This document shows, piece by piece, positions 1 to 64,000 of a DNA stretch of 64,000 nucleotides. The notes below the pieces were generated by a model. The model was not told where the DNA came from and searched no databases. It saw only the letters and a program-made list of their open reading frames with translations. The stretch is from Schaalia canis. Lineage in GTDB: Bacteria > Actinomycetota > Actinomycetes > Actinomycetales > Actinomycetaceae. Position 1 is the first letter of the stretch. Each line of letters opens with the position of its first letter. The translations under genes were made by a program, and so were the position numbers. Location of the stretch: NCBI RefSeq assembly GCF_003858455.1, contig NZ_RQZF01000002.1, forward strand, positions 326,686 to 390,685, given 5' to 3'.

Positions 1-87
1 TGCGTCCGAGCAAGTCACCGTGGCCGCACGTCCCATCAAACCATCATGCGTGGTCGCTAGGTTACGCGCGGCTGACTAGCTGAGCTT

Positions 88-160
88 GCACCCACATGTG
101 CCTCCACCGGATTCCACGGCCGAATGAGCTCAGTATTGCCTTGGAGTCACATGTAGGCGC
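88..160. repeat. Dispersed ~75-bp inverted-repeat element, copy 1
   Basis: The left arm GCACCCACATGTGCCTCCA (88-106) pairs with the inverse of the right arm at 141-160 (GCGCCTACATGTGACTCCAA). The roughly 35-base centre has no visible structure. This is a diverged member of the family that recurs across the window. Apart from it I see nothing in bases 1-235. Confidence 0.6.
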
Positions 161-235
161 CGCCATGCTTTTCACTGCGCTCAAATTAAGCTCAGACGAG
201 GCGTTGAGGTGGCGTCTGTTGACGCGCTCTGGTTT

Positions 236-2752
236 TTAGCTGACCTTTTCGACCTCAATAAGCACGGCTGTGCCGGGCAGGATATGCGGGGGACGGATTC
301 CCCACTCGCTCAATACCGCCCCGGGTACACAGGCACCTTCTTCGTTCCACCACTCTAGGTCAGAGCGGCATGAAGGATTGCGCAGGCTTTCATAGAGCTC
401 CGGCCCACCGTAGGGACGCACTCTGTAGAGAGCATCCGCCTCCAGCTCGGGTAGGCGCATCAGGCCGTAGGGGTAGTGTTCGGAAGTGTCACGAGCGGCA
501 AAGCACCACACCGACCAGCGCTCATCTGGGGAAACGAGTCCATCGAGTCGCACAGCAGGGTCGGTGATGTCAGCGTGGACGGCGCGTGCTCCCCACGCCG
601 GATTCTGGCTACTTTCAGGCAGCCCATTCTCGCCCGCGATCAGCGGATTTTGCGCTGACCATTCGCGTCGGGCCTGCGTGTAGAGGGCAATCCAGCGGCG
701 TAGGGGTGCCAGCTGTTCGTCGTCCATTGTCAGGATGTTCCACTCGATGCCGAGGTGTCCGCTGAAGGCTACCGAGGCGCGCGTGGCCAGTCGAGTGAAG
801 CGGCCGGTCATGTGCGAGGGTGATTCGGCAATGTGGGCGCCGATCATTTCCGGTGGAACCAGCAGGGAGGTGTGTCGTTGAATGTCGACTCTTTCCAAGG
901 GATCGGTGCAGTCTGATGCCCATACTCGGTCGGTTCGACTGAGGATGCCCAGGTCAATTCGACCTCCGCCTGAGGAGCAGGATTCAATCTCAAGGTGGCC
1001 GAATCGCTCCCGTAGGGCGTCAAGCAGTGCGTAGAGGGCAAGGGTTTGGCCGTGTACGGCCGGGCGACCCGTGTAAGGGGAGATTGCTTCGGTCACGAAA
1101 CGGTTGTGATCCCACTTGATGTAGTCGATTCCCAGCGCCTCAACAAGGGTGCTGATCTCTGTGTAGAGGTAGTCCCAGGCTTCAGGGTTGGCGAGGTCAA
1201 TGACGTACTGGTCGCGTCCCGGCAGAGGCAGACGTGAAGGTTCGGGGCGAAGCACCCATTCGGGGTGGGTTCGGGCAATGTCAGAGTCAAGGCTGATCAT
1301 TTCCGGCTCAAACCAGAGTCCGAACTCCATGCCAAGGGAGTGCACAAGCTCTGCGATGGCGTTGAGTCCTCGCGGCCAAACCTCGGTGTCAACCTGCCAG
1401 TCGCCAAGGGCTCGCGTGTCGTTTCGGCGGCCTTTGAACCATCCATCGTCGATGACGAAGCGTTCAACCCCCACGTGGGCGGCGCGTCGGGCGAGGTCCA
1501 TCATGGTCTGCTCGTCGTGGTTGAAGTAGACCGCTTCCCAGGTGTTGAGGGTGACGGGGCGGGGTCGGTTCACGAAGTGGGGGTGTTGGGCGCGCAGGCG
1601 GGCATGGTAGCGCGAGGCGATCTCGTTGAGTCCGTTTCCCCAGGAGGCAACGAGTTCGGGCGTGGTGTAGTGCTCTCCGTTCTGGAGCGTAATTTCGCCA
1701 GGATAGAGGAGTTCTCCTGCCCCGATGAGTCCATGCGTGTAGGGAGTACGGATGGCGAAATGTGTGCCGTTTCCACTCCAGGCCAGGTGCACAGCGTGGG
1801 TGCGTCCGTGTTCGAAGCTGAATCCGGGCTCTCCTGCGCTGATCAGGAGGCTCGTGTTGAAGTCGGGCCGTCCCATCCAGCTTTCTTTACTGAAGAATCC
1901 TTCAGTGAGGGGTTGGCGCTGGGGGGAGCGTTCACGCAGGTGGTGGCCTGTGTGTGTGAGAAGTTCTGTGGCGCCTGCGGGTAGCGGGAGGCTGAGCCAG
2001 AGGCGTCCGATGCTCAGGGGATCGTCTGAGCGGTTGATGAGGGTGGCGCGTTCACTGACGAGGCCGTGGGCGTCGACGGATAGATCGATGATGAGGTCAA
2101 TGTGGGCGGCTTCATCGGTGGCGTGGATGGTGCATCCGCCTGCCACAACGGGGGCGCTGTTGGGGCCTGAATCGTGCTGTGCGCTCCCACCTGTGAGCTC
2201 AGAGTCGTTTCCTGGTGTTTCAGGGGGGATGGCTGCGTTGGATTCACACCTGGGAGCGGAGGCAGTGCCGTGCTGAGGGGTGGAGGCGCCCAGGGGATGA
2301 GTGGAGGTGCTCAGGTGGCGAGTGGAGGTGCCCTGGGGGTAGGTGGAGGCGCCCAGGGGGTGAGGGTCGATGCGGATGGTGCGGAACGCTGGGAAGATTT
2401 CCCGGCCTTCGCGTTGGATGCTGATCAGTGGCGTGCCAGTCCAGGCTTCAGCCTGGGTGGGGAGCAGGCTCGGGTGTTCTGGCGCTTCCACGCCTGCACC
2501 GAGGATCTGGGCTTTTTGAGCGCGAAGGAGTGAGTTCTTCGCGGGCGAGGACAGCGTGCTCCCCTCCACCGTGTCCGCGTTGCCGGGCGTAGGGGTGCCA
2601 GCGTGACGGCCCAATAGGGACGAAGGGAATGCTGGCCCCCAGTAGCTGATGACCGGCAAACCATCACTTGGGCAGGACAGGACGAGGCTCGTTGCGGGGC
2701 GAGCGCTGGTCGCATCTGACGTGTGCGTGAGGTGGAGGGTGGAGGGGAGCAT
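236..2752 (-). CDS. Alpha-galactosidase, glycoside hydrolase family 36, with a repeat-derived insertion
   Basis: Hydrolyses terminal alpha-1,6-galactosides such as melibiose and raffinose; no signal peptide, so probably cytoplasmic. The GH36 signature is clear: YIKWDHNR with nucleophile Asp548, ESCSSGGGR, and WASDCTDP with the general acid/base Asp614. The spacing of 66 residues between the two catalytic Asp fits the family. At 838 residues it is about 100 longer than typical bacterial GH36 enzymes. The excess includes residues about 130-190, a Pro/Ser/Thr-rich stretch of four 7-residue repeats followed by the translation of a dispersed repeat element, all in frame. The gene starts 16 bases after the stop of the GH16 gene, with AGAGG upstream, so the two probably form an operon. 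Substrates are likely delivered by the neighbouring ABC transporter (inference). Whether the insertion is tolerated in the folded N-terminal domain is unknown. Confidence 0.9.
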   Translation of the reverse strand: MLPSTLHLTHTSDATSARPATSLVLSCPSDGLPVISYWGPAFPSSLLGRHAGTPTPGNADTVEGSTLSSPAKNSLLRAQKAQILGAGVEAPEHPSLLPTQAEAWTGTPLISIQREGREIFPAFRTIRIDPHPLGASTYPQGTSTRHLSTSTHPLGASTPQHGTASAPRCESNAAIPPETPGNDSELTGGSAQHDSGPNSAPVVAGGCTIHATDEAAHIDLIIDLSVDAHGLVSERATLINRSDDPLSIGRLWLSLPLPAGATELLTHTGHHLRERSPQRQPLTEGFFSKESWMGRPDFNTSLLISAGEPGFSFEHGRTHAVHLAWSGNGTHFAIRTPYTHGLIGAGELLYPGEITLQNGEHYTTPELVASWGNGLNEIASRYHARLRAQHPHFVNRPRPVTLNTWEAVYFNHDEQTMMDLARRAAHVGVERFVIDDGWFKGRRNDTRALGDWQVDTEVWPRGLNAIAELVHSLGMEFGLWFEPEMISLDSDIARTHPEWVLRPEPSRLPLPGRDQYVIDLANPEAWDYLYTEISTLVEALGIDYIKWDHNRFVTEAISPYTGRPAVHGQTLALYALLDALRERFGHLEIESCSSGGGRIDLGILSRTDRVWASDCTDPLERVDIQRHTSLLVPPEMIGAHIAESPSHMTGRFTRLATRASVAFSGHLGIEWNILTMDDEQLAPLRRWIALYTQARREWSAQNPLIAGENGLPESSQNPAWGARAVHADITDPAVRLDGLVSPDERWSVWCFAARDTSEHYPYGLMRLPELEADALYRVRPYGGPELYESLRNPSCRSDLEWWNEEGACVPGAVLSEWGIRPPHILPGTAVLIEVEKVS
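2183..2257. repeat. Dispersed ~75-bp inverted-repeat element, copy 2, inside the GH36 gene
   Basis: Arms GCTCCCACCTGTGAGCTC (from 2183) and GATTCACACCTGGGAGC (to 2257) are the outer arms of the family. It keeps the GH36 frame open and is translated as part of the extra N-terminal residues. Confidence 0.7.
2280..2363. repeat. Four 21-bp tandem repeats inside the GH36 gene
   Basis: Units start at 2280, 2301, 2322 and 2343, each beginning GTGGAGG. Being a multiple of three they encode 7-residue repeats (HPLGAST, YPQGTST, RHLSTST, HPLGAST) next to element copy 2. Confidence 0.85.
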
Positions 2753-2768
2753 GTTCGCCTCTACTGGT

Positions 2769-5735
2769 TTAGTGGGTGTGTACTCGTCGTGTGAAGGCGC
2801 CTACTACTGCGAGCAGACCTGCTGCCGTCAGAAGAATCGTCAGATCACTGCCGGTTTTTGCCAGGGATGGGGCGTTCGTGGACGAGGCCTTTGCTGGGCC
2901 TTGCCCTGCGCCCGGCGCCATTTTCTGGGGCGTCTTGTGGGGTGTTTTCTGGGCCGAGTCCGGCGTTGCCTGTCCCTGTGAGGAGTGGCCGCCCTGTTTG
3001 GCGTTATTCGATGGCCCTTGACCGTTGGTCCCCGGCTTATTGGGCGAAGGGCTGTTGGGCTTGGAACCATCCTTCCCAGAACCGTCCTGGCCGGAACCGT
3101 TTTGCCCCGGATTATCTGGCTTGGGTTTACTCTGTCCGGGGTTATCAGGTTTGGGAGTGTTGTTTCCGGGGTTGTCGGGCTTTGGCGTGTTTTGATCGTC
3201 CTGAGGCGGTGCTGGAGGAGCGGGGATCTCCCGCTGAAGGACGGTCACCTTGGCCAACTGGATGTCGGTGGCGGGAATTGCCGGTTTCGATGCTGCCTGC
3301 GCGCCATGCGGGATCGTGGGGAACACAACCTTAATGTACTTGGTGTCTGCAGGCAGATCGTAAGCGTCAAAGGTGGTGCGGGCGTATCCGGGTTGGGGGT
3401 CGATGAAGTTGTCAACGACCGTCATCGGTGCAGGTGTCCATGTGGTGCCATCTGGAGAACTCATCAGGCTGAAGTCGATCATTCCGGGGAAGTTGTCTCG
3501 GATGGAGTAGCCGCGGGTAATCCACCCGCCGTAGGAGTTGCTCACCTGGCTGGTCTTGCCGGGAATGGTTTGGTAGTAGGTCGTCAGGTGAACGTCCTTG
3601 GCGGTCGGCACTTCGTACACGAGGTATTGGGGGCCTTCAGCGTTGTCTGCTACGGCAAGTCGGCTGTCTTCGTATCGTGGTTGGCCGCCGTAGAAGAAGT
3701 TGTTCTTGTTTTCGTAGTTGGCGTTGCCGCGGCTGAGGAATCGCAGTCCTTCTGAGCGTTCGGTGGGACGCAGGGTGTAGCTGTTTGTTGGGGCCGTTGG
3801 ATCGAGGTCGTCGAAGCGTACCTGAGGTTGGTCGGCGCGCTGATAGACGCGCACCCAGTCCACGAGGTAGCTGCTGTTTTGCTTGGTTTCTTGTTTGCGG
3901 TAGTCGACGTCTCCAACCCAGCCGTCTCCCACCTGGGTTTCAAGGATGGGGAACATGGGGCGGGTGTGCATGCCGTCAACGTTCTTGCCCTGCTCTGAGG
4001 TGAAGACTTTCTTTCCGTCGATGTACCAGGTGATTGCTTGGGGGTCCCATTCGACTTCGTAGACGTGGAAGTCTTGGCTCCATGCGACGGGGGAGAAGTT
4101 TTCTTGGCCGTGGGCGCTCTTGCTGACGCCAAGGACGCCGTAGTGGTTGGTGGTCCAGGCTCCCCAGGGGTTTTGTCCGAGGTATTCGAGGACGTCAATC
4201 TCGTCGTGTCCGGTTTCGTCTTGGGCGAGCATCCAGATGGCGGGCCAGATGCCCTTGGAGTCATTGACCTTTGCTCGGACGGCCATGCGTCCAAATTGGA
4301 AGGAGTATTTGTTCTTGGATTCCACGCGTCCCGATGACCACGTCACTTTGTGTGGGGGCGTGGCGGCATCGTATTGATCCCAGCCGACGGCGTCGATGAG
4401 GGCTTGTGTGCTGGGGTAGTTTGTTGAGGTGATGGACAGGTAGGAGCCGTCATTGTCTTTGTGGATGCTGACGGCGTCGCGGTTGTAGATGGCGGCGTGG
4501 TTCCACATCTTGTCGATGATGTTCCACTTGCTTTCGTCGACTGTGTCTCCGTTGAATTCGTCTTGCCATACGAGGGTGTCGTAGGCGCTGGTTGGGGGCG
4601 TGTATTCGGGTGCGCTTTCGTTGAAGTCGAGGCCTTCAGCCCAGATTTCCACTTCTTTGTACTTGGTGGGTTCGCCGTTGCTCTTGTTGATGGTGAAGCG
4701 AATCGTGCGGCCGGTGATCTTTTGACCATCAAGAGTGATTTCGATGGGGTCGTTGCCGACCTGGATATTGCGTTGGCGGTAGATCTCACGGCCGTTTCTT
4801 TGAGAACCTGCGGAGCGTACGTCAACGGCGATGCTGTCGTACTGTCCGGGTTCTAGAGCGAGCACCACTCGTTTGATGGTGTAGGAATTGCGGTATTCAA
4901 ACTGTAGCCACCGTTGCCCGAGGCTGTTGTGGACGGCGTAGTTGTCGTCGATTTTTCCATCGCTGATGGCTGAGATATTCGTCGGGGTGAGGCCGTAGAC
5001 GTAGGGAGTATGTCCCAGGGCGATGTTGCGGCTTTCCGCGCGGGGAGGCAGTGTTTCTCCGTCCTTGGGGGTTGCCATGACTTCGATTTCTCGGAAGGCA
5101 ACACCATTGGAGTACCCTGACCAGTTTCCGTTGAAGTTCTTGATGAAGTGGCCCTTTTGCCAGATGCGGATGTATCGGGCCGAGATCTTCCCTCCGTAAG
5201 GAAGGATGGTTTGGGGGGCCAGGTGGGTGGCCTGGGTTTCCTCGAAGTCAGCAGTATTCGAGATGACGGTGGGGTTGTCGAATGTGGGGGTGTCCGCTAC
5301 CTCGACTTTGACGTTTTTGAAGGTTGATCCTGCGGCTTGGTAGCCGTTGTGGTGGAGGAGGATGCGTCCGATTTCGCGGGATTCTCCAAGGTCGTATTGC
5401 AGGTAGACGTCATTCCAGGTGTCGAATCCGTTGTTATTGGCAGGGTTGCCGCTTTCGGCGCCTGCGAGGATCTTGGTGACGTTTGCGTCTTCACCGCTGT
5501 TGTTGGGGGTGAATCCTGTGTCTCCGTCTGTGGCAAAGTGCGGGTCTTTGATGGTGACGCGCGGGATGGTTGGATCGGCGCTTTCGTGTGTCAGGGTGGC
5601 GTTCGAGGTTGGGGTGCGCCCTAGAAGCACGTTGATGAGCTGTGACTCGTCGGCGTGTGCGGCGGGAGTAAGGAGAGGCATGATCAATGCTGCGGCGGCA
5701 CATGCTGCCACATATTCTCGCCTGAGTGTGAACAT
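2769..5735 (-). CDS. Cell-wall-anchored GH16 glycoside hydrolase (beta-galactanase/glucanase-like) with discoidin-type domains
   Basis: Predicted secreted, sortase-anchored beta-glycan hydrolase of 988 residues. I chose the ATG at 5735 because AAAGGAAAA precedes it and it opens a classic signal peptide ending in AAHA. Two F5/8C (CBM32-like) carbohydrate-binding domains occupy roughly residues 35-390. The GH16 catalytic domain follows, with EIDVLE (nucleophile Glu512, Asp514, acid/base Glu517). Next is a further beta-rich region, a Pro-rich stalk built of PKPDNPG repeats, and a terminal LAKTG signal (about 958-962) with a membrane helix and RRVHTH tail. LAKTG in place of LPXTG is common in Actinomyces surface proteins. 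The exact substrate cannot be read from sequence. It precedes the alpha-galactosidase and faces a sugar ABC transporter, so it may release oligosaccharides from a host or dietary glycan. A perfect 14-bp palindrome lies 20 bases upstream of the start. Confidence 0.85.
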   Translation of the reverse strand: MFTLRREYVAACAAAALIMPLLTPAAHADESQLINVLLGRTPTSNATLTHESADPTIPRVTIKDPHFATDGDTGFTPNNSGEDANVTKILAGAESGNPANNNGFDTWNDVYLQYDLGESREIGRILLHHNGYQAAGSTFKNVKVEVADTPTFDNPTVISNTADFEETQATHLAPQTILPYGGKISARYIRIWQKGHFIKNFNGNWSGYSNGVAFREIEVMATPKDGETLPPRAESRNIALGHTPYVYGLTPTNISAISDGKIDDNYAVHNSLGQRWLQFEYRNSYTIKRVVLALEPGQYDSIAVDVRSAGSQRNGREIYRQRNIQVGNDPIEITLDGQKITGRTIRFTINKSNGEPTKYKEVEIWAEGLDFNESAPEYTPPTSAYDTLVWQDEFNGDTVDESKWNIIDKMWNHAAIYNRDAVSIHKDNDGSYLSITSTNYPSTQALIDAVGWDQYDAATPPHKVTWSSGRVESKNKYSFQFGRMAVRAKVNDSKGIWPAIWMLAQDETGHDEIDVLEYLGQNPWGAWTTNHYGVLGVSKSAHGQENFSPVAWSQDFHVYEVEWDPQAITWYIDGKKVFTSEQGKNVDGMHTRPMFPILETQVGDGWVGDVDYRKQETKQNSSYLVDWVRVYQRADQPQVRFDDLDPTAPTNSYTLRPTERSEGLRFLSRGNANYENKNNFFYGGQPRYEDSRLAVADNAEGPQYLVYEVPTAKDVHLTTYYQTIPGKTSQVSNSYGGWITRGYSIRDNFPGMIDFSLMSSPDGTTWTPAPMTVVDNFIDPQPGYARTTFDAYDLPADTKYIKVVFPTIPHGAQAASKPAIPATDIQLAKVTVLQREIPAPPAPPQDDQNTPKPDNPGNNTPKPDNPGQSKPKPDNPGQNGSGQDGSGKDGSKPNSPSPNKPGTNGQGPSNNAKQGGHSSQGQATPDSAQKTPHKTPQKMAPGAGQGPAKASSTNAPSLAKTGSDLTILLTAAGLLAVVGAFTRRVHTH

Positions 5736-5754
5736 GGTTTTCCTTTTGTCAGTG

Positions 5755-5768
5755 GGACAACGTTGTCC
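5755..5768. promoter_or_regulatory. LacI-type operator in the GH16 leader
   Basis: GGACAACGTTGTCC is a perfect 14-bp palindrome centred on CG, the shape of LacI-family operators in actinobacteria. It lies 20 bases upstream of the GH16 start. Probable ligand is the LacI protein encoded at 9570 (inference). Confidence 0.55.
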
Positions 5769-5953
5769 AGGTGTCCGCTGTAGCGGCATACCTTGAGCAC
5801 AATGCTGCGGGGGCAAAATACCGTTGGGCGATGAGGAGAAACATCGTCTTTCACCACTCTTGAGGTGACTTGGGAAGGATACCATGCCGCCTGTCACCAT
5901 CCGCAAGTCCCCCTGCTATTTTCCCGGAAATTCAGCGATTTGCGTGTCTGCAA

Positions 5954-5983
5954 TTGACGTGGAAACGTTCCCATGATTAACCT
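5954..5983 (+). promoter_or_regulatory. Promoter of the sugar ABC operon with a LacI-type operator in the spacer
   Basis: TTGACG (5954-5959) and TAACCT (5978-5983) are 18 bases apart. The spacer contains the palindrome TGGAAACGTTCCCA (5960-5973), centred on CG. Repressor bound here would block RNA polymerase directly. The core differs from the operator at 5755 (GAAACGTTCC against GACAACGTTGTC). Confidence 0.55.
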
Positions 5984-6105
5984 GTATTCCAATCTCACTT
6001 GGAGCCGTTGACGAATCGTACGATCCGACAACGACGTCACATGGGACATCCAATGACACACAGGCAGCGCACCCGCGTAGCACAACACCCTTCAAGGAGG
6101 AAGGC

Positions 6106-7473
6106 ATGGCACGTTCACGAATTCTCTCGACCTCTGGTGCCCTCATGGTCGCAACAGCCCTCATGCTGGGCGCATGCACCAACCCGGCAGCCAACGATTC
6201 GGCTACAGACACAGGGAGTTCCTCCGAACCAGCCGTCAGCGGCGAATACTGGCCAGCCGCAACTGAAAAGCTCGACGGCGTTGAACTGACCCTCTGGGCC
6301 GCACAAACCTCGAACAAGATCCCCGCCAAGGTTGTCGAAGCTTTCGAGGCCGCCACCGGCGCCAAGGTCAAGGTCGACACCATCCCCGACAACTACGAGT
6401 CCAACGTCCAAACCAAGATCGCCACCGGCGACACCCCCGACATCATGTTCTGGCAGCCCGCCACCTCCACCCTGGCTGGCTTCGTTGCCCAAGACAAGCT
6501 CCAAAACCTCAAGGACATGCCCTGGATGGACGACTACGCCGACGGCATCGCCAATGCTGGCGGCAGCTACGACGGCGAACGCTACGCCGCACTGATCTCC
6601 TCCCCCGACGTTGAAGGCATCTACTACAACAAGAAGGTCTTCGAGGCTGCTGGCATCACCGAACTCCCCAAGAACTGGGCAGAGTTCATCGCCACCGCTG
6701 AAAAGATCAAGGCCGCCAATGTTCCCGGCCTCGTCTCCCCCCTCTTCGAAATGGCTGGCGACCAGTGGGGCACCCAGTGGGCCGTGAACGTTCAGCTCGC
6801 AGAAGCCGCCAAGGACGGCCTGTGGGACCGCATCAACACCGGTAAGGACTCCTTCGAAGGCGCCGACGTTCTTGGAGCCATCAAGGAATACAAGTCCATG
6901 TTCGACAAGGGCCTGTACAACGCAGACGCAGGCTCGGCCACCTTCGATGACCAGACCAGCGCCCTGTGGGAAGGCAAGACTGCCATGATCATCCAGGCCA
7001 ACGGCGCATTCGGCCCCATCGCCGCCCTGGCCAAGAATGACAAGAAGGCCCTGGACGACACCATCGGCTTCTTCCCCATCTCCAAGGACGGCAACATCGG
7101 CACCTCCATTCCTCAGCAGACCGGCGGCATCGTCCTGTTCAACACCGGTGACGCCACCCGCGAGGCCGCAGCCCGCCAGTTCCTTCACTTCTGGATGACC
7201 GACGGCTACGCCGAGTTCGTCAAGGACCAGAACATCGTCTCGGTCCTCAAGTCCGTCCCCTCCCCCGACTCCGTACCCCAGGCTCTGCTCGACTCGGCAG
7301 CATCCCTGGCCAACGCCGAAGGCTCCATGCAGTCCCAAGCCATCGCCAACCCTGACCTCTACCTCAACCTCGCCAACATGGTCAACGGCACCATGACCCC
7401 CGAGGAAGCAGCAAAGGCCACCCAGGATCAATTCGCTGAACTGGCCAAGGCTCAGGGCGCCGAAGGCTTCTGA
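6106..7473 (+). CDS. Sugar ABC transporter substrate-binding lipoprotein
   Basis: Extracellular solute-binding protein (family 1, MalE/UgpB-like) of 455 residues. A signal peptide ends in lipobox LGAC with the acylated Cys24, followed by a Ser/Thr-rich linker, so it is tethered to the outer membrane face. The body shows the usual LTLWAAQTS start, GDTPDIMFWQP and WEGKTAMIIQANGAFG segments of this fold. AAGGAGG precedes the ATG. It is the first gene of an operon with two permeases. No ATPase is encoded here, so a shared MsiK-type ATPase elsewhere is likely, as is common in actinobacteria. The neighbouring alpha-galactosidase suggests an alpha-galactoside or galacto-oligosaccharide ligand, but that is inference. 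Confidence 0.9.
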   Translation: MARSRILSTSGALMVATALMLGACTNPAANDSATDTGSSSEPAVSGEYWPAATEKLDGVELTLWAAQTSNKIPAKVVEAFEAATGAKVKVDTIPDNYESNVQTKIATGDTPDIMFWQPATSTLAGFVAQDKLQNLKDMPWMDDYADGIANAGGSYDGERYAALISSPDVEGIYYNKKVFEAAGITELPKNWAEFIATAEKIKAANVPGLVSPLFEMAGDQWGTQWAVNVQLAEAAKDGLWDRINTGKDSFEGADVLGAIKEYKSMFDKGLYNADAGSATFDDQTSALWEGKTAMIIQANGAFGPIAALAKNDKKALDDTIGFFPISKDGNIGTSIPQQTGGIVLFNTGDATREAAARQFLHFWMTDGYAEFVKDQNIVSVLKSVPSPDSVPQALLDSAASLANAEGSMQSQAIANPDLYLNLANMVNGTMTPEEAAKATQDQFAELAKAQGAEGF

Positions 7474-7484
7474 TCTCACCCCTC

Positions 7485-7529
7485 GTTCGGGCGGGTGGTG
7501 AACCACCCACATTCACCACCCGCCCGAAC
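7485..7529 (+). terminator. Strong intercistronic hairpin after the binding-protein gene
   Basis: Perfect 18-bp stem (7485-7502 with 7512-7529) and a 9-base loop, without a T run. It probably protects the binding-protein mRNA or attenuates read-through into the permeases. Confidence 0.75.
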
Positions 7530-7630
7530 CACACCAACACACCCGGGCTCGCGCCCAACACCCCTCCCCGCAAAGCTGCGGAAACACCTCGGCCTCGTCA
7601 AAGCTGCGCACAACCCACAAAGGAGCGAGT

Positions 7631-8536
7631 ATGAGCGTCACACCAACGAACGCCGGCCGCCTAAGGATGGAGTCGCAAAACTACCCGCTGCACTACCTCC
7701 TCCCGGCCGCCGCCATGCTGCTGGTCTTTTTCTTCGTCCCCACGGTGATGAACTTTATTTACGCCTTCACCGACTGGTCCGCATTCAAAAAAACCATCTC
7801 ATTCAACGGCCTGGATAACATCTACTCGCTCTTCTCCTCCGGCGCCCTCCTGACCGACATTCGCATCACCATCACCTACGCGATCCTTGTCGCCGTCTTC
7901 CAAAACATCTTCGGCCTGGCCCTGGCCGTCCTCTTCGAAGAAGACACCACCCTCAACCGCCTGGGGCGCACCCTCTTCTTCATCCCGGTCATCATGTCCG
8001 CCCTGGCCGCAGGCTACATCTGGCAAGCCGTCCTCAAGACCGACGGCGTATTCAACCAGATCCTTAGCTACATCGCCGGCTACGACGTTGCCGTCCAATG
8101 GCTCGGCTCGACCACATGGACCCTCGTCATCATCGCCATGATCCACGCCTGGAAGTGGATGGGTTTCTCCATGCTCACCTACCTGGCGGGCCTGAAAACC
8201 ATTGATCACGAGATTCTTGAGGCCGCCGCCATGGACGGGGCATCCCGCACCGCCACCTTCTGGCGCATTAAGTTCCCCCTTCTTGCCCCGGCACTCACCT
8301 TCAATATCGCCACCGCGTTGCTGGGCTCTATGAACTCCTTCGACATCGTCCAGTCGCTCACCAATGGTGGCCCCGGTGGCTCCACGGAAATCCTCAACCT
8401 CTTCATCTGGCGCACCTTCGGTAAGGGCCTCTACGCCCAATCCACCACCATGAGCCTGGTGCTGTTCCTACTGGTCATGATCATGGCAATCCCCCTGATT
8501 ACCGTGCTTCGTCGCAGGGAGAAGAAGATCCTATGA
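7631..8536 (+). CDS. Sugar ABC transporter permease (MalF/UgpA type)
   Basis: Inner-membrane permease of 301 residues with six apparent transmembrane segments and the EAA loop (EAAAMDGASRTATFWRIKFP) that contacts the ATPase. AAGGAG lies 7 bases before the ATG. It is the second gene of the transporter operon, separated from the binding protein by a stable hairpin, and its stop overlaps the start of the next permease. It is specific to oligosaccharide uptake (CUT1 family), inferred from family membership. Confidence 0.9.
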   Translation: MSVTPTNAGRLRMESQNYPLHYLLPAAAMLLVFFFVPTVMNFIYAFTDWSAFKKTISFNGLDNIYSLFSSGALLTDIRITITYAILVAVFQNIFGLALAVLFEEDTTLNRLGRTLFFIPVIMSALAAGYIWQAVLKTDGVFNQILSYIAGYDVAVQWLGSTTWTLVIIAMIHAWKWMGFSMLTYLAGLKTIDHEILEAAAMDGASRTATFWRIKFPLLAPALTFNIATALLGSMNSFDIVQSLTNGGPGGSTEILNLFIWRTFGKGLYAQSTTMSLVLFLLVMIMAIPLITVLRRREKKIL

Positions 8537-9468
8537 TGTCCACACCAACAACCCTGGTATCCCGCGTTCGCTCAGCGCTGCCCTCTCGCTCCGCAGCAGG
8601 ACGAGGCCGACGCCCCGCCCCCACTGTCAGCATCGTCGGCAGCCAACGCTCCCTGACCTCACGGATTCTTCACGCTATCCTCGTCGTTTTCGTCATTGTC
8701 ACCCTGCTGGGTATCCCCCTGTGGATGGCGGTCATTACCGCCGGCAAGAGCCAGGCCGAGGCCGTCATCCCCGACCTCTCCCTCCCCTCTGAGTGGCACT
8801 TCCTGGAAAACTTCTCCACCGTCATCATTGAAGGCAAAATGTGGAAGGCCCTGATCGGAAGCCTCCTAGTGACCGTGCCTTCGGTCTTTATCGCCCTGCT
8901 TTTTGGGGCGATGGCCTCGTGGATTCTCGCCAGGCGCTCCTCACGTAAAGTCGCCGTCCTCTACTCGGTGATGATCTCCGGCCTGATCCTGCCACCCTCA
9001 GTGGTGACCATCATGATGCTGCTGCGCATGATGGGCCTGGCGGGCACCGCAATCGGTATGATCTGCGTGTACGTGGGCATCTACCTGTCCATCGTCATCT
9101 TCTTCATCACCGGCTTCGTACGCACCATCCCCGTCTCCCTCGAAGAATCAGCACGCATTGACGGAGCCCGGCCGCTGACCGTGTTCTTCACGATCATCTT
9201 CCCGCTGCTGCGCCCCACTCTGGCCTCGGCCACCATCCTCATTGTGCTCTACATCTGGAATGACGTGTTCTACGCGCTGTTCATCCTCTCGGGCAAGATG
9301 AGCACCCTGCCGCTGAACCTGTACAACGTCGCCAGCGCCGGCCTGTACCTGAACAACTGGCACCTGATCTTCGCCTACATCATCCTCATGACAATCCCGC
9401 TGCTGGTGATCTTCATCCTCGGTCAGCGCCGCATCATTTCAGGTATTACCGGCGGCGCAGTGAAGTAA
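8533..9468 (+). CDS. Sugar ABC transporter permease (MalG/UgpE type)
   Basis: Second CUT1 permease, 311 residues. A basic, Ser/Arg-rich cytosolic N terminus of about 50 residues precedes the first helix, and the EAA loop reads ESARIDGARPLTVFFTIIFP. The start ATG overlaps the stop of the preceding permease (ATGA), which implies translational coupling and heterodimer assembly. The start could instead be the second ATG at 8536. It ends about 100 bases before the LacI gene. Confidence 0.9.
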   Translation: MMSTPTTLVSRVRSALPSRSAAGRGRRPAPTVSIVGSQRSLTSRILHAILVVFVIVTLLGIPLWMAVITAGKSQAEAVIPDLSLPSEWHFLENFSTVIIEGKMWKALIGSLLVTVPSVFIALLFGAMASWILARRSSRKVAVLYSVMISGLILPPSVVTIMMLLRMMGLAGTAIGMICVYVGIYLSIVIFFITGFVRTIPVSLEESARIDGARPLTVFFTIIFPLLRPTLASATILIVLYIWNDVFYALFILSGKMSTLPLNLYNVASAGLYLNNWHLIFAYIILMTIPLLVIFILGQRRIISGITGGAVK

Positions 9469-9569
9469 GGCACCTCTGATACGCTCACACTGAGCCGAAT
9501 TGGACGCCCACACAAAGGCCCAAACTCTGCCGACCCACCCCATCACACTCTTGTCGCAAGGAGGCACCG

Positions 9570-10616
9570 ATGACACCGTCCCGAGGGAAACGCGCCCCGG
9601 TGATCTCTGACGTGGCCGCCTGCGCAGGAGTGTCCGTATCGACAGTGTCGCGCTACCTGAACGGCTCAAACCACCTCAGCCCTGAAAGCGCTGACAAGAT
9701 TGCGCGCGCTATCGAGCTACTGGGCTACCGCCCTAACCTCGTTGCGCGCGGCCTCAAACGCTCCTCTATGCGGATGATCGCAGTCCTGTCAACGAACACC
9801 ACCCTGCTGGGCTCTGCAGTGACCATCCAAGGCATCGAAGACGAGGCTCGCGCGCAGGACTACTCGGTGATGATCTCCAAACTCGATCAGTCCTCACCCA
9901 CCGAAGTCCAAAAGGTTGTCGACACCGTAGTGGCACTGAATCCCAGCGGCGTCATCGTCCTCAAATACGATGCGACTGCCGAAAAAGCCCTTCAGATGCT
10001 GCCCGCCGAAGTGCCCACTGTGGTGATCGGCGGCGCGCCAGAAGACGAGCGCGATCAGGTGTCCCTGTGCGAACGTGAGGGCGGCCAAGCCATGACGGAA
10101 TACCTCCTGTCCTTGGGGCACGACACCGTCCATCACATCGGGGTGCCTGTACGCTCCCAGGGGACGAGCCGCACAGACGGATGGGAGGCTGCCCTTCACA
10201 CCCGCGGCCTGCATCGCCCAGAGCCTCTCAGTTGCGGGTGGGAGCCCTCCGGCGCGCGCCTGCTCGGCAGAGAATTAGCTTCACGCAGTGACATCACGGC
10301 CGTCTTTGTTGGCAATGATGAGCTGGCGATGGGGTTGATCCGGGGCCTACGCGAGGCCGGTCGCCCCGTGCCTGAGACTATGAGCGTGGTCGGCTTCGAC
10401 GATCACCCCCTGTCAGATATTTGGGAACCGGCCCTGACCACTTATCGGCAGGACTTCATGACAGCAGGACGAAGCGCTGTGGAACTGGTTGTCAGCCGAA
10501 TTAAGGCCCATCAAGAGGCAGAGGATCTTGCTCCTCGCCTGCGCGAGGTTCCCGGCGAAATCGTTGTTCGACAATCCGCTCGCAGCCGCCTTCATGATGC
10601 TGGGGATCCCCACTGA
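9570..10616 (+). CDS. LacI-family transcriptional regulator
   Basis: 348 residues. The N-terminal helix-turn-helix (VISDVAACAGVSVSTVSRYL) and hinge (LGYRPNLVARGLK) are followed by a periplasmic-binding-protein-like sensor domain (VVGFDDHPLSDIWEPALTT). AAGGAGG precedes the ATG. It lies downstream of and co-oriented with the transporter genes. It probably senses a sugar or its product and represses the transporter and the divergent GH16-GH36 operon through the palindromes at 5755 and 5960 (inference from position and site type). Confidence 0.9.
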   Translation: MTPSRGKRAPVISDVAACAGVSVSTVSRYLNGSNHLSPESADKIARAIELLGYRPNLVARGLKRSSMRMIAVLSTNTTLLGSAVTIQGIEDEARAQDYSVMISKLDQSSPTEVQKVVDTVVALNPSGVIVLKYDATAEKALQMLPAEVPTVVIGGAPEDERDQVSLCEREGGQAMTEYLLSLGHDTVHHIGVPVRSQGTSRTDGWEAALHTRGLHRPEPLSCGWEPSGARLLGRELASRSDITAVFVGNDELAMGLIRGLREAGRPVPETMSVVGFDDHPLSDIWEPALTTYRQDFMTAGRSAVELVVSRIKAHQEAEDLAPRLREVPGEIVVRQSARSRLHDAGDPH

Positions 10617-10739
10617 GGGGGCACCTGCAGGCGTCGACACTGCTCCATGATCCCGATGGGCGGAAACTTCCTCATGCGAAGGCATTAGTCATCAGTAGAC
10701 TATTGCCTGTATTGGTCGCACAAGAAATAAGGATTCCCT

Positions 10740-11096
10740 ATGACTACTCCCTACACCCCTGGCCCCCAGGGCTACTCACAGCAGCCGGGCTTCGGTATCT
10801 CTCCAGCAGAGGTCGAAAGCATGCGCTCCAACTCGACCATTGTCTTGATCCTCGGCATCCTTGGCCTTATTCTGATCGGCCCCTTCGGTTCGATCCCGGC
10901 ATGGGTGTGGGGTAACTCCATCGTGAAGAAGGCCGAAGCTGCCGGCGTGCCTGCCGACGTGGTTTCCAGCGCACGCATCGGTAAGATCCTGGGCATTATT
11001 GGCACCGTTTTGATGATCATTGCGATCGTCGTTGTCTTCCTTTTCTTTGGCGCCATCATGGCCGCTGTCTTGAGCGGTCAGATTCCCACCAACTGA
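10740..11096 (+). CDS. Small membrane protein with a DUF4190-like hairpin of helices
   Basis: 118 residues. A short Pro/Gly/Gln-rich N terminus is followed by two hydrophobic segments (about 31-60 and 82-112) separated by a polar loop. This layout resembles DUF4190-type proteins found beside TM2 proteins in actinobacteria. AAGGA precedes the ATG. Function unknown. It is followed by a strong palindromic terminator and then a TM2 protein with a similar leader composition. Confidence 0.7.
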   Translation: MTTPYTPGPQGYSQQPGFGISPAEVESMRSNSTIVLILGILGLILIGPFGSIPAWVWGNSIVKKAEAAGVPADVVSSARIGKILGIIGTVLMIIAIVVVFLFFGAIMAAVLSGQIPTN

Positions 11097-11147
11097 AGTG
11101 GAATGAATCAGGCGGAAGGGGTGACCTCCTTTTGCTCATGAATCTCT

Positions 11148-11175
11148 CAGGGGGCGAACCTAGGTTCGCCCCCTG
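11148..11175. terminator. Palindromic terminator
   Basis: Perfect 28-base palindrome (half-site CAGGGGGCGAACCT) 50 bases after the small membrane protein gene, followed by ATTCTT. Confidence 0.8.
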
Positions 11176-11254
11176 ATTCTTCCCTGAGTGGGGGTACATA
11201 CGCCTGCCTGCCGCTTATCCTTATGTCATCACCTCTTCACCGAAGGACGTAATA

Positions 11255-11722
11255 ATGTCAACTCCCAACCCGCAGTTTGAAAACGACGCCAATGGAGGCC
11301 AGCCCTCCTTCGAGCAGCATTCTCAGCCCTACGCGGGCGGCCAACCCTATGCAGGTGACTCCCAGTACGATGCACAGCAACAGCAGCAACAGGGCTACGG
11401 CTATCAGCAGGGATACGCCGGAGGCTACACGCAGCAGGGTTACGGTTACGCCGGTCAGCAGCCCTACGCGGCGGGAGCTATTCCAAAGTCAAAGGTTGCC
11501 GCTGGTCTGCTGGGTATCTTCTTAGGAACCTTTGGCGTACACAACTTCTATCTGGGCTATACCACCAAGGCTGTCATCCAGCTTCTGTTGACGGTTCTTT
11601 CTCTGGGTACCCTGTCGTGGGTGTCGTGGATCTGGGGCATTATTGAGGGCATTCTCATCCTGACCTCTCAGCCTGGTAGCGAGTGGCACCGCGATGCGCG
11701 TGGTGTGGAGCTCACGGACTAA
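11255..11722 (+). CDS. TM2 domain-containing membrane protein
   Basis: 155 residues. About 80 N-terminal residues are rich in Gln, Gly and Tyr (QQQQQGYGYQQGYAGG) and probably disordered. The C-terminal TM2 domain has two helices and the family signature GIFLGTFGVHNFYLGYTTKA. The role of bacterial TM2 proteins is not known. The ATG at 11255 follows GAAGGACG. Near-neighbour of another small membrane protein but separated from it by a terminator. Confidence 0.85.
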   Translation: MSTPNPQFENDANGGQPSFEQHSQPYAGGQPYAGDSQYDAQQQQQQGYGYQQGYAGGYTQQGYGYAGQQPYAAGAIPKSKVAAGLLGIFLGTFGVHNFYLGYTTKAVIQLLLTVLSLGTLSWVSWIWGIIEGILILTSQPGSEWHRDARGVELTD

Positions 11723-11756
11723 TCTCTGCTCCCAACACTGACTAGCTTTCCCAGCA

Positions 11757-11832
11757 GCGATCACCTTATGAAGCACTGATCGCCTTTCTAGAGACTGATC
11801 ACTTTTCTAGGCACCGATCACTTTTCTAGGCA
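11757..11832. repeat. 19-bp tandem repeats (one degenerate and three good units)
   Basis: Units start at 11757 (degenerate), 11776, 11795 and 11814; the best reads CTGATCACTTTTCTAGGCA. They sit between the TM2 gene and its terminator. Each carries GATC and CTAG, so they could be binding sites or a minisatellite. Confidence 0.8.
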
Positions 11833-11834
11833 CT

Positions 11835-11866
11835 GGGCGGTGCGACGCTGACGCGTCGCACCGCCC
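11835..11866. terminator. Rho-independent-type hairpin after the TM2 gene
   Basis: Perfect 13-bp stem GGGCGGTGCGACG (11835-11847) with 11854-11866, 6-base loop, then ACCTGTTTT. From here to 12100 the sequence is C-rich and without a gene; a single family arm (GCTCCCAGGTGTGCGCCCA) occurs at 12034. Confidence 0.8.
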
Positions 11867-12101
11867 ACCTGTTTTCCATGCGCTTCCCCCTCGCAGCCTC
11901 GGCGCCCTCATCCCCGCCAGCCCTTTGAGCGCCCTCGCTTGGCCTCACCGCCTTCATTTCTCCGCTCACCTCACTGGTCTCGCCGCCTTTGCTTCTCGCG
12001 TTCCCCTGGCTCTACCGGCGCCAGTGCCCCTAAGCTCCCAGGTGTGCGCCCACACCACCCCCCAAATCCACCTTTCAGCTCCACCAGCCCCAGCACTCCC
12101 C

Positions 12102-12177
12102 GGCTCCCTGATGTGCACTCACGCCCATTCCACCCCTATTCACCCCCTTTTTTCCCTTGAGCGCACACATGGGAGCC
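12102..12177. repeat. Dispersed ~75-bp inverted-repeat element, copy 3
   Basis: Left arm GGCTCCCTGATGTGCACTCA (12102) and right arm TGAGCGCACACATGGGAGCC (ending 12177) are nearly perfect inverses. Confidence 0.8.
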
Positions 12178-12248
12178 GCACCCTCAGTGAGCCCTCTCAA
12201 TCCCCTGACCACCACCAACGACATCACCACCGCTCTCCCTCTTCCCAG

Positions 12249-12325
12249 AGTGCCCAGATGTGCGACCGGACCAGATCCTCCCCCGTCGAACCCCTCTTGG
12301 CGCCTGCGCACACACGTGGGAGCCA
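12249..12325. repeat. Dispersed ~75-bp inverted-repeat element, copy 4
   Basis: Left arm contains GTGCCCAGATGTGCGACC; right arm GCGCACACACGTGGGAGCCA ends at 12325. It lies 70 bases after copy 3 and just before the ABC_ATPase gene. Confidence 0.65.
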
Positions 12326-12371
12326 AACGCACAAAAATCTCCCTCATGCTGGGGCAAGCTAGGCTTATTCC

Positions 12372-14126
12372 ATGACTCCGCGCCCACACTCTTCGCCCGC
12401 TGGTAATGTTCGCCGCCCTTCCCGTCCAAAACAACGTCACACCGGCAGCGACCAGGACCTCATCAATCAGGCGATCCGTATTGATTCTCGCCCCTACGGT
12501 TTCTACGGCGATCTTCTTGGCGACTGGGACTACGGAGATTTCATCCTCCACATTGACCGCATCCAAGCCGACCCCTACGCACCGCCTTCCGCGATGCGAG
12601 TCACCGCCTCCCCTTCGGCAATGGGGCTACCAGAGCACGCCCTGAGCACCGACCAACGCCTGGCCACAGCCGACTACCTGGTGCGTTCCTTCGCGGCAGC
12701 AATCACCCGCAACTGCCCGTCGCGCGCACTCCACATTGCCCGCACCGGCCAGGAAATCCTTGAACGTAGCGCCTGCACGGTGACTCCCGATCGGGTTGAG
12801 ATCCGCTTCCAACTCCAACTTCCTGCGCGCGGGCGCACCATTATGGGGCGTGAAGCCGGACGCCTCCTTGACGTTGATCTACCGGATACCGTCATGGACA
12901 CCCTCGACTTCATCTCCGAAGATGCCGCCGATCACCTTGCAGGTTTGAACGCCCATATCCATACTTACGAGGACTACCGGGCTCTTATGGAAGCCCTCCG
13001 TGAGAACCAGTGGGTCGCTTTCGTAGCAGATGGTGCCGTGCTGGCCCGTCGTTCGGGCGTATCGGAGCATCCCCTCACTGATGCTGTGCCTTTCGAGAGC
13101 CCCGAATCCCTGGCCGCTACAGTCACCTTGCCCCATGCAGGGACGGTGCGTGGCATGGCAATCCCACCGGGGGTGACTGTGATTGCTGGCGGCGGCTACC
13201 ACGGTAAATCCACGCTGCTCAATGCCATCCAACGCGGCGTCTACGCCCACGTTCCAGGCGATGGACGCGAACTTGTGGCCACCACTGATGCAGCAATGAA
13301 GATTCGAGCCGCTGACGGTCGCGCGGTCACCGCCGTTGACGTCTCGGCCTTCATCTCTCACTTGCCCGCAGGGGCGGACACCTCGCGCTTCAGCACAGAG
13401 AATGCCTCCGGGTCGACCTCGCAGGCCGCATCCATCATGGAGGCCGTCGAAGCTGGCTCTCCCTTGCTCTTGCTTGATGAGGACACGTCGGCAACGAATC
13501 TTCTCATTCGCGACGCCAGGATGCGCGCGCTCATTGCGGCCGACAAGGAGCCGATCACTCCACTAGTTGACCGCATTCGTGCACTTTTTACAGAGTGCGG
13601 CGTGTCCACCATTATCGTGATGGGCGGGTCAGGTGATTACCTCGACGTGGCTGACACAGTGCTGATGCTCGATGAATACCACTGCCTGGATGTCACCGAG
13701 CGTGCTCGATCCATTAGCGCCAACCTTCCCCGCGAGGTCACTGCTCTGTCTGGTTTCCCCTCCTCACTGGCGCGTGTGCCTGTGCGCTCACGCGGAGGCG
13801 GGGATAAGCCTAAAACCAAGGCTTCCGGCCTGGATACGATCATCATTGATAAGACAACGGTTGACGTGTCAGACATTGAGCAAATTGTTGACACCGGCCA
13901 GACCGAAGCAATCGCGTGGATGCTGCGGGGCCTGCTGGAGGACTACGCTGACGCTCGCACTCCCCTGGCTGAACTCCTGGTGCGCTTGGAACGCACGGTG
14001 AACTCTGAAGGTTTGGACGCGGTGACCAAGTTCGGTGCCCGCCCCTATCCGGCGTTTCTTGTTCGGCCGCGTCCAGTGGACCTAGCGGCAGCACTGAACC
14101 GCTATCGAGCATTAAAGATCGCCTGA
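12372..14126 (+). CDS. ABC_ATPase-family protein (COG3044, MRB1590-like)
   Basis: 584 residues. The N-terminal segment (RIDSRPYGFYGDLLGDWDYG) and the central P-loop GGGYHGKSTLL (about residue 273) match the family annotated as predicted ATPases of the ABC class, related to trypanosomal MRB1590, which binds nucleic acid. Other ABC-type features are LLLDEDTSATNLL (Walker B) and a C-terminal domain with the DIEQIVDTGQTEAIAWML region. The physiological role in bacteria is not established. There is no Shine-Dalgarno; TAGGCT (12360-12365) lies six bases before the ATG, so the mRNA is probably leaderless. Two dispersed repeats precede it and one follows it. It appears to be a single-gene unit. Confidence 0.8.
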   Translation: MTPRPHSSPAGNVRRPSRPKQRHTGSDQDLINQAIRIDSRPYGFYGDLLGDWDYGDFILHIDRIQADPYAPPSAMRVTASPSAMGLPEHALSTDQRLATADYLVRSFAAAITRNCPSRALHIARTGQEILERSACTVTPDRVEIRFQLQLPARGRTIMGREAGRLLDVDLPDTVMDTLDFISEDAADHLAGLNAHIHTYEDYRALMEALRENQWVAFVADGAVLARRSGVSEHPLTDAVPFESPESLAATVTLPHAGTVRGMAIPPGVTVIAGGGYHGKSTLLNAIQRGVYAHVPGDGRELVATTDAAMKIRAADGRAVTAVDVSAFISHLPAGADTSRFSTENASGSTSQAASIMEAVEAGSPLLLLDEDTSATNLLIRDARMRALIAADKEPITPLVDRIRALFTECGVSTIIVMGGSGDYLDVADTVLMLDEYHCLDVTERARSISANLPREVTALSGFPSSLARVPVRSRGGGDKPKTKASGLDTIIIDKTTVDVSDIEQIVDTGQTEAIAWMLRGLLEDYADARTPLAELLVRLERTVNSEGLDAVTKFGARPYPAFLVRPRPVDLAAALNRYRALKIA

Positions 14127-14154
14127 TCGCAAGGAGCACACATTTCCCCTGGGA

Positions 14155-14259
14155 GCCCAGCCTCATGCTGCGGCTCCCAGGTGTGCGCCCAGCATGAGGC
14201 TGGGCGCCGGAATAGATGCCATCACCGCCAGATTCTGCCTGGGCGCACAGCTCGGCGCC
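14155..14259. repeat. Dispersed inverted-repeat element, copy 5, with a nested 16-bp perfect hairpin
   Basis: Family arms are GGCTCCCAGGTGTGCGCCCA (from 14172) and CTGGGCGCACAGCTCGGCGCC (to about 14258). Overlapping it, GCCCAGCCTCATGCTG (14155-14170) is a perfect inverse of 14190-14205. This second hairpin could end transcription of the ABC_ATPase gene (stop at 14126). Confidence 0.7.
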
Positions 14260-14389
14260 GAAGTGATTCCAAAGCGCTCACCCTCAGCGTTGGCCTTCCG
14301 TTCCCCTATCCCTGGGCCTACATATTTGGGGGAGGGATCAGGGCATCCCCCCATAGATTGATGCTGCCCTCCCCACTGATGATGGTGAT

Positions 14390-15112
14390 ATGAATACTTC
14401 AGCCAACATTGTCAGTCTGCGAGACCTCACCAAGATCTACGGCGAAGGTGACACCCGAGTGGTTGCCCTTGACTCCGTCAACGTCGACTTTGGACGAGGC
14501 CAATTCACCGCCATCATGGGCCCCTCTGGTTCAGGCAAGTCCACCATGCTTCACATGCTCGCAGGACTCGACCACCCCACCTCTGGCACCGTCAGCATCG
14601 AGAATCAGGTCATTACTTCCCTCAAGGATGATGCTCTCACCGCCGTGCGCCGCGACCGCATCGGCTTCGTGTTCCAGAGCTTTAACCTGGTCCCCACCCT
14701 CAACGCCCACGACAACATCACCTTGCCCCTGCGTTTGGCCGGCCAAAAGGTTGATGAGGAATGGTTCAACGGGATTGTCTCCATCCTGGGCTTGAGTGAG
14801 CGCCTCACCCACCGCCCCTCCGAACTGTCAGGCGGCCAACAACAGCGCGTCGCCGTCGCCCGTGCCCTCGTCTCCAAGCCTGCGGTGATCGTCGCTGATG
14901 AGCCCACCGGTAACCTCGACTCACATTCCTCCCGCGAGGTCCTCAGCCTGCTGCGCCAGTCTGTCGATGAGCTCGGCCAAAGCGTCATTATGGTCACCCA
15001 CGACGGTGCTTCAGCCGCAATCGCTGACCGAGTGCTCGTGGTGCGTGACGGCCAGATCGTTGCCGACCTCAACGCTCCCTCCGAGATGTCCATTGCGGAG
15101 GCCCTCCGATGA
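14390..15112 (+). CDS. ABC transporter ATP-binding protein (MacB/LolD type)
   Basis: 240 residues. Walker A GPSGSGKST, Q-loop FVFQSFNLVPTL, signature LSGGQQQRVAVARAL, Walker B VIVADEPTGNLDSH and the H-loop VTHD are all intact. This subclass drives FtsX-like permeases that act on lipoproteins, peptides or envelope substrates rather than importing solutes. The stop overlaps the start of the permease gene (ATGA), so the pair is translated together. No sensor kinase lies beside it. Confidence 0.92.
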   Translation: MNTSANIVSLRDLTKIYGEGDTRVVALDSVNVDFGRGQFTAIMGPSGSGKSTMLHMLAGLDHPTSGTVSIENQVITSLKDDALTAVRRDRIGFVFQSFNLVPTLNAHDNITLPLRLAGQKVDEEWFNGIVSILGLSERLTHRPSELSGGQQQRVAVARALVSKPAVIVADEPTGNLDSHSSREVLSLLRQSVDELGQSVIMVTHDGASAAIADRVLVVRDGQIVADLNAPSEMSIAEALR

Positions 15113-17622
15113 GCGTCACCCGTGATTTGATTGCGGCGAATGTGCGTAGCCATGCCCGCCGCTACGTCGCCACCGGCGTTGCCGTGGCGATCTCCATGGC
15201 CTTCGTCCTGGCCTCTCTCACCTTGACCACGGCACTCACCACCGTTCTTAGCCGTTCAATCACCGCCCAGTATCAGGGGGCGGCAGCCCTTGTCAGCGTG
15301 GATCCTAGGATCGAAACTGATGAACCCATCGATCTGGTTGACCTGCGCCCCACGATCGAGAAAACCACCGGCGTGACGGCCATCGCGCCGATGACCTTCT
15401 CCGTCTTGGAGTTCCACAAGGACTCCCAGCGCTCCACCCGCCAGATGTCACCGATCCTGCCCGAACCCTTCTTCCAGCCCAGCCTGGTTGAAGGCAAGAT
15501 GCCGACCTCCAATAGTGAGGTCGCGATCGATACTCAGCTTGCGCAGACTCTCAAGGTCACGGTTGGAGACACCATCGATGTCCGAGCAGCGTACTCATCT
15601 GAGCGTTACCAGCAGGTGACTGTCACCGGCACGGTGGCCAGCGCCCTATCTTTCCTACCGACTTCGTACGCTACCGAGGGCGCGATCAGTGAGATCGCCG
15701 GTGAATTGCGCCCATTGAGCTACCTTGTTGCCGTGGATGCACAGCAGGGCACCCCCAGCCTCGAACAGCAAAACGCCCTCGTCGACGCCCTACGTGAGGC
15801 TCTCCCTACACACCCCGCCCTGGAGATAGAAAGCGGCGATGCTGCCCGCCAGGCCGCCTTGGATTCAGCCAAGCTCGATGCGACCACCACGCAGGCAATC
15901 ATTATGGTCTTCCCAGTGATTGCTGTGGCTGTTTCGCTCATCGTGGTCTCCACGACCTTCCAGGTTGTCCTCCACCAGCGCAAACGCGAGCTTGCCCTCC
16001 TGCGCACCCTGGGCGCCCGCTCCTCGCAAGTGCGCCGCATTATCATCGCTGAGACCCTGGTGGTGGGCCTGCTCGCCTCCGTTGTGGCTGTTCTTGCCGG
16101 TGCTACGCTATCGGCAATCGGCCTGTGGGCGTCTGGCTTGGCCATCTCCTTCGTGGACGCGGTGACAATGATTTCACCCCTCAACGTGCTCGTGACCTTA
16201 GCTTTAGGCACCGCTTTGACCCTGCTGGTGGGCGTGCGCCCTGCCCTCGGCGTGGCACGCATTTCGCCAATGGCTGCCCTCTCCCCCATTGACGAGGCCG
16301 CCGCCGTTTCCTCGCGCGCCTCGTGGGTGAAGTTCATTGTCGGTGGCCTACTCACTGTCGGGGCGCTAGCCGCCATGTATGTCGGTGCACAGAACGAGTC
16401 GGAGAGCCTGCGTTTTTCGGTTCTTCTGGCGGCCTCTGTAGTGGCTCTGGTTGGATTCTTGGTGTTTATCAGCCCACTCATGCCGACCTTCACCCGCTCC
16501 TTTGGCCTGTTCGGCCGCTCGATTGTGAGCGTCATGGCCCGCGAAAACACCACACGCAACCCGGGCCGCACCTCAGCAACCGGCGTGGCAATTGTCATTG
16601 GCGTGACCCTGGTGTCAACGATGCTGGTAGGTGCGGCGTCGCTACGCGCCACCCTGGATGGCGAGGTCGACGCGCAGCGTCCCTTGGACCTGACCGCTCA
16701 GATGCGCGAGGGGGAGCTCCCCTCGGACGTGCGTTCAGCAGTGCCCGGGATTTCGGGTGTGGAGGCCGTCGTTGAGGGCCGCTTTGCTGAAGGCATACTT
16801 ACCAAAACTGGCGCGAGCGAGGCAGAGAAGGCGCAAGAGGTGCGCCTGAGCATTGTTGGCCAGCCGGATCTGAACATTGTGTCGCACTCTCCAATTGCAC
16901 TGCTGAGCGATGATGAAGTGCTGCTCCCGGACAGTTTCGGGGTCGATGACGGGCACTCCATGACCGTGTGTGTGGGTGAGGATCTGTCAGCCTGCCGCGA
17001 GTTCACCGCGACGCTGTCTGAGACCACCCCATACGCGGCAATGATCAGTGAAAAGGCGCTGCTGGAGCTGGCCCCCAATGCGGAAGTCAACAGGGTACAT
17101 GTCAAACTCGCTGAGGGTGCGGACGCCACGCAGGTGCAAAGCGACCTGGCGACGCTTGATGAGACGCTCATAGTGGAGGGCGCAGCCCTGGAACGCCAGA
17201 TGTACACGCGCATGATCAACATTGCGTTGGGTATGGTCGTGGCGCTGTTGGGCGTGTCTGTGCTGGTGTCTTTGGTGGGTGTCACCAATACCTTGTCCCT
17301 GTCGGTGCGCGAGCGCACCCGTGAAAACGGGCTACTTCGAGCGCTTGGTTTGAGCCGCAAGCAAATGCGCCGCATGTTGGCGTGGGGGGCAGTATTTATT
17401 GCCCTAACAGCGACGGTTATCGGCCTTGCTCTTGGCGTGTTCTTCGGGTGGATTGGCATGCTCGCCCTGCCGGTTCAGGTTGAGACCCTGGTGATCGAAG
17501 TGCCGTGGCTGCAGCTTGCTGGCGTGGTTCTCGTATCGCTGATGTCGGCTGTGGTGGCCGCATGGCTGCCGGGGCGTCGAGCTGCGAAGACTTCTCCGGT
17601 GGTGGCCCTGGCTGACCAGTAG
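15109..17622 (+). CDS. FtsX-like ABC transporter permease
   Basis: 837 residues with two FtsX permease modules: a first helix near the N terminus, an extracytoplasmic domain of about 210 residues, three helices (about 265-390), a middle helix pair, a second extracytoplasmic domain (about 515-700), and a final three-helix bundle. ERTRENGLLRALGLSRKQMR is the typical cytosolic loop. Partner of the ATPase at 14390. Substrate unknown; antimicrobial-peptide or lipoprotein handling are typical roles for the family. A dispersed repeat follows 25 bases after the stop. Confidence 0.9.
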   Translation: MSVTRDLIAANVRSHARRYVATGVAVAISMAFVLASLTLTTALTTVLSRSITAQYQGAAALVSVDPRIETDEPIDLVDLRPTIEKTTGVTAIAPMTFSVLEFHKDSQRSTRQMSPILPEPFFQPSLVEGKMPTSNSEVAIDTQLAQTLKVTVGDTIDVRAAYSSERYQQVTVTGTVASALSFLPTSYATEGAISEIAGELRPLSYLVAVDAQQGTPSLEQQNALVDALREALPTHPALEIESGDAARQAALDSAKLDATTTQAIIMVFPVIAVAVSLIVVSTTFQVVLHQRKRELALLRTLGARSSQVRRIIIAETLVVGLLASVVAVLAGATLSAIGLWASGLAISFVDAVTMISPLNVLVTLALGTALTLLVGVRPALGVARISPMAALSPIDEAAAVSSRASWVKFIVGGLLTVGALAAMYVGAQNESESLRFSVLLAASVVALVGFLVFISPLMPTFTRSFGLFGRSIVSVMARENTTRNPGRTSATGVAIVIGVTLVSTMLVGAASLRATLDGEVDAQRPLDLTAQMREGELPSDVRSAVPGISGVEAVVEGRFAEGILTKTGASEAEKAQEVRLSIVGQPDLNIVSHSPIALLSDDEVLLPDSFGVDDGHSMTVCVGEDLSACREFTATLSETTPYAAMISEKALLELAPNAEVNRVHVKLAEGADATQVQSDLATLDETLIVEGAALERQMYTRMINIALGMVVALLGVSVLVSLVGVTNTLSLSVRERTRENGLLRALGLSRKQMRRMLAWGAVFIALTATVIGLALGVFFGWIGMLALPVQVETLVIEVPWLQLAGVVLVSLMSAVVAAWLPGRRAAKTSPVVALADQ

Positions 17623-17646
17623 GTTTCTTCAACGGGTTTCGTCTTC

Positions 17647-17721
17647 GGCTCCCGCGTGTGCCTCCAGGCCAATCTGCGCCTCGTGCGCTCCTTCAATGGC
17701 TTGATTGCACACGCGGGAGCC
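17647..17721. repeat. Dispersed ~75-bp inverted-repeat element, copy 6, abutting a promoter
   Basis: GGCTCCCGCGTGTGC (17647-17661) is the perfect inverse of 17707-17721. The right end is directly followed by the TAGACT -10 box (17722-17727) of the S9 peptidase gene, so the element fills the -35 region. Confidence 0.85.
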
Positions 17722-17733
17722 TAGACTTTCCCC

Positions 17734-20025
17734 ATGACTATTGACCCCACTGTTTCCTCCCCTGATTCAGCTCCCCTCAGCAACCCACCAATCGCCGAGC
17801 GCCGCCTGGGTACTCGCGTACGTGACATTCACGGCGAGCATTTTGATGACCCGTGGGATTGGCTGCGTGAGAAGGACAATCCTGAGGTGATTGCCCACCT
17901 TGAGGCGGAGAACGCCTGGACCGACCAGGTGTGCGCCCCCACCATGAACCTCCAGCGCTCACTGGTTTCCGAGTTCAAGGCCTACACCACCGAGACTGAC
18001 GTGTCTGTTCCCCTGCGTGAAGGTGACTACTGGTACTACCGGCGCACCCAGGAAGGCAAATCCTACGCCACGCACCATCGCCTTCACGTCTCGCACTGCG
18101 GCGCTGGCGCCGATAGTGGCGTTGACCTGCCTCCGTCCCTGGCCCCGGGCACCCCTCACCCTGGCGAGGAGCTTCTCGTCGATGAGAACGCCTACGCTGA
18201 GGGTCAGGAGTTCTTCCGGCTCGCCACCCTCACCCCCAGCCCTGATGGCGAGCTGATCGCCTGGGCGCGTGACTTTTCTGGCGACGAACGCTGGACCTGG
18301 GTCATCCAAACGCCCGACGGCAAGATCGTTGATGAGGCGGTGACGAACACGGGTTACGGCCTGGCCTGGTCGGCTGACTCCTCAGCCTTTATCTACACCC
18401 GTCTAGATGACGCGTGGCGTCAGTGTGAATTGTGGGTTCACCGCGTGGGAAGCGATCCCGGTGAGGACCGCCTGCTGCTGTCTGAGCCCGATGAGGCTTT
18501 CGACTTGTGGTTTGCACCCTCGCGTGACCCGCAGTGGGTGGCAATCCACTCGACCTCCCCGACAACTGGCGAGGCCTGGCTATGGTCAACGCACGCGCCC
18601 CTGACTGCCCCTGTGCCGGTGACCGGCCGCGAGCAGGGCGTGCTCCTGAGCTGCGAACCCGCTGGCGATCACCTGTTGATCGTTCACTCGCGCTCCAGCC
18701 GCGAGGGCGCGGTGGCGGCCGCACCGATCCCCGCCAGCCTCGCCACTTCCATGACTCTGGCCAGCGAGGGCGGCGCGCCATCCTCCTCCACCACCAGCAT
18801 CGTTCCCACCCCGATCGCGCCACCCTCCACCTGGGTGAGCGTGCGGGAGCCTCGTGAGGGGGAACGTATTGCCGAGGTTGAGGCCTTCGCCTCGTTCATG
18901 CTCGTCACCATGCGTTCCGGGTCGCTCACCCAGGTTGCCTGTCATCAGCGTGCGACCTCGGCGAGTAGCGAAGCCCTGCCCGCTGCGGCATTGGAGGGCC
19001 TGTGGGATGAGGGGCGTTTTGTCGAGGTTGAATCGCCTGTACGCACCCTCATTACCGGTGGCGGTGGCCGCTTTGAGGACACGTCTTTCACCATTGAGCA
19101 CCAGAGCGTCACTGTGCCGCCAACGGCAGAGCGCGTTGAGGTCGGCTCGTTTGAGCGCACAGTGTTGAAGCGCCTGGAGGTTCCCGGCTGGGAGTCGAGT
19201 GAGTTTATTGAGGAACGCGTGTGGGTGCCCTCCCGGGATGGGCAGGTGCAGATTCCTGTGACGCTGGTGCGTCATCGCGACTGCCGCCCCGATGGGACAC
19301 ACGCGGGGTGGATTCACGGCTATGGCTCCTACGAGATCAGCTTTGACGCCGAGTTCGACATTTTGCGCCTGCCCGCACTGCGTCGAGGCATGATTCACGC
19401 GATCGCTCACATTCGGGGTGGCGGCGAGATGGGCCGCGCCTGGTACGAGGACGGCAAGGAGCTGGTGAAGGTGAACACCTTCACGGACTTCATTGATGTT
19501 GCCCAGTGGTTGCACTCGTCAGGATGGGTGGCCACGGATCGTTTGATTGCTGAGGGCCGCTCGGCCGGTGGGCTACTGATGGGTGCGGTAACGAATATGG
19601 CTCCACACGTCTTCCGCGCGGTGTTGGCGGGTGTGCCTTTCGTGGATGCATTGACGACGATCTTGGACGCGTCGCTGCCCTTGACTGTGGGTGAATGGGA
19701 GGAGTGGGGAAACCCGATTGAGTCCGCGCAGGTGTATGCGCTGATGCGCTCCTACACCCCTTACGAGAATGTTGAGCAGGGCGTGGTACATCCGGCGATT
19801 ATGGCGACAACTTCCCTCAATGACACCCGTGTGTACTATGTGGAGCCTGCTAAGTGGGTGCAGCGCCTGCGTGAGGTGACCGGCTCGGATCAGAGCGAGC
19901 GCCCGATTGTGCTGCGTACGGAGATGGTGGCCGGACATGGTGGTCGTTCTGGCCGCTACGGCCGTTGGGAGACGCGAGCTGAGGAGTTTGCCTTTGTCAT
20001 GTCCCAGGTGGGTGTGAGCGAGTAG
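17734..20025 (+). CDS. Oligopeptidase B-like S9 family serine peptidase
   Basis: 763 residues, no signal peptide. The N-terminal beta-propeller (about 80-470) begins with the family sequence DIHGEHFDDPWDWLR and gates a C-terminal alpha/beta-hydrolase domain. The catalytic triad is visible: Ser610 in EGRSAGGLLMG, Asp697 in LNDTRVYY and His735 in GHGGRSGR. The family cleaves short peptides after basic residues in the cytosol. A low-complexity Ser/Thr/Pro/Ala patch around residues 345-370 interrupts the propeller and may be a loop expansion. There is no Shine-Dalgarno; TAGACT (17722-17727) six bases upstream of the ATG points to a leaderless mRNA. Repeat element copy 6 ends exactly at that box. 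Confidence 0.9.
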   Translation: MTIDPTVSSPDSAPLSNPPIAERRLGTRVRDIHGEHFDDPWDWLREKDNPEVIAHLEAENAWTDQVCAPTMNLQRSLVSEFKAYTTETDVSVPLREGDYWYYRRTQEGKSYATHHRLHVSHCGAGADSGVDLPPSLAPGTPHPGEELLVDENAYAEGQEFFRLATLTPSPDGELIAWARDFSGDERWTWVIQTPDGKIVDEAVTNTGYGLAWSADSSAFIYTRLDDAWRQCELWVHRVGSDPGEDRLLLSEPDEAFDLWFAPSRDPQWVAIHSTSPTTGEAWLWSTHAPLTAPVPVTGREQGVLLSCEPAGDHLLIVHSRSSREGAVAAAPIPASLATSMTLASEGGAPSSSTTSIVPTPIAPPSTWVSVREPREGERIAEVEAFASFMLVTMRSGSLTQVACHQRATSASSEALPAAALEGLWDEGRFVEVESPVRTLITGGGGRFEDTSFTIEHQSVTVPPTAERVEVGSFERTVLKRLEVPGWESSEFIEERVWVPSRDGQVQIPVTLVRHRDCRPDGTHAGWIHGYGSYEISFDAEFDILRLPALRRGMIHAIAHIRGGGEMGRAWYEDGKELVKVNTFTDFIDVAQWLHSSGWVATDRLIAEGRSAGGLLMGAVTNMAPHVFRAVLAGVPFVDALTTILDASLPLTVGEWEEWGNPIESAQVYALMRSYTPYENVEQGVVHPAIMATTSLNDTRVYYVEPAKWVQRLREVTGSDQSERPIVLRTEMVAGHGGRSGRYGRWETRAEEFAFVMSQVGVSE

Positions 20026-20153
20026 AGGCTGCGAGCTACGGCGCACCCGTTTTTGCTACTCGTTCTGGCGTGGCTTGTGGCGCTCCTACTGTCTTGCCAC
20101 GTGTGCACTGCCCGGCTTATCGGCCTTATCACGGATTGCCTGAGCGTTGACGC

Positions 20154-20226
20154 GCGCCCGCATGTGCGCCCACGGCATCTGAGAGGCATTTTGTCTCTGA
20201 GAGTCTTTGAGCGCACACGTGGGAGC
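20154..20226. repeat. Dispersed ~75-bp inverted-repeat element, copy 7
   Basis: Left arm GCGCCCGCATGTGCGCCCA (from 20154) and right arm TGAGCGCACACGTGGGAGCT (to 20226). Bases 20256-20340 beyond it are a degenerate low-complexity array of GAGGCAGGCTTGGC-like units; no gene is seen between 20026 and 20522. Confidence 0.8.
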
Positions 20227-20387
20227 TAAGGGACGGAGCAACGGGAGGGACCGAGAACCTCTTGAGGCAGGCGCATTAAAGCAGGCTTGGCGAGGCAGAC
20301 ACGGTGAGGCAGGCTTGGCAAGGCAGAAGTGCTGAGGCAACTATGCCGGTGCACGTGGGCTGACACAGGTGGGCGCGGTCTGGACAT

Positions 20388-20430
20388 AAAGGTGGTGGGC
20401 GTGAAACCGAGTTTCACGCCCACCACCTTT
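20388..20430. terminator. Bidirectional terminator, perfect 20-bp stem
   Basis: AAAGGTGGTGGGCGTGAAAC (20388-20407) pairs perfectly with 20411-20430 around a 3-base loop. It separates the plus-strand S9 peptidase from the minus-strand surface protein and can serve both. Confidence 0.85.
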
Positions 20431-20522
20431 GCTCACAGCAGCGCCACCCAGAAACTATTGCTGTTCAGACAATGCTGAGGCAAAGACAGTTTCCGGTGTC
20501 GCACGCCCGGGTTGGTGGTGCT

Positions 20523-23315
20523 TCAGCGGCGGCGTGTACGCGCGACCATGAATCCACCAACGACAAGCAGTGCACCTGCGCCAGCCATCAGGCCAGCATC
20601 CATACCGGTCTTGGCGAGACCAGCCTTCGGTGCCGAGCTCTTGGGGTGGAAAGTCTCTTGCGAAGCCTTCGGGTTATCTGTCTTTGGTGTCTGCGATGAT
20701 GCATTGTCCTGAGGCTTCACACCCCCCTGCGGCTTCGTATCACCCTGCGACTTCGCGTCGTCCTGCGGCTTGCCGTCAGGCGTAGGAGTCACCTGGGGCT
20801 TGCCCCCCGGCGCAGGCTGACTTCCTGAGTTGCCGCCTGGGTTATTGTTACCGGGGTTGTTGCCACCGGGCGCGGGATCGGTGGTTGGCGGGACGGGCAC
20901 GGAGGGCACTCCCAGTGGAGTGTCGTCACATGCGTCGCCAATACCGTCCTTGTCGGTGTCGATCTGTTCGGGGTTGCGATCTGCAGGGCAGTTGTCCTGC
21001 GCATCGTCAATGAGGTCGCCATCCTTGGTGACGGTTACCTCGACGGTGCCCACTGCGGTGTGTCCGAACTTGTCGGTGACACGCACAGCCACATTACCGG
21101 TGAAGGGTGCTGCGTAACGGTGGCCCTGCAGGGGGTTTGCTGCCTCGCCTGCGGGGGCCTCGGAGGTGAGGTCGTAGGTACCGTCCCCGTCGACATCCCA
21201 TTCGTACTTCATGATGCTTCCTTCGGCTGCGAAGGAGCCGGAGGCGTCGAGGACGAACTCTTCACCGACAGCGAGCACGTCAACGCTGCTGATGCGTGCT
21301 GTGGGCGGGTCGATGATTAGCGGGCGCACTGTCTCCAGGGCGGTGACGTGTCCGCCTGTGGTGTGGGACAGGTTGGTCAGTGCGGGGCTGGTTTCGTTGT
21401 CGGGGTCGAGGACGAGGATTTCTGCGGTGTTCGCGGTGAAGGCGTCCTGAGCGAGCGCTGCCCAGTCAAGGGCATTGTTTGCGTCATTGTCGGCCAGTTC
21501 GCCATCGCCGAGAAGGAGCACTCGCTTGCGTGCGCCTGCGGTGAAGGGCATGGCGATAGCCTTTTTGAGGGCGTTGTAGACGGCGGGACCGCCAGCTTCG
21601 CCGTTTGCTTCGAGGCCATCGACGAGGGCGAGGAAGGCGTCGCGGTCGGCGGTGAACTCGCTGAGAACCATGACTTCTTCCAGGGGTGCTGCCGGAGCAG
21701 GCTGCGCGTTTTCAGCGGGCTTGTCGGCATTGCCAGCAGTGTTGGTGTCGCTGGTGACGGTGGCGTCTGCGGCGGTGTCGGTGGCCCCCGGTGCACCGGG
21801 AGTCGGAGTGTCGTTGGTGTTGCCAGTTGCAGCATCGCCGGACACAACAAGAGGTGTACCTACGAGGTCGTCAGTCTCATCGCTTTCCTCGGTGGAGGTC
21901 ACCGTTGCTTCTGCCTCGACGGGTTGTGCTGCTTCTTCGAGGTCTTCTGCGGTAGTTGCCGAGCGGAATGCGCTTACTGAGCGGAAACCGGCAACTGTGC
22001 GAGGAGCGGGTGCGGCGTTGGCTGCGGGCGCTTCTGCTTCTGCGGGGGCTGCTGGAGTTGCGCCTGGCGTTGCTTCGGGGGTCGCAGCGCCGGGGTTGGC
22101 ATCTGCTCCAGGAGTGCCTTCAGCACCAGGGGTTGCTTCCGCGCCGGGTGCGGGTGCAGGCGGTGCTACGGGCAGGTCGCGGAAGGTCACGAGGGAGAAG
22201 CGTGCTTCCTTTCCGGCATCGGTGGCGGTGCGGGTTGCCTCGTCAACGACGCGACGGATCTGCTTCTTGATCTGGTCGAGCTTTTCAGCGGTGGCCGTGG
22301 AGGTTTCGACGACGAAGACAATGTCCGAGTCGCGCTTGGGGTTGCGCACGGAACGCACGTTGCTGGGAATACCAATCTTCTGCTGGAGAAGTTTGGCGAT
22401 TTCCGCGTGGCCGGTGATATTGGGGTGGTACCAGGAAGCGTAATCAAACCAACCAGTGCCCTTGGAGATAATTTCACCATTAGGCCCCATCTGACCTTCA
22501 TCTTCAATGAACTCATTAAGCCAGCGCAGGGGGTTTCGCTTGTTTTCGTCAGGATCGGGTTCATGTCCAGTGAAATGCAATTCGGTGGGAACAAAGGTGA
22601 TCTTCACCTTATTGGCGGGGTTGGTGTTCCATTCGTCAACAAGCTTTTGCTGCTCTTGAGTAGCGAATTGCCCAAATTGACGGACCTCGCGGGCTGCGGG
22701 GTAAGGCTTGCCGGGGCTAAACCAGCCAGGCTGCACGTGCCAGTCTTTGTCCATACTCAGCAGAGGGTAGCCCACTAAAATGATCTGAGAATCTTCCGCG
22801 ACTTTAGCCTGCACTTGACGTAGAACCTCAACGATATTTTCACGGGTTGAGGGGAATGTATCCTTGGCGAATTTCATTGCTTTAGCGCACTTATTAATGC
22901 TTGAAATAGGGCCAGCGAAGCATCCCTTGACAATGTCTTCGAACTTGATGTCATTACCGCCGATGGTCAGCATGACGACATCCGTGGTTGGGTCAAGTGC
23001 TGGAATCTGCTTCTCAAGGACATTCTTCGTCACTGCACCTGATTCCGCCAGGTTATGCACGGTGGTGTGCACTCCCTGGGAGTTGAGCCAGTTGACGTAG
23101 GTGTGGCCCCAGTTGCGGGTGGAGCGATATGAGCCCTTCGGGCCATAGTAGGCTCCTGCGCCGTTGCCGGCGGTGTAGGAGTCTCCAATGAGAGTGACTG
23201 TCAGATACTTGCCGCTGTCATCGGCGTGTGCGGGGAGGGAGAAGGCGCCCATCGCGGTAGCGACGGTAGCCACCCCTGCTAGAAACCTCGTTGTTATCTT
23301 GAACATGCGCACCAT
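20523..23315 (-). CDS. Sortase-anchored SGNH hydrolase / von Willebrand A / PKD / TSP3 surface protein
   Basis: About 930 residues, secreted (signal peptide ending SLPAHA) and anchored by LAKTG (about 900-904), a hydrophobic helix and RTRRR. An SGNH esterase domain (38-318) shows GDSYTAGNG with Ser46, GGND with Asn121 and WYHPNITGH; the usual Asp three residues before the catalytic His is absent. A vWA-like fold follows in two halves (about 328-383 and 547-666), split by about 160 residues of Ala/Pro/Glu-rich linker; its MIDAS is degenerate (ETSTA). Next come a PKD-like domain (SSVDVLAVGEEF to VTV), a thrombospondin type 3 calcium repeat (DTDKDGIGDACDD), and a Pro/Gly/Asn-rich stalk. Start choice is uncertain: ATGs at 23315 and 23306 are both possible and no clear ribosome-binding site is seen. 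It probably acts on host or biofilm esters at the cell surface (inference). Confidence 0.85.
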   Translation of the reverse strand: MVRMFKITTRFLAGVATVATAMGAFSLPAHADDSGKYLTVTLIGDSYTAGNGAGAYYGPKGSYRSTRNWGHTYVNWLNSQGVHTTVHNLAESGAVTKNVLEKQIPALDPTTDVVMLTIGGNDIKFEDIVKGCFAGPISSINKCAKAMKFAKDTFPSTRENIVEVLRQVQAKVAEDSQIILVGYPLLSMDKDWHVQPGWFSPGKPYPAAREVRQFGQFATQEQQKLVDEWNTNPANKVKITFVPTELHFTGHEPDPDENKRNPLRWLNEFIEDEGQMGPNGEIISKGTGWFDYASWYHPNITGHAEIAKLLQQKIGIPSNVRSVRNPKRDSDIVFVVETSTATAEKLDQIKKQIRRVVDEATRTATDAGKEARFSLVTFRDLPVAPPAPAPGAEATPGAEGTPGADANPGAATPEATPGATPAAPAEAEAPAANAAPAPRTVAGFRSVSAFRSATTAEDLEEAAQPVEAEATVTSTEESDETDDLVGTPLVVSGDAATGNTNDTPTPGAPGATDTAADATVTSDTNTAGNADKPAENAQPAPAAPLEEVMVLSEFTADRDAFLALVDGLEANGEAGGPAVYNALKKAIAMPFTAGARKRVLLLGDGELADNDANNALDWAALAQDAFTANTAEILVLDPDNETSPALTNLSHTTGGHVTALETVRPLIIDPPTARISSVDVLAVGEEFVLDASGSFAAEGSIMKYEWDVDGDGTYDLTSEAPAGEAANPLQGHRYAAPFTGNVAVRVTDKFGHTAVGTVEVTVTKDGDLIDDAQDNCPADRNPEQIDTDKDGIGDACDDTPLGVPSVPVPPTTDPAPGGNNPGNNNPGGNSGSQPAPGGKPQVTPTPDGKPQDDAKSQGDTKPQGGVKPQDNASSQTPKTDNPKASQETFHPKSSAPKAGLAKTGMDAGLMAGAGALLVVGGFMVARTRRR

Positions 23316-23577
23316 GCTAAAGGGCAATTTCGTGGCTTTATGACACTGACTCAGGTTTCAGACGCGAATGATTCAAATATGTGCAACTATTGCCTTTAAT
23401 GAGGATTATCCCCTTCGTCAACATCATTTATAACGACGAAAAATTTGGACCTCCACGCCAAGGCCGCGAGCGTAAAGCACAGCAATTATGAACGTGCGGT
23501 CAAACTCTGGAGTGGCTCCCCTTACCGCCCCAAGAGCTTGTTTCTCTTGGAATGACAAGGAAAATCTATAGGAGCGG

Positions 23578-24078
23578 TCAGAGATAGAAGATCTTGACTC
23601 GAAGCAGAGGAGCGGCAGTACCCTTCTCTTCAACCGATTGCTCAGGAGCATCCGAGACGGTCATAAATAATTGAAAACCTTGTGCGTCGGACATTTGCGC
23701 ACACCAATGAATGTTTTCCGCACAGTTTTCCTCGACCGCCCAGCCATGCGTCTCCGCAAGGTTTTTCAGGCGCTCCGACTCCTTCACACTCGCCTCGCCC
23801 TCATCCTCTCCAGGCACACTGAACTCGATATAAGCGGGCTCAGGTTTACTCATAAACTCGCCATTCGGACGCTGCGTACGGTCAATAAGACCGCCGTGAG
23901 TCTCCTCGGCTGTCTGCTCAACTGCCTGAACAAAGCTGAGGTTCCACAGGGCTGCGACCTCGTCAGGAGTCCCCCAAAAGTTCTTCGTCCGCCCCCATTC
24001 CCACATGCTGTAGGTCGCACCCACAGTCAGCGCCCCCAGCAATACCGCAATCACAATTTTTAGTCGCGCATTGGACAC
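23578..24078 (-). CDS. Hypothetical membrane-anchored protein
   Basis: 166 residues. One N-terminal transmembrane segment (about 7-25) is followed by an acidic extracytoplasmic domain with two Cys (ENCAENIHWCAQM) that could form a disulfide. I do not recognise the family. It is upstream of and co-oriented with the large surface protein but about 260 bases away, so it need not be co-transcribed. Base composition is more A/T-rich than most of the window. Confidence 0.65.
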   Translation of the reverse strand: MSNARLKIVIAVLLGALTVGATYSMWEWGRTKNFWGTPDEVAALWNLSFVQAVEQTAEETHGGLIDRTQRPNGEFMSKPEPAYIEFSVPGEDEGEASVKESERLKNLAETHGWAVEENCAENIHWCAQMSDAQGFQLFMTVSDAPEQSVEEKGTAAPLLRVKIFYL

Positions 24079-24304
24079 TCTTCGTCACCAAACCTTTGAA
24101 CTCGCTGACATGAATCGTGCGACTAGTACACCACTGTTTCCACAAAGATTCCTGCTCGCACAAGCGGAGCAGCGACGAAGTCACGATAACTTGCCACGCC
24201 ACATCCACTCACATTCGCTTCCGCTCCCCTATCTCCTCCCAACTTAATCCCTTCCCCCCTTTTTCACTGTCTCAGCCGATCCCTACGCCTGTTCTCTGCC
24301 TCAG

Positions 24305-24344
24305 CTGATCTATAGCCCTCATATCTGATCTATGGCCCTCACAT
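24305..24344. repeat. 20-bp direct tandem duplication
   Basis: CTGATCTATAGCCCTCATAT is followed immediately by CTGATCTATGGCCCTCACAT. It lies in the otherwise featureless gap 24079-24385. Confidence 0.8.
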
Positions 24345-24385
24345 CTCAGTTTCACCCTCTTCTTCCGCTCGTTCTGCATTAACCT

Positions 24386-24460
24386 GCGCCCGCGTGTACA
24401 TCCAAGGCCTATACGGCCCAGGCTCCCGGCCCGCGTGTGCTGGACGCACACGCGGGCACC
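24386..24460. repeat. Dispersed inverted-repeat element, copy 8, with an inner perfect hairpin
   Basis: Outer arms are GCGCCCGCGTGTACATCC (from 24386) and GGACGCACACGCGGGCACC (to 24460). Inside, GCCCGCGTGTGC (24429-24440) pairs perfectly with 24446-24457. It ends 12 bases before the -10-like box of the RNase HI gene. Confidence 0.75.
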
Positions 24461-24485
24461 AGGATCGACCACTACCATGGCAGCC

Positions 24486-25532
24486 ATGACAATTCGGGCA
24501 GCGGTAGATGGTTCGGCTCTAGGAAATCCCGGCCCCGCCGGTTGGGCGTGGGTCGTCTCCCCCACCTGCTGGGACGCGGGCGGGTGGGATCATGGCACCA
24601 ATAACCTGGGCGAGCTCACCGCAGTCCTTGAACTTTTGCGCGCAACACGCGATGCCGACCTTGTCGACGAGCCTCTCCACATCCTGGCGGATTCGCAGTA
24701 CGCGATTAACGTCATCACGAAGTGGATGCACGGCTGGAAGAAGAAAGGCTGGGTCAAGACCGATAAGAAGCCCATTGCCAACCTTGAGGTCATTCAAGAG
24801 ATTGATCGGCTTATCGCAGGACGCCAGGTAACTTTTGAATGGGTGCGAGGCCACACCGGCCACCCGATGAATGAACGCGCTGATGATCTGGCGCGCGGTG
24901 CTGCCGAGACCCACCAAAGAGGCGGCGTCGTCCAAGGTGGGCCCGGTTTTAATGGTGCCGCTGGAATTACGGATGCTTCAGCATCCATCAATAGCACGGA
25001 AACCGTCGACGAAGATACAGCTCCCTTCTCTGCGGCTGCCAATGCACCCAACCCTCTGTCCTCTCCTTCAGGCTCCGGCGTGTGCGCCCACAACGATTCT
25101 GCTTTTAATCGCCCCCCAGAAAGCGTCGGCGCACATCTGGGAGCCGATATTGAAACCGCCCCCACTTCCCCAGCCCTCCCCACTCTCACGCGCAGCGATG
25201 TTCTCGCTGCTCAAAAGGCCGTCATCACCGCATGGACCAGTGCTCTCCCCGATGAAGTCACCCCGTGGCTCGCCTCGGGCTTTGAACGCGTGTGGCCCAA
25301 TGGGGCGGTAACAGACACCTTCTACGGCCCCTGCCCACCGCATGTAAGTATCAGCCGAATTCATGCTCATGAGGCTGGCAATACGATGCTCACCCGCTTT
25401 GAGCTGAGCTGGAGCACCGGCTCCTCTGTTGAAACAGGCCTGTGGATTCCCACCGCAGAAGGCCCGCGCCTCCTTCACTATCAATCCACTATCGTCTCCT
25501 CCTCCACCACCAAGACAGACAACAACCCTTAA
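24486..25532 (+). CDS. Ribonuclease HI fused to a C-terminal domain of unknown function
   Basis: 348 residues. The RNase HI domain (1-140) is complete: Asp8 (VDGSALGNPG), Glu43 (NNLGELTAV), Asp69 (ILADSQYA), His123 (RGHTGHP) and Asp133 (NERADDLA), with a basic handle WMHGWKKKGW. It removes RNA from RNA-DNA hybrids. Residues 145-232 are a low-complexity linker, of which about 196-220 are encoded by a dispersed repeat element. The C-terminal domain (about 235-340) resembles a small ketosteroid-isomerase/DUF4440-like fold by pattern (TAWTSALPDEVTPWLASGF); this is tentative. I chose the ATG at 24486 because TACCAT (24473-24478) lies 7 bases upstream, fitting the leaderless pattern; the ATG at 24477 is an alternative. 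Confidence 0.85.
   Translation: MTIRAAVDGSALGNPGPAGWAWVVSPTCWDAGGWDHGTNNLGELTAVLELLRATRDADLVDEPLHILADSQYAINVITKWMHGWKKKGWVKTDKKPIANLEVIQEIDRLIAGRQVTFEWVRGHTGHPMNERADDLARGAAETHQRGGVVQGGPGFNGAAGITDASASINSTETVDEDTAPFSAAANAPNPLSSPSGSGVCAHNDSAFNRPPESVGAHLGADIETAPTSPALPTLTRSDVLAAQKAVITAWTSALPDEVTPWLASGFERVWPNGAVTDTFYGPCPPHVSISRIHAHEAGNTMLTRFELSWSTGSSVETGLWIPTAEGPRLLHYQSTIVSSSTTKTDNNP
25071..25144. repeat. Dispersed ~75-bp inverted-repeat element, copy 9, inside the RNase HI gene
   Basis: Left arm GGCTCCGGCGTGTGCGCCCA (25071-25090) and right arm GGCGCACATCTGGGAGCC (to 25144). The reading frame runs through it, encoding part of the linker between the two domains. Confidence 0.85.
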
Positions 25533-25553
25533 ATGCGGGATCGTTAAGCCTCA

Positions 25554-26234
25554 ATGTCCTCATCTTTTATCGCCGATTTACGCTCTGCGATCCGTATTTC
25601 TTCACCCGCTGGCCTGGGCCTCTTTCCCCTGGGGGTCGCCCTTGGGCTGCTTGTGATCCAGGCTGGATTGCCCTGGTGGGTTGCACCCGCACTGTCGGTG
25701 GCGGCCTATGCGGGGTCAGCCGAGTTCATCCTTGTGGGACTCATGACGGCGGGCACTTCCCTCACGACTATCGCGGTGACAACTGCGCTGGTGAATTTCC
25801 GCCACGTGTTCTACGCCTTCTCTTTCCCTCTTCACGCTGTGCGCTCAGCGTTGGGAAAGACCTACGCCATGTACGCCCTAACTGACGAGGCCTACGCGCT
25901 CACCGCTGCAAGTGACAGGCAATGGCGGTCGCGTGAACTGTTGTTTACTCAAGCGGCTTTACAGAGCTACTGGGTGTTAGGTGGCCTGGTGGGAGTTGCG
26001 ATCGCGCAGGTGTTGCCTTTTGAGCTGGCAGGCATGGACTTTGCGCTCTGCGCCCTGTTTATCACCTTGGCGTTGGATGCCTGCCGCACACCCCGCAATG
26101 CCGCGAGCGCTGCGTTGGGTGCCCTGTGTTTTCTTGGGGCGATGTGGCTGGCACCTGATTCGACGCTTTTTGTTGCGATGACGGCCTTTGGGTTGATGTT
26201 GATGGTCGCAATTATTGCAAGGAGGGCGCGATGA
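25554..26234 (+). CDS. azlC: AzlC-family branched-chain amino acid exporter, large subunit
   Basis: 226 residues with six or so hydrophobic segments. The family features GLFPLGVALGLLVIQAGLPWW, YAGSAEFILVGLM and NFRHVFYAFSFP are plain. With AzlD it forms an exporter of branched-chain amino acids or analogues. The stop overlaps the azlD start (ATGA). No Lrp/AsnC regulator is adjacent. Confidence 0.9.
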   Translation: MSSSFIADLRSAIRISSPAGLGLFPLGVALGLLVIQAGLPWWVAPALSVAAYAGSAEFILVGLMTAGTSLTTIAVTTALVNFRHVFYAFSFPLHAVRSALGKTYAMYALTDEAYALTAASDRQWRSRELLFTQAALQSYWVLGGLVGVAIAQVLPFELAGMDFALCALFITLALDACRTPRNAASAALGALCFLGAMWLAPDSTLFVAMTAFGLMLMVAIIARRAR

Positions 26235-26593
26235 GTCTGGGCTATATTGCCGCTGTCATGGTGATTGTTTTTGCCGTTGATTTTGCTTTGCGGGCTCTGC
26301 CTTTTGCCGCGCTAGAACCCTTGCGAGAGTCAGATATCGTTCAAGCTCTGGCTCGTTGGATGCCTGCTGGCGTGTTGGCTATCCTGGCCGTTGCAACCTT
26401 TGTTGGTGCCGCCTGGCCTGGGCAGGGTGTGAGCTTGGCGGAGGCGGGCTCAGCTACCTCTTGGCGGTGGGTGCCAGCAGTCGTGGCGTCTGTGGCCACC
26501 ATCGCGATTCATCTGCTCTCAGGCAGGCGAACGCTGTGGAGCGTGGGTGGCGGGACAGTGACATTCATGCTTCTCCTCCCCTTCTTTTCGTGA
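26231..26593 (+). CDS. azlD: AzlD-family branched-chain amino acid exporter, small subunit
   Basis: 120 residues with about four transmembrane segments. FALRALPFAALEPLRES is the AzlD signature and VQALARWMPAGVLAIL follows. Translationally coupled to azlC, with AAGGAGGGCG just before the start. It is the last gene of the pair. Confidence 0.88.
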   Translation: MSLGYIAAVMVIVFAVDFALRALPFAALEPLRESDIVQALARWMPAGVLAILAVATFVGAAWPGQGVSLAEAGSATSWRWVPAVVASVATIAIHLLSGRRTLWSVGGGTVTFMLLLPFFS

Positions 26594-26759
26594 ATCGCTT
26601 CTTGCGCCCCGTCCTGACATTCCGTGGCCTCTAATGGTGTGTCTGGCTGCTTGTATACATTTCTACATGCTGCTCCTGCGAGTCAGCCCATCCCCGGGAT
26701 GACTGCGATTCGTCACTTGTTGAGGGTCGCGCGATTCTCTTTCGCAGCATCCCGCTGCC

Positions 26760-26845
26760 CGATTCTCCGGTATTTCGGTAGTTCGGTATTCCGATAGATC
26801 AGCGTGGCGGTAGTTCGGTATTCCGGTATAGCGGTATCTCGCCTC
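26760..26845. repeat. Degenerate short tandem repeat array (GGTATTCC/GGTAGTTC)
   Basis: About ten imperfect 8-9-base units with the cores CGGTA, TTCGGTA and TTCCGGTAT in one direction. It sits directly beside repeat element copy 10 in the gap 26594-26972. Confidence 0.7.
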
Positions 26846-26848
26846 TCC

Positions 26849-26926
26849 GGTTCCCAGGTGTGCGCCCAGCAAGAAACAGCCTCTGTTGGCAAGGCTTTCT
26901 CCGTTGGACTCACACCTGGGCGCACG
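26849..26926. repeat. Dispersed ~75-bp inverted-repeat element, copy 10
   Basis: Left arm GGTTCCCAGGTGTGCGCCCA (from 26849); right arm TTGGACTCACACCTGGGCGC ends near 26926. It lies about 35 bases upstream of the -10 box of the next gene. Confidence 0.85.
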
Positions 26927-26972
26927 CCAGCTAGCTACCCATCCCAGCGCGTCGACGCACTACCCTTGATCC

Positions 26973-28283
26973 ATGCGCACTTTGACCTACACCCAGCATT
27001 CCTGTACCGTCCATGAGCACCGGTGGGATGTGCCCCTTGACCACTCGCGCCCTGTGGGGCCAAGCAATCCCACGATTGAGATCTTCGCCCGCGAGATTAT
27101 CCGCTCGGGGGGAGAAAGCCTCCCCTACCTGGTTTTCTTGCAGGGAGGTCCGGGTGGGTCGGGTCCTCGCCAGGGCGATTGGCGCGATGGGTGGATTGGC
27201 CGCGCGCTGGAGGACTACCGCGTGGTGCTGATGGATCAGCGCGGGACGGGCCAGTCCTCGCGTTTGGATGCTCAGACTCTGGCTGCTTTCCCTGATAATC
27301 AGGCTCGTGCTGATTATGCGGCGTTCTTCCGCCAGGATCAGATTGTGCGTGATGCTGAGGTCATTCGCGCTGACCTGTGCGGGGATGAACCGTGGACGAC
27401 TCTTGGCCAGTCCTACGGTGGCTTCATCACATTGTCCTATCTGTCTTTGGCCCCCGAAGGACTCAAGGCTTCTCTTATTACGGGCGGCCTGCCGGGTTTG
27501 GTTCATGTTGATGACATTTACCGGCGCACCTATGCGGCCACCGCCGCCCGCAATAAGGTCTACTTCCGTCAATTCCCTGGTGATGAGCGCACTATCCGTG
27601 AAATTGCCGCCCATCTGCGTGGCACCGAAGAGTTCCTTCCCACGGGCGAGCGCCTCTCGGCCACACGTTTCCGTATGATTGGCATGGGTTTGGGCACTCA
27701 GACCCGCACCGATCTACTCCATTTCATGCTGGAGGGCCCGTGGGTACACATCAATGGTGAGCGCCGCTTGTCGACGAAGTTCCTCTCTCAGGTGGGCGCG
27801 GAGGTTGCTATGACTCCAATGTATGGCTACATGCATGAGTCGATCTACGCTGCGGCCACTCCCCGCCTTGCGGGCACGCGGACGAATTGGAGCGCGGATC
27901 GTTTGGCTGAAGAAACAGAGGGCTTTGCCAAGGATGCTGATCCTTTGGATGAGTCCATGCCGTATTACCTGACGGGCGAGCACATGATGCGGGCTTTCTT
28001 TGCTGAGGATCCACAGCTTGCGCCTTTGGCGGGGATGACGGAGATTTTGGCTCAGCGCAGTGAGTGGACGCCGGTGTATTTGCCGGAAGTGCTTGCACAC
28101 AACGAGGTTCCCGTTGCCGCTGCTGTTTACTACGACGACATGTTTGTTCCGCGTGATTTGTCGATGGATACCGCTGAGCTGATTGGGGCGCGGACATGGG
28201 TGACGAGTGAGTATCAGCATGATGGCCTGCGCGCGTCGGGTGGAAAGGTGCTCGATCATCTGCTGACGTTGATCGCGGACTGA
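26973..28283 (+). CDS. Alpha/beta hydrolase, proline iminopeptidase-like (S33)
   Basis: 436 residues, cytosolic. LVFLQGGPGGSGPR supplies the oxyanion hole, GQSYGGF holds the nucleophilic Ser, and a C-terminal DDMFVPRDLSMD plus a late His (SEYQHDGLRASGG) complete the expected triad. The family removes N-terminal Pro or other residues from peptides. The length fits the 430-residue actinobacterial type with a large cap domain. There is no Shine-Dalgarno; TACCCT (26961-26966) lies six bases before the ATG, indicating a leaderless transcript. It appears to be monocistronic. Confidence 0.88.
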   Translation: MRTLTYTQHSCTVHEHRWDVPLDHSRPVGPSNPTIEIFAREIIRSGGESLPYLVFLQGGPGGSGPRQGDWRDGWIGRALEDYRVVLMDQRGTGQSSRLDAQTLAAFPDNQARADYAAFFRQDQIVRDAEVIRADLCGDEPWTTLGQSYGGFITLSYLSLAPEGLKASLITGGLPGLVHVDDIYRRTYAATAARNKVYFRQFPGDERTIREIAAHLRGTEEFLPTGERLSATRFRMIGMGLGTQTRTDLLHFMLEGPWVHINGERRLSTKFLSQVGAEVAMTPMYGYMHESIYAAATPRLAGTRTNWSADRLAEETEGFAKDADPLDESMPYYLTGEHMMRAFFAEDPQLAPLAGMTEILAQRSEWTPVYLPEVLAHNEVPVAAAVYYDDMFVPRDLSMDTAELIGARTWVTSEYQHDGLRASGGKVLDHLLTLIAD

Positions 28284-28651
28284 GAGCGTTGTTGAGGGTG
28301 GCGGGCAGGGAGCCAGTCCCGCCTAGAGCTGGGGTTTGGCGTCAGTAGGTGCTGGCTTCCTTTCCTGTTCTCCCCTGTTCTCCTTGGGTTCGGCCATCCT
28401 CATGTTGTACGAGGCCGACGCCGCCAACACCTTTGATGGGGAACGTGGCGTGACGCTGGAGGCTCGGCAGCGTTGGCTGGCGTTTTTCGCATGCTCCTAG
28501 GGATGAACGGCCCCGTCCCCGCCTACGCCCTCTTGCCTCTGGCCTGGGCTCTCTTATACCCAGCCTTTCCGAGCCTGCGCATCTTTTCCCTGCCCCGCCG
28601 GATTGGGGTGGGATGCATTATTGTGAGCTGTATTCGATTAAAGGAGTTCCT
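28284..28651. other. Gap without a convincing gene
   Basis: A short open frame from the ATG at 28402 (about 32 residues, beginning MLYEADAANTFDGERG) has coding-like composition but ends early and lacks a Shine-Dalgarno. It may be a remnant of a degraded gene. Nothing else is supported here. Confidence 0.3.
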
Positions 28652-29188
28652 ATGACGTGTCCGGTTCTTGGCTCATGCCCGTGTGCCCAGCGTTATGTTG
28701 AGCTATTGGATAGGTATCCGCAGCTCAGCAGTGCAGTCATCAATGGTGTGGGGGTCTTTTCCTGGTATGCAATGCCTGATGCGATCCGTTCACGCGCGGT
28801 GCGAACCCTGCTGAAGACTGGGATTTTGAGCGTCATGGTCCATCACGGCGCGCGCGAGGTCTGCAAGGTTTCCGAAGATGTGAAGGAGGCTGTCGCAGAA
28901 GCACGCGAGAACGGGATTTCTTTGACTCCCTACATCGGCGCGGGTGCAGCAGCAGTGGCGCTCAGTGGTGTCGTTGCGGTACTTGGTGAGCGCTTCTTGT
29001 TCCGACGAGGTGAGCGTCGCCGTGTTGAAGGCCGCGCACTTGCCCATACTCGTCAGGCTCTGCCTTTGGCTGCCTTGGCGCTGACTCCGGCCCTTCTGAG
29101 CCGTTACCTTGATGGCGGCGAGTACGCATACATTCAAGATGGCGAGGGCGGTTGCGGCGGTAACTGCGATTGCTCCTGCGGGAAGTGA
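28652..29188 (+). CDS. Hypothetical membrane protein with Cys-rich ends
   Basis: 178 residues, started at the ATG preceded by AAAGGAG. The N terminus contains CPVLGSCPCAQR, the middle has the segment GVFSWYAMPDAIRSRAVR seen in small uncharacterised actinobacterial membrane proteins, and two hydrophobic helices lie at about 89-109 and 129-147. The C terminus is Gly/Cys-rich (GGCGGNCDCSCGK). The seven or so Cys clustered at the two ends could bind metal (inference). A strong terminator follows, so it is probably a single-gene unit. Confidence 0.65.
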   Translation: MTCPVLGSCPCAQRYVELLDRYPQLSSAVINGVGVFSWYAMPDAIRSRAVRTLLKTGILSVMVHHGAREVCKVSEDVKEAVAEARENGISLTPYIGAGAAAVALSGVVAVLGERFLFRRGERRRVEGRALAHTRQALPLAALALTPALLSRYLDGGEYAYIQDGEGGCGGNCDCSCGK

Positions 29189-29282
29189 CGCGGTTTTAAG
29201 CGCACTTCGCGGTGCATAACACGCCTTCTCATCTGCTCTGATGGTGCCTGGTTCTTTCTGAATCACCGTATTGCTTGATCCC

Positions 29283-29317
29283 CCATGCCCCTGCGGGCCG
29301 CGCCCGCAGGGGCATGG
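29283..29317 (+). terminator. Terminator, perfect 16-bp stem
   Basis: CCATGCCCCTGCGGGC (29283-29298) pairs perfectly with 29302-29317 around a 3-base loop, followed by TTGTTCTC. It isolates the preceding gene from nrdF. Confidence 0.85.
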
Positions 29318-29369
29318 TTGTTCTCACGCGATCCTCCCTCCTAAATCTCAGACTAAGCAGGTAGGCTGA

Positions 29370-30380
<1,011 letters not shown>

Positions 30381-30413
30381 TCCGCCTCGCCTTCCTGCCG
30401 TAACCTCTTTATT

Positions 30414-30445
30414 CCGGGGCGCGTCCACAACGTGACGCGCCCCGG
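30414..30445 (+). terminator. Terminator after nrdF
   Basis: CCGGGGCGCGTC (30414-30425) pairs with 30434-30445 around an 8-base loop. Confidence 0.8.
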
Positions 30446-30537
30446 GCAGCTGTGGGCCCCTTTCGTTAGCCTGGCAGGGTGAGCGCTTGTCAATGGATGA
30501 CAGTGTTCACTGCTTCGGCTAGGAAAGGGGCCTCACT

Positions 30538-31428
30538 GTGTCGTCGTCAGCAGGGTCGTCAGCAACAGCATCGTCATCTGCATCCAGCACGGCACGCCCC
30601 TCACCCCTGCCCGGCGCGCGTGTGCTCATCACAGGAGCTGCCAGCGGCATGGGCGTGCTCTACGCGCAGCGTGCTGCCGCCGAGGGTGCTGCGGCGATCG
30701 CACTGTGGGACCTCGACGAGGCCACCGCCGCCGACCTCGCCAATCAACTGACCGCTAACGGGACGCAGGCTATGGCGATCGGGGTGGACGTGTCCAACCG
30801 GGAGAACATTGCGCAGGCGGCCGCGCGCACCCGCGAGTTCATGGGCGACCCGGACATCATCATTAACAACGCGGGTATCGTGCGCGGCACAACCTTCTGG
30901 GAGCACGATCCCGTGCGCGATATTGAGGCTACGATGCGGGTCAATACGCTGGGGCCAATGTGGATTGTGCGCGAGTTTTTGCCCGCCATGATTGCCGATA
31001 CCGCGCGCCCAAAGAGGATTATGAATGTCGCATCAGCGGCGGGAACGCTGGCCAATCCGCATATGAGCGTCTACGCGGCCTCGAAGTGGGCACTGCTGGG
31101 GTGGAGCGAATCCTTGCGCCTGGAGCTTGAAAAAGAGAAGCACCGTCATATTCTGGTCACGACTTTTTGCCCGAGCTACATTGATACCGGCATGTTTGAG
31201 GGCGTGCGCGCGCCGCTCCTGACTCCGATCATGACGCCACAGGTGGCAGTGGATGCTGCTTGGCGCGGCATGTTGCGGGGTACTCCGGTGGTTTCCAAGC
31301 CGTGGACAGTGAAGCTGGGGATGGCGGTGCGGGGTGTGCTGCCCACACGAGCGTGGGATTTCGTTGCTGATCGGATTTTTGGCGTGTATTCGTCGATGGA
31401 TCATTTCACGGGGAGGGGCCGGGCGTGA
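30538..31428 (+). CDS. Short-chain dehydrogenase/reductase
   Basis: 296 residues. A Ser/Ala-rich leader of about 25 residues precedes the Rossmann fold: VLITGAASGMG (cofactor loop), NNAG, catalytic Ser in NVASAAGT and YAASK. Asp (LWDLDE) after the second strand favours NAD(H). GTG start. The stop overlaps the start of the succinate-semialdehyde dehydrogenase gene (GTGA), so the two are co-translated. It may supply the aldehyde oxidised by its partner, but the substrate is not evident. Confidence 0.87.
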   Translation: MSSSAGSSATASSSASSTARPSPLPGARVLITGAASGMGVLYAQRAAAEGAAAIALWDLDEATAADLANQLTANGTQAMAIGVDVSNRENIAQAAARTREFMGDPDIIINNAGIVRGTTFWEHDPVRDIEATMRVNTLGPMWIVREFLPAMIADTARPKRIMNVASAAGTLANPHMSVYAASKWALLGWSESLRLELEKEKHRHILVTTFCPSYIDTGMFEGVRAPLLTPIMTPQVAVDAAWRGMLRGTPVVSKPWTVKLGMAVRGVLPTRAWDFVADRIFGVYSSMDHFTGRGRA

Positions 31429-33107
31429 GTCGGATGAAAATGCAGGGACATCAGGGGGTGTCGGACGAGGCCACCGCGGGGCGTGCTCCGGTGAAAGCGC
31501 AGCCTCATGCGGAAAACACCACCGAGCGCGCCACGACCAACGCTCCTGGAGCAGCGCCATCGGCCTCCTCACTGAATGCAGCCCAGCCTCCCTACCAGGA
31601 GCTATGTGAGCGCGTGACCGGCAGTGGGCCCGTGCGTGAACTCCTCTCCCCCATTGACGCCAGCCTGCTTGGCACCATCCCTACTCACACGTGTGAGGAT
31701 CTTGAGGCCATCAGCGAAACGGCGCGCCAGGCTCAACGGGCGTGGGCGGGAACCTCGTGGGATGAGCGCGTGCGGATTGTGCGCGCATTTTCGCGCCTGG
31801 TTTTGCGCAGGCGCGCCGAATTGCTCGATGTCGTGCAGGCTGAAACGGCGAAGGCGCGGATTCATGCGCTGGAGGAAGTGCTCGACGTGTCCCTGGTGGC
31901 GGCACACTATGCGCGCCTGGCTCCGCGAGCGCTGCGGCCTCGGCGGCGGGCGGGCGCCATTCCTGTGCTGACGAGTGTGCGGGAGGTGCGCCACCCCAAG
32001 GGCGTGGTCGGCATGATCGCCCCGTGGAACTACCCCTTCACCCTGGCCGCATCGGATGCGATTCCGGCGATTCTGGCGGGCAATGCCGTTATTCTCAAGC
32101 CCGATTCTGCCACGCCCTTGAGTGCTCTGATGGTTGCAGCGCTCTTTGAGGAAGCTGGCCTACCTGCTGGCGTGTTCCAGGTGCTCAATGGGCCGGGCGC
32201 GACGGTAGGGGATGCCCTGATTGACGCGGTCGATTACATGATGTTCACCGGCTCCACGGCGACTGGTCGGCGCATCGGCGCGCGCTGCGGGGAGAGGCTC
32301 ATTGGTTTTTCAGCTGAGCTGGGCGGGAAGAATCCGATGATTGTGACCGCCGGGGCCAATGTCGAGGCCGCCGCTGCGGGTGCAGTGCGCGCGTGTTTTT
32401 CCAATGCCGGGCAGCTATGTATCAGCATTGAGCGGATCTACGTCTCTGAGGCCATTGCGGAGGAGTTCGTAGAGGCGTTTGTGGACAAGGTTCGAGCGCT
32501 GCGTGTGGGTGTTGGCACCGATTGGCGTATTGATGTGGGCGGCCTGATTTCGACCGATCATCTGGCGAAGGTGAAGGCTCACGTTGATGACGCGGTTGCG
32601 CAGGGGGCGCGCGTCTGTGCGGGTGGACGGGTACGGCCAGACCTTGGGCCAACGGTTTTTGAGCCGACGGTTTTGATGGATGTGCCCACGTCGGCAAGGC
32701 TCTATGCGGAGGAGACCTTCGGGCCGGTGGTGGCCATCTACCCGGTGGCTAACGTGGAAGAAGCCATTGAGTTGGCTAATGATTCTGCCTATGGCCTCAA
32801 TGCCAGCGTGTGGGGCTCGGGGCGCCTGCCGTGGCTGGTGGCCGAATGGTTGGAGGCAGGGACCGTCAATATCAACGAGGGGTATGCTGCCGCTTGGGCC
32901 AGTCATGGCGCGCCTATGGGCGGGTGGAAGGATTCAGGCCTGGGGCGCCGGCATGGGCGCGAGGGTATTGAGAAGTACACGGAGGTTCAGACCATTGCTC
33001 GTCAACGCCTAATGCCTTTGGCGCCGGTGCCGGGTATGAGTAATGAGTCTTACGACCGTGTGATGTCCCAGGCTGTGCGGGCCTTGAATGTCCTGCGCGG
33101 GGCATAA
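31425..33107 (+). CDS. Succinate-semialdehyde dehydrogenase (GabD2-like), NAD(P)+
   Basis: 560 residues of the aldehyde dehydrogenase superfamily. Glu298 (FSAELGGKNP) and catalytic Cys332 (SNAGQLCISIERIY) are present, with PWNYPF and GSTATGR for cofactor binding and EETFGPVVAIYPV downstream. SIERIY after the Cys is typical of actinobacterial GabD2. A 55-residue polar N-terminal extension is unusual, and the true start might be a later codon, though the overlap with the SDR gene supports 31425. Role inferred: oxidation of succinate semialdehyde or a related aldehyde to the acid. Confidence 0.85.
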   Translation: MSRMKMQGHQGVSDEATAGRAPVKAQPHAENTTERATTNAPGAAPSASSLNAAQPPYQELCERVTGSGPVRELLSPIDASLLGTIPTHTCEDLEAISETARQAQRAWAGTSWDERVRIVRAFSRLVLRRRAELLDVVQAETAKARIHALEEVLDVSLVAAHYARLAPRALRPRRRAGAIPVLTSVREVRHPKGVVGMIAPWNYPFTLAASDAIPAILAGNAVILKPDSATPLSALMVAALFEEAGLPAGVFQVLNGPGATVGDALIDAVDYMMFTGSTATGRRIGARCGERLIGFSAELGGKNPMIVTAGANVEAAAAGAVRACFSNAGQLCISIERIYVSEAIAEEFVEAFVDKVRALRVGVGTDWRIDVGGLISTDHLAKVKAHVDDAVAQGARVCAGGRVRPDLGPTVFEPTVLMDVPTSARLYAEETFGPVVAIYPVANVEEAIELANDSAYGLNASVWGSGRLPWLVAEWLEAGTVNINEGYAAAWASHGAPMGGWKDSGLGRRHGREGIEKYTEVQTIARQRLMPLAPVPGMSNESYDRVMSQAVRALNVLRGA

Positions 33108-33277
33108 AGTGAATCCACGTAGTTGTCGTCGCATCTGAGCCTGCGCACACCTGAAGATCTTCTCTTGCTTCTGAGGCTATAGAGCAGGCCCGGTCTGCTC
33201 GACGCTTGACATCCGCCTCTAGATTCTTCCTCACAGGCCATCTGAAGCTTCTCCACCAGAAATAGGCCCTTGCCAGC

Positions 33278-33354
33278 GCGCTCCCGCGTGTGCGCCCAGA
33301 CGCGAAAGTGCCGTCAAGGCATCCGTTTTCACCCTGAGCTCACACCTGGGCGCC
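33278..33354. repeat. Dispersed ~75-bp inverted-repeat element, copy 11
   Basis: Left arm GCGCTCCCGCGTGTGCGCCC (from 33278) and right arm TGAGCTCACACCTGGGCGCC (to 33354). It occupies the gap 33108-33483 between convergent genes, where I see no other feature. Confidence 0.85.
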
Positions 33355-33483
33355 AACACCACGACGAGGCACCGACACTGCAGGGAGCATTCAGAAAGAG
33401 ATGACTTCAGCGCAGAGTACGCGAACGCGTGAACACCGCATCACGTGATCGGCATGCCAACCACAAGCGCAGACCACCACATC

Positions 33484-34380
33484 TCATAAGCCCAGGAAAT
33501 CCTTAATCGCGGGCAGTTCCTCCTCTGCCTGGCGCATGCCCGCCTCATAGGAGGCTTCCAGGCGGTCACGGCGCATTTCAGTGCCGGACACACTCATTTC
33601 ACGCGGATAGAACACGTAGGCACGCCCGGCATCTTCTAGCGCTTGGATGTGTCGGCGTACCGCGTTGTAGCGGGACGGGCGTTGGGCGACAGCCTCGTAA
33701 ATGGAGGGCAGGCGAGGAAAAGCCGCCCGCAGAGCCGCGCCCACGCAGGGGCGCAGCGGGCCCTTCACATAGTCGCGTGGGCGGGTGAGGACGATGAGGT
33801 ACTTGCGGTATCCGTCTCGCATCGCGGCATCCAGCGCGATCCCGCCGTTCGGGCCCAGGGCACCATCAACCCAGACGTGTCCGTCAACGACCTGCGGGGG
33901 CATGAGGAGTGGCAGGGTGGAAGAGCCTCGGATGACGCGGGCAACTTCGGTGTAGGTGGGCATGTCTTCCTTGCCGAGCCACAGTTGCTTGTTGGCGGTC
34001 GCGTCGAAGACCCCGATGCGCATGGTAGCGGGGTTAGCGTGGAAGGTTTCCATGTCGAGGGGCAGCGTGCCGTCGGGTAGGCCGGTGTGCTGGTAGATGT
34101 ATTCGGCGTTGAAGTAGCCGTGTCCGCGCAGGAAGTGCGAGGCGCCGCAGAAGTTTGGGTCGTCAGCAACGTCAACGAAGGCTGCTCGGGCGCGCCAGGC
34201 GTCTCGGGACATGTAGTTGGTGGTGTGCGAGGAGCCTGCCGAGATTCCGCTCACATGATTCAGGAAGATGCCCTCGCGGATCAGGAGGTTGACGAGGGCT
34301 GCCGTGTAGGAGCCGCGCATGCCACCTCCCTCGAAGATGAGGGCTGTGTCGGTGATCGTTGAGTGGAGTTTCTCAGGCAT
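33484..34380 (-). CDS. Patatin-like phospholipase
   Basis: 298 residues from the ATG at 34380, which follows AAAGGAC (a longer in-frame start at 34419 lacks such a site). The patatin Ser-Asp dyad is present: oxyanion loop FEGGGMRGSYTA, nucleophile in GISAGSSHT and DGA in WVDGALGPNGG. Similar to the bacterial RssA/YjjU group of acyl hydrolases that act on membrane or storage lipids. Length is normal. It stands alone on the minus strand. Confidence 0.9.
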   Translation of the reverse strand: MPEKLHSTITDTALIFEGGGMRGSYTAALVNLLIREGIFLNHVSGISAGSSHTTNYMSRDAWRARAAFVDVADDPNFCGASHFLRGHGYFNAEYIYQHTGLPDGTLPLDMETFHANPATMRIGVFDATANKQLWLGKEDMPTYTEVARVIRGSSTLPLLMPPQVVDGHVWVDGALGPNGGIALDAAMRDGYRKYLIVLTRPRDYVKGPLRPCVGAALRAAFPRLPSIYEAVAQRPSRYNAVRRHIQALEDAGRAYVFYPREMSVSGTEMRRDRLEASYEAGMRQAEEELPAIKDFLGL

Positions 34381-34548
34381 GATGTCCTTTATCGCCGGAA
34401 AGAGGCCCCTTGCGCCCATCCTGTGCAGGTGAGGATGCTTGCGGTGAGCCGTCTTATTTTCCTTGCCACAGCTATTCTTCCCTGTCTGAGCCGCCGGTGC
34501 ACCCCAATTTGACGTTCATGGGCGAACCTGCGTATTGTTATCCAGCAC

Positions 34549-34635
34549 GCGCGAGTGGCGGAATAGGCAGACGCGCACGGTTCAGGTCCGTGTTCCAGTG
34601 ATGGAGTGGGGGTTCAACTCCCCCCTCGCGCACCA
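34549..34635 (+). tRNA. tRNA-Leu (anticodon CAG)
   Basis: 87 bases. The acceptor stem GCGCGAG pairs with CTCGCGC and CCA is encoded (34633-34635). The anticodon stem is CACGG/CCGTG with loop TTCAGGT, putting CAG at 34583-34585. A long variable arm (GTTCCAGTGATGGAGT region) marks a class II tRNA, and the T arm is GGGGGTTCAACTCCCCC. Confidence 0.95.
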
Positions 34636-34793
34636 TCAGAAACCGTTGGGAAACCAACGGTTTTTCTCATATCTGGATGCTTTCCCTCGGGCCTGGGCCC
34701 CCATTCCTACCTCGCTTCTCACCCCGTTTTTCCGCGTTTTACACCTCTGTGCGCTTCATAAGAGTTTCCTAAGGGACTAATGAGAATCCTCTT

Positions 34794-34822
34794 TTGACTG
34801 TGCCATCTTCTGTGGATAGCTG
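34794..34822 (+). promoter_or_regulatory. Promoter of the PepSY lipoprotein gene
   Basis: TTGACT (34794-34799) and TAGCTG (34817-34822) are 17 bases apart, 13 bases before the start codon. Confidence 0.5.
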
Positions 34823-34835
34823 TCATGCTGGGGGC

Positions 34836-35456
34836 ATGAACACTTCACTTCGTATTCTTGCTCCTTTGGCCGGCACTGCTTTGATTCTTGCTGCGTGCTC
34901 CTCTCCCGCCCCGACAGCTCCCTCGGGTGCGACCGAGGCTCCAGGGCCCGCACCCCAGACTGCTCCGCAGTCGGAGATGCCCACTGCCGAGGCTCCCGCA
35001 TCGGCCGCAACCCCGGCGCCCGCTTCGAATGCGCCTGTCACGGGCATGCTTCCTGAAGCAGGAACTGCCGCTATTGCAGCCGCTCTTGCCGTTCAGCCTG
35101 GCACGGTCGTCGGCCTTGATGATGGCACGGATGATCGGGGCGAGTGGGAGGTCGATATTCTTCCTGACGGCGCGGATAAGGCGATTGAGGTGAAGGTCCT
35201 CAACGGCCAGGTGACCAGCACTCAACCCGACACGGACGATGACGATGTGTTGTCCGTTCAGGGCATGACTGTCACTGTGGAGGCAGCTATCGCGAAGGCT
35301 TTCACCATGATGTCTGGCACTTTCGACAGTGCTGATCTTGAGATGCTAAACGGTGTTCCGACGTGGGATATCGACATTGACGCTCCCGGTATGGATGACG
35401 ATAAAAAGGTTCAGATCAATGCTGTGACTGGCGAAGCCGTCCTCGTCGTTGACTGA
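34836..35456 (+). CDS. PepSY-domain lipoprotein
   Basis: 206 residues from the ATG at 34836 (preceded by GGGGG). The signal peptide ends in lipobox LAAC, followed by a 55-residue Pro/Ala/Thr-rich linker. Two PepSY-like units follow (AIAAALAVQPGTVVGL to VKVLNGQVTS, and VEAAIAKAFTMMSGTFDSA to INAVTGEAVLVVD). PepSY domains are thought to restrain extracellular enzymes or sense the envelope; specific role unknown. Very acidic surface (DTDDDDVL). Single gene. Confidence 0.85.
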   Translation: MNTSLRILAPLAGTALILAACSSPAPTAPSGATEAPGPAPQTAPQSEMPTAEAPASAATPAPASNAPVTGMLPEAGTAAIAAALAVQPGTVVGLDDGTDDRGEWEVDILPDGADKAIEVKVLNGQVTSTQPDTDDDDVLSVQGMTVTVEAAIAKAFTMMSGTFDSADLEMLNGVPTWDIDIDAPGMDDDKKVQINAVTGEAVLVVD

Positions 35457-35690
35457 TCTGTGCCCTTTGGTGCTGCCAGCGCATAATGTGGGGGTGATGT
35501 CTCACTGTGAGGCATTAGCCCCACATTTTTGCGCGTTCTCCTGTAAGTTTGAGGGGTAGTTTCTCAGTTTCATTGCAGTACGTGCGGTTTTCCGGTCGTT
35601 GCAGGGAGAGTGCGTCACTATCTCCCCTCCGAACCTGGGGGTGGAGACTTCCGCCCTCTCTTGTGGGGGCACAACAGACAGGAAATACTC

Positions 35691-35894
35691 ATGGCTACTG
35701 GTGTCGTGAAATGGTTCAACCCGGATAAGGGTTTCGGCTTCATCACCCCCGACGATGGTTCGGCGGATATTTTCGCTCACTTCTCGGCAATCGAGTCCAC
35801 CGGATTCCGCACCCTCGAAGAGGGCGAGAAGGTTGAGTTTGAGGCGACGGAGGGCCCGAAGGGTCTGCAGGCGTCTCGCATCGTTCGTCTCTGA
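35691..35894 (+). CDS. Cold-shock protein (CspA family)
   Basis: 67 residues, one cold-shock OB-fold domain. RNP-1 KGFGFITP and RNP-2 DIFAHFSAI, with [11 protein letters not shown] at the start, are intact. It binds single-stranded RNA and DNA and melts RNA structure. The ATG at 35691 follows ACAGGAAATACTC. More than 200 bases of non-coding sequence precede it, which fits the long structured leaders of csp mRNAs. A hairpin terminator follows at 35971. Confidence 0.93.
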
Positions 35895-35970
35895 CGAGGC
35901 CACCGCCGCACGCCTTTCGTTTCTTCCATCGTTACGTTGAGGAACGGGCGCGTGCTGCGGACATATTGGC

Positions 35971-36018
35971 ATGCGGGTGGGGGAGCAGTCCATCATTGAG
36001 CTGCACCCCCACCCGCAT
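35971..36018 (+). terminator. Terminator after the cold-shock gene
   Basis: ATGCGGGTGGGGG (from 35971) pairs with a CCCCCACCCGCAT stretch ending at 36018. The loop contains a short inner CAG/CTG stem. Confidence 0.75.
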
Positions 36019-36089
36019 TGCTTGGAGTCTTGAGCCCCTTTTGTGTGGGCTCATATTCTTACGATGAGGGCGGGCACGCCAAGATTTTT

Positions 36090-36183
36090 GTGAGTGTCGG
36101 CCAGGTGAGATACCTCCGTCAACTCATCGCATTTACCGATAGCGACGATTAACGTTATGTCCGGCAGGTTTTCCGACACTCAC
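36090..36183. other. 94-base segment bounded by a perfect 11-bp inverted repeat
   Basis: GTGAGTGTCGG (36090-36100) is the exact inverse of CCGACACTCAC (36173-36183). It is not a member of the 75-bp family. No gene is seen in 35895-36455, so this could be a small RNA, a regulatory hairpin or a short mobile remnant. Confidence 0.5.
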
Positions 36184-36402
36184 CCCTTCACCGCCGCACT
36201 CGACCATTCCCCCTTTTCAGGCACTATTGGAGGCTTGCTGGACGGCCTAGCCTGTGCCAAAATCCGCTAAAAATCAGGCCCTTTGAAGCTGTGCCATTGC
36301 CCACCTCTCGTAGCGCACGCCCCTTGGCAGGAGTACAGTAGACAGTGCTGTAGAAAGTTTCCTAAATCTGATGGAACATACAGCGGATTATTAGACACGC
36401 TG

Positions 36403-36440
36403 CCGTGCGAAGCACGGTTCGTGCTTCGCCAGCACGAACC
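36403..36440 (+). promoter_or_regulatory. Three overlapping, mutually exclusive hairpins upstream of a small membrane protein gene
   Basis: Hairpin a pairs 36403-36408 with 36412-36417. Hairpin b pairs 36407-36416 with 36420-36429 (10 bp perfect). Hairpin c pairs 36416-36425 with 36431-36440 (10 bp perfect). All share bases, so only some combinations can form at once. The GAAAGGAAC ribosome-binding site follows directly (36441). The arrangement looks like an attenuator or translational switch. Confidence 0.55.
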
Positions 36441-36455
36441 GAAAGGAACACTCGC

Positions 36456-36677
36456 ATGACTCACGTTGTCGACTCAACCATCTCCCCCGCAAGCTGGCAG
36501 CACACCGCTGATCGCATTGCCCTGGCCGTTACGATCTCCATGATTGCCGCCCTGGCTGTCTCCGCTGGCATCTACGCAGGCTCCGTGGCTGCCGTTGCCA
36601 CCGCCGCCACAGCAGCAGTGATCGCACTGGCAGCCACCTTCACCACTCGCGCACCCATCCCCGCCCGCGCACGCTGA
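36456..36677 (+). CDS. Small hypothetical membrane protein
   Basis: 73 residues from the ATG preceded by GAAAGGAAC. Two hydrophobic segments rich in Ala, Val and Ile cover about residues 20-62, ending in a basic tail (TTRAPIPARAR). Family not recognised. Its leader has stacked alternative hairpins, suggesting that expression is controlled at the RNA level. Confidence 0.55.
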   Translation: MTHVVDSTISPASWQHTADRIALAVTISMIAALAVSAGIYAGSVAAVATAATAAVIALAATFTTRAPIPARAR

Positions 36678-36914
36678 TTGACAATTCGGGGCGCGCAAGG
36701 AAGCGCGCCCCCGCCCTGGTCGCGTAACACCCGGATTCTCCGACACAAGGTGTTGCGCCTTTTTTATGCCCAAAACCAGACACACCCCACACCTCGTCAC
36801 ACAGACGGCTCCACCTCAACGAAGAAGTACGCACGCAGCGTGGATCAGCTCTCAAAGCCACGCCACCCCCTCCGATGATTCACCTGACCTTGCCTAAAGG
36901 CGCAAGATAAAACC

Positions 36915-38054
36915 ATGCCCCACGCGCTCCCACTCCTCCTGGCCTCCCCCGAACGCCCTCGCCAAACACCTGGCACCACCCACCCGATCAGCGCGCCTCC
37001 GCTCCCAGGTGCAGGCCCCGCGTGGTTCCCTTCCGTCATGGGCACTGGCATCCTGGCAGGACTACTGCAAACCCACGCCCACACCATCCCCGGCGCGCAC
37101 TTCCTCGCTCCCGCCACGCTCATTATCTGCTGGCTGCTACTGCTTGGATTAACGCTGACCTTCACCCTGCGCTGTCTCACCCAACCTGGTGTGCTGCGCG
37201 CAGCCCTCACGCTTCCGGCGCAAATCCCCTTCTGGGGGACGGTTTCAATGGGCATCCTCTCAGCAGGATCGTCAACAACCATGGTCCTCCCTGCACACCT
37301 GCCCGGCAGCGATACTCTCGCCTGGCAGATCGACACAGTCACCTGGACAATCGGCACCATCATCGGTGTGCTCTCTGCCCTGTACTTTGGAACGCGCCTC
37401 GTAGGCCCCAATCTGGGCGACCCCACACCCGTATGGGGCCTCGCCGTTGTGGGTCCGATGGTGTCGGCAACTACCGGCGCCCTCCTGGCACAACACGTCC
37501 CCACCCAATTTGCGCCCTACATCCTCATGGCCGCACTGAGTTGTTTCTTCCTGGCCCTCTCCTTGGGGCTCGTCATCTTCGCCTACGCCTACCAGCGCCA
37601 CTGGCGCACCGCTCCCATCCCGCTGGTCGCCTCCGCCTCCTCCTGGATTCCACTCGGACTCGTCGGCCAATCCACAGCCGCCGTTCAAGCCATGGCCCAC
37701 ACTGCCGCCCCCATGACATCACCCGAATTCGCCCACGCACTGGCACACATGGCCAATGTCTATGGCTACGTCATGTTCTTTGTCGGCACACCGTTGATTG
37801 CCTGGGCAACCCTGGTGACTCTGCGCGGATTCCAACACCGCATGCCCTTCACCCCCGGCTGGTGGGCACTCACCTTCCCTATCGGCACCCTGGCTCTGGG
37901 AGCCACCCTGCTGGGTCGCGGCACCGGCTACCCCGCCTTCACCGGCTGCGGCGTGGCGGCGACCGTCATCCTCATTGGCACGGTCACGCTCTGCCTGGTG
38001 GCAAGTGCCCACGCAGTTACTCGGGCCGTCCTGCGCCCGACATCCCTTAGTTAG
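36915..38054 (+). CDS. TDT-family (TehA/SLAC1-like) transporter
   Basis: 379 residues with about ten transmembrane helices. The opening PAWFPSVMGTGILAGLL is the typical first helix of the tellurite-resistance/dicarboxylate transporter family, which includes the malate transporter Mae1, the sulfite exporter Ssu1 and the anion channel SLAC1. The N-terminal 35 residues are polar and Pro-rich. Substrate not deducible. No ribosome-binding site is evident before the ATG. A bidirectional terminator lies far downstream at 38504. Confidence 0.85.
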   Translation: MPHALPLLLASPERPRQTPGTTHPISAPPLPGAGPAWFPSVMGTGILAGLLQTHAHTIPGAHFLAPATLIICWLLLLGLTLTFTLRCLTQPGVLRAALTLPAQIPFWGTVSMGILSAGSSTTMVLPAHLPGSDTLAWQIDTVTWTIGTIIGVLSALYFGTRLVGPNLGDPTPVWGLAVVGPMVSATTGALLAQHVPTQFAPYILMAALSCFFLALSLGLVIFAYAYQRHWRTAPIPLVASASSWIPLGLVGQSTAAVQAMAHTAAPMTSPEFAHALAHMANVYGYVMFFVGTPLIAWATLVTLRGFQHRMPFTPGWWALTFPIGTLALGATLLGRGTGYPAFTGCGVAATVILIGTVTLCLVASAHAVTRAVLRPTSLS

Positions 38055-38159
38055 GAGCGCCCCAGTCGGCGACGCCCAGGCAATCGACGCCCAGGCAAGC
38101 GGTGCTCAATCAAATGCCACCCGCCGAGACAGGCTCCTGCGGCTCCGATCCGCTCCTCT

Positions 38160-38234
38160 GGCTCCCAGGTGTGAGTCCAGGCGATTTTGCCCTCCCAGAG
38201 CCGCGAAAACCGGCTGAGCGCACACGCGGGAGCC
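38160..38234. repeat. Dispersed ~75-bp inverted-repeat element, copy 12
   Basis: Left arm GGCTCCCAGGTGTGAGTCCA (from 38160) and right arm TGAGCGCACACGCGGGAGCC (to 38234). It lies between the convergent TDT transporter and response-regulator genes. Confidence 0.9.
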
Positions 38235-38342
38235 GAGGGCCAGAACTGAGAGCCGACGACAGGGCGCTGACGGCAGAAAGCGTGAGCAGGAGGCAGGGAT
38301 CCAACAACAGGAGCAGGGAACAACGGGCGGAGTGCAGGGGCA

Positions 38343-38390
38343 GGGACCCGACGGTATTAGCACCAAGGCAGGGACTCGACGGTATTAGCA
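38343..38390. repeat. 20-bp direct repeat, 28-base period
   Basis: GGGACCCGACGGTATTAGCA (38343) recurs with one change at 38371. The preceding 70 bases are rich in GCAGGG motifs. Confidence 0.75.
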
Positions 38391-38503
38391 GGACCCAGGG
38401 CAAGGGCAGAGAGGCGCAGGTGCACGCAAAACGCGCGATCATACGCAGGCTCTGTCACTGCCTGACACCACACCTGCCCATCGAGTACACGGCTACACAC
38501 AAA

Positions 38504-38544
38504 GCCCGGTGTGGTGGACTCACCCAGAGTCCACCACACCGGGC
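38504..38544. terminator. Bidirectional terminator, perfect 17-bp stem
   Basis: GCCCGGTGTGGTGGACT (38504-38520) pairs perfectly with 38528-38544 around a 7-base loop, between convergent genes. Confidence 0.85.
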
Positions 38545-38610
38545 CCAAGGCTCCAGCAGCTATCTGCTCAGCCTCTCAGCTACATGGTGCAGCCTCATGC
38601 AGCTATCCGA

Positions 38611-39081
38611 TCAGCGCAGCGCCTCCATGACGCGCACACCATCAAGCACAGGCAGATACGGCAGTGGGTCCACACCGGCCTGCAGCACATAGGTGGTCAA
38701 CTGATCTCGTACCACAGCCACCAGGTCTTCAGGCTGCCAGGGCTTCGCAATGTAGTGATCCAGGCCCGCCACATTGAGAGCGCGGATCGTGTCCTCCTGA
38801 TCGGCCTGGCCGGTCACCAACACTGTGCGCGCGTCAGCGAAACGCTCATCGGATGCCAGTTCCACCAGGAAATCTACACCGGTCTTACCGGGCAGACGAT
38901 GGTCAGAGAGCACAACAGCGAGCTCATCCCCATCGGCGTAGATCTCTTCAAGAGCGGCCCACGCATCATCAACGGTGTCAGCAGTCTCCAGGCGAATCTT
39001 GTCCCAGAAACCCTCTAAGTCACGCTCAAGAGCCTCACGGACTTCGACTTCGTCCTCAAGGGAGAGAATCGTCAGTGTCAT
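38611..39081 (-). CDS. Response regulator, receiver domain only
   Basis: 156 residues from the ATG at 39081 (AAGGAGG upstream). The CheY-like receiver has acidic residues LEDE, phospho-acceptor Asp60 (VLSDHRLPG), the Thr switch (VLVTGQAD) and Lys (YIAKPWQ). There is no DNA-binding output domain; a short C-terminal extension ends in PYLPVLDGVRVMEALR. It is the last gene of a transporter-kinase-regulator unit. Without an output domain it may relay to another partner or act by protein contact (inference). Confidence 0.9.
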   Translation of the reverse strand: MTLTILSLEDEVEVREALERDLEGFWDKIRLETADTVDDAWAALEEIYADGDELAVVLSDHRLPGKTGVDFLVELASDERFADARTVLVTGQADQEDTIRALNVAGLDHYIAKPWQPEDLVAVVRDQLTTYVLQAGVDPLPYLPVLDGVRVMEALR

Positions 39082-39115
39082 TTCTGCGCCTCCTTCATTG
39101 TGTCGGGGGTGGGTG

Positions 39116-41095
39116 TCACTCTGCGGGAGTGGGAGTGGCTGATGTGGCGATCGGGGCACTATAGGCTGGTAGGGCCACGATCATGCGGGTACGGCCGGGG
39201 GTTGAATCAACAGTAATCGAACCGCCCACGTCTTCCACGATGGAACGCGAGATCGCCATGCCCATCCCCAGGCCGTAACGCACGCGCCCAGCCTTCGTGG
39301 TGAAGTGCGGCTCGTAGATCCGCTCCAGCACGGAGTCAGGAATACCCGGACCATTATCAGTAATCGTCACGGTCACGGCCCCATCCCCGGCTTCCACAGC
39401 CACATGGATGAGCGGCTCACCCTCACCACGAGCGGGCATCTCCCCGCGTGCGGCAGCGTCTTCACGCTCATCATCAATGGCTTCAGCGGCGTTCACCAGC
39501 AGGTTCGTCCACACCTGCTGCAACTTGGCAGGATGGGCCAGCACTGCGGGCACATCCTCGTAGTAGCGTTCGACCTCAATGCCGCGCAGCCGGTGGTTCG
39601 TCAGTCGCAGCACGTCATCTAAGCCCTCACGCACGTCTACGGCTTTGAGATCTTCACTGTCGGGCCGGGCGTAGCCCTTGAGGCTGGCGGTCAGTTCAAT
39701 GACGCGCTCGGAAGCCGATAGAACCGACCGCAGCGACGAGCCCGCTCTGGCTCCAAGTTCCACGGCGGGCAGTTCCTTGCCGCGCCGCTTGGTGAGTTTA
39801 CGCGCCTCAGCAGGGTCCTCCACCCCCGCCTGGACGAGGCGCCGCGCGAGGGCACGATCGCCAACGACCTCGTAAATCTGGCGGACGAGTTCGCGTTCTT
39901 GCGCGGTGGAGCGCACGGCCTGCGTTCGGGCCCGACGCATGGCGGTGTGCGCGGCAGCCATCGCCGGGGCGGTTTCCAGCAGTGCGTCGAGGTCCTCGCC
40001 GAGGTGTTCGGCGGCGCGCACGAGGGCGGTCACGGGGTTGTTGAGTTCATGGGCGATGCCGGCGGAGAGTTCGCCAAGCATGGCAAAACGTGTGCGTTCA
40101 ACGAGCTCAGCGCGTGTGTTTTTCAGGTCCTCAAGGGTTTCGGCCAGGTGGGCGCGCTCTTCTTCGAGGTCCTCGGCCAGCACCGCGTTTTCCATGTGGA
40201 GATCCTCAGCGCGGATGAGGCGCCGGGTGAGGGATTGGATCGCCAGGACTGCCAGCGTGCCCGCAACGGAAGGCTTTTCATCAATGACCATGCGCAGCTG
40301 CTCATTGGTCAGGCGCACCACCTGCGCGGAAGTAGTGGTGGTTGCGGTGAAGAATGCTTTCTCGTTGCGCGTGAGGGACACGAGGCCGATGAGCAGGCCC
40401 GAGGTCGCGTGGTGGAGCAAGAGTTCGCCGCGATCGGTTTCACGCCGCAGGCTCACCTGACCATCAAGCACCAGGTGCACGGCGGCGATCGAGGTGTTCT
40501 GACGGGTAAGGTCAACGCCTGCGGGAATGCGGATGCGTGGGCGGCGCCCGATGACTTCTTCGACGCCTTCAAGGAGTTCACGCACCATGTCGTACTCGTC
40601 GGCACCTAGGCCTTGGAGTAGCGGGCCTTGGACGGCGCGTTTTGGCGCGGGGCCAATGAGTTCAATAATGCTCTCGCGGCTGAGGCCTTCTTGAAGGAAG
40701 TAGGCCACCATCACCTGGTAGGCCTGGCCAAGGAAGAGCCCCAGGGTGCAGGGGGCGCGCATGACGGCAGCGAGGTGTCCGGCGCTGGTCAGGGTGGCCA
40801 GGTCAGAGTGTTCATCCCGGTCGGTCAGGAGGATCCACTGCGTGTCTTGCAGGAGGGGCATGTGAGCAACCCCGGCGAAAGCCTCGTCAATGTTAGGCAC
40901 CTCTGAGGACACCATGCCCAGGGCAACGTGGTCGGCGGGCAGGAGCGTGGAGTTCCACCGGGTAAGTTCCTCCCCGTCGGCCACGCAGACAAGGTCAATT
41001 TGGGGGAATGCGCGCTCCCAGTCGGCGACAATGCTCGACACAATGCCGCGCGAGTCGTCACCCACAAGGATGACGTGAACCTGGGAGAGCTTCAC
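39116..41095 (-). CDS. Sensor histidine kinase with a cyclic-nucleotide-binding-like domain
   Basis: 659 residues, no membrane segment. Residues 1-140 resemble a receiver-like fold (VHVILVGDDSRGIVSSI). About 180-300 is a cNMP-binding-type beta-roll (VLDGQVSLRRETDRGELLLHH). A coiled coil (ENAVLAEDLEEERAHLAETL) leads to HisKA with phospho-acceptor His349 (GIAHELNNPV) and an HATPase domain (NLLVNAAEAI, DNGPGIP, YGLGMGMAIS). GTG start directly after the TGA stop of the transporter gene, so the two are probably coupled. With the adjacent receiver protein it forms a cytosolic two-component pair, perhaps sensing transport or metabolic state linked to the DASS substrate (inference). Confidence 0.88.
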   Translation of the reverse strand: MKLSQVHVILVGDDSRGIVSSIVADWERAFPQIDLVCVADGEELTRWNSTLLPADHVALGMVSSEVPNIDEAFAGVAHMPLLQDTQWILLTDRDEHSDLATLTSAGHLAAVMRAPCTLGLFLGQAYQVMVAYFLQEGLSRESIIELIGPAPKRAVQGPLLQGLGADEYDMVRELLEGVEEVIGRRPRIRIPAGVDLTRQNTSIAAVHLVLDGQVSLRRETDRGELLLHHATSGLLIGLVSLTRNEKAFFTATTTTSAQVVRLTNEQLRMVIDEKPSVAGTLAVLAIQSLTRRLIRAEDLHMENAVLAEDLEEERAHLAETLEDLKNTRAELVERTRFAMLGELSAGIAHELNNPVTALVRAAEHLGEDLDALLETAPAMAAAHTAMRRARTQAVRSTAQERELVRQIYEVVGDRALARRLVQAGVEDPAEARKLTKRRGKELPAVELGARAGSSLRSVLSASERVIELTASLKGYARPDSEDLKAVDVREGLDDVLRLTNHRLRGIEVERYYEDVPAVLAHPAKLQQVWTNLLVNAAEAIDDEREDAAARGEMPARGEGEPLIHVAVEAGDGAVTVTITDNGPGIPDSVLERIYEPHFTTKAGRVRYGLGMGMAISRSIVEDVGGSITVDSTPGRTRMIVALPAYSAPIATSATPTPAE

Positions 41096-42559
<1,464 letters not shown>

Positions 42560-42783
42560 AGAGTTGACACCTCACAGTGCTGGCCGAAGCGATGTGGTCA
42601 GAACGATGTCGATCATAGGCGAGTTCGGTGTGATCAGGGAGATATTTTCTGACTTTTGAAACCCCGGCCAGGGTGACCTAGTTCGCTTGTCGGGTTTTTC
42701 AGGGTTTTTATGGGCCTTTCGTCGCAAGTTCTGATGTGATGCAGGCTTGTCCGATCCGCCCCTTTCCCCACATGGACCGTTCT

Positions 42784-42921
42784 GCCTCCCGCATATGCTT
42801 CCATGCGACGCACGCACCACCGCCAAGGCCACCTCGTAGCTCCCTTGCTTCCCGGGTGTGCTTCCAACGGCTTAGGGGGCTTTCCGGGAGGCATAACATG
42901 CCTGGGCGCACATGCGGGAGC
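42784..42921. repeat. Dispersed inverted-repeat element, copy 13, with an extra upstream arm
   Basis: The proper element is 42847-42921: left arm GCTTCCCGGGTGTGCTTCCA and right arm TGGGCGCACATGCGGGAGC. An additional left-type arm (CCTCCCGCATATGCTTCCA) at 42785 suggests a partial tandem copy. The rest of 42560-43294 has no gene I can support. Confidence 0.75.
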
Positions 42922-43294
42922 GCAGGGGACAGGAGAACAGATACTGCGGCACCAGCGAGGCGCGCCACCGGGACAGCTGTGAGCCGACGGCGAGGCGACA
43001 TCGAGATAGCACCTGGGCCGCACCGAGAGCAATGTCAAAGCGGCGCTCAGGCATCAGTGTGGGCAACACTGGAGATGGGCCGCAGCTCCAATAAGGCCTC
43101 ACCGAGGTAACGCCATGTCACCTGCGTGTGCAGCGAGCCACTTCTTCTATGTTGGTTTCTGAGCCTGGGAGTGAGGGGGCACCTGCATGTGGCGAGCCGC
43201 TGGTTGAAAAATGATGCTGCCCGAGCCGACTGACGCTGCCCAAATGGTCGATACTGGCCGGTCTTCACCCACATGGGGGCGTATCCTGACATGT

Positions 43295-44269
43295 GTGTCC
43301 ACACCTTCGCAGTCCTCTGCCTCTTCCCATGCCTTCACCTTGGCCATCCTGGCGCACGTTATTTGGGGCTTCTTCCCCCTGTACTTTCGCCAGCTTGAAC
43401 CGGCACATCCCCTTGAGGTGATTGTTCATCGGGCGGTGTGGGGCCTGATCGCCTGCGTCCTTGCTCTTCTGGTGCTTCGCCGTTTTAGTCGATTCATGGC
43501 GATTGTCCGCGACACAAAGTTGATGTGGCAGTTGAGCGCTGCGGGCCTTCTCATCATCGTGAACTGGACGACCTACGTGTACGCCGTGCAAATCGGACGC
43601 ACGGTGGATGCCGCCTTGGGGTACTTCATTAATCCCTTGGTAACGGTGGCACTGGGAATGGTGTTCCTTGGTGAACGCATCCGCCCCCTGCAGTGGGCGG
43701 CCGTGGCTTTAGGGACTTCCGCTGTGGTGGTCCTGCTTATCGGAGTGGGGTCCCTACCGTGGATTTCTCTTGTCTTGGCGACAAGTTTTGCCTTCTATTC
43801 CCTAGTAAAAAAGAAGGTTGCTCTGCGGGTGGGCCCTCTGGAGGGCATGGCTGCTGAGACGGCTGCTGTCACACCACTGTTGATTGTTTTTTATCTCTAC
43901 CTCACCCTGACCGGGGGAACCTCGTTTCATGTCCTCGCGGCTCAGCACGCTGACCCTGCGAGCATCGCGGGCCACGCCGCGATGCTCGCAGGGTCCGGGG
44001 TCCTGACGGTGATCCCATTGATGATGTTTGCGAAGTCCTCCCAGCGTCTGCCCTTGGGAGTTCAGGGACTCATCCAGTACCTTTCACCCTCACTGCAGTT
44101 CATTTTGGGGGTGTGGGTGTTCCATGAGCAGATGGAGCCAATTCGTTGGGTGGCGACGGGCATTGTGTGGTGCGCCCTGGCACTCGTAACGATGGACTGG
44201 TTCGTGCAAGCTCGCAAGCTGCGCCGCCTACAGGAGCACAGCCCTGAAGTTGACTCACAGGCGCGTTGA
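43295..44269 (+). CDS. rarD: RarD-family EamA/DMT permease
   Basis: 324 residues with ten transmembrane helices in two EamA repeats. HVIWGFFPLYFRQL at the first helix, NWTTYVYAVQIGRTVDAALGY and QGLIQYLSPSLQF are characteristic of RarD (chloramphenicol-sensitive protein group). Substrate unknown. I place the start at GTG 43295 because TATCCT (43282-43287) lies 7 bases upstream, fitting a leaderless mRNA; an upstream in-frame ATG at 43211 would add 28 unconserved residues. Confidence 0.85.
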   Translation: MSTPSQSSASSHAFTLAILAHVIWGFFPLYFRQLEPAHPLEVIVHRAVWGLIACVLALLVLRRFSRFMAIVRDTKLMWQLSAAGLLIIVNWTTYVYAVQIGRTVDAALGYFINPLVTVALGMVFLGERIRPLQWAAVALGTSAVVVLLIGVGSLPWISLVLATSFAFYSLVKKKVALRVGPLEGMAAETAAVTPLLIVFYLYLTLTGGTSFHVLAAQHADPASIAGHAAMLAGSGVLTVIPLMMFAKSSQRLPLGVQGLIQYLSPSLQFILGVWVFHEQMEPIRWVATGIVWCALALVTMDWFVQARKLRRLQEHSPEVDSQAR

Positions 44270-44364
44270 CGCAAAGTGACGGCCGCCCTGCCCCTCGCAC
44301 CTCCAGCCCCACACTTCCATCCTCGCGCCGCCCTTCCGACCTCGCCCTGGTCTCCCCCACCCCA

Positions 44365-44411
44365 TTTGTCCGAACAAAGTATTCACATTCCTGTGACATT
44401 GCGCCTAGAAT
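44365..44411 (+). promoter_or_regulatory. Promoter of the inositol dehydrogenase gene with TTTGT-N4-ACAAA operator
   Basis: The operator TTTGTCCGAACAAA (44365-44378) sits just upstream of TTCACA (44382-44387) and TAGAAT (44406-44411), spaced 18 bases. The same palindrome recurs at three other promoters of the inositol locus, so it is the likely site of the GntR regulator at 54852. Confidence 0.65.
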
Positions 44412-44454
44412 TGAGGGCGCACCTGTAATTCCTCCGCACACAAGGAAGTGTCGA

Positions 44455-45444
44455 ATGCTTCGTATTGCTCTTATTGGCGCCGGCCGAATCGGCCAAGTTC
44501 ACGCACGTTCGGTCGCCGCCCACCCCGAGGCCCAGCTTGTCCTCGTAGCCGACCCCTTCCTCGACAACGCACAGGCCGTTGCCGCAGCCTACGGCGCTCG
44601 CGCAAGTGATGACGTTGACGCTGTCTTCACCGACGATGAGGTTGACGCCGTCATTATCTGCTCTCCCACCCCCCTGCATGTCCCTCACATCCTGGCCGCC
44701 GCCCGCGCCGGCAAGCCCGCCCTGTGCGAAAAGCCCGTCGCCATGGAAACCGCTGCCGTTGAGAACCTCCGCGCCGATCTTGAGGGCCTTGACCCCGTTG
44801 TCATGCTCGGATTCAACCGCCGCTTCGACCCGTCCTTCCGTCACATTCACGACCAGGTCGAGGCTGGAGCCGTGGGCACCCTTGAGCAGCTCACCATCAT
44901 TTCGCGTGACCCCGCCGCTCCCCCCAAGGAGTACATCGCTGTTTCTGGCGGCATCTTCAAGGACATGACGATCCACGACTTCGACATGGCCCGCTACTTC
45001 CTAGGCGACATCGTTGCCGTGTCTGCCGTTGGCCAAAACCTTGACCCGGAGCTCGCTGACACTGGCGACTTTGATGGCGTCATCATCACCCTCATCAACG
45101 CGGAAGGCCACAGTGCCACTATTACGAACTCGCGCCACTGCGCCTCGGGCTACGATCAGCGCCTGGAAGCCTTTGGAACGAAGGGTGCGCTCTTCGCTGA
45201 GAACGTACGCCCCACAACGGTGCGCTACTCCACCGCCGAGCACACCAATGCTGAGGATCCCTACCTGGACTTCTTCCTTCAGCGTTACGAGGCTGCCTAC
45301 TCCGCTGAACTTTCGGAGTTCATTGCAGCTATTACTGAAGGTCGTCGCCCCTCGCCTGATATTGAAGACGGTGCCGCCGCCTTGCGTCTGGCCGAGGCCG
45401 CCGAAGAGTCCGCGCGCACAGGACAGGTTGTGCGTCTGAACTGA
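44455..45444 (+). CDS. iolG: Inositol 2-dehydrogenase-like Gfo/Idh/MocA oxidoreductase
   Basis: 329 residues from the ATG after AAGGAAG. The N-terminal Rossmann fold has IALIGAGRIGQVHARSV, the conserved EKPVAMET (catalytic Lys) follows, and the C-terminal half has GGIFKDMTIHDFDMARYFLG with the Asp-His pair of inositol dehydrogenases. Predicted to oxidise myo-inositol to scyllo-inosose with NAD+, the first step of the pathway encoded around it. It has its own promoter with a TTTGT-N4-ACAAA operator and a strong terminator, so it is a single-gene unit of the regulon. Confidence 0.88.
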   Translation: MLRIALIGAGRIGQVHARSVAAHPEAQLVLVADPFLDNAQAVAAAYGARASDDVDAVFTDDEVDAVIICSPTPLHVPHILAAARAGKPALCEKPVAMETAAVENLRADLEGLDPVVMLGFNRRFDPSFRHIHDQVEAGAVGTLEQLTIISRDPAAPPKEYIAVSGGIFKDMTIHDFDMARYFLGDIVAVSAVGQNLDPELADTGDFDGVIITLINAEGHSATITNSRHCASGYDQRLEAFGTKGALFAENVRPTTVRYSTAEHTNAEDPYLDFFLQRYEAAYSAELSEFIAAITEGRRPSPDIEDGAAALRLAEAAEESARTGQVVRLN

Positions 45445-45486
45445 GGCGACCCGCACGGTGGTGCGCTGTGGCGCCTGACGCCACCG

Positions 45487-45526
45487 GGTGTCCTCTTGCC
45501 TGCAACATGTCAGGCAAGAGGACACC
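45487..45526 (+). terminator. Rho-independent terminator of the iolG-like gene
   Basis: Perfect 16-bp stem (45487-45502 with 45511-45526), 8-base loop, then TTTTTCC. Confidence 0.92.
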
Positions 45527-45571
45527 TTTTTCCTGCGTTTCCCTGCGGGTTTTCACGTCTACGCCAGGCCA

Positions 45572-45649
45572 GCCGCATCGACTTGTGCCGCATCGACTTG
45601 TGCGGCACACAGTTGTGCCCGCTGCCTGAAAGCAGGCAGCGGGCACAAC
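45572..45649. terminator. Second hairpin, perfect 17-bp stem, beside a 15-bp tandem duplication
   Basis: GTTGTGCCCGCTGCCTG (45612-45628) pairs perfectly with 45633-45649 and probably ends the minus-strand alcohol dehydrogenase operon. Next to it GCCGCATCGACTTGT is duplicated in tandem (45572-45586 and 45587-45601). Confidence 0.75.
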
Positions 45650-45712
45650 CCCCACAAGAAAGGATCAGCATCGATCCACACGGACGCAACGCGGCTACAT
45701 TCGCACCCTGCG

Positions 45713-46849
45713 CTACATCTTCACGACAGCGCGGCCTTGGATTTCTCCACGGCGCAACGCATCGTAGGTGTCGGCAACCTCGTCAAGGCTGACCTGCCGG
45801 GTGACGATGTCTTCGTAGCGGATGATTCCGGCTTCCGCTAAACGAATGACCTCAGGCAGGTCTTGACGGGTCAACGCACCGTAGGAGCCCACAATGGATT
45901 GCGAGCGGCGCACGGTGCGGTTGATTTCCACTCCCGCTGTTTGAACGCCGGCCCCCAGGCCGATAGGCACCATGCGTCCGCCGTCTCGCAGCACGTTGAG
46001 GGCGGTCTCCCACGTTTGTGGGCGCCCCAACACCTCGAAGGCAATATCCACGCCAAATCCGCCGGTCATCTCAAAGACTCGCTCGCGCGCATTCTCGGTG
46101 GCGGAATTAACGACGGCGGTAGCTCCCAATGCTAAAGCGGCATCAAGCTTTTCATCCGAAATGTCAATAGCAATGACGTCCTTGGCACCAAAGGCCTTCG
46201 ACAATTGGATGACATTGGAACCTACGCCACCCGTTGCAACCACCGCCACGGATTGCCCGGCACGCAGGTCAGCGCTGCGCCGAACCGCCCCGTAAGCGGT
46301 CAGGGCCGCGCACCCCAAAATGGCTGAAGCCACCGGATCCATCGTGTCAGGAACGGGCGCCACCGAAGTCACGGGGATGACGCAATATTCAGCTAAACCG
46401 CCCATGGAGTACATGGCAATGGGGTTGCCCTCACAGTCAGCCAGGCGTGTTTCCCCGTCGTAGAGCGTGCCGTTGAGGCGGTTCATTGAAAAGAATGGCC
46501 CGCACAGGTCGTCACGCCCAGCGGCGCAGGCGGGGCAGGAGCCGCAGGGCATGAGGAATGCGCCCGCGACCTGCTGCCCCACCTGGAGCCCGCTGTGTTC
46601 AGTGCCCGGACCGAGCTCAACCACTTGGCCTGCGACCTCGTGGCCGAGCACGGCGGGTAGGGGGAAGGCGATGGCGCCACCAATCACGTGCAGGTCAGAG
46701 TGGCACAGCCCGCAGGCACTGACCTTCACGAGGACCTCGCCCGCACGCGGGCGCGGTGTGCGAATCGTGTGGATTTCAAGCCCTTTCTCAATGCTGGACA
46801 GGACTGCTGCTCGCATGGTGTCCGGCACGACGGGGGCATTGTGGCTCAT
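45713..46849 (-). CDS. Zinc-dependent alcohol dehydrogenase
   Basis: 378 residues of the MDR superfamily. Catalytic-zinc ligands lie in CGLCHSDLH and GHEVAGQV, the structural zinc Cys cluster in PCGSCPACAAGRDDLC, and the NAD site in VVATGGVGSNVIQL. It resembles the Rxyl_3153-type dehydrogenases of actinobacteria. It is the distal gene after iolA and iolE on the minus strand. A role in inositol or isomer interconversion is plausible from context but not shown by sequence. GGAGGG precedes the ATG. Confidence 0.88.
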   Translation of the reverse strand: MSHNAPVVPDTMRAAVLSSIEKGLEIHTIRTPRPRAGEVLVKVSACGLCHSDLHVIGGAIAFPLPAVLGHEVAGQVVELGPGTEHSGLQVGQQVAGAFLMPCGSCPACAAGRDDLCGPFFSMNRLNGTLYDGETRLADCEGNPIAMYSMGGLAEYCVIPVTSVAPVPDTMDPVASAILGCAALTAYGAVRRSADLRAGQSVAVVATGGVGSNVIQLSKAFGAKDVIAIDISDEKLDAALALGATAVVNSATENARERVFEMTGGFGVDIAFEVLGRPQTWETALNVLRDGGRMVPIGLGAGVQTAGVEINRTVRRSQSIVGSYGALTRQDLPEVIRLAEAGIIRYEDIVTRQVSLDEVADTYDALRRGEIQGRAVVKM

Positions 46850-46863
46850 CGCAGCGGCCCTCC

Positions 46864-47751
46864 TTACACGCCCAGGGAGTCGCGCAGGTATGTACGCGCG
46901 ATCAGGGCGTATTCCAGGGGGTTGGCAATGGCCGGATCCTGCTCAGCTTCGACAAGGAACCACCCGTCATAGTCCGAGTCCACCACGGGACGCATGAGCG
47001 TCGCAAAGTCGGTGGGTCCATCGCCGGGCACGGTGAAGGCACCCGCCAGGATCGAATCGAGGAAGCTGAGCTTTTCAGCGCGGGCTTTCTCCACGATCTC
47101 AGGACGAATGTCCTTCAGGTGCACATGTCCGATGCGCGGCAGGTAGCGGGCAATGATGTCTGCAGTGCTTTCGCCTGAGAACAATAGGTGCCCGTTATCG
47201 ACCAGCAGCAGCAGCTTGTCAGGATCGGTCATCGACATGAGACGGTCGATTTCCTCGGTGGTCTGCACGCCGGTTCCCATGTGGTGGTGGTAGGCCAGGC
47301 GCAGGCCCTTTTCCTTGGCAATGTCACCGAAGCGGTTGAGCCCGTCAGCGAGGCGCTCCCATTCGTCGTCGGTGAAGAAGGGCTTGTCATCAAAGACGGA
47401 TGTGTCGCGCATGCCCTGGATGGAGTGTCCCTGCTCGCAGATGTTCACGCAGTCTGCGCCGAGGGCCACCATGTAGTCGCAAAAGTCGATGAACTTACGT
47501 TCCTCGTCCTCGTAGGGCTCGGTGGTGAGCAGGCAGCCATGCCAGGCAGCAGCAATGCGGATGCCTCGCAGGTCGAGTTCGCGTTTGAGGACTGCGGGGT
47601 CCTTGGGGTACTTGTTGCCGATTTCAGTGCCTTCGTACCCGGCGAGTGCAACCTCAGAGAGGATCTGCTGGTAGGTGGTTTCGCCGCCGAGTTCGGGCAT
47701 GTCGTCGTTGACCCAGGCGATGGGCGCGCAGCCCACACGAATGGTGCTCAT
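46864..47751 (-). CDS. iolE: Inosose dehydratase-like sugar phosphate isomerase/epimerase
   Basis: 295 residues, TIM barrel of the AP-endonuclease-2 family. CAPIAWVNDDMPELGGETTY is the characteristic IolE opening, where the Asn-Asp and Glu residues contact substrate, and LAYHHHMGTGVQT, LLVDNGHLLFSG and VHLKDI supply metal ligands. It dehydrates scyllo-inosose to 3D-3,5/4-trihydroxycyclohexane-1,2-dione. It starts 10 bases after the stop of iolA and shares its operator-controlled promoter. Confidence 0.92.
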   Translation of the reverse strand: MSTIRVGCAPIAWVNDDMPELGGETTYQQILSEVALAGYEGTEIGNKYPKDPAVLKRELDLRGIRIAAAWHGCLLTTEPYEDEERKFIDFCDYMVALGADCVNICEQGHSIQGMRDTSVFDDKPFFTDDEWERLADGLNRFGDIAKEKGLRLAYHHHMGTGVQTTEEIDRLMSMTDPDKLLLLVDNGHLLFSGESTADIIARYLPRIGHVHLKDIRPEIVEKARAEKLSFLDSILAGAFTVPGDGPTDFATLMRPVVDSDYDGWFLVEAEQDPAIANPLEYALIARTYLRDSLGV

Positions 47752-47761
47752 TGAAGTGTTC

Positions 47762-49255
47762 TCACTCTTCTCGTTGGAAGGACATGGTGGCTGCGTAGCT
47801 CTTTTCGGAGGGCCAACGCGAGGTGATGGCCTTCAGGCGCGTGTAGAAGCGCACGCCTTCGGGGCCGTGGATGTGGGTGTCTCCCAGGAGGGAGGCTTTC
47901 CACCCGCCGAAGGAATAGTAGGCGACGGGGGTGGGGATGGGAACGTTGACGCCCACCATGCCGGCTTCTACGTCGAGGCTGAAGCGGCGGGCCATTCCGC
48001 CGTCGTTGGTGAAGATGGCTGCACCGTTGCCAAATTCGGAAGAGTTCACCAGTTCAATGGCCTCTTCGTAGCTGTCGGCGTGGACGATGGTGAGGACGGG
48101 GCCGAAGACTTCCTCGTGGTAGACGGGGGCGTCCAATGGCACGCCGTCAAGGATGGTGGGACCAAGGAAGTGGCCATTTTCGTGGCCGGGCACCACCAGG
48201 CTGCGTCCATCGAGGACGACGTCGGCGCCTCGGGATTCGGCATCGTCAATGAGTCCGGTGATGCGTTTCTTCGCGGCGGCGTCAATGACGGGACCCATGT
48301 CAACCCCCTCGTCCATGCCGTAGCCGACGTTGATTTTTTCGGCGTGTGCCTTGACGCGCTGGGCGAGGTCGGGGCCGATTCCTCCGACGGCGACGACAAC
48401 GGGCAGGGCCATGCAGCGTTCGCCTGCGGCACCGAATGCGGCGGCGCTGATGTGTCCGGCAGCGAAGTCAAGGTCAGCGTCGGGCAGGACGATAGCGTGG
48501 TTGTTGGCTCCGCCGAGGGCTTGGACGCGCTTGCCGTGGGCGACGCCGGTGTTTTGAATAATGTGGGCAACGGGAGTGGAGCCCACGAAGGAGATGGCGT
48601 CAATGCCGGGGTGGGTGAGGATGTCACCGACGAGTTCACGGTTGCCGGAGATGACGTTGAAGATGCCGTCGGGCAGGCCGGCTTCCTTGTAGAGCTTGGC
48701 GGTGAGGATCGCGGCCGAGGGCGTGGAGGATGCGGGCTTGAGGATGAAAGCGTTGCCGGTGGCAATGGCAACGGGGTGCATCCACATGGGCACCATGGCG
48801 GGGAAGTTGAAGGGGCAGATGCCCGCAACGACGCCGACGGGCTGGTGGAGGGTGTGGATGTCGACGCCGCCTGCAATGTCGAAGGAGTGCTCGCCCTTGA
48901 GGGCGATATTGATGGCGGTAGCAAAGTCGAGGGTTTCGCGGCCGCGTTGGATTTCTCCAATGGCGTCGGAGTAGTTCTTGCCATGTTCGGCAACGATGAG
49001 GCGCGCCATTTCGTCTTGGTGTTCGAGGACGAGTTCACGCATGCGGAACATGATGGCGACACGCTTGGAGAGGGGCACTTTTGCCCACTTCTTTTGGGCT
49101 TCGCGTGCAACGGCGACGACGTGGTCGAGGTCGTCCTTGGAGGCTTGGAGCAGTTCGGCTTCTACTTCGCCGGTGCCAGGGTTTTCGACGGGGAAGGTGC
49201 CGACGGGGGTGCCGTGGTAGGACTCACCGTTGACCCAATGTTCGATCGTCGTCAT
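47762..49255 (-). CDS. iolA: CoA-acylating methylmalonate-semialdehyde dehydrogenase
   Basis: 497 residues of the aldehyde dehydrogenase superfamily. Catalytic Cys281 lies in GAAGERCMALPV, and FNFPAMVPMWMHPVAIA and FVGSTPVAHIIQ mark the MMSDH branch, which lacks the usual catalytic Glu and hands the acyl group to CoA. It converts malonate semialdehyde to acetyl-CoA at the end of inositol breakdown. AAGGAGTT precedes the ATG. First gene of an iolA-iolE-adh operon. Confidence 0.93.
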   Translation of the reverse strand: MTTIEHWVNGESYHGTPVGTFPVENPGTGEVEAELLQASKDDLDHVVAVAREAQKKWAKVPLSKRVAIMFRMRELVLEHQDEMARLIVAEHGKNYSDAIGEIQRGRETLDFATAINIALKGEHSFDIAGGVDIHTLHQPVGVVAGICPFNFPAMVPMWMHPVAIATGNAFILKPASSTPSAAILTAKLYKEAGLPDGIFNVISGNRELVGDILTHPGIDAISFVGSTPVAHIIQNTGVAHGKRVQALGGANNHAIVLPDADLDFAAGHISAAAFGAAGERCMALPVVVAVGGIGPDLAQRVKAHAEKINVGYGMDEGVDMGPVIDAAAKKRITGLIDDAESRGADVVLDGRSLVVPGHENGHFLGPTILDGVPLDAPVYHEEVFGPVLTIVHADSYEEAIELVNSSEFGNGAAIFTNDGGMARRFSLDVEAGMVGVNVPIPTPVAYYSFGGWKASLLGDTHIHGPEGVRFYTRLKAITSRWPSEKSYAATMSFQREE

Positions 49256-49333
49256 TGTCGTGAACTCCTTGTGGGGTGTCGCTGTGGCGGCATGAGGCGC
49301 ACGCTGGGCACGCCTGTGTGCCGATTGTTTTCC

Positions 49334-49369
49334 ATCCTAGTCCCCCTGGAGGGCATTTGTCAGTACATA
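49334..49369 (-). promoter_or_regulatory. Promoter of iolA with TTTGT-N4-ACAAA-like operator over the -35
   Basis: On the minus strand, CTGACA (49361-49366) and TAGGAT (49334-49339) are 18 bases apart. The operator TTTGTCAGTACATA (49356-49369) covers the -35, so repressor binding would block polymerase. The rest of the gap 49256-49555 shows nothing further. Confidence 0.65.
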
Positions 49370-49555
49370 TGGTTAATTTGTTCCGTCATTTACGAGGGTG
49401 AGGCAGGAGTTGCCTTTCCGCACCCTCTACCCACCTTCACCCGCCAAATAGGTGCCTTGTCAACAAAGAGGTGGCGTACCCGCCACCGGAATAACAACAA
49501 GCCACCGGTATACAAGGGGTGCAGGGCCAGGGTGACAGGCAAGTAGGCTGGGTTT

Positions 49556-50257
49556 ATGCATGAATCCCTCCAGGCACTGACTACCCGAGTCAATAGCTTC
49601 GAGCTCAACTCCGTCCCGTCCGAGACCCCCTTCTTCGTATCCGACTCGGCGCGGGAAAAGTTCCAGGCCGCCACCGGTGAGCCTCGTCCTTTCTATGGGA
49701 GCACCATCATCTATGACCTGAATGAGGAGACGAAGCTATGGATTGACGGGCTTGCCACGCGGCTTCACGACGAATTGGGGGAAGCTTTGACGCAACCTCT
49801 ACCTCGCGAGTCCTTCCACCTGACTCTCCATGACCTGCGCGCGCACCCGCAGCTCAGCGCTATCAGCGACACGCTTTTTTGGGATTCGCGTCAGGTGCCA
49901 ACCCTGCTTGAACAGGCGCGCAGTGTCGGCCCCATCTCCATGACAGTCAATGCTGTGTTCAACCTGATGAACACCAGTGCCGTCATTGGACTGGTCCCCA
50001 CAACGGATGAAGATTGCGAGCGCGCGCTCACAGCTCGGGCCACTTTCGACTCATGCATTCCTTCGGGAGCTTTCACACCCCATATCACGCTGGCCTACTA
50101 CCGCCCAGACTCCCCTCGCCCGATCGACCCCTCCCACTATCGTGCGCTCCTTAAGGAACTCACCGGCGACTATGCGGGCAGGATCATTACCTGTGAGCCT
50201 GAGAGGTTGGCCTACACCTACTTCTCTGACATGTGCACGTACTGGTCAGTGAACTGA
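49556..50257 (+). CDS. 2H phosphoesterase-like protein
   Basis: 233 residues. Two H-x-T motifs, FHLTLHDL (about residue 90) and PHITLAYY (about residue 178), are the signature of the 2H phosphoesterase (LigT/2'-5' RNA ligase-like) superfamily, which hydrolyses cyclic phosphodiesters in RNA or nucleotides. The N-terminal part (FYGSTIIYDLNEETKLWI) is compatible with that fold. Substrate unknown. There is no Shine-Dalgarno; TAGGCT (49544-49549) six bases before the ATG suggests a leaderless mRNA. It lies divergently inside the inositol cluster, with no obvious metabolic link. Confidence 0.75.
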   Translation: MHESLQALTTRVNSFELNSVPSETPFFVSDSAREKFQAATGEPRPFYGSTIIYDLNEETKLWIDGLATRLHDELGEALTQPLPRESFHLTLHDLRAHPQLSAISDTLFWDSRQVPTLLEQARSVGPISMTVNAVFNLMNTSAVIGLVPTTDEDCERALTARATFDSCIPSGAFTPHITLAYYRPDSPRPIDPSHYRALLKELTGDYAGRIITCEPERLAYTYFSDMCTYWSVN

Positions 50258-50483
50258 TCTCAGAGCTCAACAGGTTCTAAACATGCGTCTTGTTGACAAA
50301 ATAGCCCCGCACACCGCGCAAGATTAACAACAAGGCGCAGGTTTAGGAGGTCCGCCCGCACACCCCGACAATGGCCCCACCACCTGCGGGAGCCTTATTG
50401 CACTTTCTGGGGGTTATCCGGTGTGCACATGACAACGCGGTGTACACAGACGCGAAGAGGTAGAAGTAGAAGAGGTAAAAGCT

Positions 50484-50512
50484 GTGGCCCCGCCCAAAAG
50501 GAGCGGGGCCAC
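50484..50512. terminator. Terminator of the iolC-iolB-iolD operon
   Basis: GTGGCCCCGC (50484-50493) pairs with 50503-50512 around a 9-base loop, between convergent genes. GCAGTCACCTGCG is repeated nearby (about 50537 and 50553). Nothing else is seen in 50258-50579. Confidence 0.75.
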
Positions 50513-50579
50513 ACGCTCAAGCCACAGCCACAGCCGCAGTCACCTGCGACAGGCAGTCACCTGCGCTGGAACTCACCTG

Positions 50580-52490
50580 CTACAGGTAGTGCCTCTGCGG
50601 GGCGCGATCACGCACATAATCCTCGAACGCACTCTGCGTCGATTCAATGCGCGACACCTGCGACACGGGCACATCCCACCATGATGAACCCGGAGGGTTC
50701 GGGCCATACAGGTCAGTCTCAATGTGAATCATCGTGGCCCGGTCGGAGGCTTCAGCCTGACGGTAGGCCTCCTTGAACTCCTCAATGGTGTGGACCTCGA
50801 TGACATCGATCCCCCAGGAGCGGGCGTTGGCTGCAATATCAACATCAAGCTTGCGGCCATCCACCGTATGGTCAGCCCCGGCTCCGCCCGCACGGTAGCG
50901 AGTGCCGAAACGCTGAGAACCCCGAGATTCCGACAGGGCGCCAATGGAGGCAAACCCGTAGTTCTGCAAGAGCACGAAGATCACCTTCACGCCCTCCTGG
51001 GCGATAGTCGCCAACTCCATCGGCAACATCTGGTAGGTTCCATCCCCCACGATGGAGACCACCTGGGAGTCCGGCAACGCCAGCTTCACGCCCAGGGCCG
51101 CAGGAATCTCGTAGCCCATGCAACTGAAGGCGTACTCAACGTGGTACTGGACGGGGGTGCGTGCCTGCCACAGAGCCTGCAGGTCACCGGGCATGGAACC
51201 AGCAGCGTTAATGACCACATCGTTGTCACCCATGAGCTCATTGAGCGCACCAAACACGTCGGTCTGGGCCGGAATTGGGCCATGCCCGGTGTGGGTGGCC
51301 TCGTAGACGCGCTTATCCCACGCGGCCTTTTCTTCAGCAACTTCAGCGGCGTAGGCCTCGTCGACGCGGTAGCCCTCCAGAGCGGCGGTCAGGGCCGCGA
51401 GCGCCTCGCGAGCATCCGCAACCACCATCTCCGCACCGTTCTTCACCGCGTCAAAGGCTTTGACGTTGATATTGATAAAGCGAACGTTGGGGTCCTTGAA
51501 CTGGGTGTGGGACGCGGTGGTGAAGTCCGAATAACGCGTACCAATACCGATCACCAGGTCAGCCTTGTCGGCAATATGGTTGCCTGAGTCGCCGCCAGTG
51601 GAGCCCACACCACCAATGGAACAGGGGTGGTCGAAATTGATGGCTCCCTTGCCAGCCTGCGTGTCCGCCACGGGAATACCCGTTGCCGAGGCGAAGGCGC
51701 GCAGTTCCTCGGAGGCCTCGGAGTAGATCGTGCCGCCACCGGAGATCACCATGGGCCGCTTGGAGGCGCGGATCATAGCGGCGGCACGTTCAATGGCGGC
51801 TCGTTCAGCCGGAGTGCGGCGCACATGCCACACGCGCTTGGTGAACATCTCGACGGGGAAGTCGTAGGCCTCTGCCTGCACGTCTTGGGGCATGGCGATG
51901 ACGACGGCACCCGTGTCAGCGGGGTCGGTCAGGGTGCGCATGGCCTGCATGAGGGAGGGCAGGAGCTGCTCGGGGCGGTTGATGCGGTCAAAGAAGGCCG
52001 ACACTGGCCGGAAGGCGTCATTGCAGGTGGTGTCGAAGAGGACGGGGTTTTCGACCTGCTGGAGCACAGGGTCAGGGACGCGGTTGGCAAACTGATCGGA
52101 GGGGAAGATGAGCACGGGCAGGCGGTTGGTGGTGGCCAGAGCCGCGCCGGTGACCATATTGAGTGAGCCGGGGCCGATGGAGGCTGTGCACATCATGGTT
52201 TGCAGGCGGTTGGTGGCCTTGGCGTAGGCGGCGGCCGCGTGCACTTCGCCCTGCTCATTGCGGGGCATGATGTAGGGCATGGAGCCGCCGTCGGGTTCAG
52301 GGTCGATCTCGTTTTGGAGGAGGGCCTGGCCAATACCGGCGACGTTGCCGTGGCCGAAGATGCCAAAGGCGCCGGTGACGAGGCGTTGTTCAACGCCGTC
52401 GCGCTCGGAGTATTGGTTGATGAGGAATCGGATGGTGGCCTGGGCGACGGTGAGGCGCACGGTTTCTTGGCCGAGGCTGACGAAGGTCAT
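50580..52490 (-). CDS. iolD: 3D-(3,5/4)-trihydroxycyclohexane-1,2-dione hydrolase
   Basis: 636 residues of the thiamine-diphosphate enzyme family. The N-terminal pyrimidine domain contains GIFGHGNVAGIGQAL and the activating Glu region, and the C-terminal PP domain has GDGTYQMLPMELATIAQEG ending in LLQNYGF, which binds Mg-ThDP. It opens the inositol-derived ring to 5-deoxy-glucuronate. AGGAG precedes the ATG. It lies 240 bases downstream of iolB in the same direction; the spacer is GC-rich without a clear terminator. Confidence 0.94.
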   Translation of the reverse strand: MTFVSLGQETVRLTVAQATIRFLINQYSERDGVEQRLVTGAFGIFGHGNVAGIGQALLQNEIDPEPDGGSMPYIMPRNEQGEVHAAAAYAKATNRLQTMMCTASIGPGSLNMVTGAALATTNRLPVLIFPSDQFANRVPDPVLQQVENPVLFDTTCNDAFRPVSAFFDRINRPEQLLPSLMQAMRTLTDPADTGAVVIAMPQDVQAEAYDFPVEMFTKRVWHVRRTPAERAAIERAAAMIRASKRPMVISGGGTIYSEASEELRAFASATGIPVADTQAGKGAINFDHPCSIGGVGSTGGDSGNHIADKADLVIGIGTRYSDFTTASHTQFKDPNVRFININVKAFDAVKNGAEMVVADAREALAALTAALEGYRVDEAYAAEVAEEKAAWDKRVYEATHTGHGPIPAQTDVFGALNELMGDNDVVINAAGSMPGDLQALWQARTPVQYHVEYAFSCMGYEIPAALGVKLALPDSQVVSIVGDGTYQMLPMELATIAQEGVKVIFVLLQNYGFASIGALSESRGSQRFGTRYRAGGAGADHTVDGRKLDVDIAANARSWGIDVIEVHTIEEFKEAYRQAEASDRATMIHIETDLYGPNPPGSSWWDVPVSQVSRIESTQSAFEDYVRDRAPQRHYL

Positions 52491-52729
52491 GGGTACTCCT
52501 GGTGGGCGGGTGGGTTGGGGTCCCTTTGGCGAGGCCGTCGCCGCGCCCTTCTTTGGGGCGACGGGTTGTCCTTCCGGTGGAAGAGCACCCGGCGGGGTGG
52601 CGCTTCCTGTGGGCGGGGGTGTGGCTTACGCTGTCCCGTGTTGGGGCAGGGACCGTGGTGGGGCAATGACTGTAGTGGGCAGTGACTGTGGCGGTTACGA
52701 CATGAGGCGGTCGTGGAAGTGGGGCGTGT

Positions 52730-53608
52730 TTAGGGGTTCATGGGGGTCATGGGCAGGCGCGGGTCAACCTCTTGGGCCTCCCAGGTCTGGCGCACCCAGG
52801 TGTGGTGGGGGTCGTCGGTCATGAGCCATACGGAGTCCTCCGCGGGTCCTGCCATGACATTGAGGTAGTACAGGTCGTAGCCGGGGGCTGCGACGGAGGG
52901 GCCGTGGTAGCCGTAGGGCATGATGACGATGTCGCCGGAGTGGACCTCGGTGCACACGTCAATGTCGTGTCCAGGTGAGGGGTAGATGCGCTGCAGGGCG
53001 AAGCCTTCACGCTCGTCCTGGCCGGGGCGGATCTCGTAGTAGTAGATCTCTTCGAGGATGCGCTCCACTTCAGTGTGTTCATCGTGCTTGTGGGGCGGGT
53101 AGGAGGACCAGTTGCCGCCGGGGGTGAGGACTTCGCAGGCCAGCAGGTGCGAGGTTTCGACCGTGTTGCCCAGGGCGTAGTTGTTGACCTGACGCGAGGA
53201 GGGGCCGGCGCCTCGAAGGGTGGTGACAACTTCGCTACGCGGGCAGTAGCGCGCGGGCAGGTCGGCGGTGGCTTTCGCGCCGGGGAGGGCGAAGCGGCCG
53301 CCCTCGTGGGAGATGATGGTGACGTCGGCGTCTCTGGGTACGTAGAGGTAGTCGGTGATGTCGGTGAAGGCGCTCTCGCGGCCGTCCAGCGTGAAGCGTT
53401 CGCTGTTGACTTCAACCTCGCAGCCGCCAGCGAGAGGCAGGACGAGGTATTCGATGTCGCTGCCGGGGATGCCGACACTACCGCCTGCTGGCAGGGTGAG
53501 GATGCGCAGGGCCGACCAGTCCCACCCTGCTTTTTCGGAGGTGAGATTGAGGTCAAAGGTGGCGTCGGCGAGTTCTCCGGCGCGGATGACGTAGCGGCTG
53601 TCAGTCAT
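52730..53608 (-). CDS. iolB: 5-deoxy-glucuronate isomerase
   Basis: 292 residues, bicupin. Metal-binding histidines appear in YPPHKHDEHTEVE and MPYGYHGPSVAAPGYDLYYLNVMAG, both typical of IolB. It isomerises 5-deoxy-glucuronate to 2-deoxy-5-keto-gluconate. GGGAG precedes the ATG, which overlaps the iolC stop (ATGA). Confidence 0.93.
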   Translation of the reverse strand: MTDSRYVIRAGELADATFDLNLTSEKAGWDWSALRILTLPAGGSVGIPGSDIEYLVLPLAGGCEVEVNSERFTLDGRESAFTDITDYLYVPRDADVTIISHEGGRFALPGAKATADLPARYCPRSEVVTTLRGAGPSSRQVNNYALGNTVETSHLLACEVLTPGGNWSSYPPHKHDEHTEVERILEEIYYYEIRPGQDEREGFALQRIYPSPGHDIDVCTEVHSGDIVIMPYGYHGPSVAAPGYDLYYLNVMAGPAEDSVWLMTDDPHHTWVRQTWEAQEVDPRLPMTPMNP

Positions 53609-54714
53609 TGGTAGCTCCCTACTTCGTGGTGGGGGTTGGCGGTGGTCATTGACGAGGCTGGCGCGCTCGGCTCGGCTGGGTGGTGAGGCGGCGTGAGGCG
53701 TTCGACACGAGGGAAGATGTCGGGGTTGGCATTGATGAGGTGGTCGACTTCGAATTCAGTGGGCATGGCGGTGGAACATTCGAGGCGGGAGGCGACGATG
53801 GCTCCAGCTGTGGAGGCGAAGTGAATGACGCGGCCCAGGTCCCAGCCTTGCAGTAGTGCGTGGCAGAAGGATCCGCCGAAGGAGTCTCCCGCTCCGAGGC
53901 CATTGAGGGTTTCAACGCGGGTGGCGGGGACGAAGATGCGTTCTTCTCGGGTTTTGGCCAGGGTTCCTTTCAGCCCCTGCTTGATGACGGCAATCTCAAC
54001 GCCGCGCTCTAGGAGAGCGTCAGCGGCGCGTTCGGCCTCGTCGTATCCGACGGCGATCGCACATTCTTGAAGGTTGCCGATGGCGACATTGACGTAAGGC
54101 AGGACGGCGTTGATTTCTTCGCGCGCATGCTCTTCACTGCGCCAAAAACGAGGGCGGTAGTCGAGGTCGAGAATGGTCCACTCGGGGGTGGAGAAGTAGG
54201 GGTTGTCGATCTCGCGGCTATCGAAGAGGGCGCGGGCTTGAAGGGCGGCGTGGTGGGCGCTGCGCACGGGTTCTGCGCACAGGCCGGAGGCGGAGAACCA
54301 GAACACGCGGGCGCTTCGGACAGCATCGAGGGGAATGTGCGTGGCTTGAAGCTGCAAGTCGGGGGCGGTGGGGTCGCGGTAGAAGTAGAGGGGGAAGTTG
54401 TCGGGCGGGAAGATTTCGCAGAAGGTCACGGGGGTGGTGATGCCTTCAATGACGTGGACGTATCGGTCAGAGACGCCCAGGCGTCGCATTTCAGCGCGAA
54501 CGAAACGTCCGAAGGGGTCATCCCCTACGGCTGTGATCATGGCCGATCTGCGGCCCATGCGGGCGGCAGCGACGGCCACATTGGTGGGGGATCCGCCGAG
54601 GAATTTTCCAAAGCAGTCAACCATTTCGAGGCCGACGCCTGCCTGTAGTGGGTAGATGTCGACGCCGCTTCGCCCGATGGCCAGCACATCAAGGTGCGTC
54701 GGGTGAGTGGGCAT
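53605..54714 (-). CDS. iolC: 5-dehydro-2-deoxygluconokinase
   Basis: 369 residues, PfkB/ribokinase fold. LAIGRSGVDIYPLQAGVGLE and FLGGSPTNVAVAAARMGRRS form the substrate half, and LNGLGAGDSFGGSFCHAL contains the catalytic Asp and anion hole. It phosphorylates 2-deoxy-5-keto-gluconate. The ATG at 54714 follows GGAAGGAAA. Unlike several actinobacterial IolC proteins it lacks a fused DUF2090 aldolase domain, which matters because no separate iolJ is present. Confidence 0.92.
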   Translation of the reverse strand: MPTHPTHLDVLAIGRSGVDIYPLQAGVGLEMVDCFGKFLGGSPTNVAVAAARMGRRSAMITAVGDDPFGRFVRAEMRRLGVSDRYVHVIEGITTPVTFCEIFPPDNFPLYFYRDPTAPDLQLQATHIPLDAVRSARVFWFSASGLCAEPVRSAHHAALQARALFDSREIDNPYFSTPEWTILDLDYRPRFWRSEEHAREEINAVLPYVNVAIGNLQECAIAVGYDEAERAADALLERGVEIAVIKQGLKGTLAKTREERIFVPATRVETLNGLGAGDSFGGSFCHALLQGWDLGRVIHFASTAGAIVASRLECSTAMPTEFEVDHLINANPDIFPRVERLTPPHHPAEPSAPASSMTTANPHHEVGSYQ

Positions 54715-54756
54715 GGTGTTTCCTTCCACGGCATTGGGGCGGTTGCACTGTGTCCT

Positions 54757-54791
54757 AGATTACCGCCCGCCCTTCGTTTTGTCAGTACAAA
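54757..54791 (-). promoter_or_regulatory. Promoter of iolCBD with TTTGT-N4-ACAAA operator over the -35
   Basis: On the minus strand CTGACA (54780-54785) and TAATCT (54757-54762) are 17 bases apart. The operator TTTGTCAGTACAAA (54778-54791) covers the -35. It also lies upstream of the divergent GntR gene, so autoregulation is possible. Confidence 0.7.
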
Positions 54792-54851
54792 TAGTGATAT
54801 TTGTGTGGCGTGCGCTACGATGGGGTGACAAAACCGCTTTCCCAGAGGCCA

Positions 54852-55607
54852 ATGATGAGTGATTCTCTTGCACCTTTTGCACTGACAATTGAGCTTGACC
54901 GCAACTCCCCTGTGCCCCTGTATGACCAGATTGCCAAGCCGCTTGAGGAGCTCATCCAGTCTGGCGAGCTTGCCCCCGGACGCCTCATTGAGGATGAGGT
55001 TTCCATGGCGAACCGCCTGCAGGTGTCACGGCCAACGGCTCGGCGCGCCCTGCAAGACCTTGTCAGTCGAGGCCTTTTGACGCGTCGGCGCGGCATCGGC
55101 ACCCGTGTCACCCCCACTCATGTGCGTCGCCCTCTGAGCTTGACATCCCTTCAAGATGACCTGACGAAAGCCGGTTTCAAGCCAAGTACCGAGGTTCTTC
55201 ATTACGAGGTGCGATTGGCCAACGCGGGGGACGCTAAGCATCTGGGCTGCCAGGTGGGCGACGAGATTGTCTCGATCGTTCGCCTGCGCCGTATTGATCA
55301 GCGTCCTTTAGCGATCCTGACAAACCTCATGCCTGCTTCGATTGCGCCGTCAATTACGCAGTTGACCTCTGGCGGCCTGTATGCGGCTTTTGCTTCCTTG
55401 GGGATTCACCCCAGCTCAGCCCAGCAGTCCATTGGCGCCCGCTTTTCTGAGCCTGAAGAGGCTGAGCATCTGGGGATCGAGCACCCTTCACCGGTGTTGA
55501 CGATGCGCCGTACCGCCTATGACGCTTCAGGGCAGATTGTGGAGTACGGCAATCATGTGTATAACCCTGAGCATTATTCCTTCCATCTCACCCTCACTTC
55601 TGAGTAA
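54852..55607 (+). CDS. GntR-family (HutC/UTRA) regulator of inositol catabolism
   Basis: 251 residues. The winged helix-turn-helix (VPLYDQIAKPLEELIQSGEL to VSRPTARRALQDLVSRGLL) is followed by a UTRA ligand-binding domain (ending YDASGQIVEYGNHVYNPEHY). I place the start at ATG 54852 after AGAGG; an ATG at 54855 is equally possible. Divergent from iolCBD and upstream of the transaldolase-like gene. It is the only GntR protein in the window, so it is the best candidate to bind the four TTTGT-N4-ACAAA sites (inference). The inducer is probably an inositol-derived intermediate. Confidence 0.88.
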   Translation: MMSDSLAPFALTIELDRNSPVPLYDQIAKPLEELIQSGELAPGRLIEDEVSMANRLQVSRPTARRALQDLVSRGLLTRRRGIGTRVTPTHVRRPLSLTSLQDDLTKAGFKPSTEVLHYEVRLANAGDAKHLGCQVGDEIVSIVRLRRIDQRPLAILTNLMPASIAPSITQLTSGGLYAAFASLGIHPSSAQQSIGARFSEPEEAEHLGIEHPSPVLTMRRTAYDASGQIVEYGNHVYNPEHYSFHLTLTSE

Positions 55608-55702
55608 GTGAGCATGGGACTCCCGGACGCCTGGAGATTGAGGATACCGCCACTATCCTGATGTCTTGATGGGCGCCGCCTGAAAAAACTCTAAAATCCG
55701 AA

Positions 55703-55725
55703 TTTGTCCTAACAAAGCCTTGACA
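55703..55725 (+). promoter_or_regulatory. TTTGT-N4-ACAAA operator upstream of the transaldolase-like gene
   Basis: TTTGTCCTAACAAA (55703-55716) is followed at once by a -35-like TTGACA (55720-55725). The matching -10 is not clear. It places the transaldolase-like gene in the inositol regulon. Confidence 0.65.
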
Positions 55726-55806
55726 TGTGAGGAACTTTGTCATTGACTTGATGGTAGACGCCCGCCGCCAATGGGGACGACGGGGATTAACCATCAGGAG
55801 TTTGTC

Positions 55807-56880
55807 GTGAGCACCTTTACGCCAGGACCGCTTCTCACCGCGGCCCGCTCATTCCCATCCGTACTGTGGAACGATTCCTCTGACCTGGACGAATTACGCC
55901 AATCCATCTCCTTCGGTGGTGTTGGCGCGACCTGCAACCCCGTCATTGCACTCACCACAATCTCTGCCCACCTCGACATCTGGGCACCCCGCATTCAAGC
56001 CATTGCCGATGCCCACCCCACATGGAGTGAATCCGAAATCGGCTGGCAGGCCGTCAAAGACATGTCCGTTGAGGCCGCGGCCCTTCTTGAACCCGCCTTC
56101 GAGGAGCATAAGGGACGCAACGGTCGCCTCTCCGTTCAGACCGACCCCCGCTACTTCCGCAATGCGGAAAAGCTCGCCGATCAGGCCGAAGAGTTCCATC
56201 ACATGGCGAAGAACATTATCGTCAAGATTCCCGCCACTGAGATCGGCCTGAAGGCTATTGAAGAGGCCACCTACCGTGGCGTCTCGATCAATGTCACCGT
56301 GTCCTTCACGCTTGCGCAAGCTGTCGCCTCTGCGGAAGCAATCGAGCGCGGTTTGAAACGCCGTGAAGCAGAAGGCCTACCCATTGACGGTCAAACCGCT
56401 GTCGTCACCCTGATGGTGGGACGCCTGGATGACTGGGTGAAGGAAGCCGTCGCACGCAAGGGGATCTTTATTGATGCCTCTGCTCTGGAGTGGGCAGGTG
56501 TGGCCACCTTCAAGAAGGCCTACCAGATCTTCCAAGAACGCGGCTACCGTTCCCGCGTTCTGGCTGCTGCCTTCCGTAATGTCTTGCACTGGACTGAATT
56601 GCAAGGCGGCGACGTTGTCGTGTCCCCACCCTTTAAGTGGCAGGCCATTATCAATGCCTCCGACTACGAGCCCACTGCCCGTATCGATGTTCCCGTTGAT
56701 GAGCACTACCTCAAGGAGCTCAGCCGGGTGCCGGAGTTCCTCGAAGCCTACGAGGAAGACGGCCTAGCGGTAGAGGACTTCCAGAACTACGGTCTGACAC
56801 GCAAGACCCTGCGCCAGTTCCTCCAAGCCGATGCCGACCTTGACACCCTGGTTCGCAACATTATCTTGCCTGCACCCTAA
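55807..56880 (+). CDS. Transaldolase-family protein, candidate aldolase of the inositol pathway
   Basis: 357 residues from GTG 55807 (CAGGAG six bases upstream). A class I aldolase TIM barrel: VLWNDSSDLDEL (Asp), ATCNPVIAL, and Schiff-base Lys140 in NIIVKIPATEIG are transaldolase hallmarks. GVSINVTVSFTLAQAV and RNVLHWTELQGGDVVVSPPF follow. It is not a close TalB/TalA type and lies outside any pentose-phosphate operon. Position, shared operator and absence of iolJ or DUF2090 suggest that it cleaves 2-deoxy-5-keto-gluconate-6-phosphate to dihydroxyacetone phosphate and malonate semialdehyde. That function is inference; ordinary transaldolase activity remains possible. Confidence 0.85.
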   Translation: MSTFTPGPLLTAARSFPSVLWNDSSDLDELRQSISFGGVGATCNPVIALTTISAHLDIWAPRIQAIADAHPTWSESEIGWQAVKDMSVEAAALLEPAFEEHKGRNGRLSVQTDPRYFRNAEKLADQAEEFHHMAKNIIVKIPATEIGLKAIEEATYRGVSINVTVSFTLAQAVASAEAIERGLKRREAEGLPIDGQTAVVTLMVGRLDDWVKEAVARKGIFIDASALEWAGVATFKKAYQIFQERGYRSRVLAAAFRNVLHWTELQGGDVVVSPPFKWQAIINASDYEPTARIDVPVDEHYLKELSRVPEFLEAYEEDGLAVEDFQNYGLTRKTLRQFLQADADLDTLVRNIILPAP

Positions 56881-56914
56881 AGCCCCGTCTTTCCTCCTTT
56901 AGACGGCGGCATAA

Positions 56915-56958
56915 CCGTGCGGCCCGAGGCTCCCACCCCTTCACCTCGGGCCGCACGG
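56915..56958 (+). terminator. Rho-independent terminator after the transaldolase-like gene
   Basis: CCGTGCGGCCCGAGG (56915-56929) pairs perfectly with 56944-56958, followed by TTTTTCTTTG. Confidence 0.92.
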
Positions 56959-57095
56959 TTTTTCTTTGTCCATCCACGGGCTCATGGTGAATGAGTGCCC
57001 CGCACTCTACGCCCCACCGCCTGTTACGCCACGTCTTCGCGCCCATCTACGTCAACACCGGCATTCCGAGTGAGTACTCACTAACCCGAGTCGAC

Positions 57096-57167
57096 ACCCA
57101 GCTGCGTGCCCAGGACGAAAAGTGACCTCACACCGCCCGGTTGTTCCTTGGACTCACATGAGGGTGG
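57096..57167. repeat. Possible degenerate dispersed inverted-repeat element
   Basis: CACCCAGCTGCGTGCCCAGG and, about 50 bases on, CTTGGACTCACATGAGGGTG match family arms imperfectly. It marks the edge between the inositol locus and the lower-GC RHS island. Confidence 0.35.
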
Positions 57168-57194
57168 GATGCGGAAACAGCGTGCATTATCGAA

Positions 57195-57593
57195 CTAAGC
57201 GGATGGCACACTCGCCTTCAGCCAGGCACATAATTGTTCGCACTCACTTGCAGATAACTCCCTCAGAACTGTGAACCCCTGGAGAAGAATGAGAGCCCCG
57301 TCCTCAAAAGACATCTCTGCGAGCGCTTCACCTACTGCGCTTTGAGGATTAATGGCCTCTGGTGAGACAAGAAAATAATTACCCCGGGGCAATGAACTGG
57401 AATCGGCTTCAATGAGGATTGGGCCATCGCAGAGCGCTTTAATCTCCTCATAACGAAAATTCAACCTATAGGAAGCATCTGAGACAGTAACGTACCATCT
57501 TTTTTTTCGCCACCGGGCAAACATTCCATGAGAACTTACTTCATTAACACTGAAACACAGACTCCCAATGGTGAGAGGCATAGCAGTAGTCAT
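57195..57593 (-). CDS. Hypothetical protein, possible immunity protein of the RHS locus
   Basis: 132 residues, soluble. AGGAG precedes the ATG. The pattern of short strands (KKRWYVTVSDASYRLNFRYEEI, GPILIEADSSSLPRGNYFLVSP) and a C-terminal helix (SECEQLCAWLKASV) is not a family I recognise. It is the last gene of the lower-GC minus-strand run that starts with the RHS protein. Small unrelated genes in this position often encode immunity to the toxin tip, but nothing in the sequence proves that. Confidence 0.6.
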   Translation of the reverse strand: MTTAMPLTIGSLCFSVNEVSSHGMFARWRKKRWYVTVSDASYRLNFRYEEIKALCDGPILIEADSSSLPRGNYFLVSPEAINPQSAVGEALAEMSFEDGALILLQGFTVLRELSASECEQLCAWLKASVPSA

Positions 57594-57628
57594 AGCGGTA
57601 CTCCTAGGAAAGCACTTGAGAGGCGGAG

Positions 57629-58354
57629 TTATCTGCTTTTAGGACTGCGGAACATCCGCGACAACGGCCGATAGATCGTCGATTCATCCCGCAGCAGGCA
57701 GGAAATAATGTAGCCGGTTAGCCACCCTAAAGCGATGGAAGTTAGGGCATTAATACCGGAAAGCATGGTTACCGTAAGTGCGGGAATACCGAAAAGAACC
57801 GCATAGACCTTCCACTTTCCACTGATTGCTGCCAAGAGTGCACCCACTCCACAACCACCAACGGCACGTAGGGTGATATCACCTATGCCAACACCGTACT
57901 GGAAAGGAACAGCCACCCCGTAAAGGAATGCGAGTGCACCAGCAGCAGCCCATGAAAGGACAAAGAAGTGGATGAGCCGACCAAGAGGCAGATCCTTAAG
58001 AGATGCGTACTCAACGGAGAGAGTCATGACACGACGCTCGGAGTAACACATGAATGTTGGGGCCCATATAAAGAACAGTGATCCCCCAACGATCATCCAC
58101 GCCAGCGGTTCGACATGAAGACCCACAACTTCCAGCAAGCTGAAACCGAAAAATATCACGAAGAATGAGGGAATCAATGACCAAATGGGGGCAAGTGTCT
58201 GGAAGGCTCCACCAATCACAAGAAAGAAGAGCAGAGTGAAACCGCGTGACAACAATGCCTGCTCTATGGAGAGATCCCCTTGAGGCACCAGGAAAAGAAC
58301 AATGACGAGGACTCCTGTAAGAATGAGGGGGAGCCTCGTGCGGATGGTATTCAT
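57629..58354 (-). CDS. Multi-pass membrane protein directly downstream of the RHS gene
   Basis: 241 residues with about six to seven hydrophobic segments and short loops; the C terminus is polar and basic (RPLSRMFRSPKSR). Family not recognised. A TTG at 58366 overlaps the RHS stop as TTGA and could be the coupled start; the ATG at 58354 is the more conservative choice. Immediate linkage to a polymorphic RHS protein with a hydrophobic C-terminal region makes it a candidate membrane immunity protein (inference). Confidence 0.65.
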   Translation of the reverse strand: MNTIRTRLPLILTGVLVIVLFLVPQGDLSIEQALLSRGFTLLFFLVIGGAFQTLAPIWSLIPSFFVIFFGFSLLEVVGLHVEPLAWMIVGGSLFFIWAPTFMCYSERRVMTLSVEYASLKDLPLGRLIHFFVLSWAAAGALAFLYGVAVPFQYGVGIGDITLRAVGGCGVGALLAAISGKWKVYAVLFGIPALTVTMLSGINALTSIALGWLTGYIISCLLRDESTIYRPLSRMFRSPKSR

Positions 58355-58362
58355 TTGCGTTC

Positions 58363-61300
58363 TCAAGGTGAAGTCACCTGCTGGACCACAACATCGGCGC
58401 CGGAGCCAACGATTGATCCTGTGATCGCACTGCTGATGAGTCTGCCAGCATTTGGTCCGGTGGGGTTTACGAGGCCTGAAGCTGTACGCACACCAAAGTA
58501 GGAAGCTTGATTCAAAGTGGATGTACCGTGCTGATCTGGAACCAACTTACTAACGCCTATTGAGACAGCAGAGTTGAGACCTCCAGCTGTGATCATGGAT
58601 TCCACGGATACTGGTTGACCATTGAGAATGTTGTTCGTTGCAGAGCCCGAAGCGCCAGCAACAAACTGAATCACTCCTGTGGCTCCCTTTGCAAACAGGG
58701 AAGTTGCGCCGTGTCCGAATTGTTGGGCGATCGTCCCCCCAGCAGGGCCAGCGGCGCCACTGATTCCGCTGGCAAGCCCCCCAGAGAGGAAAGCGGCAAG
58801 ATAGCCCTGAGGCGTAGGATTCTCGGCGGTCAGGCCATAGGTGAGAGCGGAGCTTGTCCCACCCACACCAGCATTGACCGACGTCATCGTACCCAATGCC
58901 CTTGCGCCATTTGCTGCCTTGGAGAGGCCGGCTGCCCACCCACCGAAGGCTCCTGTGACCCCACCGATGAGCGTTTGAATCCCAACCTGTCCCCAGTCGA
59001 CTTTTCCATTAAAGTACTTCTGCATCAAGATGCTTGAACCTCCACTCAATGCAGCACCACTTGCTGCCATGAGTGCGATGCCAGCTGGGCCCCCAACGCC
59101 AGTACACATGAGGCCAAAACCGACGACCATCGCCGCTCCACCAGCAATGTATTCCCAGTTGTTCTTCGTCCATTCCCAGGCTGAGCCCAGCGCCCCCCGT
59201 GTGTTAATTGTCGAAGCATAGGCTTGCAAATCTGCATCTGTCACCGGATTGAGACCGAGCGGATCTAAAAGGTTCAGCGGATTATTCGCAGCATAGTTAT
59301 AGGGGTTGCTTTCCCAAATCGCACCAGCTGGCGCAAGCACGGGATCTTGAGAGAGGAAGCCCATGGATCGTGGATCATAAACCCTATGCCTTAGCCATTC
59401 CATCCCGTCAACAATGAGTGAGCCATGCCCTGTCATACCCAGGTTTGGATGTGGAGAGGTAAGGATAGAGGTAACATCCCAGGGGTTCGTTGCGGGGGCG
59501 TGGCGGAACTGTCGCCACTGCGAATCGGGCTGTCGACCTCCGATGACGGTAGTGACACCGGGCAGACTCAGAACAGGTAACGTGCCGACGCTGGTAAGGC
59601 GATGGATGTCCCATGAGATCGGAGTATTGTCAATCCGAGAAAGCTCTCCAAGCGCATTGACCCACAGATTGGTCTTGTTCTGTTGGCCTGTGGGACTATC
59701 CCAGGTGATGTCTTCAAGCCACCCTCGAGGATCCCACGAGAAAGTCTTGACACCATTGTGGCCTTTTTCTGTCACTCGCTGGCCGGATGCATTGTAGGAA
59801 TATAGTGTTGGTTCACTATTCATCGGCGCGATTGAAGTGAGCTGACCGGCTTCATTGTAGGCGTAGCGAGTGGTGACGGTGTTGTCACAAGAGGTGACCA
59901 AACGCCCAGCCTCGTCATACTCCCAGGTGGAGTTTTCGCCCATTCCCGACAAAGACACGAGTTGGTTCGCATCGTCATAGCCGTAGTCGACTTTCCCCTC
60001 CTGATAGGAGAGGGTGATAACTCTACCCCAGGTGTCACGCTTAACCTGGGTGGTAGTTGTACCGACCTTCGTGCGGTGTATGTGTTCTGCCAACCAGCCC
60101 TCGAGGTAGCGGTAGTCGTCAGCATGTTGATCACGTCGAATACTGAGCAGACGTCCACTGGCATCATGTTGCAGATCAATTCGTCCCAACTGGCTGTGGC
60201 GCACAACGATGAGCTGCCCATTCTTGTCGTACTCGTAACGGGTGATGTCACCGTTGATATCACGATGCTGCGTGACACGACCATCCTTGTCATAGCTCCA
60301 CGTGTGCTCAACACCATCATCTCGCCGTGCGATTAGGCGGTTCAAACTGTCGAAAATGAGTTCGATGTGATGCTCAATGTTGTGATCGGTGTAATCACAG
60401 ATGCGCAGAGTTCGCAGATCCTCACTAATCTCAATACGGCTCAGAAGATGATCATTAACATAAGTAGCTCCCGCGAGAGAGTCATCTTCATAAACAAAGG
60501 ACAGTCGTGTTCCATCCGGTGCTTGCGTGCCTGTTGGTAGTCCCGATGGGTCGAAGAAATACTGGGTCTGTGCGCCGACGGGGTTGATGACACGTACGCA
60601 TTGATTCAGATCGTTATAGGCGTACTGAGTGCGACCGCCGGACGGGTGCGTAACAGCGACGACGCGCCCGCGCTCGTCGTAGTCATAGTGCGTCACTCCT
60701 CCGAGACCGTTAGTCGCAGCCACCATCTGACCACTGGCATCGTAGGAAAAACGACGGATACCCATCAGAGAATCACGTTGATAGATCAGACGCCCGCATG
60801 CGTCGTATGAAAATACAAACTTCCCGTTCCCAGGGAGAGTAGCTGAGAGAAGTCGCCCGCAACGATCGTAGGAGTAGCTACCTCTCTCGCCAGTAGGCAG
60901 AGTGAAACCCGTGACACGAGAGTCGATGTCGTAGTGGTAAGTCGTAGCATTGCCAAAAGCATCGCCGATACTCTCAATGCGCCCACACGCATCATAGGTA
61001 TAAACAGTAGAGACTTGTTCTGGGCTCACATGTTCAATGAGTCGACCAGCAAGGTCACGGCGCAGGAGGGTCAACCCACCCTCGGCATCCACAATCTCGA
61101 TGATGTTTCCAGCAGCATCACGCGTATATAACTGTTGAGAGTTGTCAACAGAACTCTCTCCGATTGGACGCCCATAAGGGTCACAAAGGATCTTTCCTGT
61201 CTGTCCACTGTCACGGTAGTGGAACTCTCCAGTGATGGGGTTAAAACCCTGTGATGAGATGCGCCCGGAAGGATCACGGCTCTCTGTCACTCTTCCGCTC

Positions 61301-63777
61301 GGATTGTATTCCCACGACCACTGTGCACCTTGGGGCGCACGCATGGCCGTCAGACGCGATAAAGTGTCGTACTCAAAGAGGTATTCGGCACCATCAGGCA
61401 AAGTGAGGCTTGATATATTTCCGAGATCGTCGTATGCACAGGCCGTTGTTCGAAGCAGAGGATCAATAACCCGTGCCAGAGCTCCATGGTCTCCATATGC
61501 GTATGTCGTCCGAGCACCGACAGGGTTAGTCATTGCGGTTTTACGCCCGTACGCATCGTATTCAAAAATCCATGTGGCACCTTCAGCATCCCGATAAGCT
61601 GTCAGGTTGCTCGAATCGTCGTAGGTGTACTCGCTACTCGCACCGGAGGGGGTGATCGCCTCAATGACACGTCCCCGACTGTCACGGATAAGGCGAGCTA
61701 TGGCACCATCAGCATTTTCAATGCCTTCGAGTTCGCCGTGGGCGTTGTATAGGAGTGAGAGTGTCACCCCAACAGGGTCGACTACTCGACGCAGGATTCC
61801 CCCTTCCCATTCGAGATAACTCACGCCTCCTAGAGCGTCATGAATCTCAGAAGGGTCTCGCTGATCGGCAGCATAGACGTAGCTGATATGGCTGCCTTCT
61901 GCTGTCACGATGTCGGTGAGACGATCATGCTCATCCCAAGCAAAAGTGAACTCGCCTCGCGAGGGGAGGACAGTGCGTACACGCCGCCCTCGCTGGTCGT
62001 ACACGTGAACGGTAACTGCTCCCTCACGGTCAGTAACCTGCACGAGGTTCCCATGACCGTCATAGGACATTGATTGGCGATTTCCCGCAGAGTCGACAAC
62101 TCCAATAAGTCGACCAAAACGGTCAGCGATCCAGGTATCCGACCGAGAGCCATCATGATCGGAGACGGCGGTAACACGTCCAGGAAGGTAAGCGAAACGG
62201 ACACGTCGGCCATGCGGGGTGATTTGTGAGATGACTCTGCGCCGGTCATCGTAGGTATTGATGACCTCAGCGACGTTTGCACTGTTCCTGACCTCAATAA
62301 GTAGGTTGTTAGTGTCCCACGTGTAGCGCCGCGTGTGCTCTGGTGTTGTGACATTCACGAGGCGAGAGCGATCGTCGTAACTGTAATCTGCGCTGCGCCC
62401 ATCGTTGGAAAGTGCTTTAACTAGCAGACCGTCACGATAGGTGAAGTCAACTCGGCGCCCGTTCTCGTGAACAAGAGCAGTGATCGTGTCGGCATCACGC
62501 TCTGCCCAAAGCCACGTGGAAGATGAATCGCGGCTGGCAAGCCACTGACCTTCAGGCGTAAAGACCCATGCGCGTCCGGCATTGTCGTTTACTACCCACA
62601 CGGTGGCATTGTGAGATTTTTCTAGCGGGAAGCGAATGTCAGCATCTTTGGTGAGCCAAAAATTTGCGTGATCTGCTCTGACAGTCGATGCAGTGGCGGA
62701 CGCAAAGGAGATATTTCCACCATCTGCTTGAACCCATACGATGCTCTCATCGTCAACCAGAAGACGCTGCTGGAGAGTACTCGCCCAACCTATGCCGAGA
62801 ACACCACAATCCTCGGATAGGGAGTTGTACATGCGGGTGACATTGAGTTCTGCCGCCAATCCTGTAAACGCAATGTCACATTCCGGTTCAATGAAGTTTC
62901 CCGTTACGGTGTTTACTGGATCCAGTGCGTACCCCGTGTTGGGATCAAAACCAGAAAGGGCAGCAGGAGGAACATCAAGGTCGTCACGGGAAGCGCTAAC
63001 ATTTGCAGCCTTCAACGCGTTGTAGATCGCAGAATCCTCAAGGGTCGAAACGTTGTTTTCGCCGCCTGCAGCCGCGAAAGCGTCCGCGACGGTTCGGAGC
63101 CATTTCGCGTCCTCGCCATGGAGTCCACACCATGTATTGAAGTTAGTCACAAGGGCTGAGGCGTCAAGCGTACCGTAGCAGCACACAGAAGCGAAGCCGT
63201 TGAGCTTATTCTGTAGAGTGATGCGAATAGCGAGGCCCACGCTGGCATTATCAATGGCGTGGGATGCTGAACGAAGATTGGACGGTCGCGCAGAGGACAC
63301 TGACTGCCCAGTAGATCCTCCCACTCCTGGGAGGGGAAGCTCTCGAGGTCGTGAAGCGGCGGGAGAAACATAGGGGGTGGGAAGAACGTCGCTCGCAAAC
63401 CTCGGAGGGGCTTCCTGGCCAAAAACCCAATCCCAACCCTTCTCCCACCAGTCATCATGGCGCGCAAGATACTCGCGCACTTGACGACGCCGCGCGTTTT
63501 CTTTGGTGGCTTCAGAAATAAGGTGGTCGACCGCGTTCGCTGCGTCGTCAAGCGCGGTTGCTAGTGCTGCCCCGTCATTGCGAGCAATCTGCATATTGCG
63601 GGCGAAAACTTCAGAAAAATGGCCTTCAAAGTCTTTTTCTGCCGTTAGTTGAGCCGCGGCTCGGGACGATTCGTAGTCGCGTGTCTTTTGTGCCGCTGAG
63701 CGGAACAATGCAGCAAGGTCGCGTGCATAGGAAAAGTCGAACACGACATCGGTCTCGTAGTCACCAAAGTTGGGCAT
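58363..63777 (-). CDS. RHS-repeat protein with helical N terminus and glycine-rich C-terminal region (polymorphic toxin candidate)
   Basis: 1804 residues, no signal peptide. Residues 1-130 are helical and charged (DLAALFRSAAQKTRDYESS, DDAANAVDHLISEATKE), like the WXG100/LXG-type ends that route proteins to type VII secretion. A DUF6531-type module begins near PVNTVTGNFIEPECDIAF. A long array of YD/RHS repeats follows (for example YDAYGRKTAMTNPVGARTTY) and should form a hollow shell. The RHS core ends in YDPRSMGFLSQDP and NNPLNLLDPLGL (about 1498-1509), the usual boundary of the variable tip. The 295-residue tip has one Trp-rich segment (SAWEWTKNNWEYIAGG) and then Gly/Ala-rich amphipathic stretches (GGVTGAFGGWAAG, SGGLASGISGAAG); no nuclease or deaminase motif is seen. 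It may be membrane-active, or have lost its terminal enzyme domain. GC content is lower than in neighbouring loci. Confidence 0.88.
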   Translation of the reverse strand: MPNFGDYETDVVFDFSYARDLAALFRSAAQKTRDYESSRAAAQLTAEKDFEGHFSEVFARNMQIARNDGAALATALDDAANAVDHLISEATKENARRRQVREYLARHDDWWEKGWDWVFGQEAPPRFASDVLPTPYVSPAASRPRELPLPGVGGSTGQSVSSARPSNLRSASHAIDNASVGLAIRITLQNKLNGFASVCCYGTLDASALVTNFNTWCGLHGEDAKWLRTVADAFAAAGGENNVSTLEDSAIYNALKAANVSASRDDLDVPPAALSGFDPNTGYALDPVNTVTGNFIEPECDIAFTGLAAELNVTRMYNSLSEDCGVLGIGWASTLQQRLLVDDESIVWVQADGGNISFASATASTVRADHANFWLTKDADIRFPLEKSHNATVWVVNDNAGRAWVFTPEGQWLASRDSSSTWLWAERDADTITALVHENGRRVDFTYRDGLLVKALSNDGRSADYSYDDRSRLVNVTTPEHTRRYTWDTNNLLIEVRNSANVAEVINTYDDRRRVISQITPHGRRVRFAYLPGRVTAVSDHDGSRSDTWIADRFGRLIGVVDSAGNRQSMSYDGHGNLVQVTDREGAVTVHVYDQRGRRVRTVLPSRGEFTFAWDEHDRLTDIVTAEGSHISYVYAADQRDPSEIHDALGGVSYLEWEGGILRRVVDPVGVTLSLLYNAHGELEGIENADGAIARLIRDSRGRVIEAITPSGASSEYTYDDSSNLTAYRDAEGATWIFEYDAYGRKTAMTNPVGARTTYAYGDHGALARVIDPLLRTTACAYDDLGNISSLTLPDGAEYLFEYDTLSRLTAMRAPQGAQWSWEYNPSGRVTESRDPSGRISSQGFNPITGEFHYRDSGQTGKILCDPYGRPIGESSVDNSQQLYTRDAAGNIIEIVDAEGGLTLLRRDLAGRLIEHVSPEQVSTVYTYDACGRIESIGDAFGNATTYHYDIDSRVTGFTLPTGERGSYSYDRCGRLLSATLPGNGKFVFSYDACGRLIYQRDSLMGIRRFSYDASGQMVAATNGLGGVTHYDYDERGRVVAVTHPSGGRTQYAYNDLNQCVRVINPVGAQTQYFFDPSGLPTGTQAPDGTRLSFVYEDDSLAGATYVNDHLLSRIEISEDLRTLRICDYTDHNIEHHIELIFDSLNRLIARRDDGVEHTWSYDKDGRVTQHRDINGDITRYEYDKNGQLIVVRHSQLGRIDLQHDASGRLLSIRRDQHADDYRYLEGWLAEHIHRTKVGTTTTQVKRDTWGRVITLSYQEGKVDYGYDDANQLVSLSGMGENSTWEYDEAGRLVTSCDNTVTTRYAYNEAGQLTSIAPMNSEPTLYSYNASGQRVTEKGHNGVKTFSWDPRGWLEDITWDSPTGQQNKTNLWVNALGELSRIDNTPISWDIHRLTSVGTLPVLSLPGVTTVIGGRQPDSQWRQFRHAPATNPWDVTSILTSPHPNLGMTGHGSLIVDGMEWLRHRVYDPRSMGFLSQDPVLAPAGAIWESNPYNYAANNPLNLLDPLGLNPVTDADLQAYASTINTRGALGSAWEWTKNNWEYIAGGAAMVVGFGLMCTGVGGPAGIALMAASGAALSGGSSILMQKYFNGKVDWGQVGIQTLIGGVTGAFGGWAAGLSKAANGARALGTMTSVNAGVGGTSSALTYGLTAENPTPQGYLAAFLSGGLASGISGAAGPAGGTIAQQFGHGATSLFAKGATGVIQFVAGASGSATNNILNGQPVSVESMITAGGLNSAVSIGVSKLVPDQHGTSTLNQASYFGVRTASGLVNPTGPNAGRLISSAITGSIVGSGADVVVQQVTSP

Positions 63778-63902
63778 AACTCACCGTTCGAAATAGTGAC
63801 GGGCTTGGAATATGGGGGGTGAACTAGTTGATCACTTCTGGGCTGAGCATGTGATCTACGTAGAGGTGTGGCACATAGGCAAAGCGAGCAACGATACCTT
63901 TA

Positions 63903-64000
63903 CTATTGTCCGCCGCCTGCTTGGAAGATGTTGGTCGAGATCTGCTGGAGCTGGCCACGTAGTTCTTCCAGTTCAGTCTTGGCCTTCTCAAGGGCAGCGC
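63903..64000 (-). CDS. 3' end of a coiled-coil gene upstream of the RHS gene (partial)
   Basis: The visible 31 C-terminal residues are helical and charged (AALEKAKTELEELRGQLQQ, then ISTNIFQAGGGQ), ending with TAG at 63903. The rest lies beyond the window. The composition and position fit a small WXG100-like or chaperone partner of the RHS protein, but this is inference. A second minus-strand frame is also open to a stop near 63830, so the frame choice rests on composition. Confidence 0.5.
   Translation of the reverse strand, partial: AALEKAKTELEELRGQLQQISTNIFQAGGGQ

What the first reader, a model, noticed from the sequence alone, without database searches (positions are those of the whole stretch)
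88..42921. A dispersed family of about 75-bp inverted-repeat elements
At least 12-13 loci share outer arms close to GGCTCCCAGGTGTGCGCCCA and its inverse TGAGCGCACACGTGGGAGCC. Good copies are 2183-2257, 12102-12177, 14172-14259, 17647-17721, 20154-20226, 24386-24460, 25071-25144, 26849-26926, 33278-33354, 38160-38234 and 42847-42921; 88-160 and 12249-12325 are more diverged. Total length is nearly constant (73-78 in most), yet the central 35 or so bases differ completely between copies. Conserved arms with fixed spacing but a free centre suggest selection on paired protein-binding sites or on a long stem, not simple sequence duplication. They could be REP/BIME-like elements mobilised by a transposase elsewhere, or sites for a nucleoid or segregation protein. 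I do not recognise this as a described family.
Basis: seen in the sequence. Interest (0 to 1): 0.8.

Follow-up and report, generated by a model that had tools for sequence, protein, structure and literature searches.

The report
Paired DNA sites clustered around oriC
Two sister bacteria of the genus Schaalia carry some 40-50 copies each of a 75-base-pair paired DNA site, packed around the replication origin and kept in the same places through evolution; they are likely docking points for an unknown protein that would bend the DNA and organise the origin region.

Summary
The element family is real: a bipartite site of 75-76 bp, two inverted 22-bp arms, (g)GCkCCCrssTGTGmryyCA, 53 or 54 bp apart in 88 of 95 copies. 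This genome has 43 copies. 41 of 42 covariance-model loci at E<=0.01 lie in about 16% of the chromosome, on both sides of dnaA. A sister species, Schaalia sp. Marseille-Q2122, has 52; one of its contigs has dnaA inside the array. No other of 213 family genomes matched at E<=0.001. All 39 copies with both flanks mapped have a copy at the same place in the sister, although centres and flanks have diverged. Arm positions TGT show 0 changes in 54 ortholog arms; free positions show up to 28. The two arms do not covary, so this is not a selected stem or a REPIN. The "free" centre is not free: A/T peaks at the dyad and 10 bp either side (period about 10.5 bp), as in DNA bent around a protein. Canonical parS and one ParB exist besides. 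Best reading: origin-domain binding sites for an unidentified DNA-bending protein, comparable in logic to matS/MatP or ram/RacA but with a new site design. Protein and function are inferred, not shown.

The parts
87..161 (.). paired-arm element 1 (arms 87-108 and 140-161)
   Evidence: ortholog in sister species at C9:103388
2182..2258 (.). paired-arm element 2, inside the GH36 melibiase gene 236-2752(-)
   Evidence: counterpart not testable, sister contig ends there
12102..12177 (.). paired-arm element 3
12249..12324 (.). paired-arm element 4 (diverged left arm)
14172..14259 (.). paired-arm element 5, long variant (arm spacing 66); the sister has two elements here, so it may be a fusion of two
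17647..17721 (.). paired-arm element 6
20153..20227 (.). paired-arm element 7, between convergent genes
24385..24460 (.). paired-arm element 8
25071..25145 (.). paired-arm element 9, in a variable linker of the RNase H-domain gene 24435-25532(+)
26849..26924 (.). paired-arm element 10
33279..33354 (.). paired-arm element 11, between convergent genes
38160..38234 (.). paired-arm element 12
42847..42922 (.). paired-arm element 13, between divergent genes; three neighbouring copies at this place in the sister species
57093..57168 (.). weak, diverged 14th copy
   Evidence: 25.0 bits; E 0.108
12033..12054 (+). lone strong arm
   Evidence: 26.4 bits; no partner
15732..15753 (-). lone arm inside the gene 15109-17622
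   Evidence: 18.3 bits

Best explanation
The elements are 75-76-bp bipartite sites, clustered within about 240 kb of oriC in two sister Schaalia species and held in place by selection on their arms, that are likely bound by an as yet unidentified DNA-bending protein which would mark and organise the origin domain. Shown: two asymmetric 22-bp arms in inverted orientation; distance 53-54 bp (about five helical turns); strong selection on the arms at each site; no selection for pairing between arms; A/T at the dyad and 10 bp either side, with G/C between; clustering on both sides of dnaA; presence besides canonical parS and one ParB. Inferred: a protein dimer or tetramer contacts both arms on one face of the helix and bends or wraps the 31-32-bp centre. 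Untested: that bound sites are bridged or tethered, as MatP does at Ter and RacA does near the B. subtilis origin, so that the origin region is condensed, positioned or kept apart.
For: Whole-genome search: 42 loci at E<=0.01 after merging strands (89 rows at E<=1); 41 lie in C2:224-391 kb, C24, C7 and C76:1-54 kb, about 16% of the genome (bounds drawn after seeing the hits), and 1 on C57; none in the 587-kb contig C1 at that threshold, one weak hit there at E 0.02 (P values). dnaA is on C24 and, in the sister, inside the array on contig C8 (24 elements from -91 to +54 kb of dnaA). Close orthologues of a C7 gene are 31-100 kb from dnaA in the 5 relatives where both share a contig; orthologues of a C76 gene are 133-217 kb away in 8 of 9 such relatives and 311 kb in the ninth, G013. 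Spacing 53 or 54 in 88 of 95. Ortholog positions: 39 of 39 mappable G000 elements have one in the sister; in reverse 42 of 47. In 27 one-to-one pairs arms are 78.5% identical, centres 59.6%, flanks 62.8%; changes at arm positions 11-13 are 0 of 54 against 28 at positions 1 and 21; observed arm scores 24.0 and 25.4 bits against 5.4 expected under 20% unconstrained change. Arms do not covary. Centre periodicity: amplitude 4.81 at 10.3 bp against 0.0 +/- 0.2 in 1000 shuffles of the centres, profile alike in both genomes, absent outside the arms. parS and ParB present and separate. In G015, one of three other members of the genus scanned de novo, an unrelated paired family (about 100 bp) also has A/T peaks at the dyad and about 10 bp away.
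Against: No binding protein has been found; of 68 origin-region ORFs that match the sister but not the fetched regions of three relatives, the 10 scanned gave no obvious candidate (one Fur-type regulator, DNA-repair and other enzymes, wall and PH-domain proteins, one unknown). No experiment. The system was not seen in the other 211 family genomes searched (with strict filters), so it is not a conserved necessity. In this genome elements are absent within about 22 kb of dnaA, uneven between the two sides (28 left, 14 right) and, apart from one weak copy, missing between -22 and -93 kb. Contig order beyond C2-C24 rests on the sister and on relatives. 20 arms at >=15 bits have no counted partner, against 190 in pairs. 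The ortholog pairs were picked as scoring pairs, which biases the arm scores upward.
Confidence: 0.6

Rival explanations
1. A REPIN/REP or other miniature mobile element family, two inverted repeats around a spacer, moved by a RAYT or an IS transposase and now old.
For: Inverted doublet with a less conserved spacer of fixed length resembles REPINs (passages of PMC3116915). Local duplicates exist in the sister (for example C8:32539/32742). Elements in the HrpA-type and RNase H genes sit in variable stretches. At the sister-only site C8:35618 the interval between the mapped flanks is 137 bp shorter in G000, so an insertion or deletion is not excluded there.
Against: No compensatory changes; within-element arm identity is not above between-element identity (0.654 vs 0.670 and 0.692 vs 0.709); no dominant exact copy; clustering in 16% of the genome; of the 5 sister-only sites one is a decayed copy, one colinear without similarity, one half missing and two unreadable, none a clean empty site; arms kept by selection site by site.
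Confidence: 0.12
2. Paired operators of a transcription factor (loop-forming repressor) that happens to control many origin-proximal genes.
For: Helical spacing and a bendable centre fit a repressor loop; 24 of 43 copies are intergenic by simple ORF calling; the window holds several sugar-use genes.
Against: Copies lie between convergent genes and inside genes as well as upstream (of 43, 5 convergent, 9 divergent, 10 tandem, 19 overlapping an ORF, some of these ORFs spurious); the gene functions seen are diverse; restriction to the origin region is not expected of a regulon.
Confidence: 0.15
3. A DNA or RNA stem-loop (terminator-like, cruciform or single-stranded recombination substrate) conserved for its fold.
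For: Most of the 8 window copies folded do better than shuffles (z -7.4 to -0.6; 8 of 13 were folded).
Against: Folding follows from the arms being inverted; pair-by-pair counts show no covariation and position 9 prefers to mismatch (26 matches vs 44.4 expected). No Rfam family at gathering score.
Confidence: 0.04
4. Gyrase or topoisomerase sites, as BIMEs are, needed where replication starts most often.
For: Phased A/T and G/C around a dyad is expected for wrapped DNA (recalled).
Against: The rhythm stops at the arms, and highly sequence-specific arms with fixed spacing are not a known gyrase feature (recalled); found in two species only.
Confidence: 0.06

Closest known systems
matS sites bound by MatP (E. 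coli Ter macrodomain)
   Same: dispersed, domain-restricted, palindromic sites found first in silico; 23 copies in one chromosome domain (passages of PMC3116907)
   Different: matS is 13 bp and marks Ter; here 75-76 bp, two arms with a phased centre, around oriC; binder unknown
ram sites bound by RacA (B. subtilis)
   Same: [quoted passage not shown] RacA tethers the chromosome at the poles (passages of PMC6593407)
   Different: ram also occurs over the rest of the chromosome; sequence and architecture differ (recalled); no RacA sought here
parS/ParB
   Same: origin-proximal
   Different: canonical parS present separately, 4 copies in about 2 kb, 6-8 kb from dnaA; arms are not parS
REPINs (RAYT-mobilised REP doublets)
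   Same: inverted doublet with a fixed-length, less conserved spacer
   Different: no hairpin covariation, no master copy, no clear sign of mobility, origin-restricted
MaoP/maoS (E. coli Ori macrodomain)
   Same: acts on the Ori domain (start of the abstract of PMC5441646, in the listing)
   Different: recalled: a single maoS site, not an array

Membership tests
REP/REPIN | hairpin with compensatory changes | tested here: not met
   76.9% paired vs 77.9% in shuffles;
REP/REPIN | many near-identical copies of one short master sequence | tested here: not met
   83 distinct of 86 19-bp arms in G000, 89 of 104 in G001
REP/REPIN | dispersal over extragenic space of the whole genome | tested here: not met
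   41 of 42 in about 16% of the genome
REP/REPIN | cognate RAYT transposase | not tested
   no genome-wide search; none among the 30 window proteins scanned with Pfam
MITE / IS-derived element | clean empty sites and target duplications | tested here: inconclusive
   5 sister-only sites examined, none clean, two unreadable; at one of these the G000 interval is 137 bp shorter; two species only
parS | TGTTTCACGTGAAACA-like 16-bp palindrome | tested here: not met
   canonical parS found elsewhere, C24:63.8-65.5 kb
domain-organising site arrays (matS, ram, Noc or SlmA sites) | multiple dispersed copies restricted to or enriched in one chromosome domain | tested here: met
domain-organising site arrays (matS, ram, Noc or SlmA sites) | selection on the site independent of neighbouring sequence | tested here: met
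domain-organising site arrays (matS, ram, Noc or SlmA sites) | a dedicated binding protein and an effect on chromosome layout | not testable with these tools
   no candidate found; no ParB paralog of Noc type: one PF02195 match each in G000 and G001 at E<=0.001; MatP and RacA were not searched for

The most novel reading that the evidence does not exclude
A previously undescribed origin-macrodomain system: an array of 75-bp 'bacterial nucleosome-like' seats, each with two recognition arms five helical turns apart and a selected bendable centre, wraps a clade-specific protein around which the origin domain is folded, in addition to ParABS. The unrelated paired family in another Schaalia (arms CACACRATG, about 100 bp, A/T at the dyad and about 10 bp away, 11 of 19 copies within about 210 kb of oriC) would be a second case of the same design with other arms, so that the recognition sequence turns over quickly while the design stays.
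Probability: 0.35. Interest if true: 0.88.

Novelty: new variant of a known kind. Interest (0 to 1): 0.72.

Why it matters
Site arrays that define a chromosome domain are known in few bacteria, and for the origin side mostly parS and ram (recalled). An array of long, helically phased double sites, present in two species and not found in the rest of the family, would show that origin-domain organisers can arise recently, and gives about 40 ready-made, position-conserved sites per genome with which to fish out the protein. It also shows that a 'variable' spacer can be under selection for shape rather than sequence.

Tried and rejected
Stem/covariance reading: rejected. Mobile-element reading: no clean empty site among 5 sister-only sites, two of them unreadable. 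parS or a Noc-type ParB paralog. Rfam: no match at gathering score. Strand polarity of the elements relative to replication: position 15 gives C-left 26 versus A-left 10 on the left side, but is mixed on the right and not independent between orthologs; no claim. De novo search for analogous paired motifs near oriC in three relatives: exact words were too insensitive; gapped words recovered the known family in G000 and G001 (z 22.6 and 31.1), a CRISPR-like array in G004, tandem 23-bp repeats in G013 and an unrelated paired family in G015. The collection-wide pattern (fits 52 of the 95 known) gave 23 stretches: 19 from Marseille-Q2122, 3 from Aeromicrobium and 1 Pseudomonadota MAG; the last four reach only 8-18 bits for both arms together, and L072 is a tight hairpin, so they are set aside. 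Candidate binder: 68 of 353 called ORFs in the fetched G000 DNA (C2 below 224 kb left out) match the sister but not the fetched regions of three relatives; 10 of the 68 were scanned without an obvious candidate. Literature: seven searches listed nothing that describes this family by title or abstract start; the library holds open-licence papers only, and of the listed papers I read passages of three.
Full report
Observation. Each of the 13 listed loci has two inverted arms. A matrix refined on both genomes finds 97 pairs at >=22 bits in the fetched DNA and none in one base-shuffled copy. For the pairs at >=28 bits, 95 in all, the arm spacing is 54 (53 pairs), 53 (35), 55 (4), 52, 56 and 66 (1 each). 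For later counts I used the 95 pairs at >=30 bits: 43 in this genome (G000) and 52 in its relative G001. The arm is (g)GCkCCCrssTGTGmryyCA. TGT is invariant in all 190 arms and the following G in all but one; the arms were picked by score, which favours this.

Where they are. The window is C2:326686-390685 of a 76-contig, 2.58-Mb assembly, and C2 ends with the window. A covariance model of the 13 copies gives 89 rows at E<=1 in the whole genome, counting both strands. Merged, 42 loci reach E<=0.01. 41 of them lie in C2 beyond 224 kb, C24, C7 and the first 54 kb of C76; the other is on C57. None is on C1 (587 kb) at that threshold, one weak hit there having E 0.02. The tool scored 150 of 1306 first-look candidates, so weak copies may be missed, and the bounds of the region were drawn after seeing the hits. 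dnaA is at C24:71.8 kb here and at C8:100.6 kb in G001. In G001 one contig, C8, holds 24 elements from -91 to +54 kb of dnaA and spans the C2-C24 junction. Close orthologues of a C7 gene (64-68% identical) are known in 8 relatives; in the 5 where gene and dnaA share a contig (G004, G006, G012, G013, G020) they are 31-100 kb apart. For a C76 gene the distance is 133-217 kb in 8 of the 9 relatives with both on one contig, and 311 kb in G013. With the contigs so ordered, 42 of the 43 G000 elements lie from -238 to +182 kb of dnaA; the C57 copy could not be placed, and C24 next to C7 is not shown by any contig.

Who has them. G001 is Schaalia sp. Marseille-Q2122. A sequence-only model from 150 aligned matches finds 2 of 213 family genomes (own included) at E<=0.001, under stricter filters and with 21 candidates scored per genome. 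In 84,980 species genomes a strict pattern that fits 52 of the 95 known copies hit only Marseille-Q2122 plus four weak places; the window's own genome may be left out of that collection.

Selection on the arms. For 39 of 43 G000 elements both flanks map to the fetched sister DNA, and all 39 have an element there; 4 could not be mapped. In reverse, 42 of 52 have one, 5 do not and 5 could not be mapped. 'There' means within the interval between the flanks plus 150 bp; for three elements that interval exceeds 1 kb. The sister DNA was fetched because it holds elements, which favours this count, but coincidence over some 400 bp at one element per 4-5 kb would give roughly one in ten (estimate). In 27 one-to-one pairs arms are 78.5% identical (unrelated arms 68.2%), centres 59.6% (unrelated 48.3%) and 40-bp flanks 62.8%. 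12 of the 39 were left out: 11 because either genome has neighbouring copies, and C76:857 without reason. Changes per arm position, of 54: 28, 7, 6, 20, 2, 0, 8, 21, 17, 23, 0, 0, 0, 1, 15, 20, 23, 12, 4, 1, 28, 20. With 20% unconstrained change the arm score would fall to 5.4 bits; it is 24.0 and 25.4. Choosing pairs by score biases these upward, though the 39 of 39 leaves little room for lost copies. Of the 5 sister-only sites, one is a decayed copy of nearly equal length, one is colinear without similarity, one is half missing and two do not align across the element; at one of the latter, C8:35618, the G000 interval is 137 bp shorter. Seven genes that hold elements were compared with relatives. 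In the HrpA-type helicase two of three elements lie in a 260-residue stretch not aligned in G004 and G015 and the third in a poorly conserved stretch; the RNase H element is in a variable linker; the element in the C76 gene at 357-1016 (a response regulator by its look, not scanned) overlaps conserved residues without an insertion in that part; the other four could not be judged.

Not a stem. At most arm positions left and right arms agree about as often as expected; position 9 agrees less often (26 vs 44.4; 61 of 87 C/G elements are mixed, P 2e-4, orthologs counted singly). Pair counting on the 150-row alignment, many rows being both strands of one element, gives 76.9% paired cells against 77.9% in shuffles. 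Single copies fold well because the arms are inverted (8 of 13 window copies folded, z -7.4 to -0.6).

The centre has a shape. Averaged over 88 copies and both arms, A/T is 0.86 and 0.90 (G000, G001) at position 28 and 0.70 and 0.67 at the dyad (position 38), against 0.16 and 0.13 at position 33. The dyad-phased signal is greatest at 10.3-10.5 bp (4.8 against 0.0 +/- 0.2, largest of 1000 shuffles 0.73) and is absent outside the arms. TGTG lies about 25.5 bp, 2.4 turns, from the dyad, so its major groove would face the same side as the A/T minor grooves (inference). A rigid spacing, specific arms and a bendable centre point to one protein complex around which the DNA bends.

Function. Canonical parS (4 copies, one with a mismatch, 6-8 kb from dnaA) and an ordinary ParB are present, and there is no ParB paralog at E<=0.001, so this is an additional origin-proximal site system. 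Arrays that mark a domain are known for Ter (matS, 23 copies; passages of PMC3116907) and for the B. subtilis origin region (ram; passages of PMC6593407). I take the present array to work like these: protein-bound sites that organise or tether the origin domain. That step is inferred. Membership in either family is not claimed; no MatP or RacA was searched for.

A possible second case. G015 has 19 copies of CACACRATG...CATYGTGTG, 11 of them within about 210 kb of its origin and 8 elsewhere. In the 18 fetched (length 97-101), A/T is 0.94 at the dyad and 0.67-0.69 nine to ten bp away; z is 5.9-6.3 at 10.5-11 bp but also 4-5 at 8-10 bp. Some of its copies share their centre, so the test is less independent.

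Noticed in passing
G015 C1 (for example 12489-12588, 2411715-2411814; loci L095, L105, L158-L165): Unrelated paired-arm family CACACRATG...CATYGTGTG, total about 100 bp, 19 copies genome-wide, 11 within about 210 kb of oriC, A/T at the dyad and about 10 bp away.
   Followed up: partly
L115 and L117 (G013 C1:2514585-2515850, 2551526-2551850): Short tandem arrays of a 23-bp unit containing CGAAGTCCG, in opposite orientations, in the origin region of G013.
   Followed up: no
L136-L137 (G004 C1:59578-60500): A CRISPR-like array with 64-bp period in G004, found by the paired-word scan.
   Followed up: no
L017:9953-11171 (G000 C7): Three elements in one HrpA-type helicase gene, two of them in a 260-residue stretch not aligned in G004 and G015; two encode SAPxC near one end and all three xHAG at the other.
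   Followed up: partly
L019:4991-5145 and L044:12522-12688: Lone inverted arms about 133 bp apart inside an alpha-L-fucosidase gene of G000 and at the matching place in G001 (there with a second right arm); spacing unlike the family.
   Followed up: partly
all elements, arm positions 9 and 15: Position 9 is C in one arm and G in the other more often than expected (61 of 87), and position 15 shows a weak left-right bias on the left replichore; a hidden polarity or avoidance of perfect palindromes is possible.
   Followed up: partly
L072:4072-4129, L075:4319-4394, L079:4989-5060: Aeromicrobium inverted repeats sharing the core GCGCACATCTGGG or a near match; L072 is a hairpin (28-nt arms, 89% complementary, 2-nt loop), perhaps a REP-like family.
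   Followed up: partly
window 14172-14259: Long element (66-bp arm spacing) where the sister has two elements, perhaps a deletion fusion of a left arm and a right arm.
   Followed up: partly
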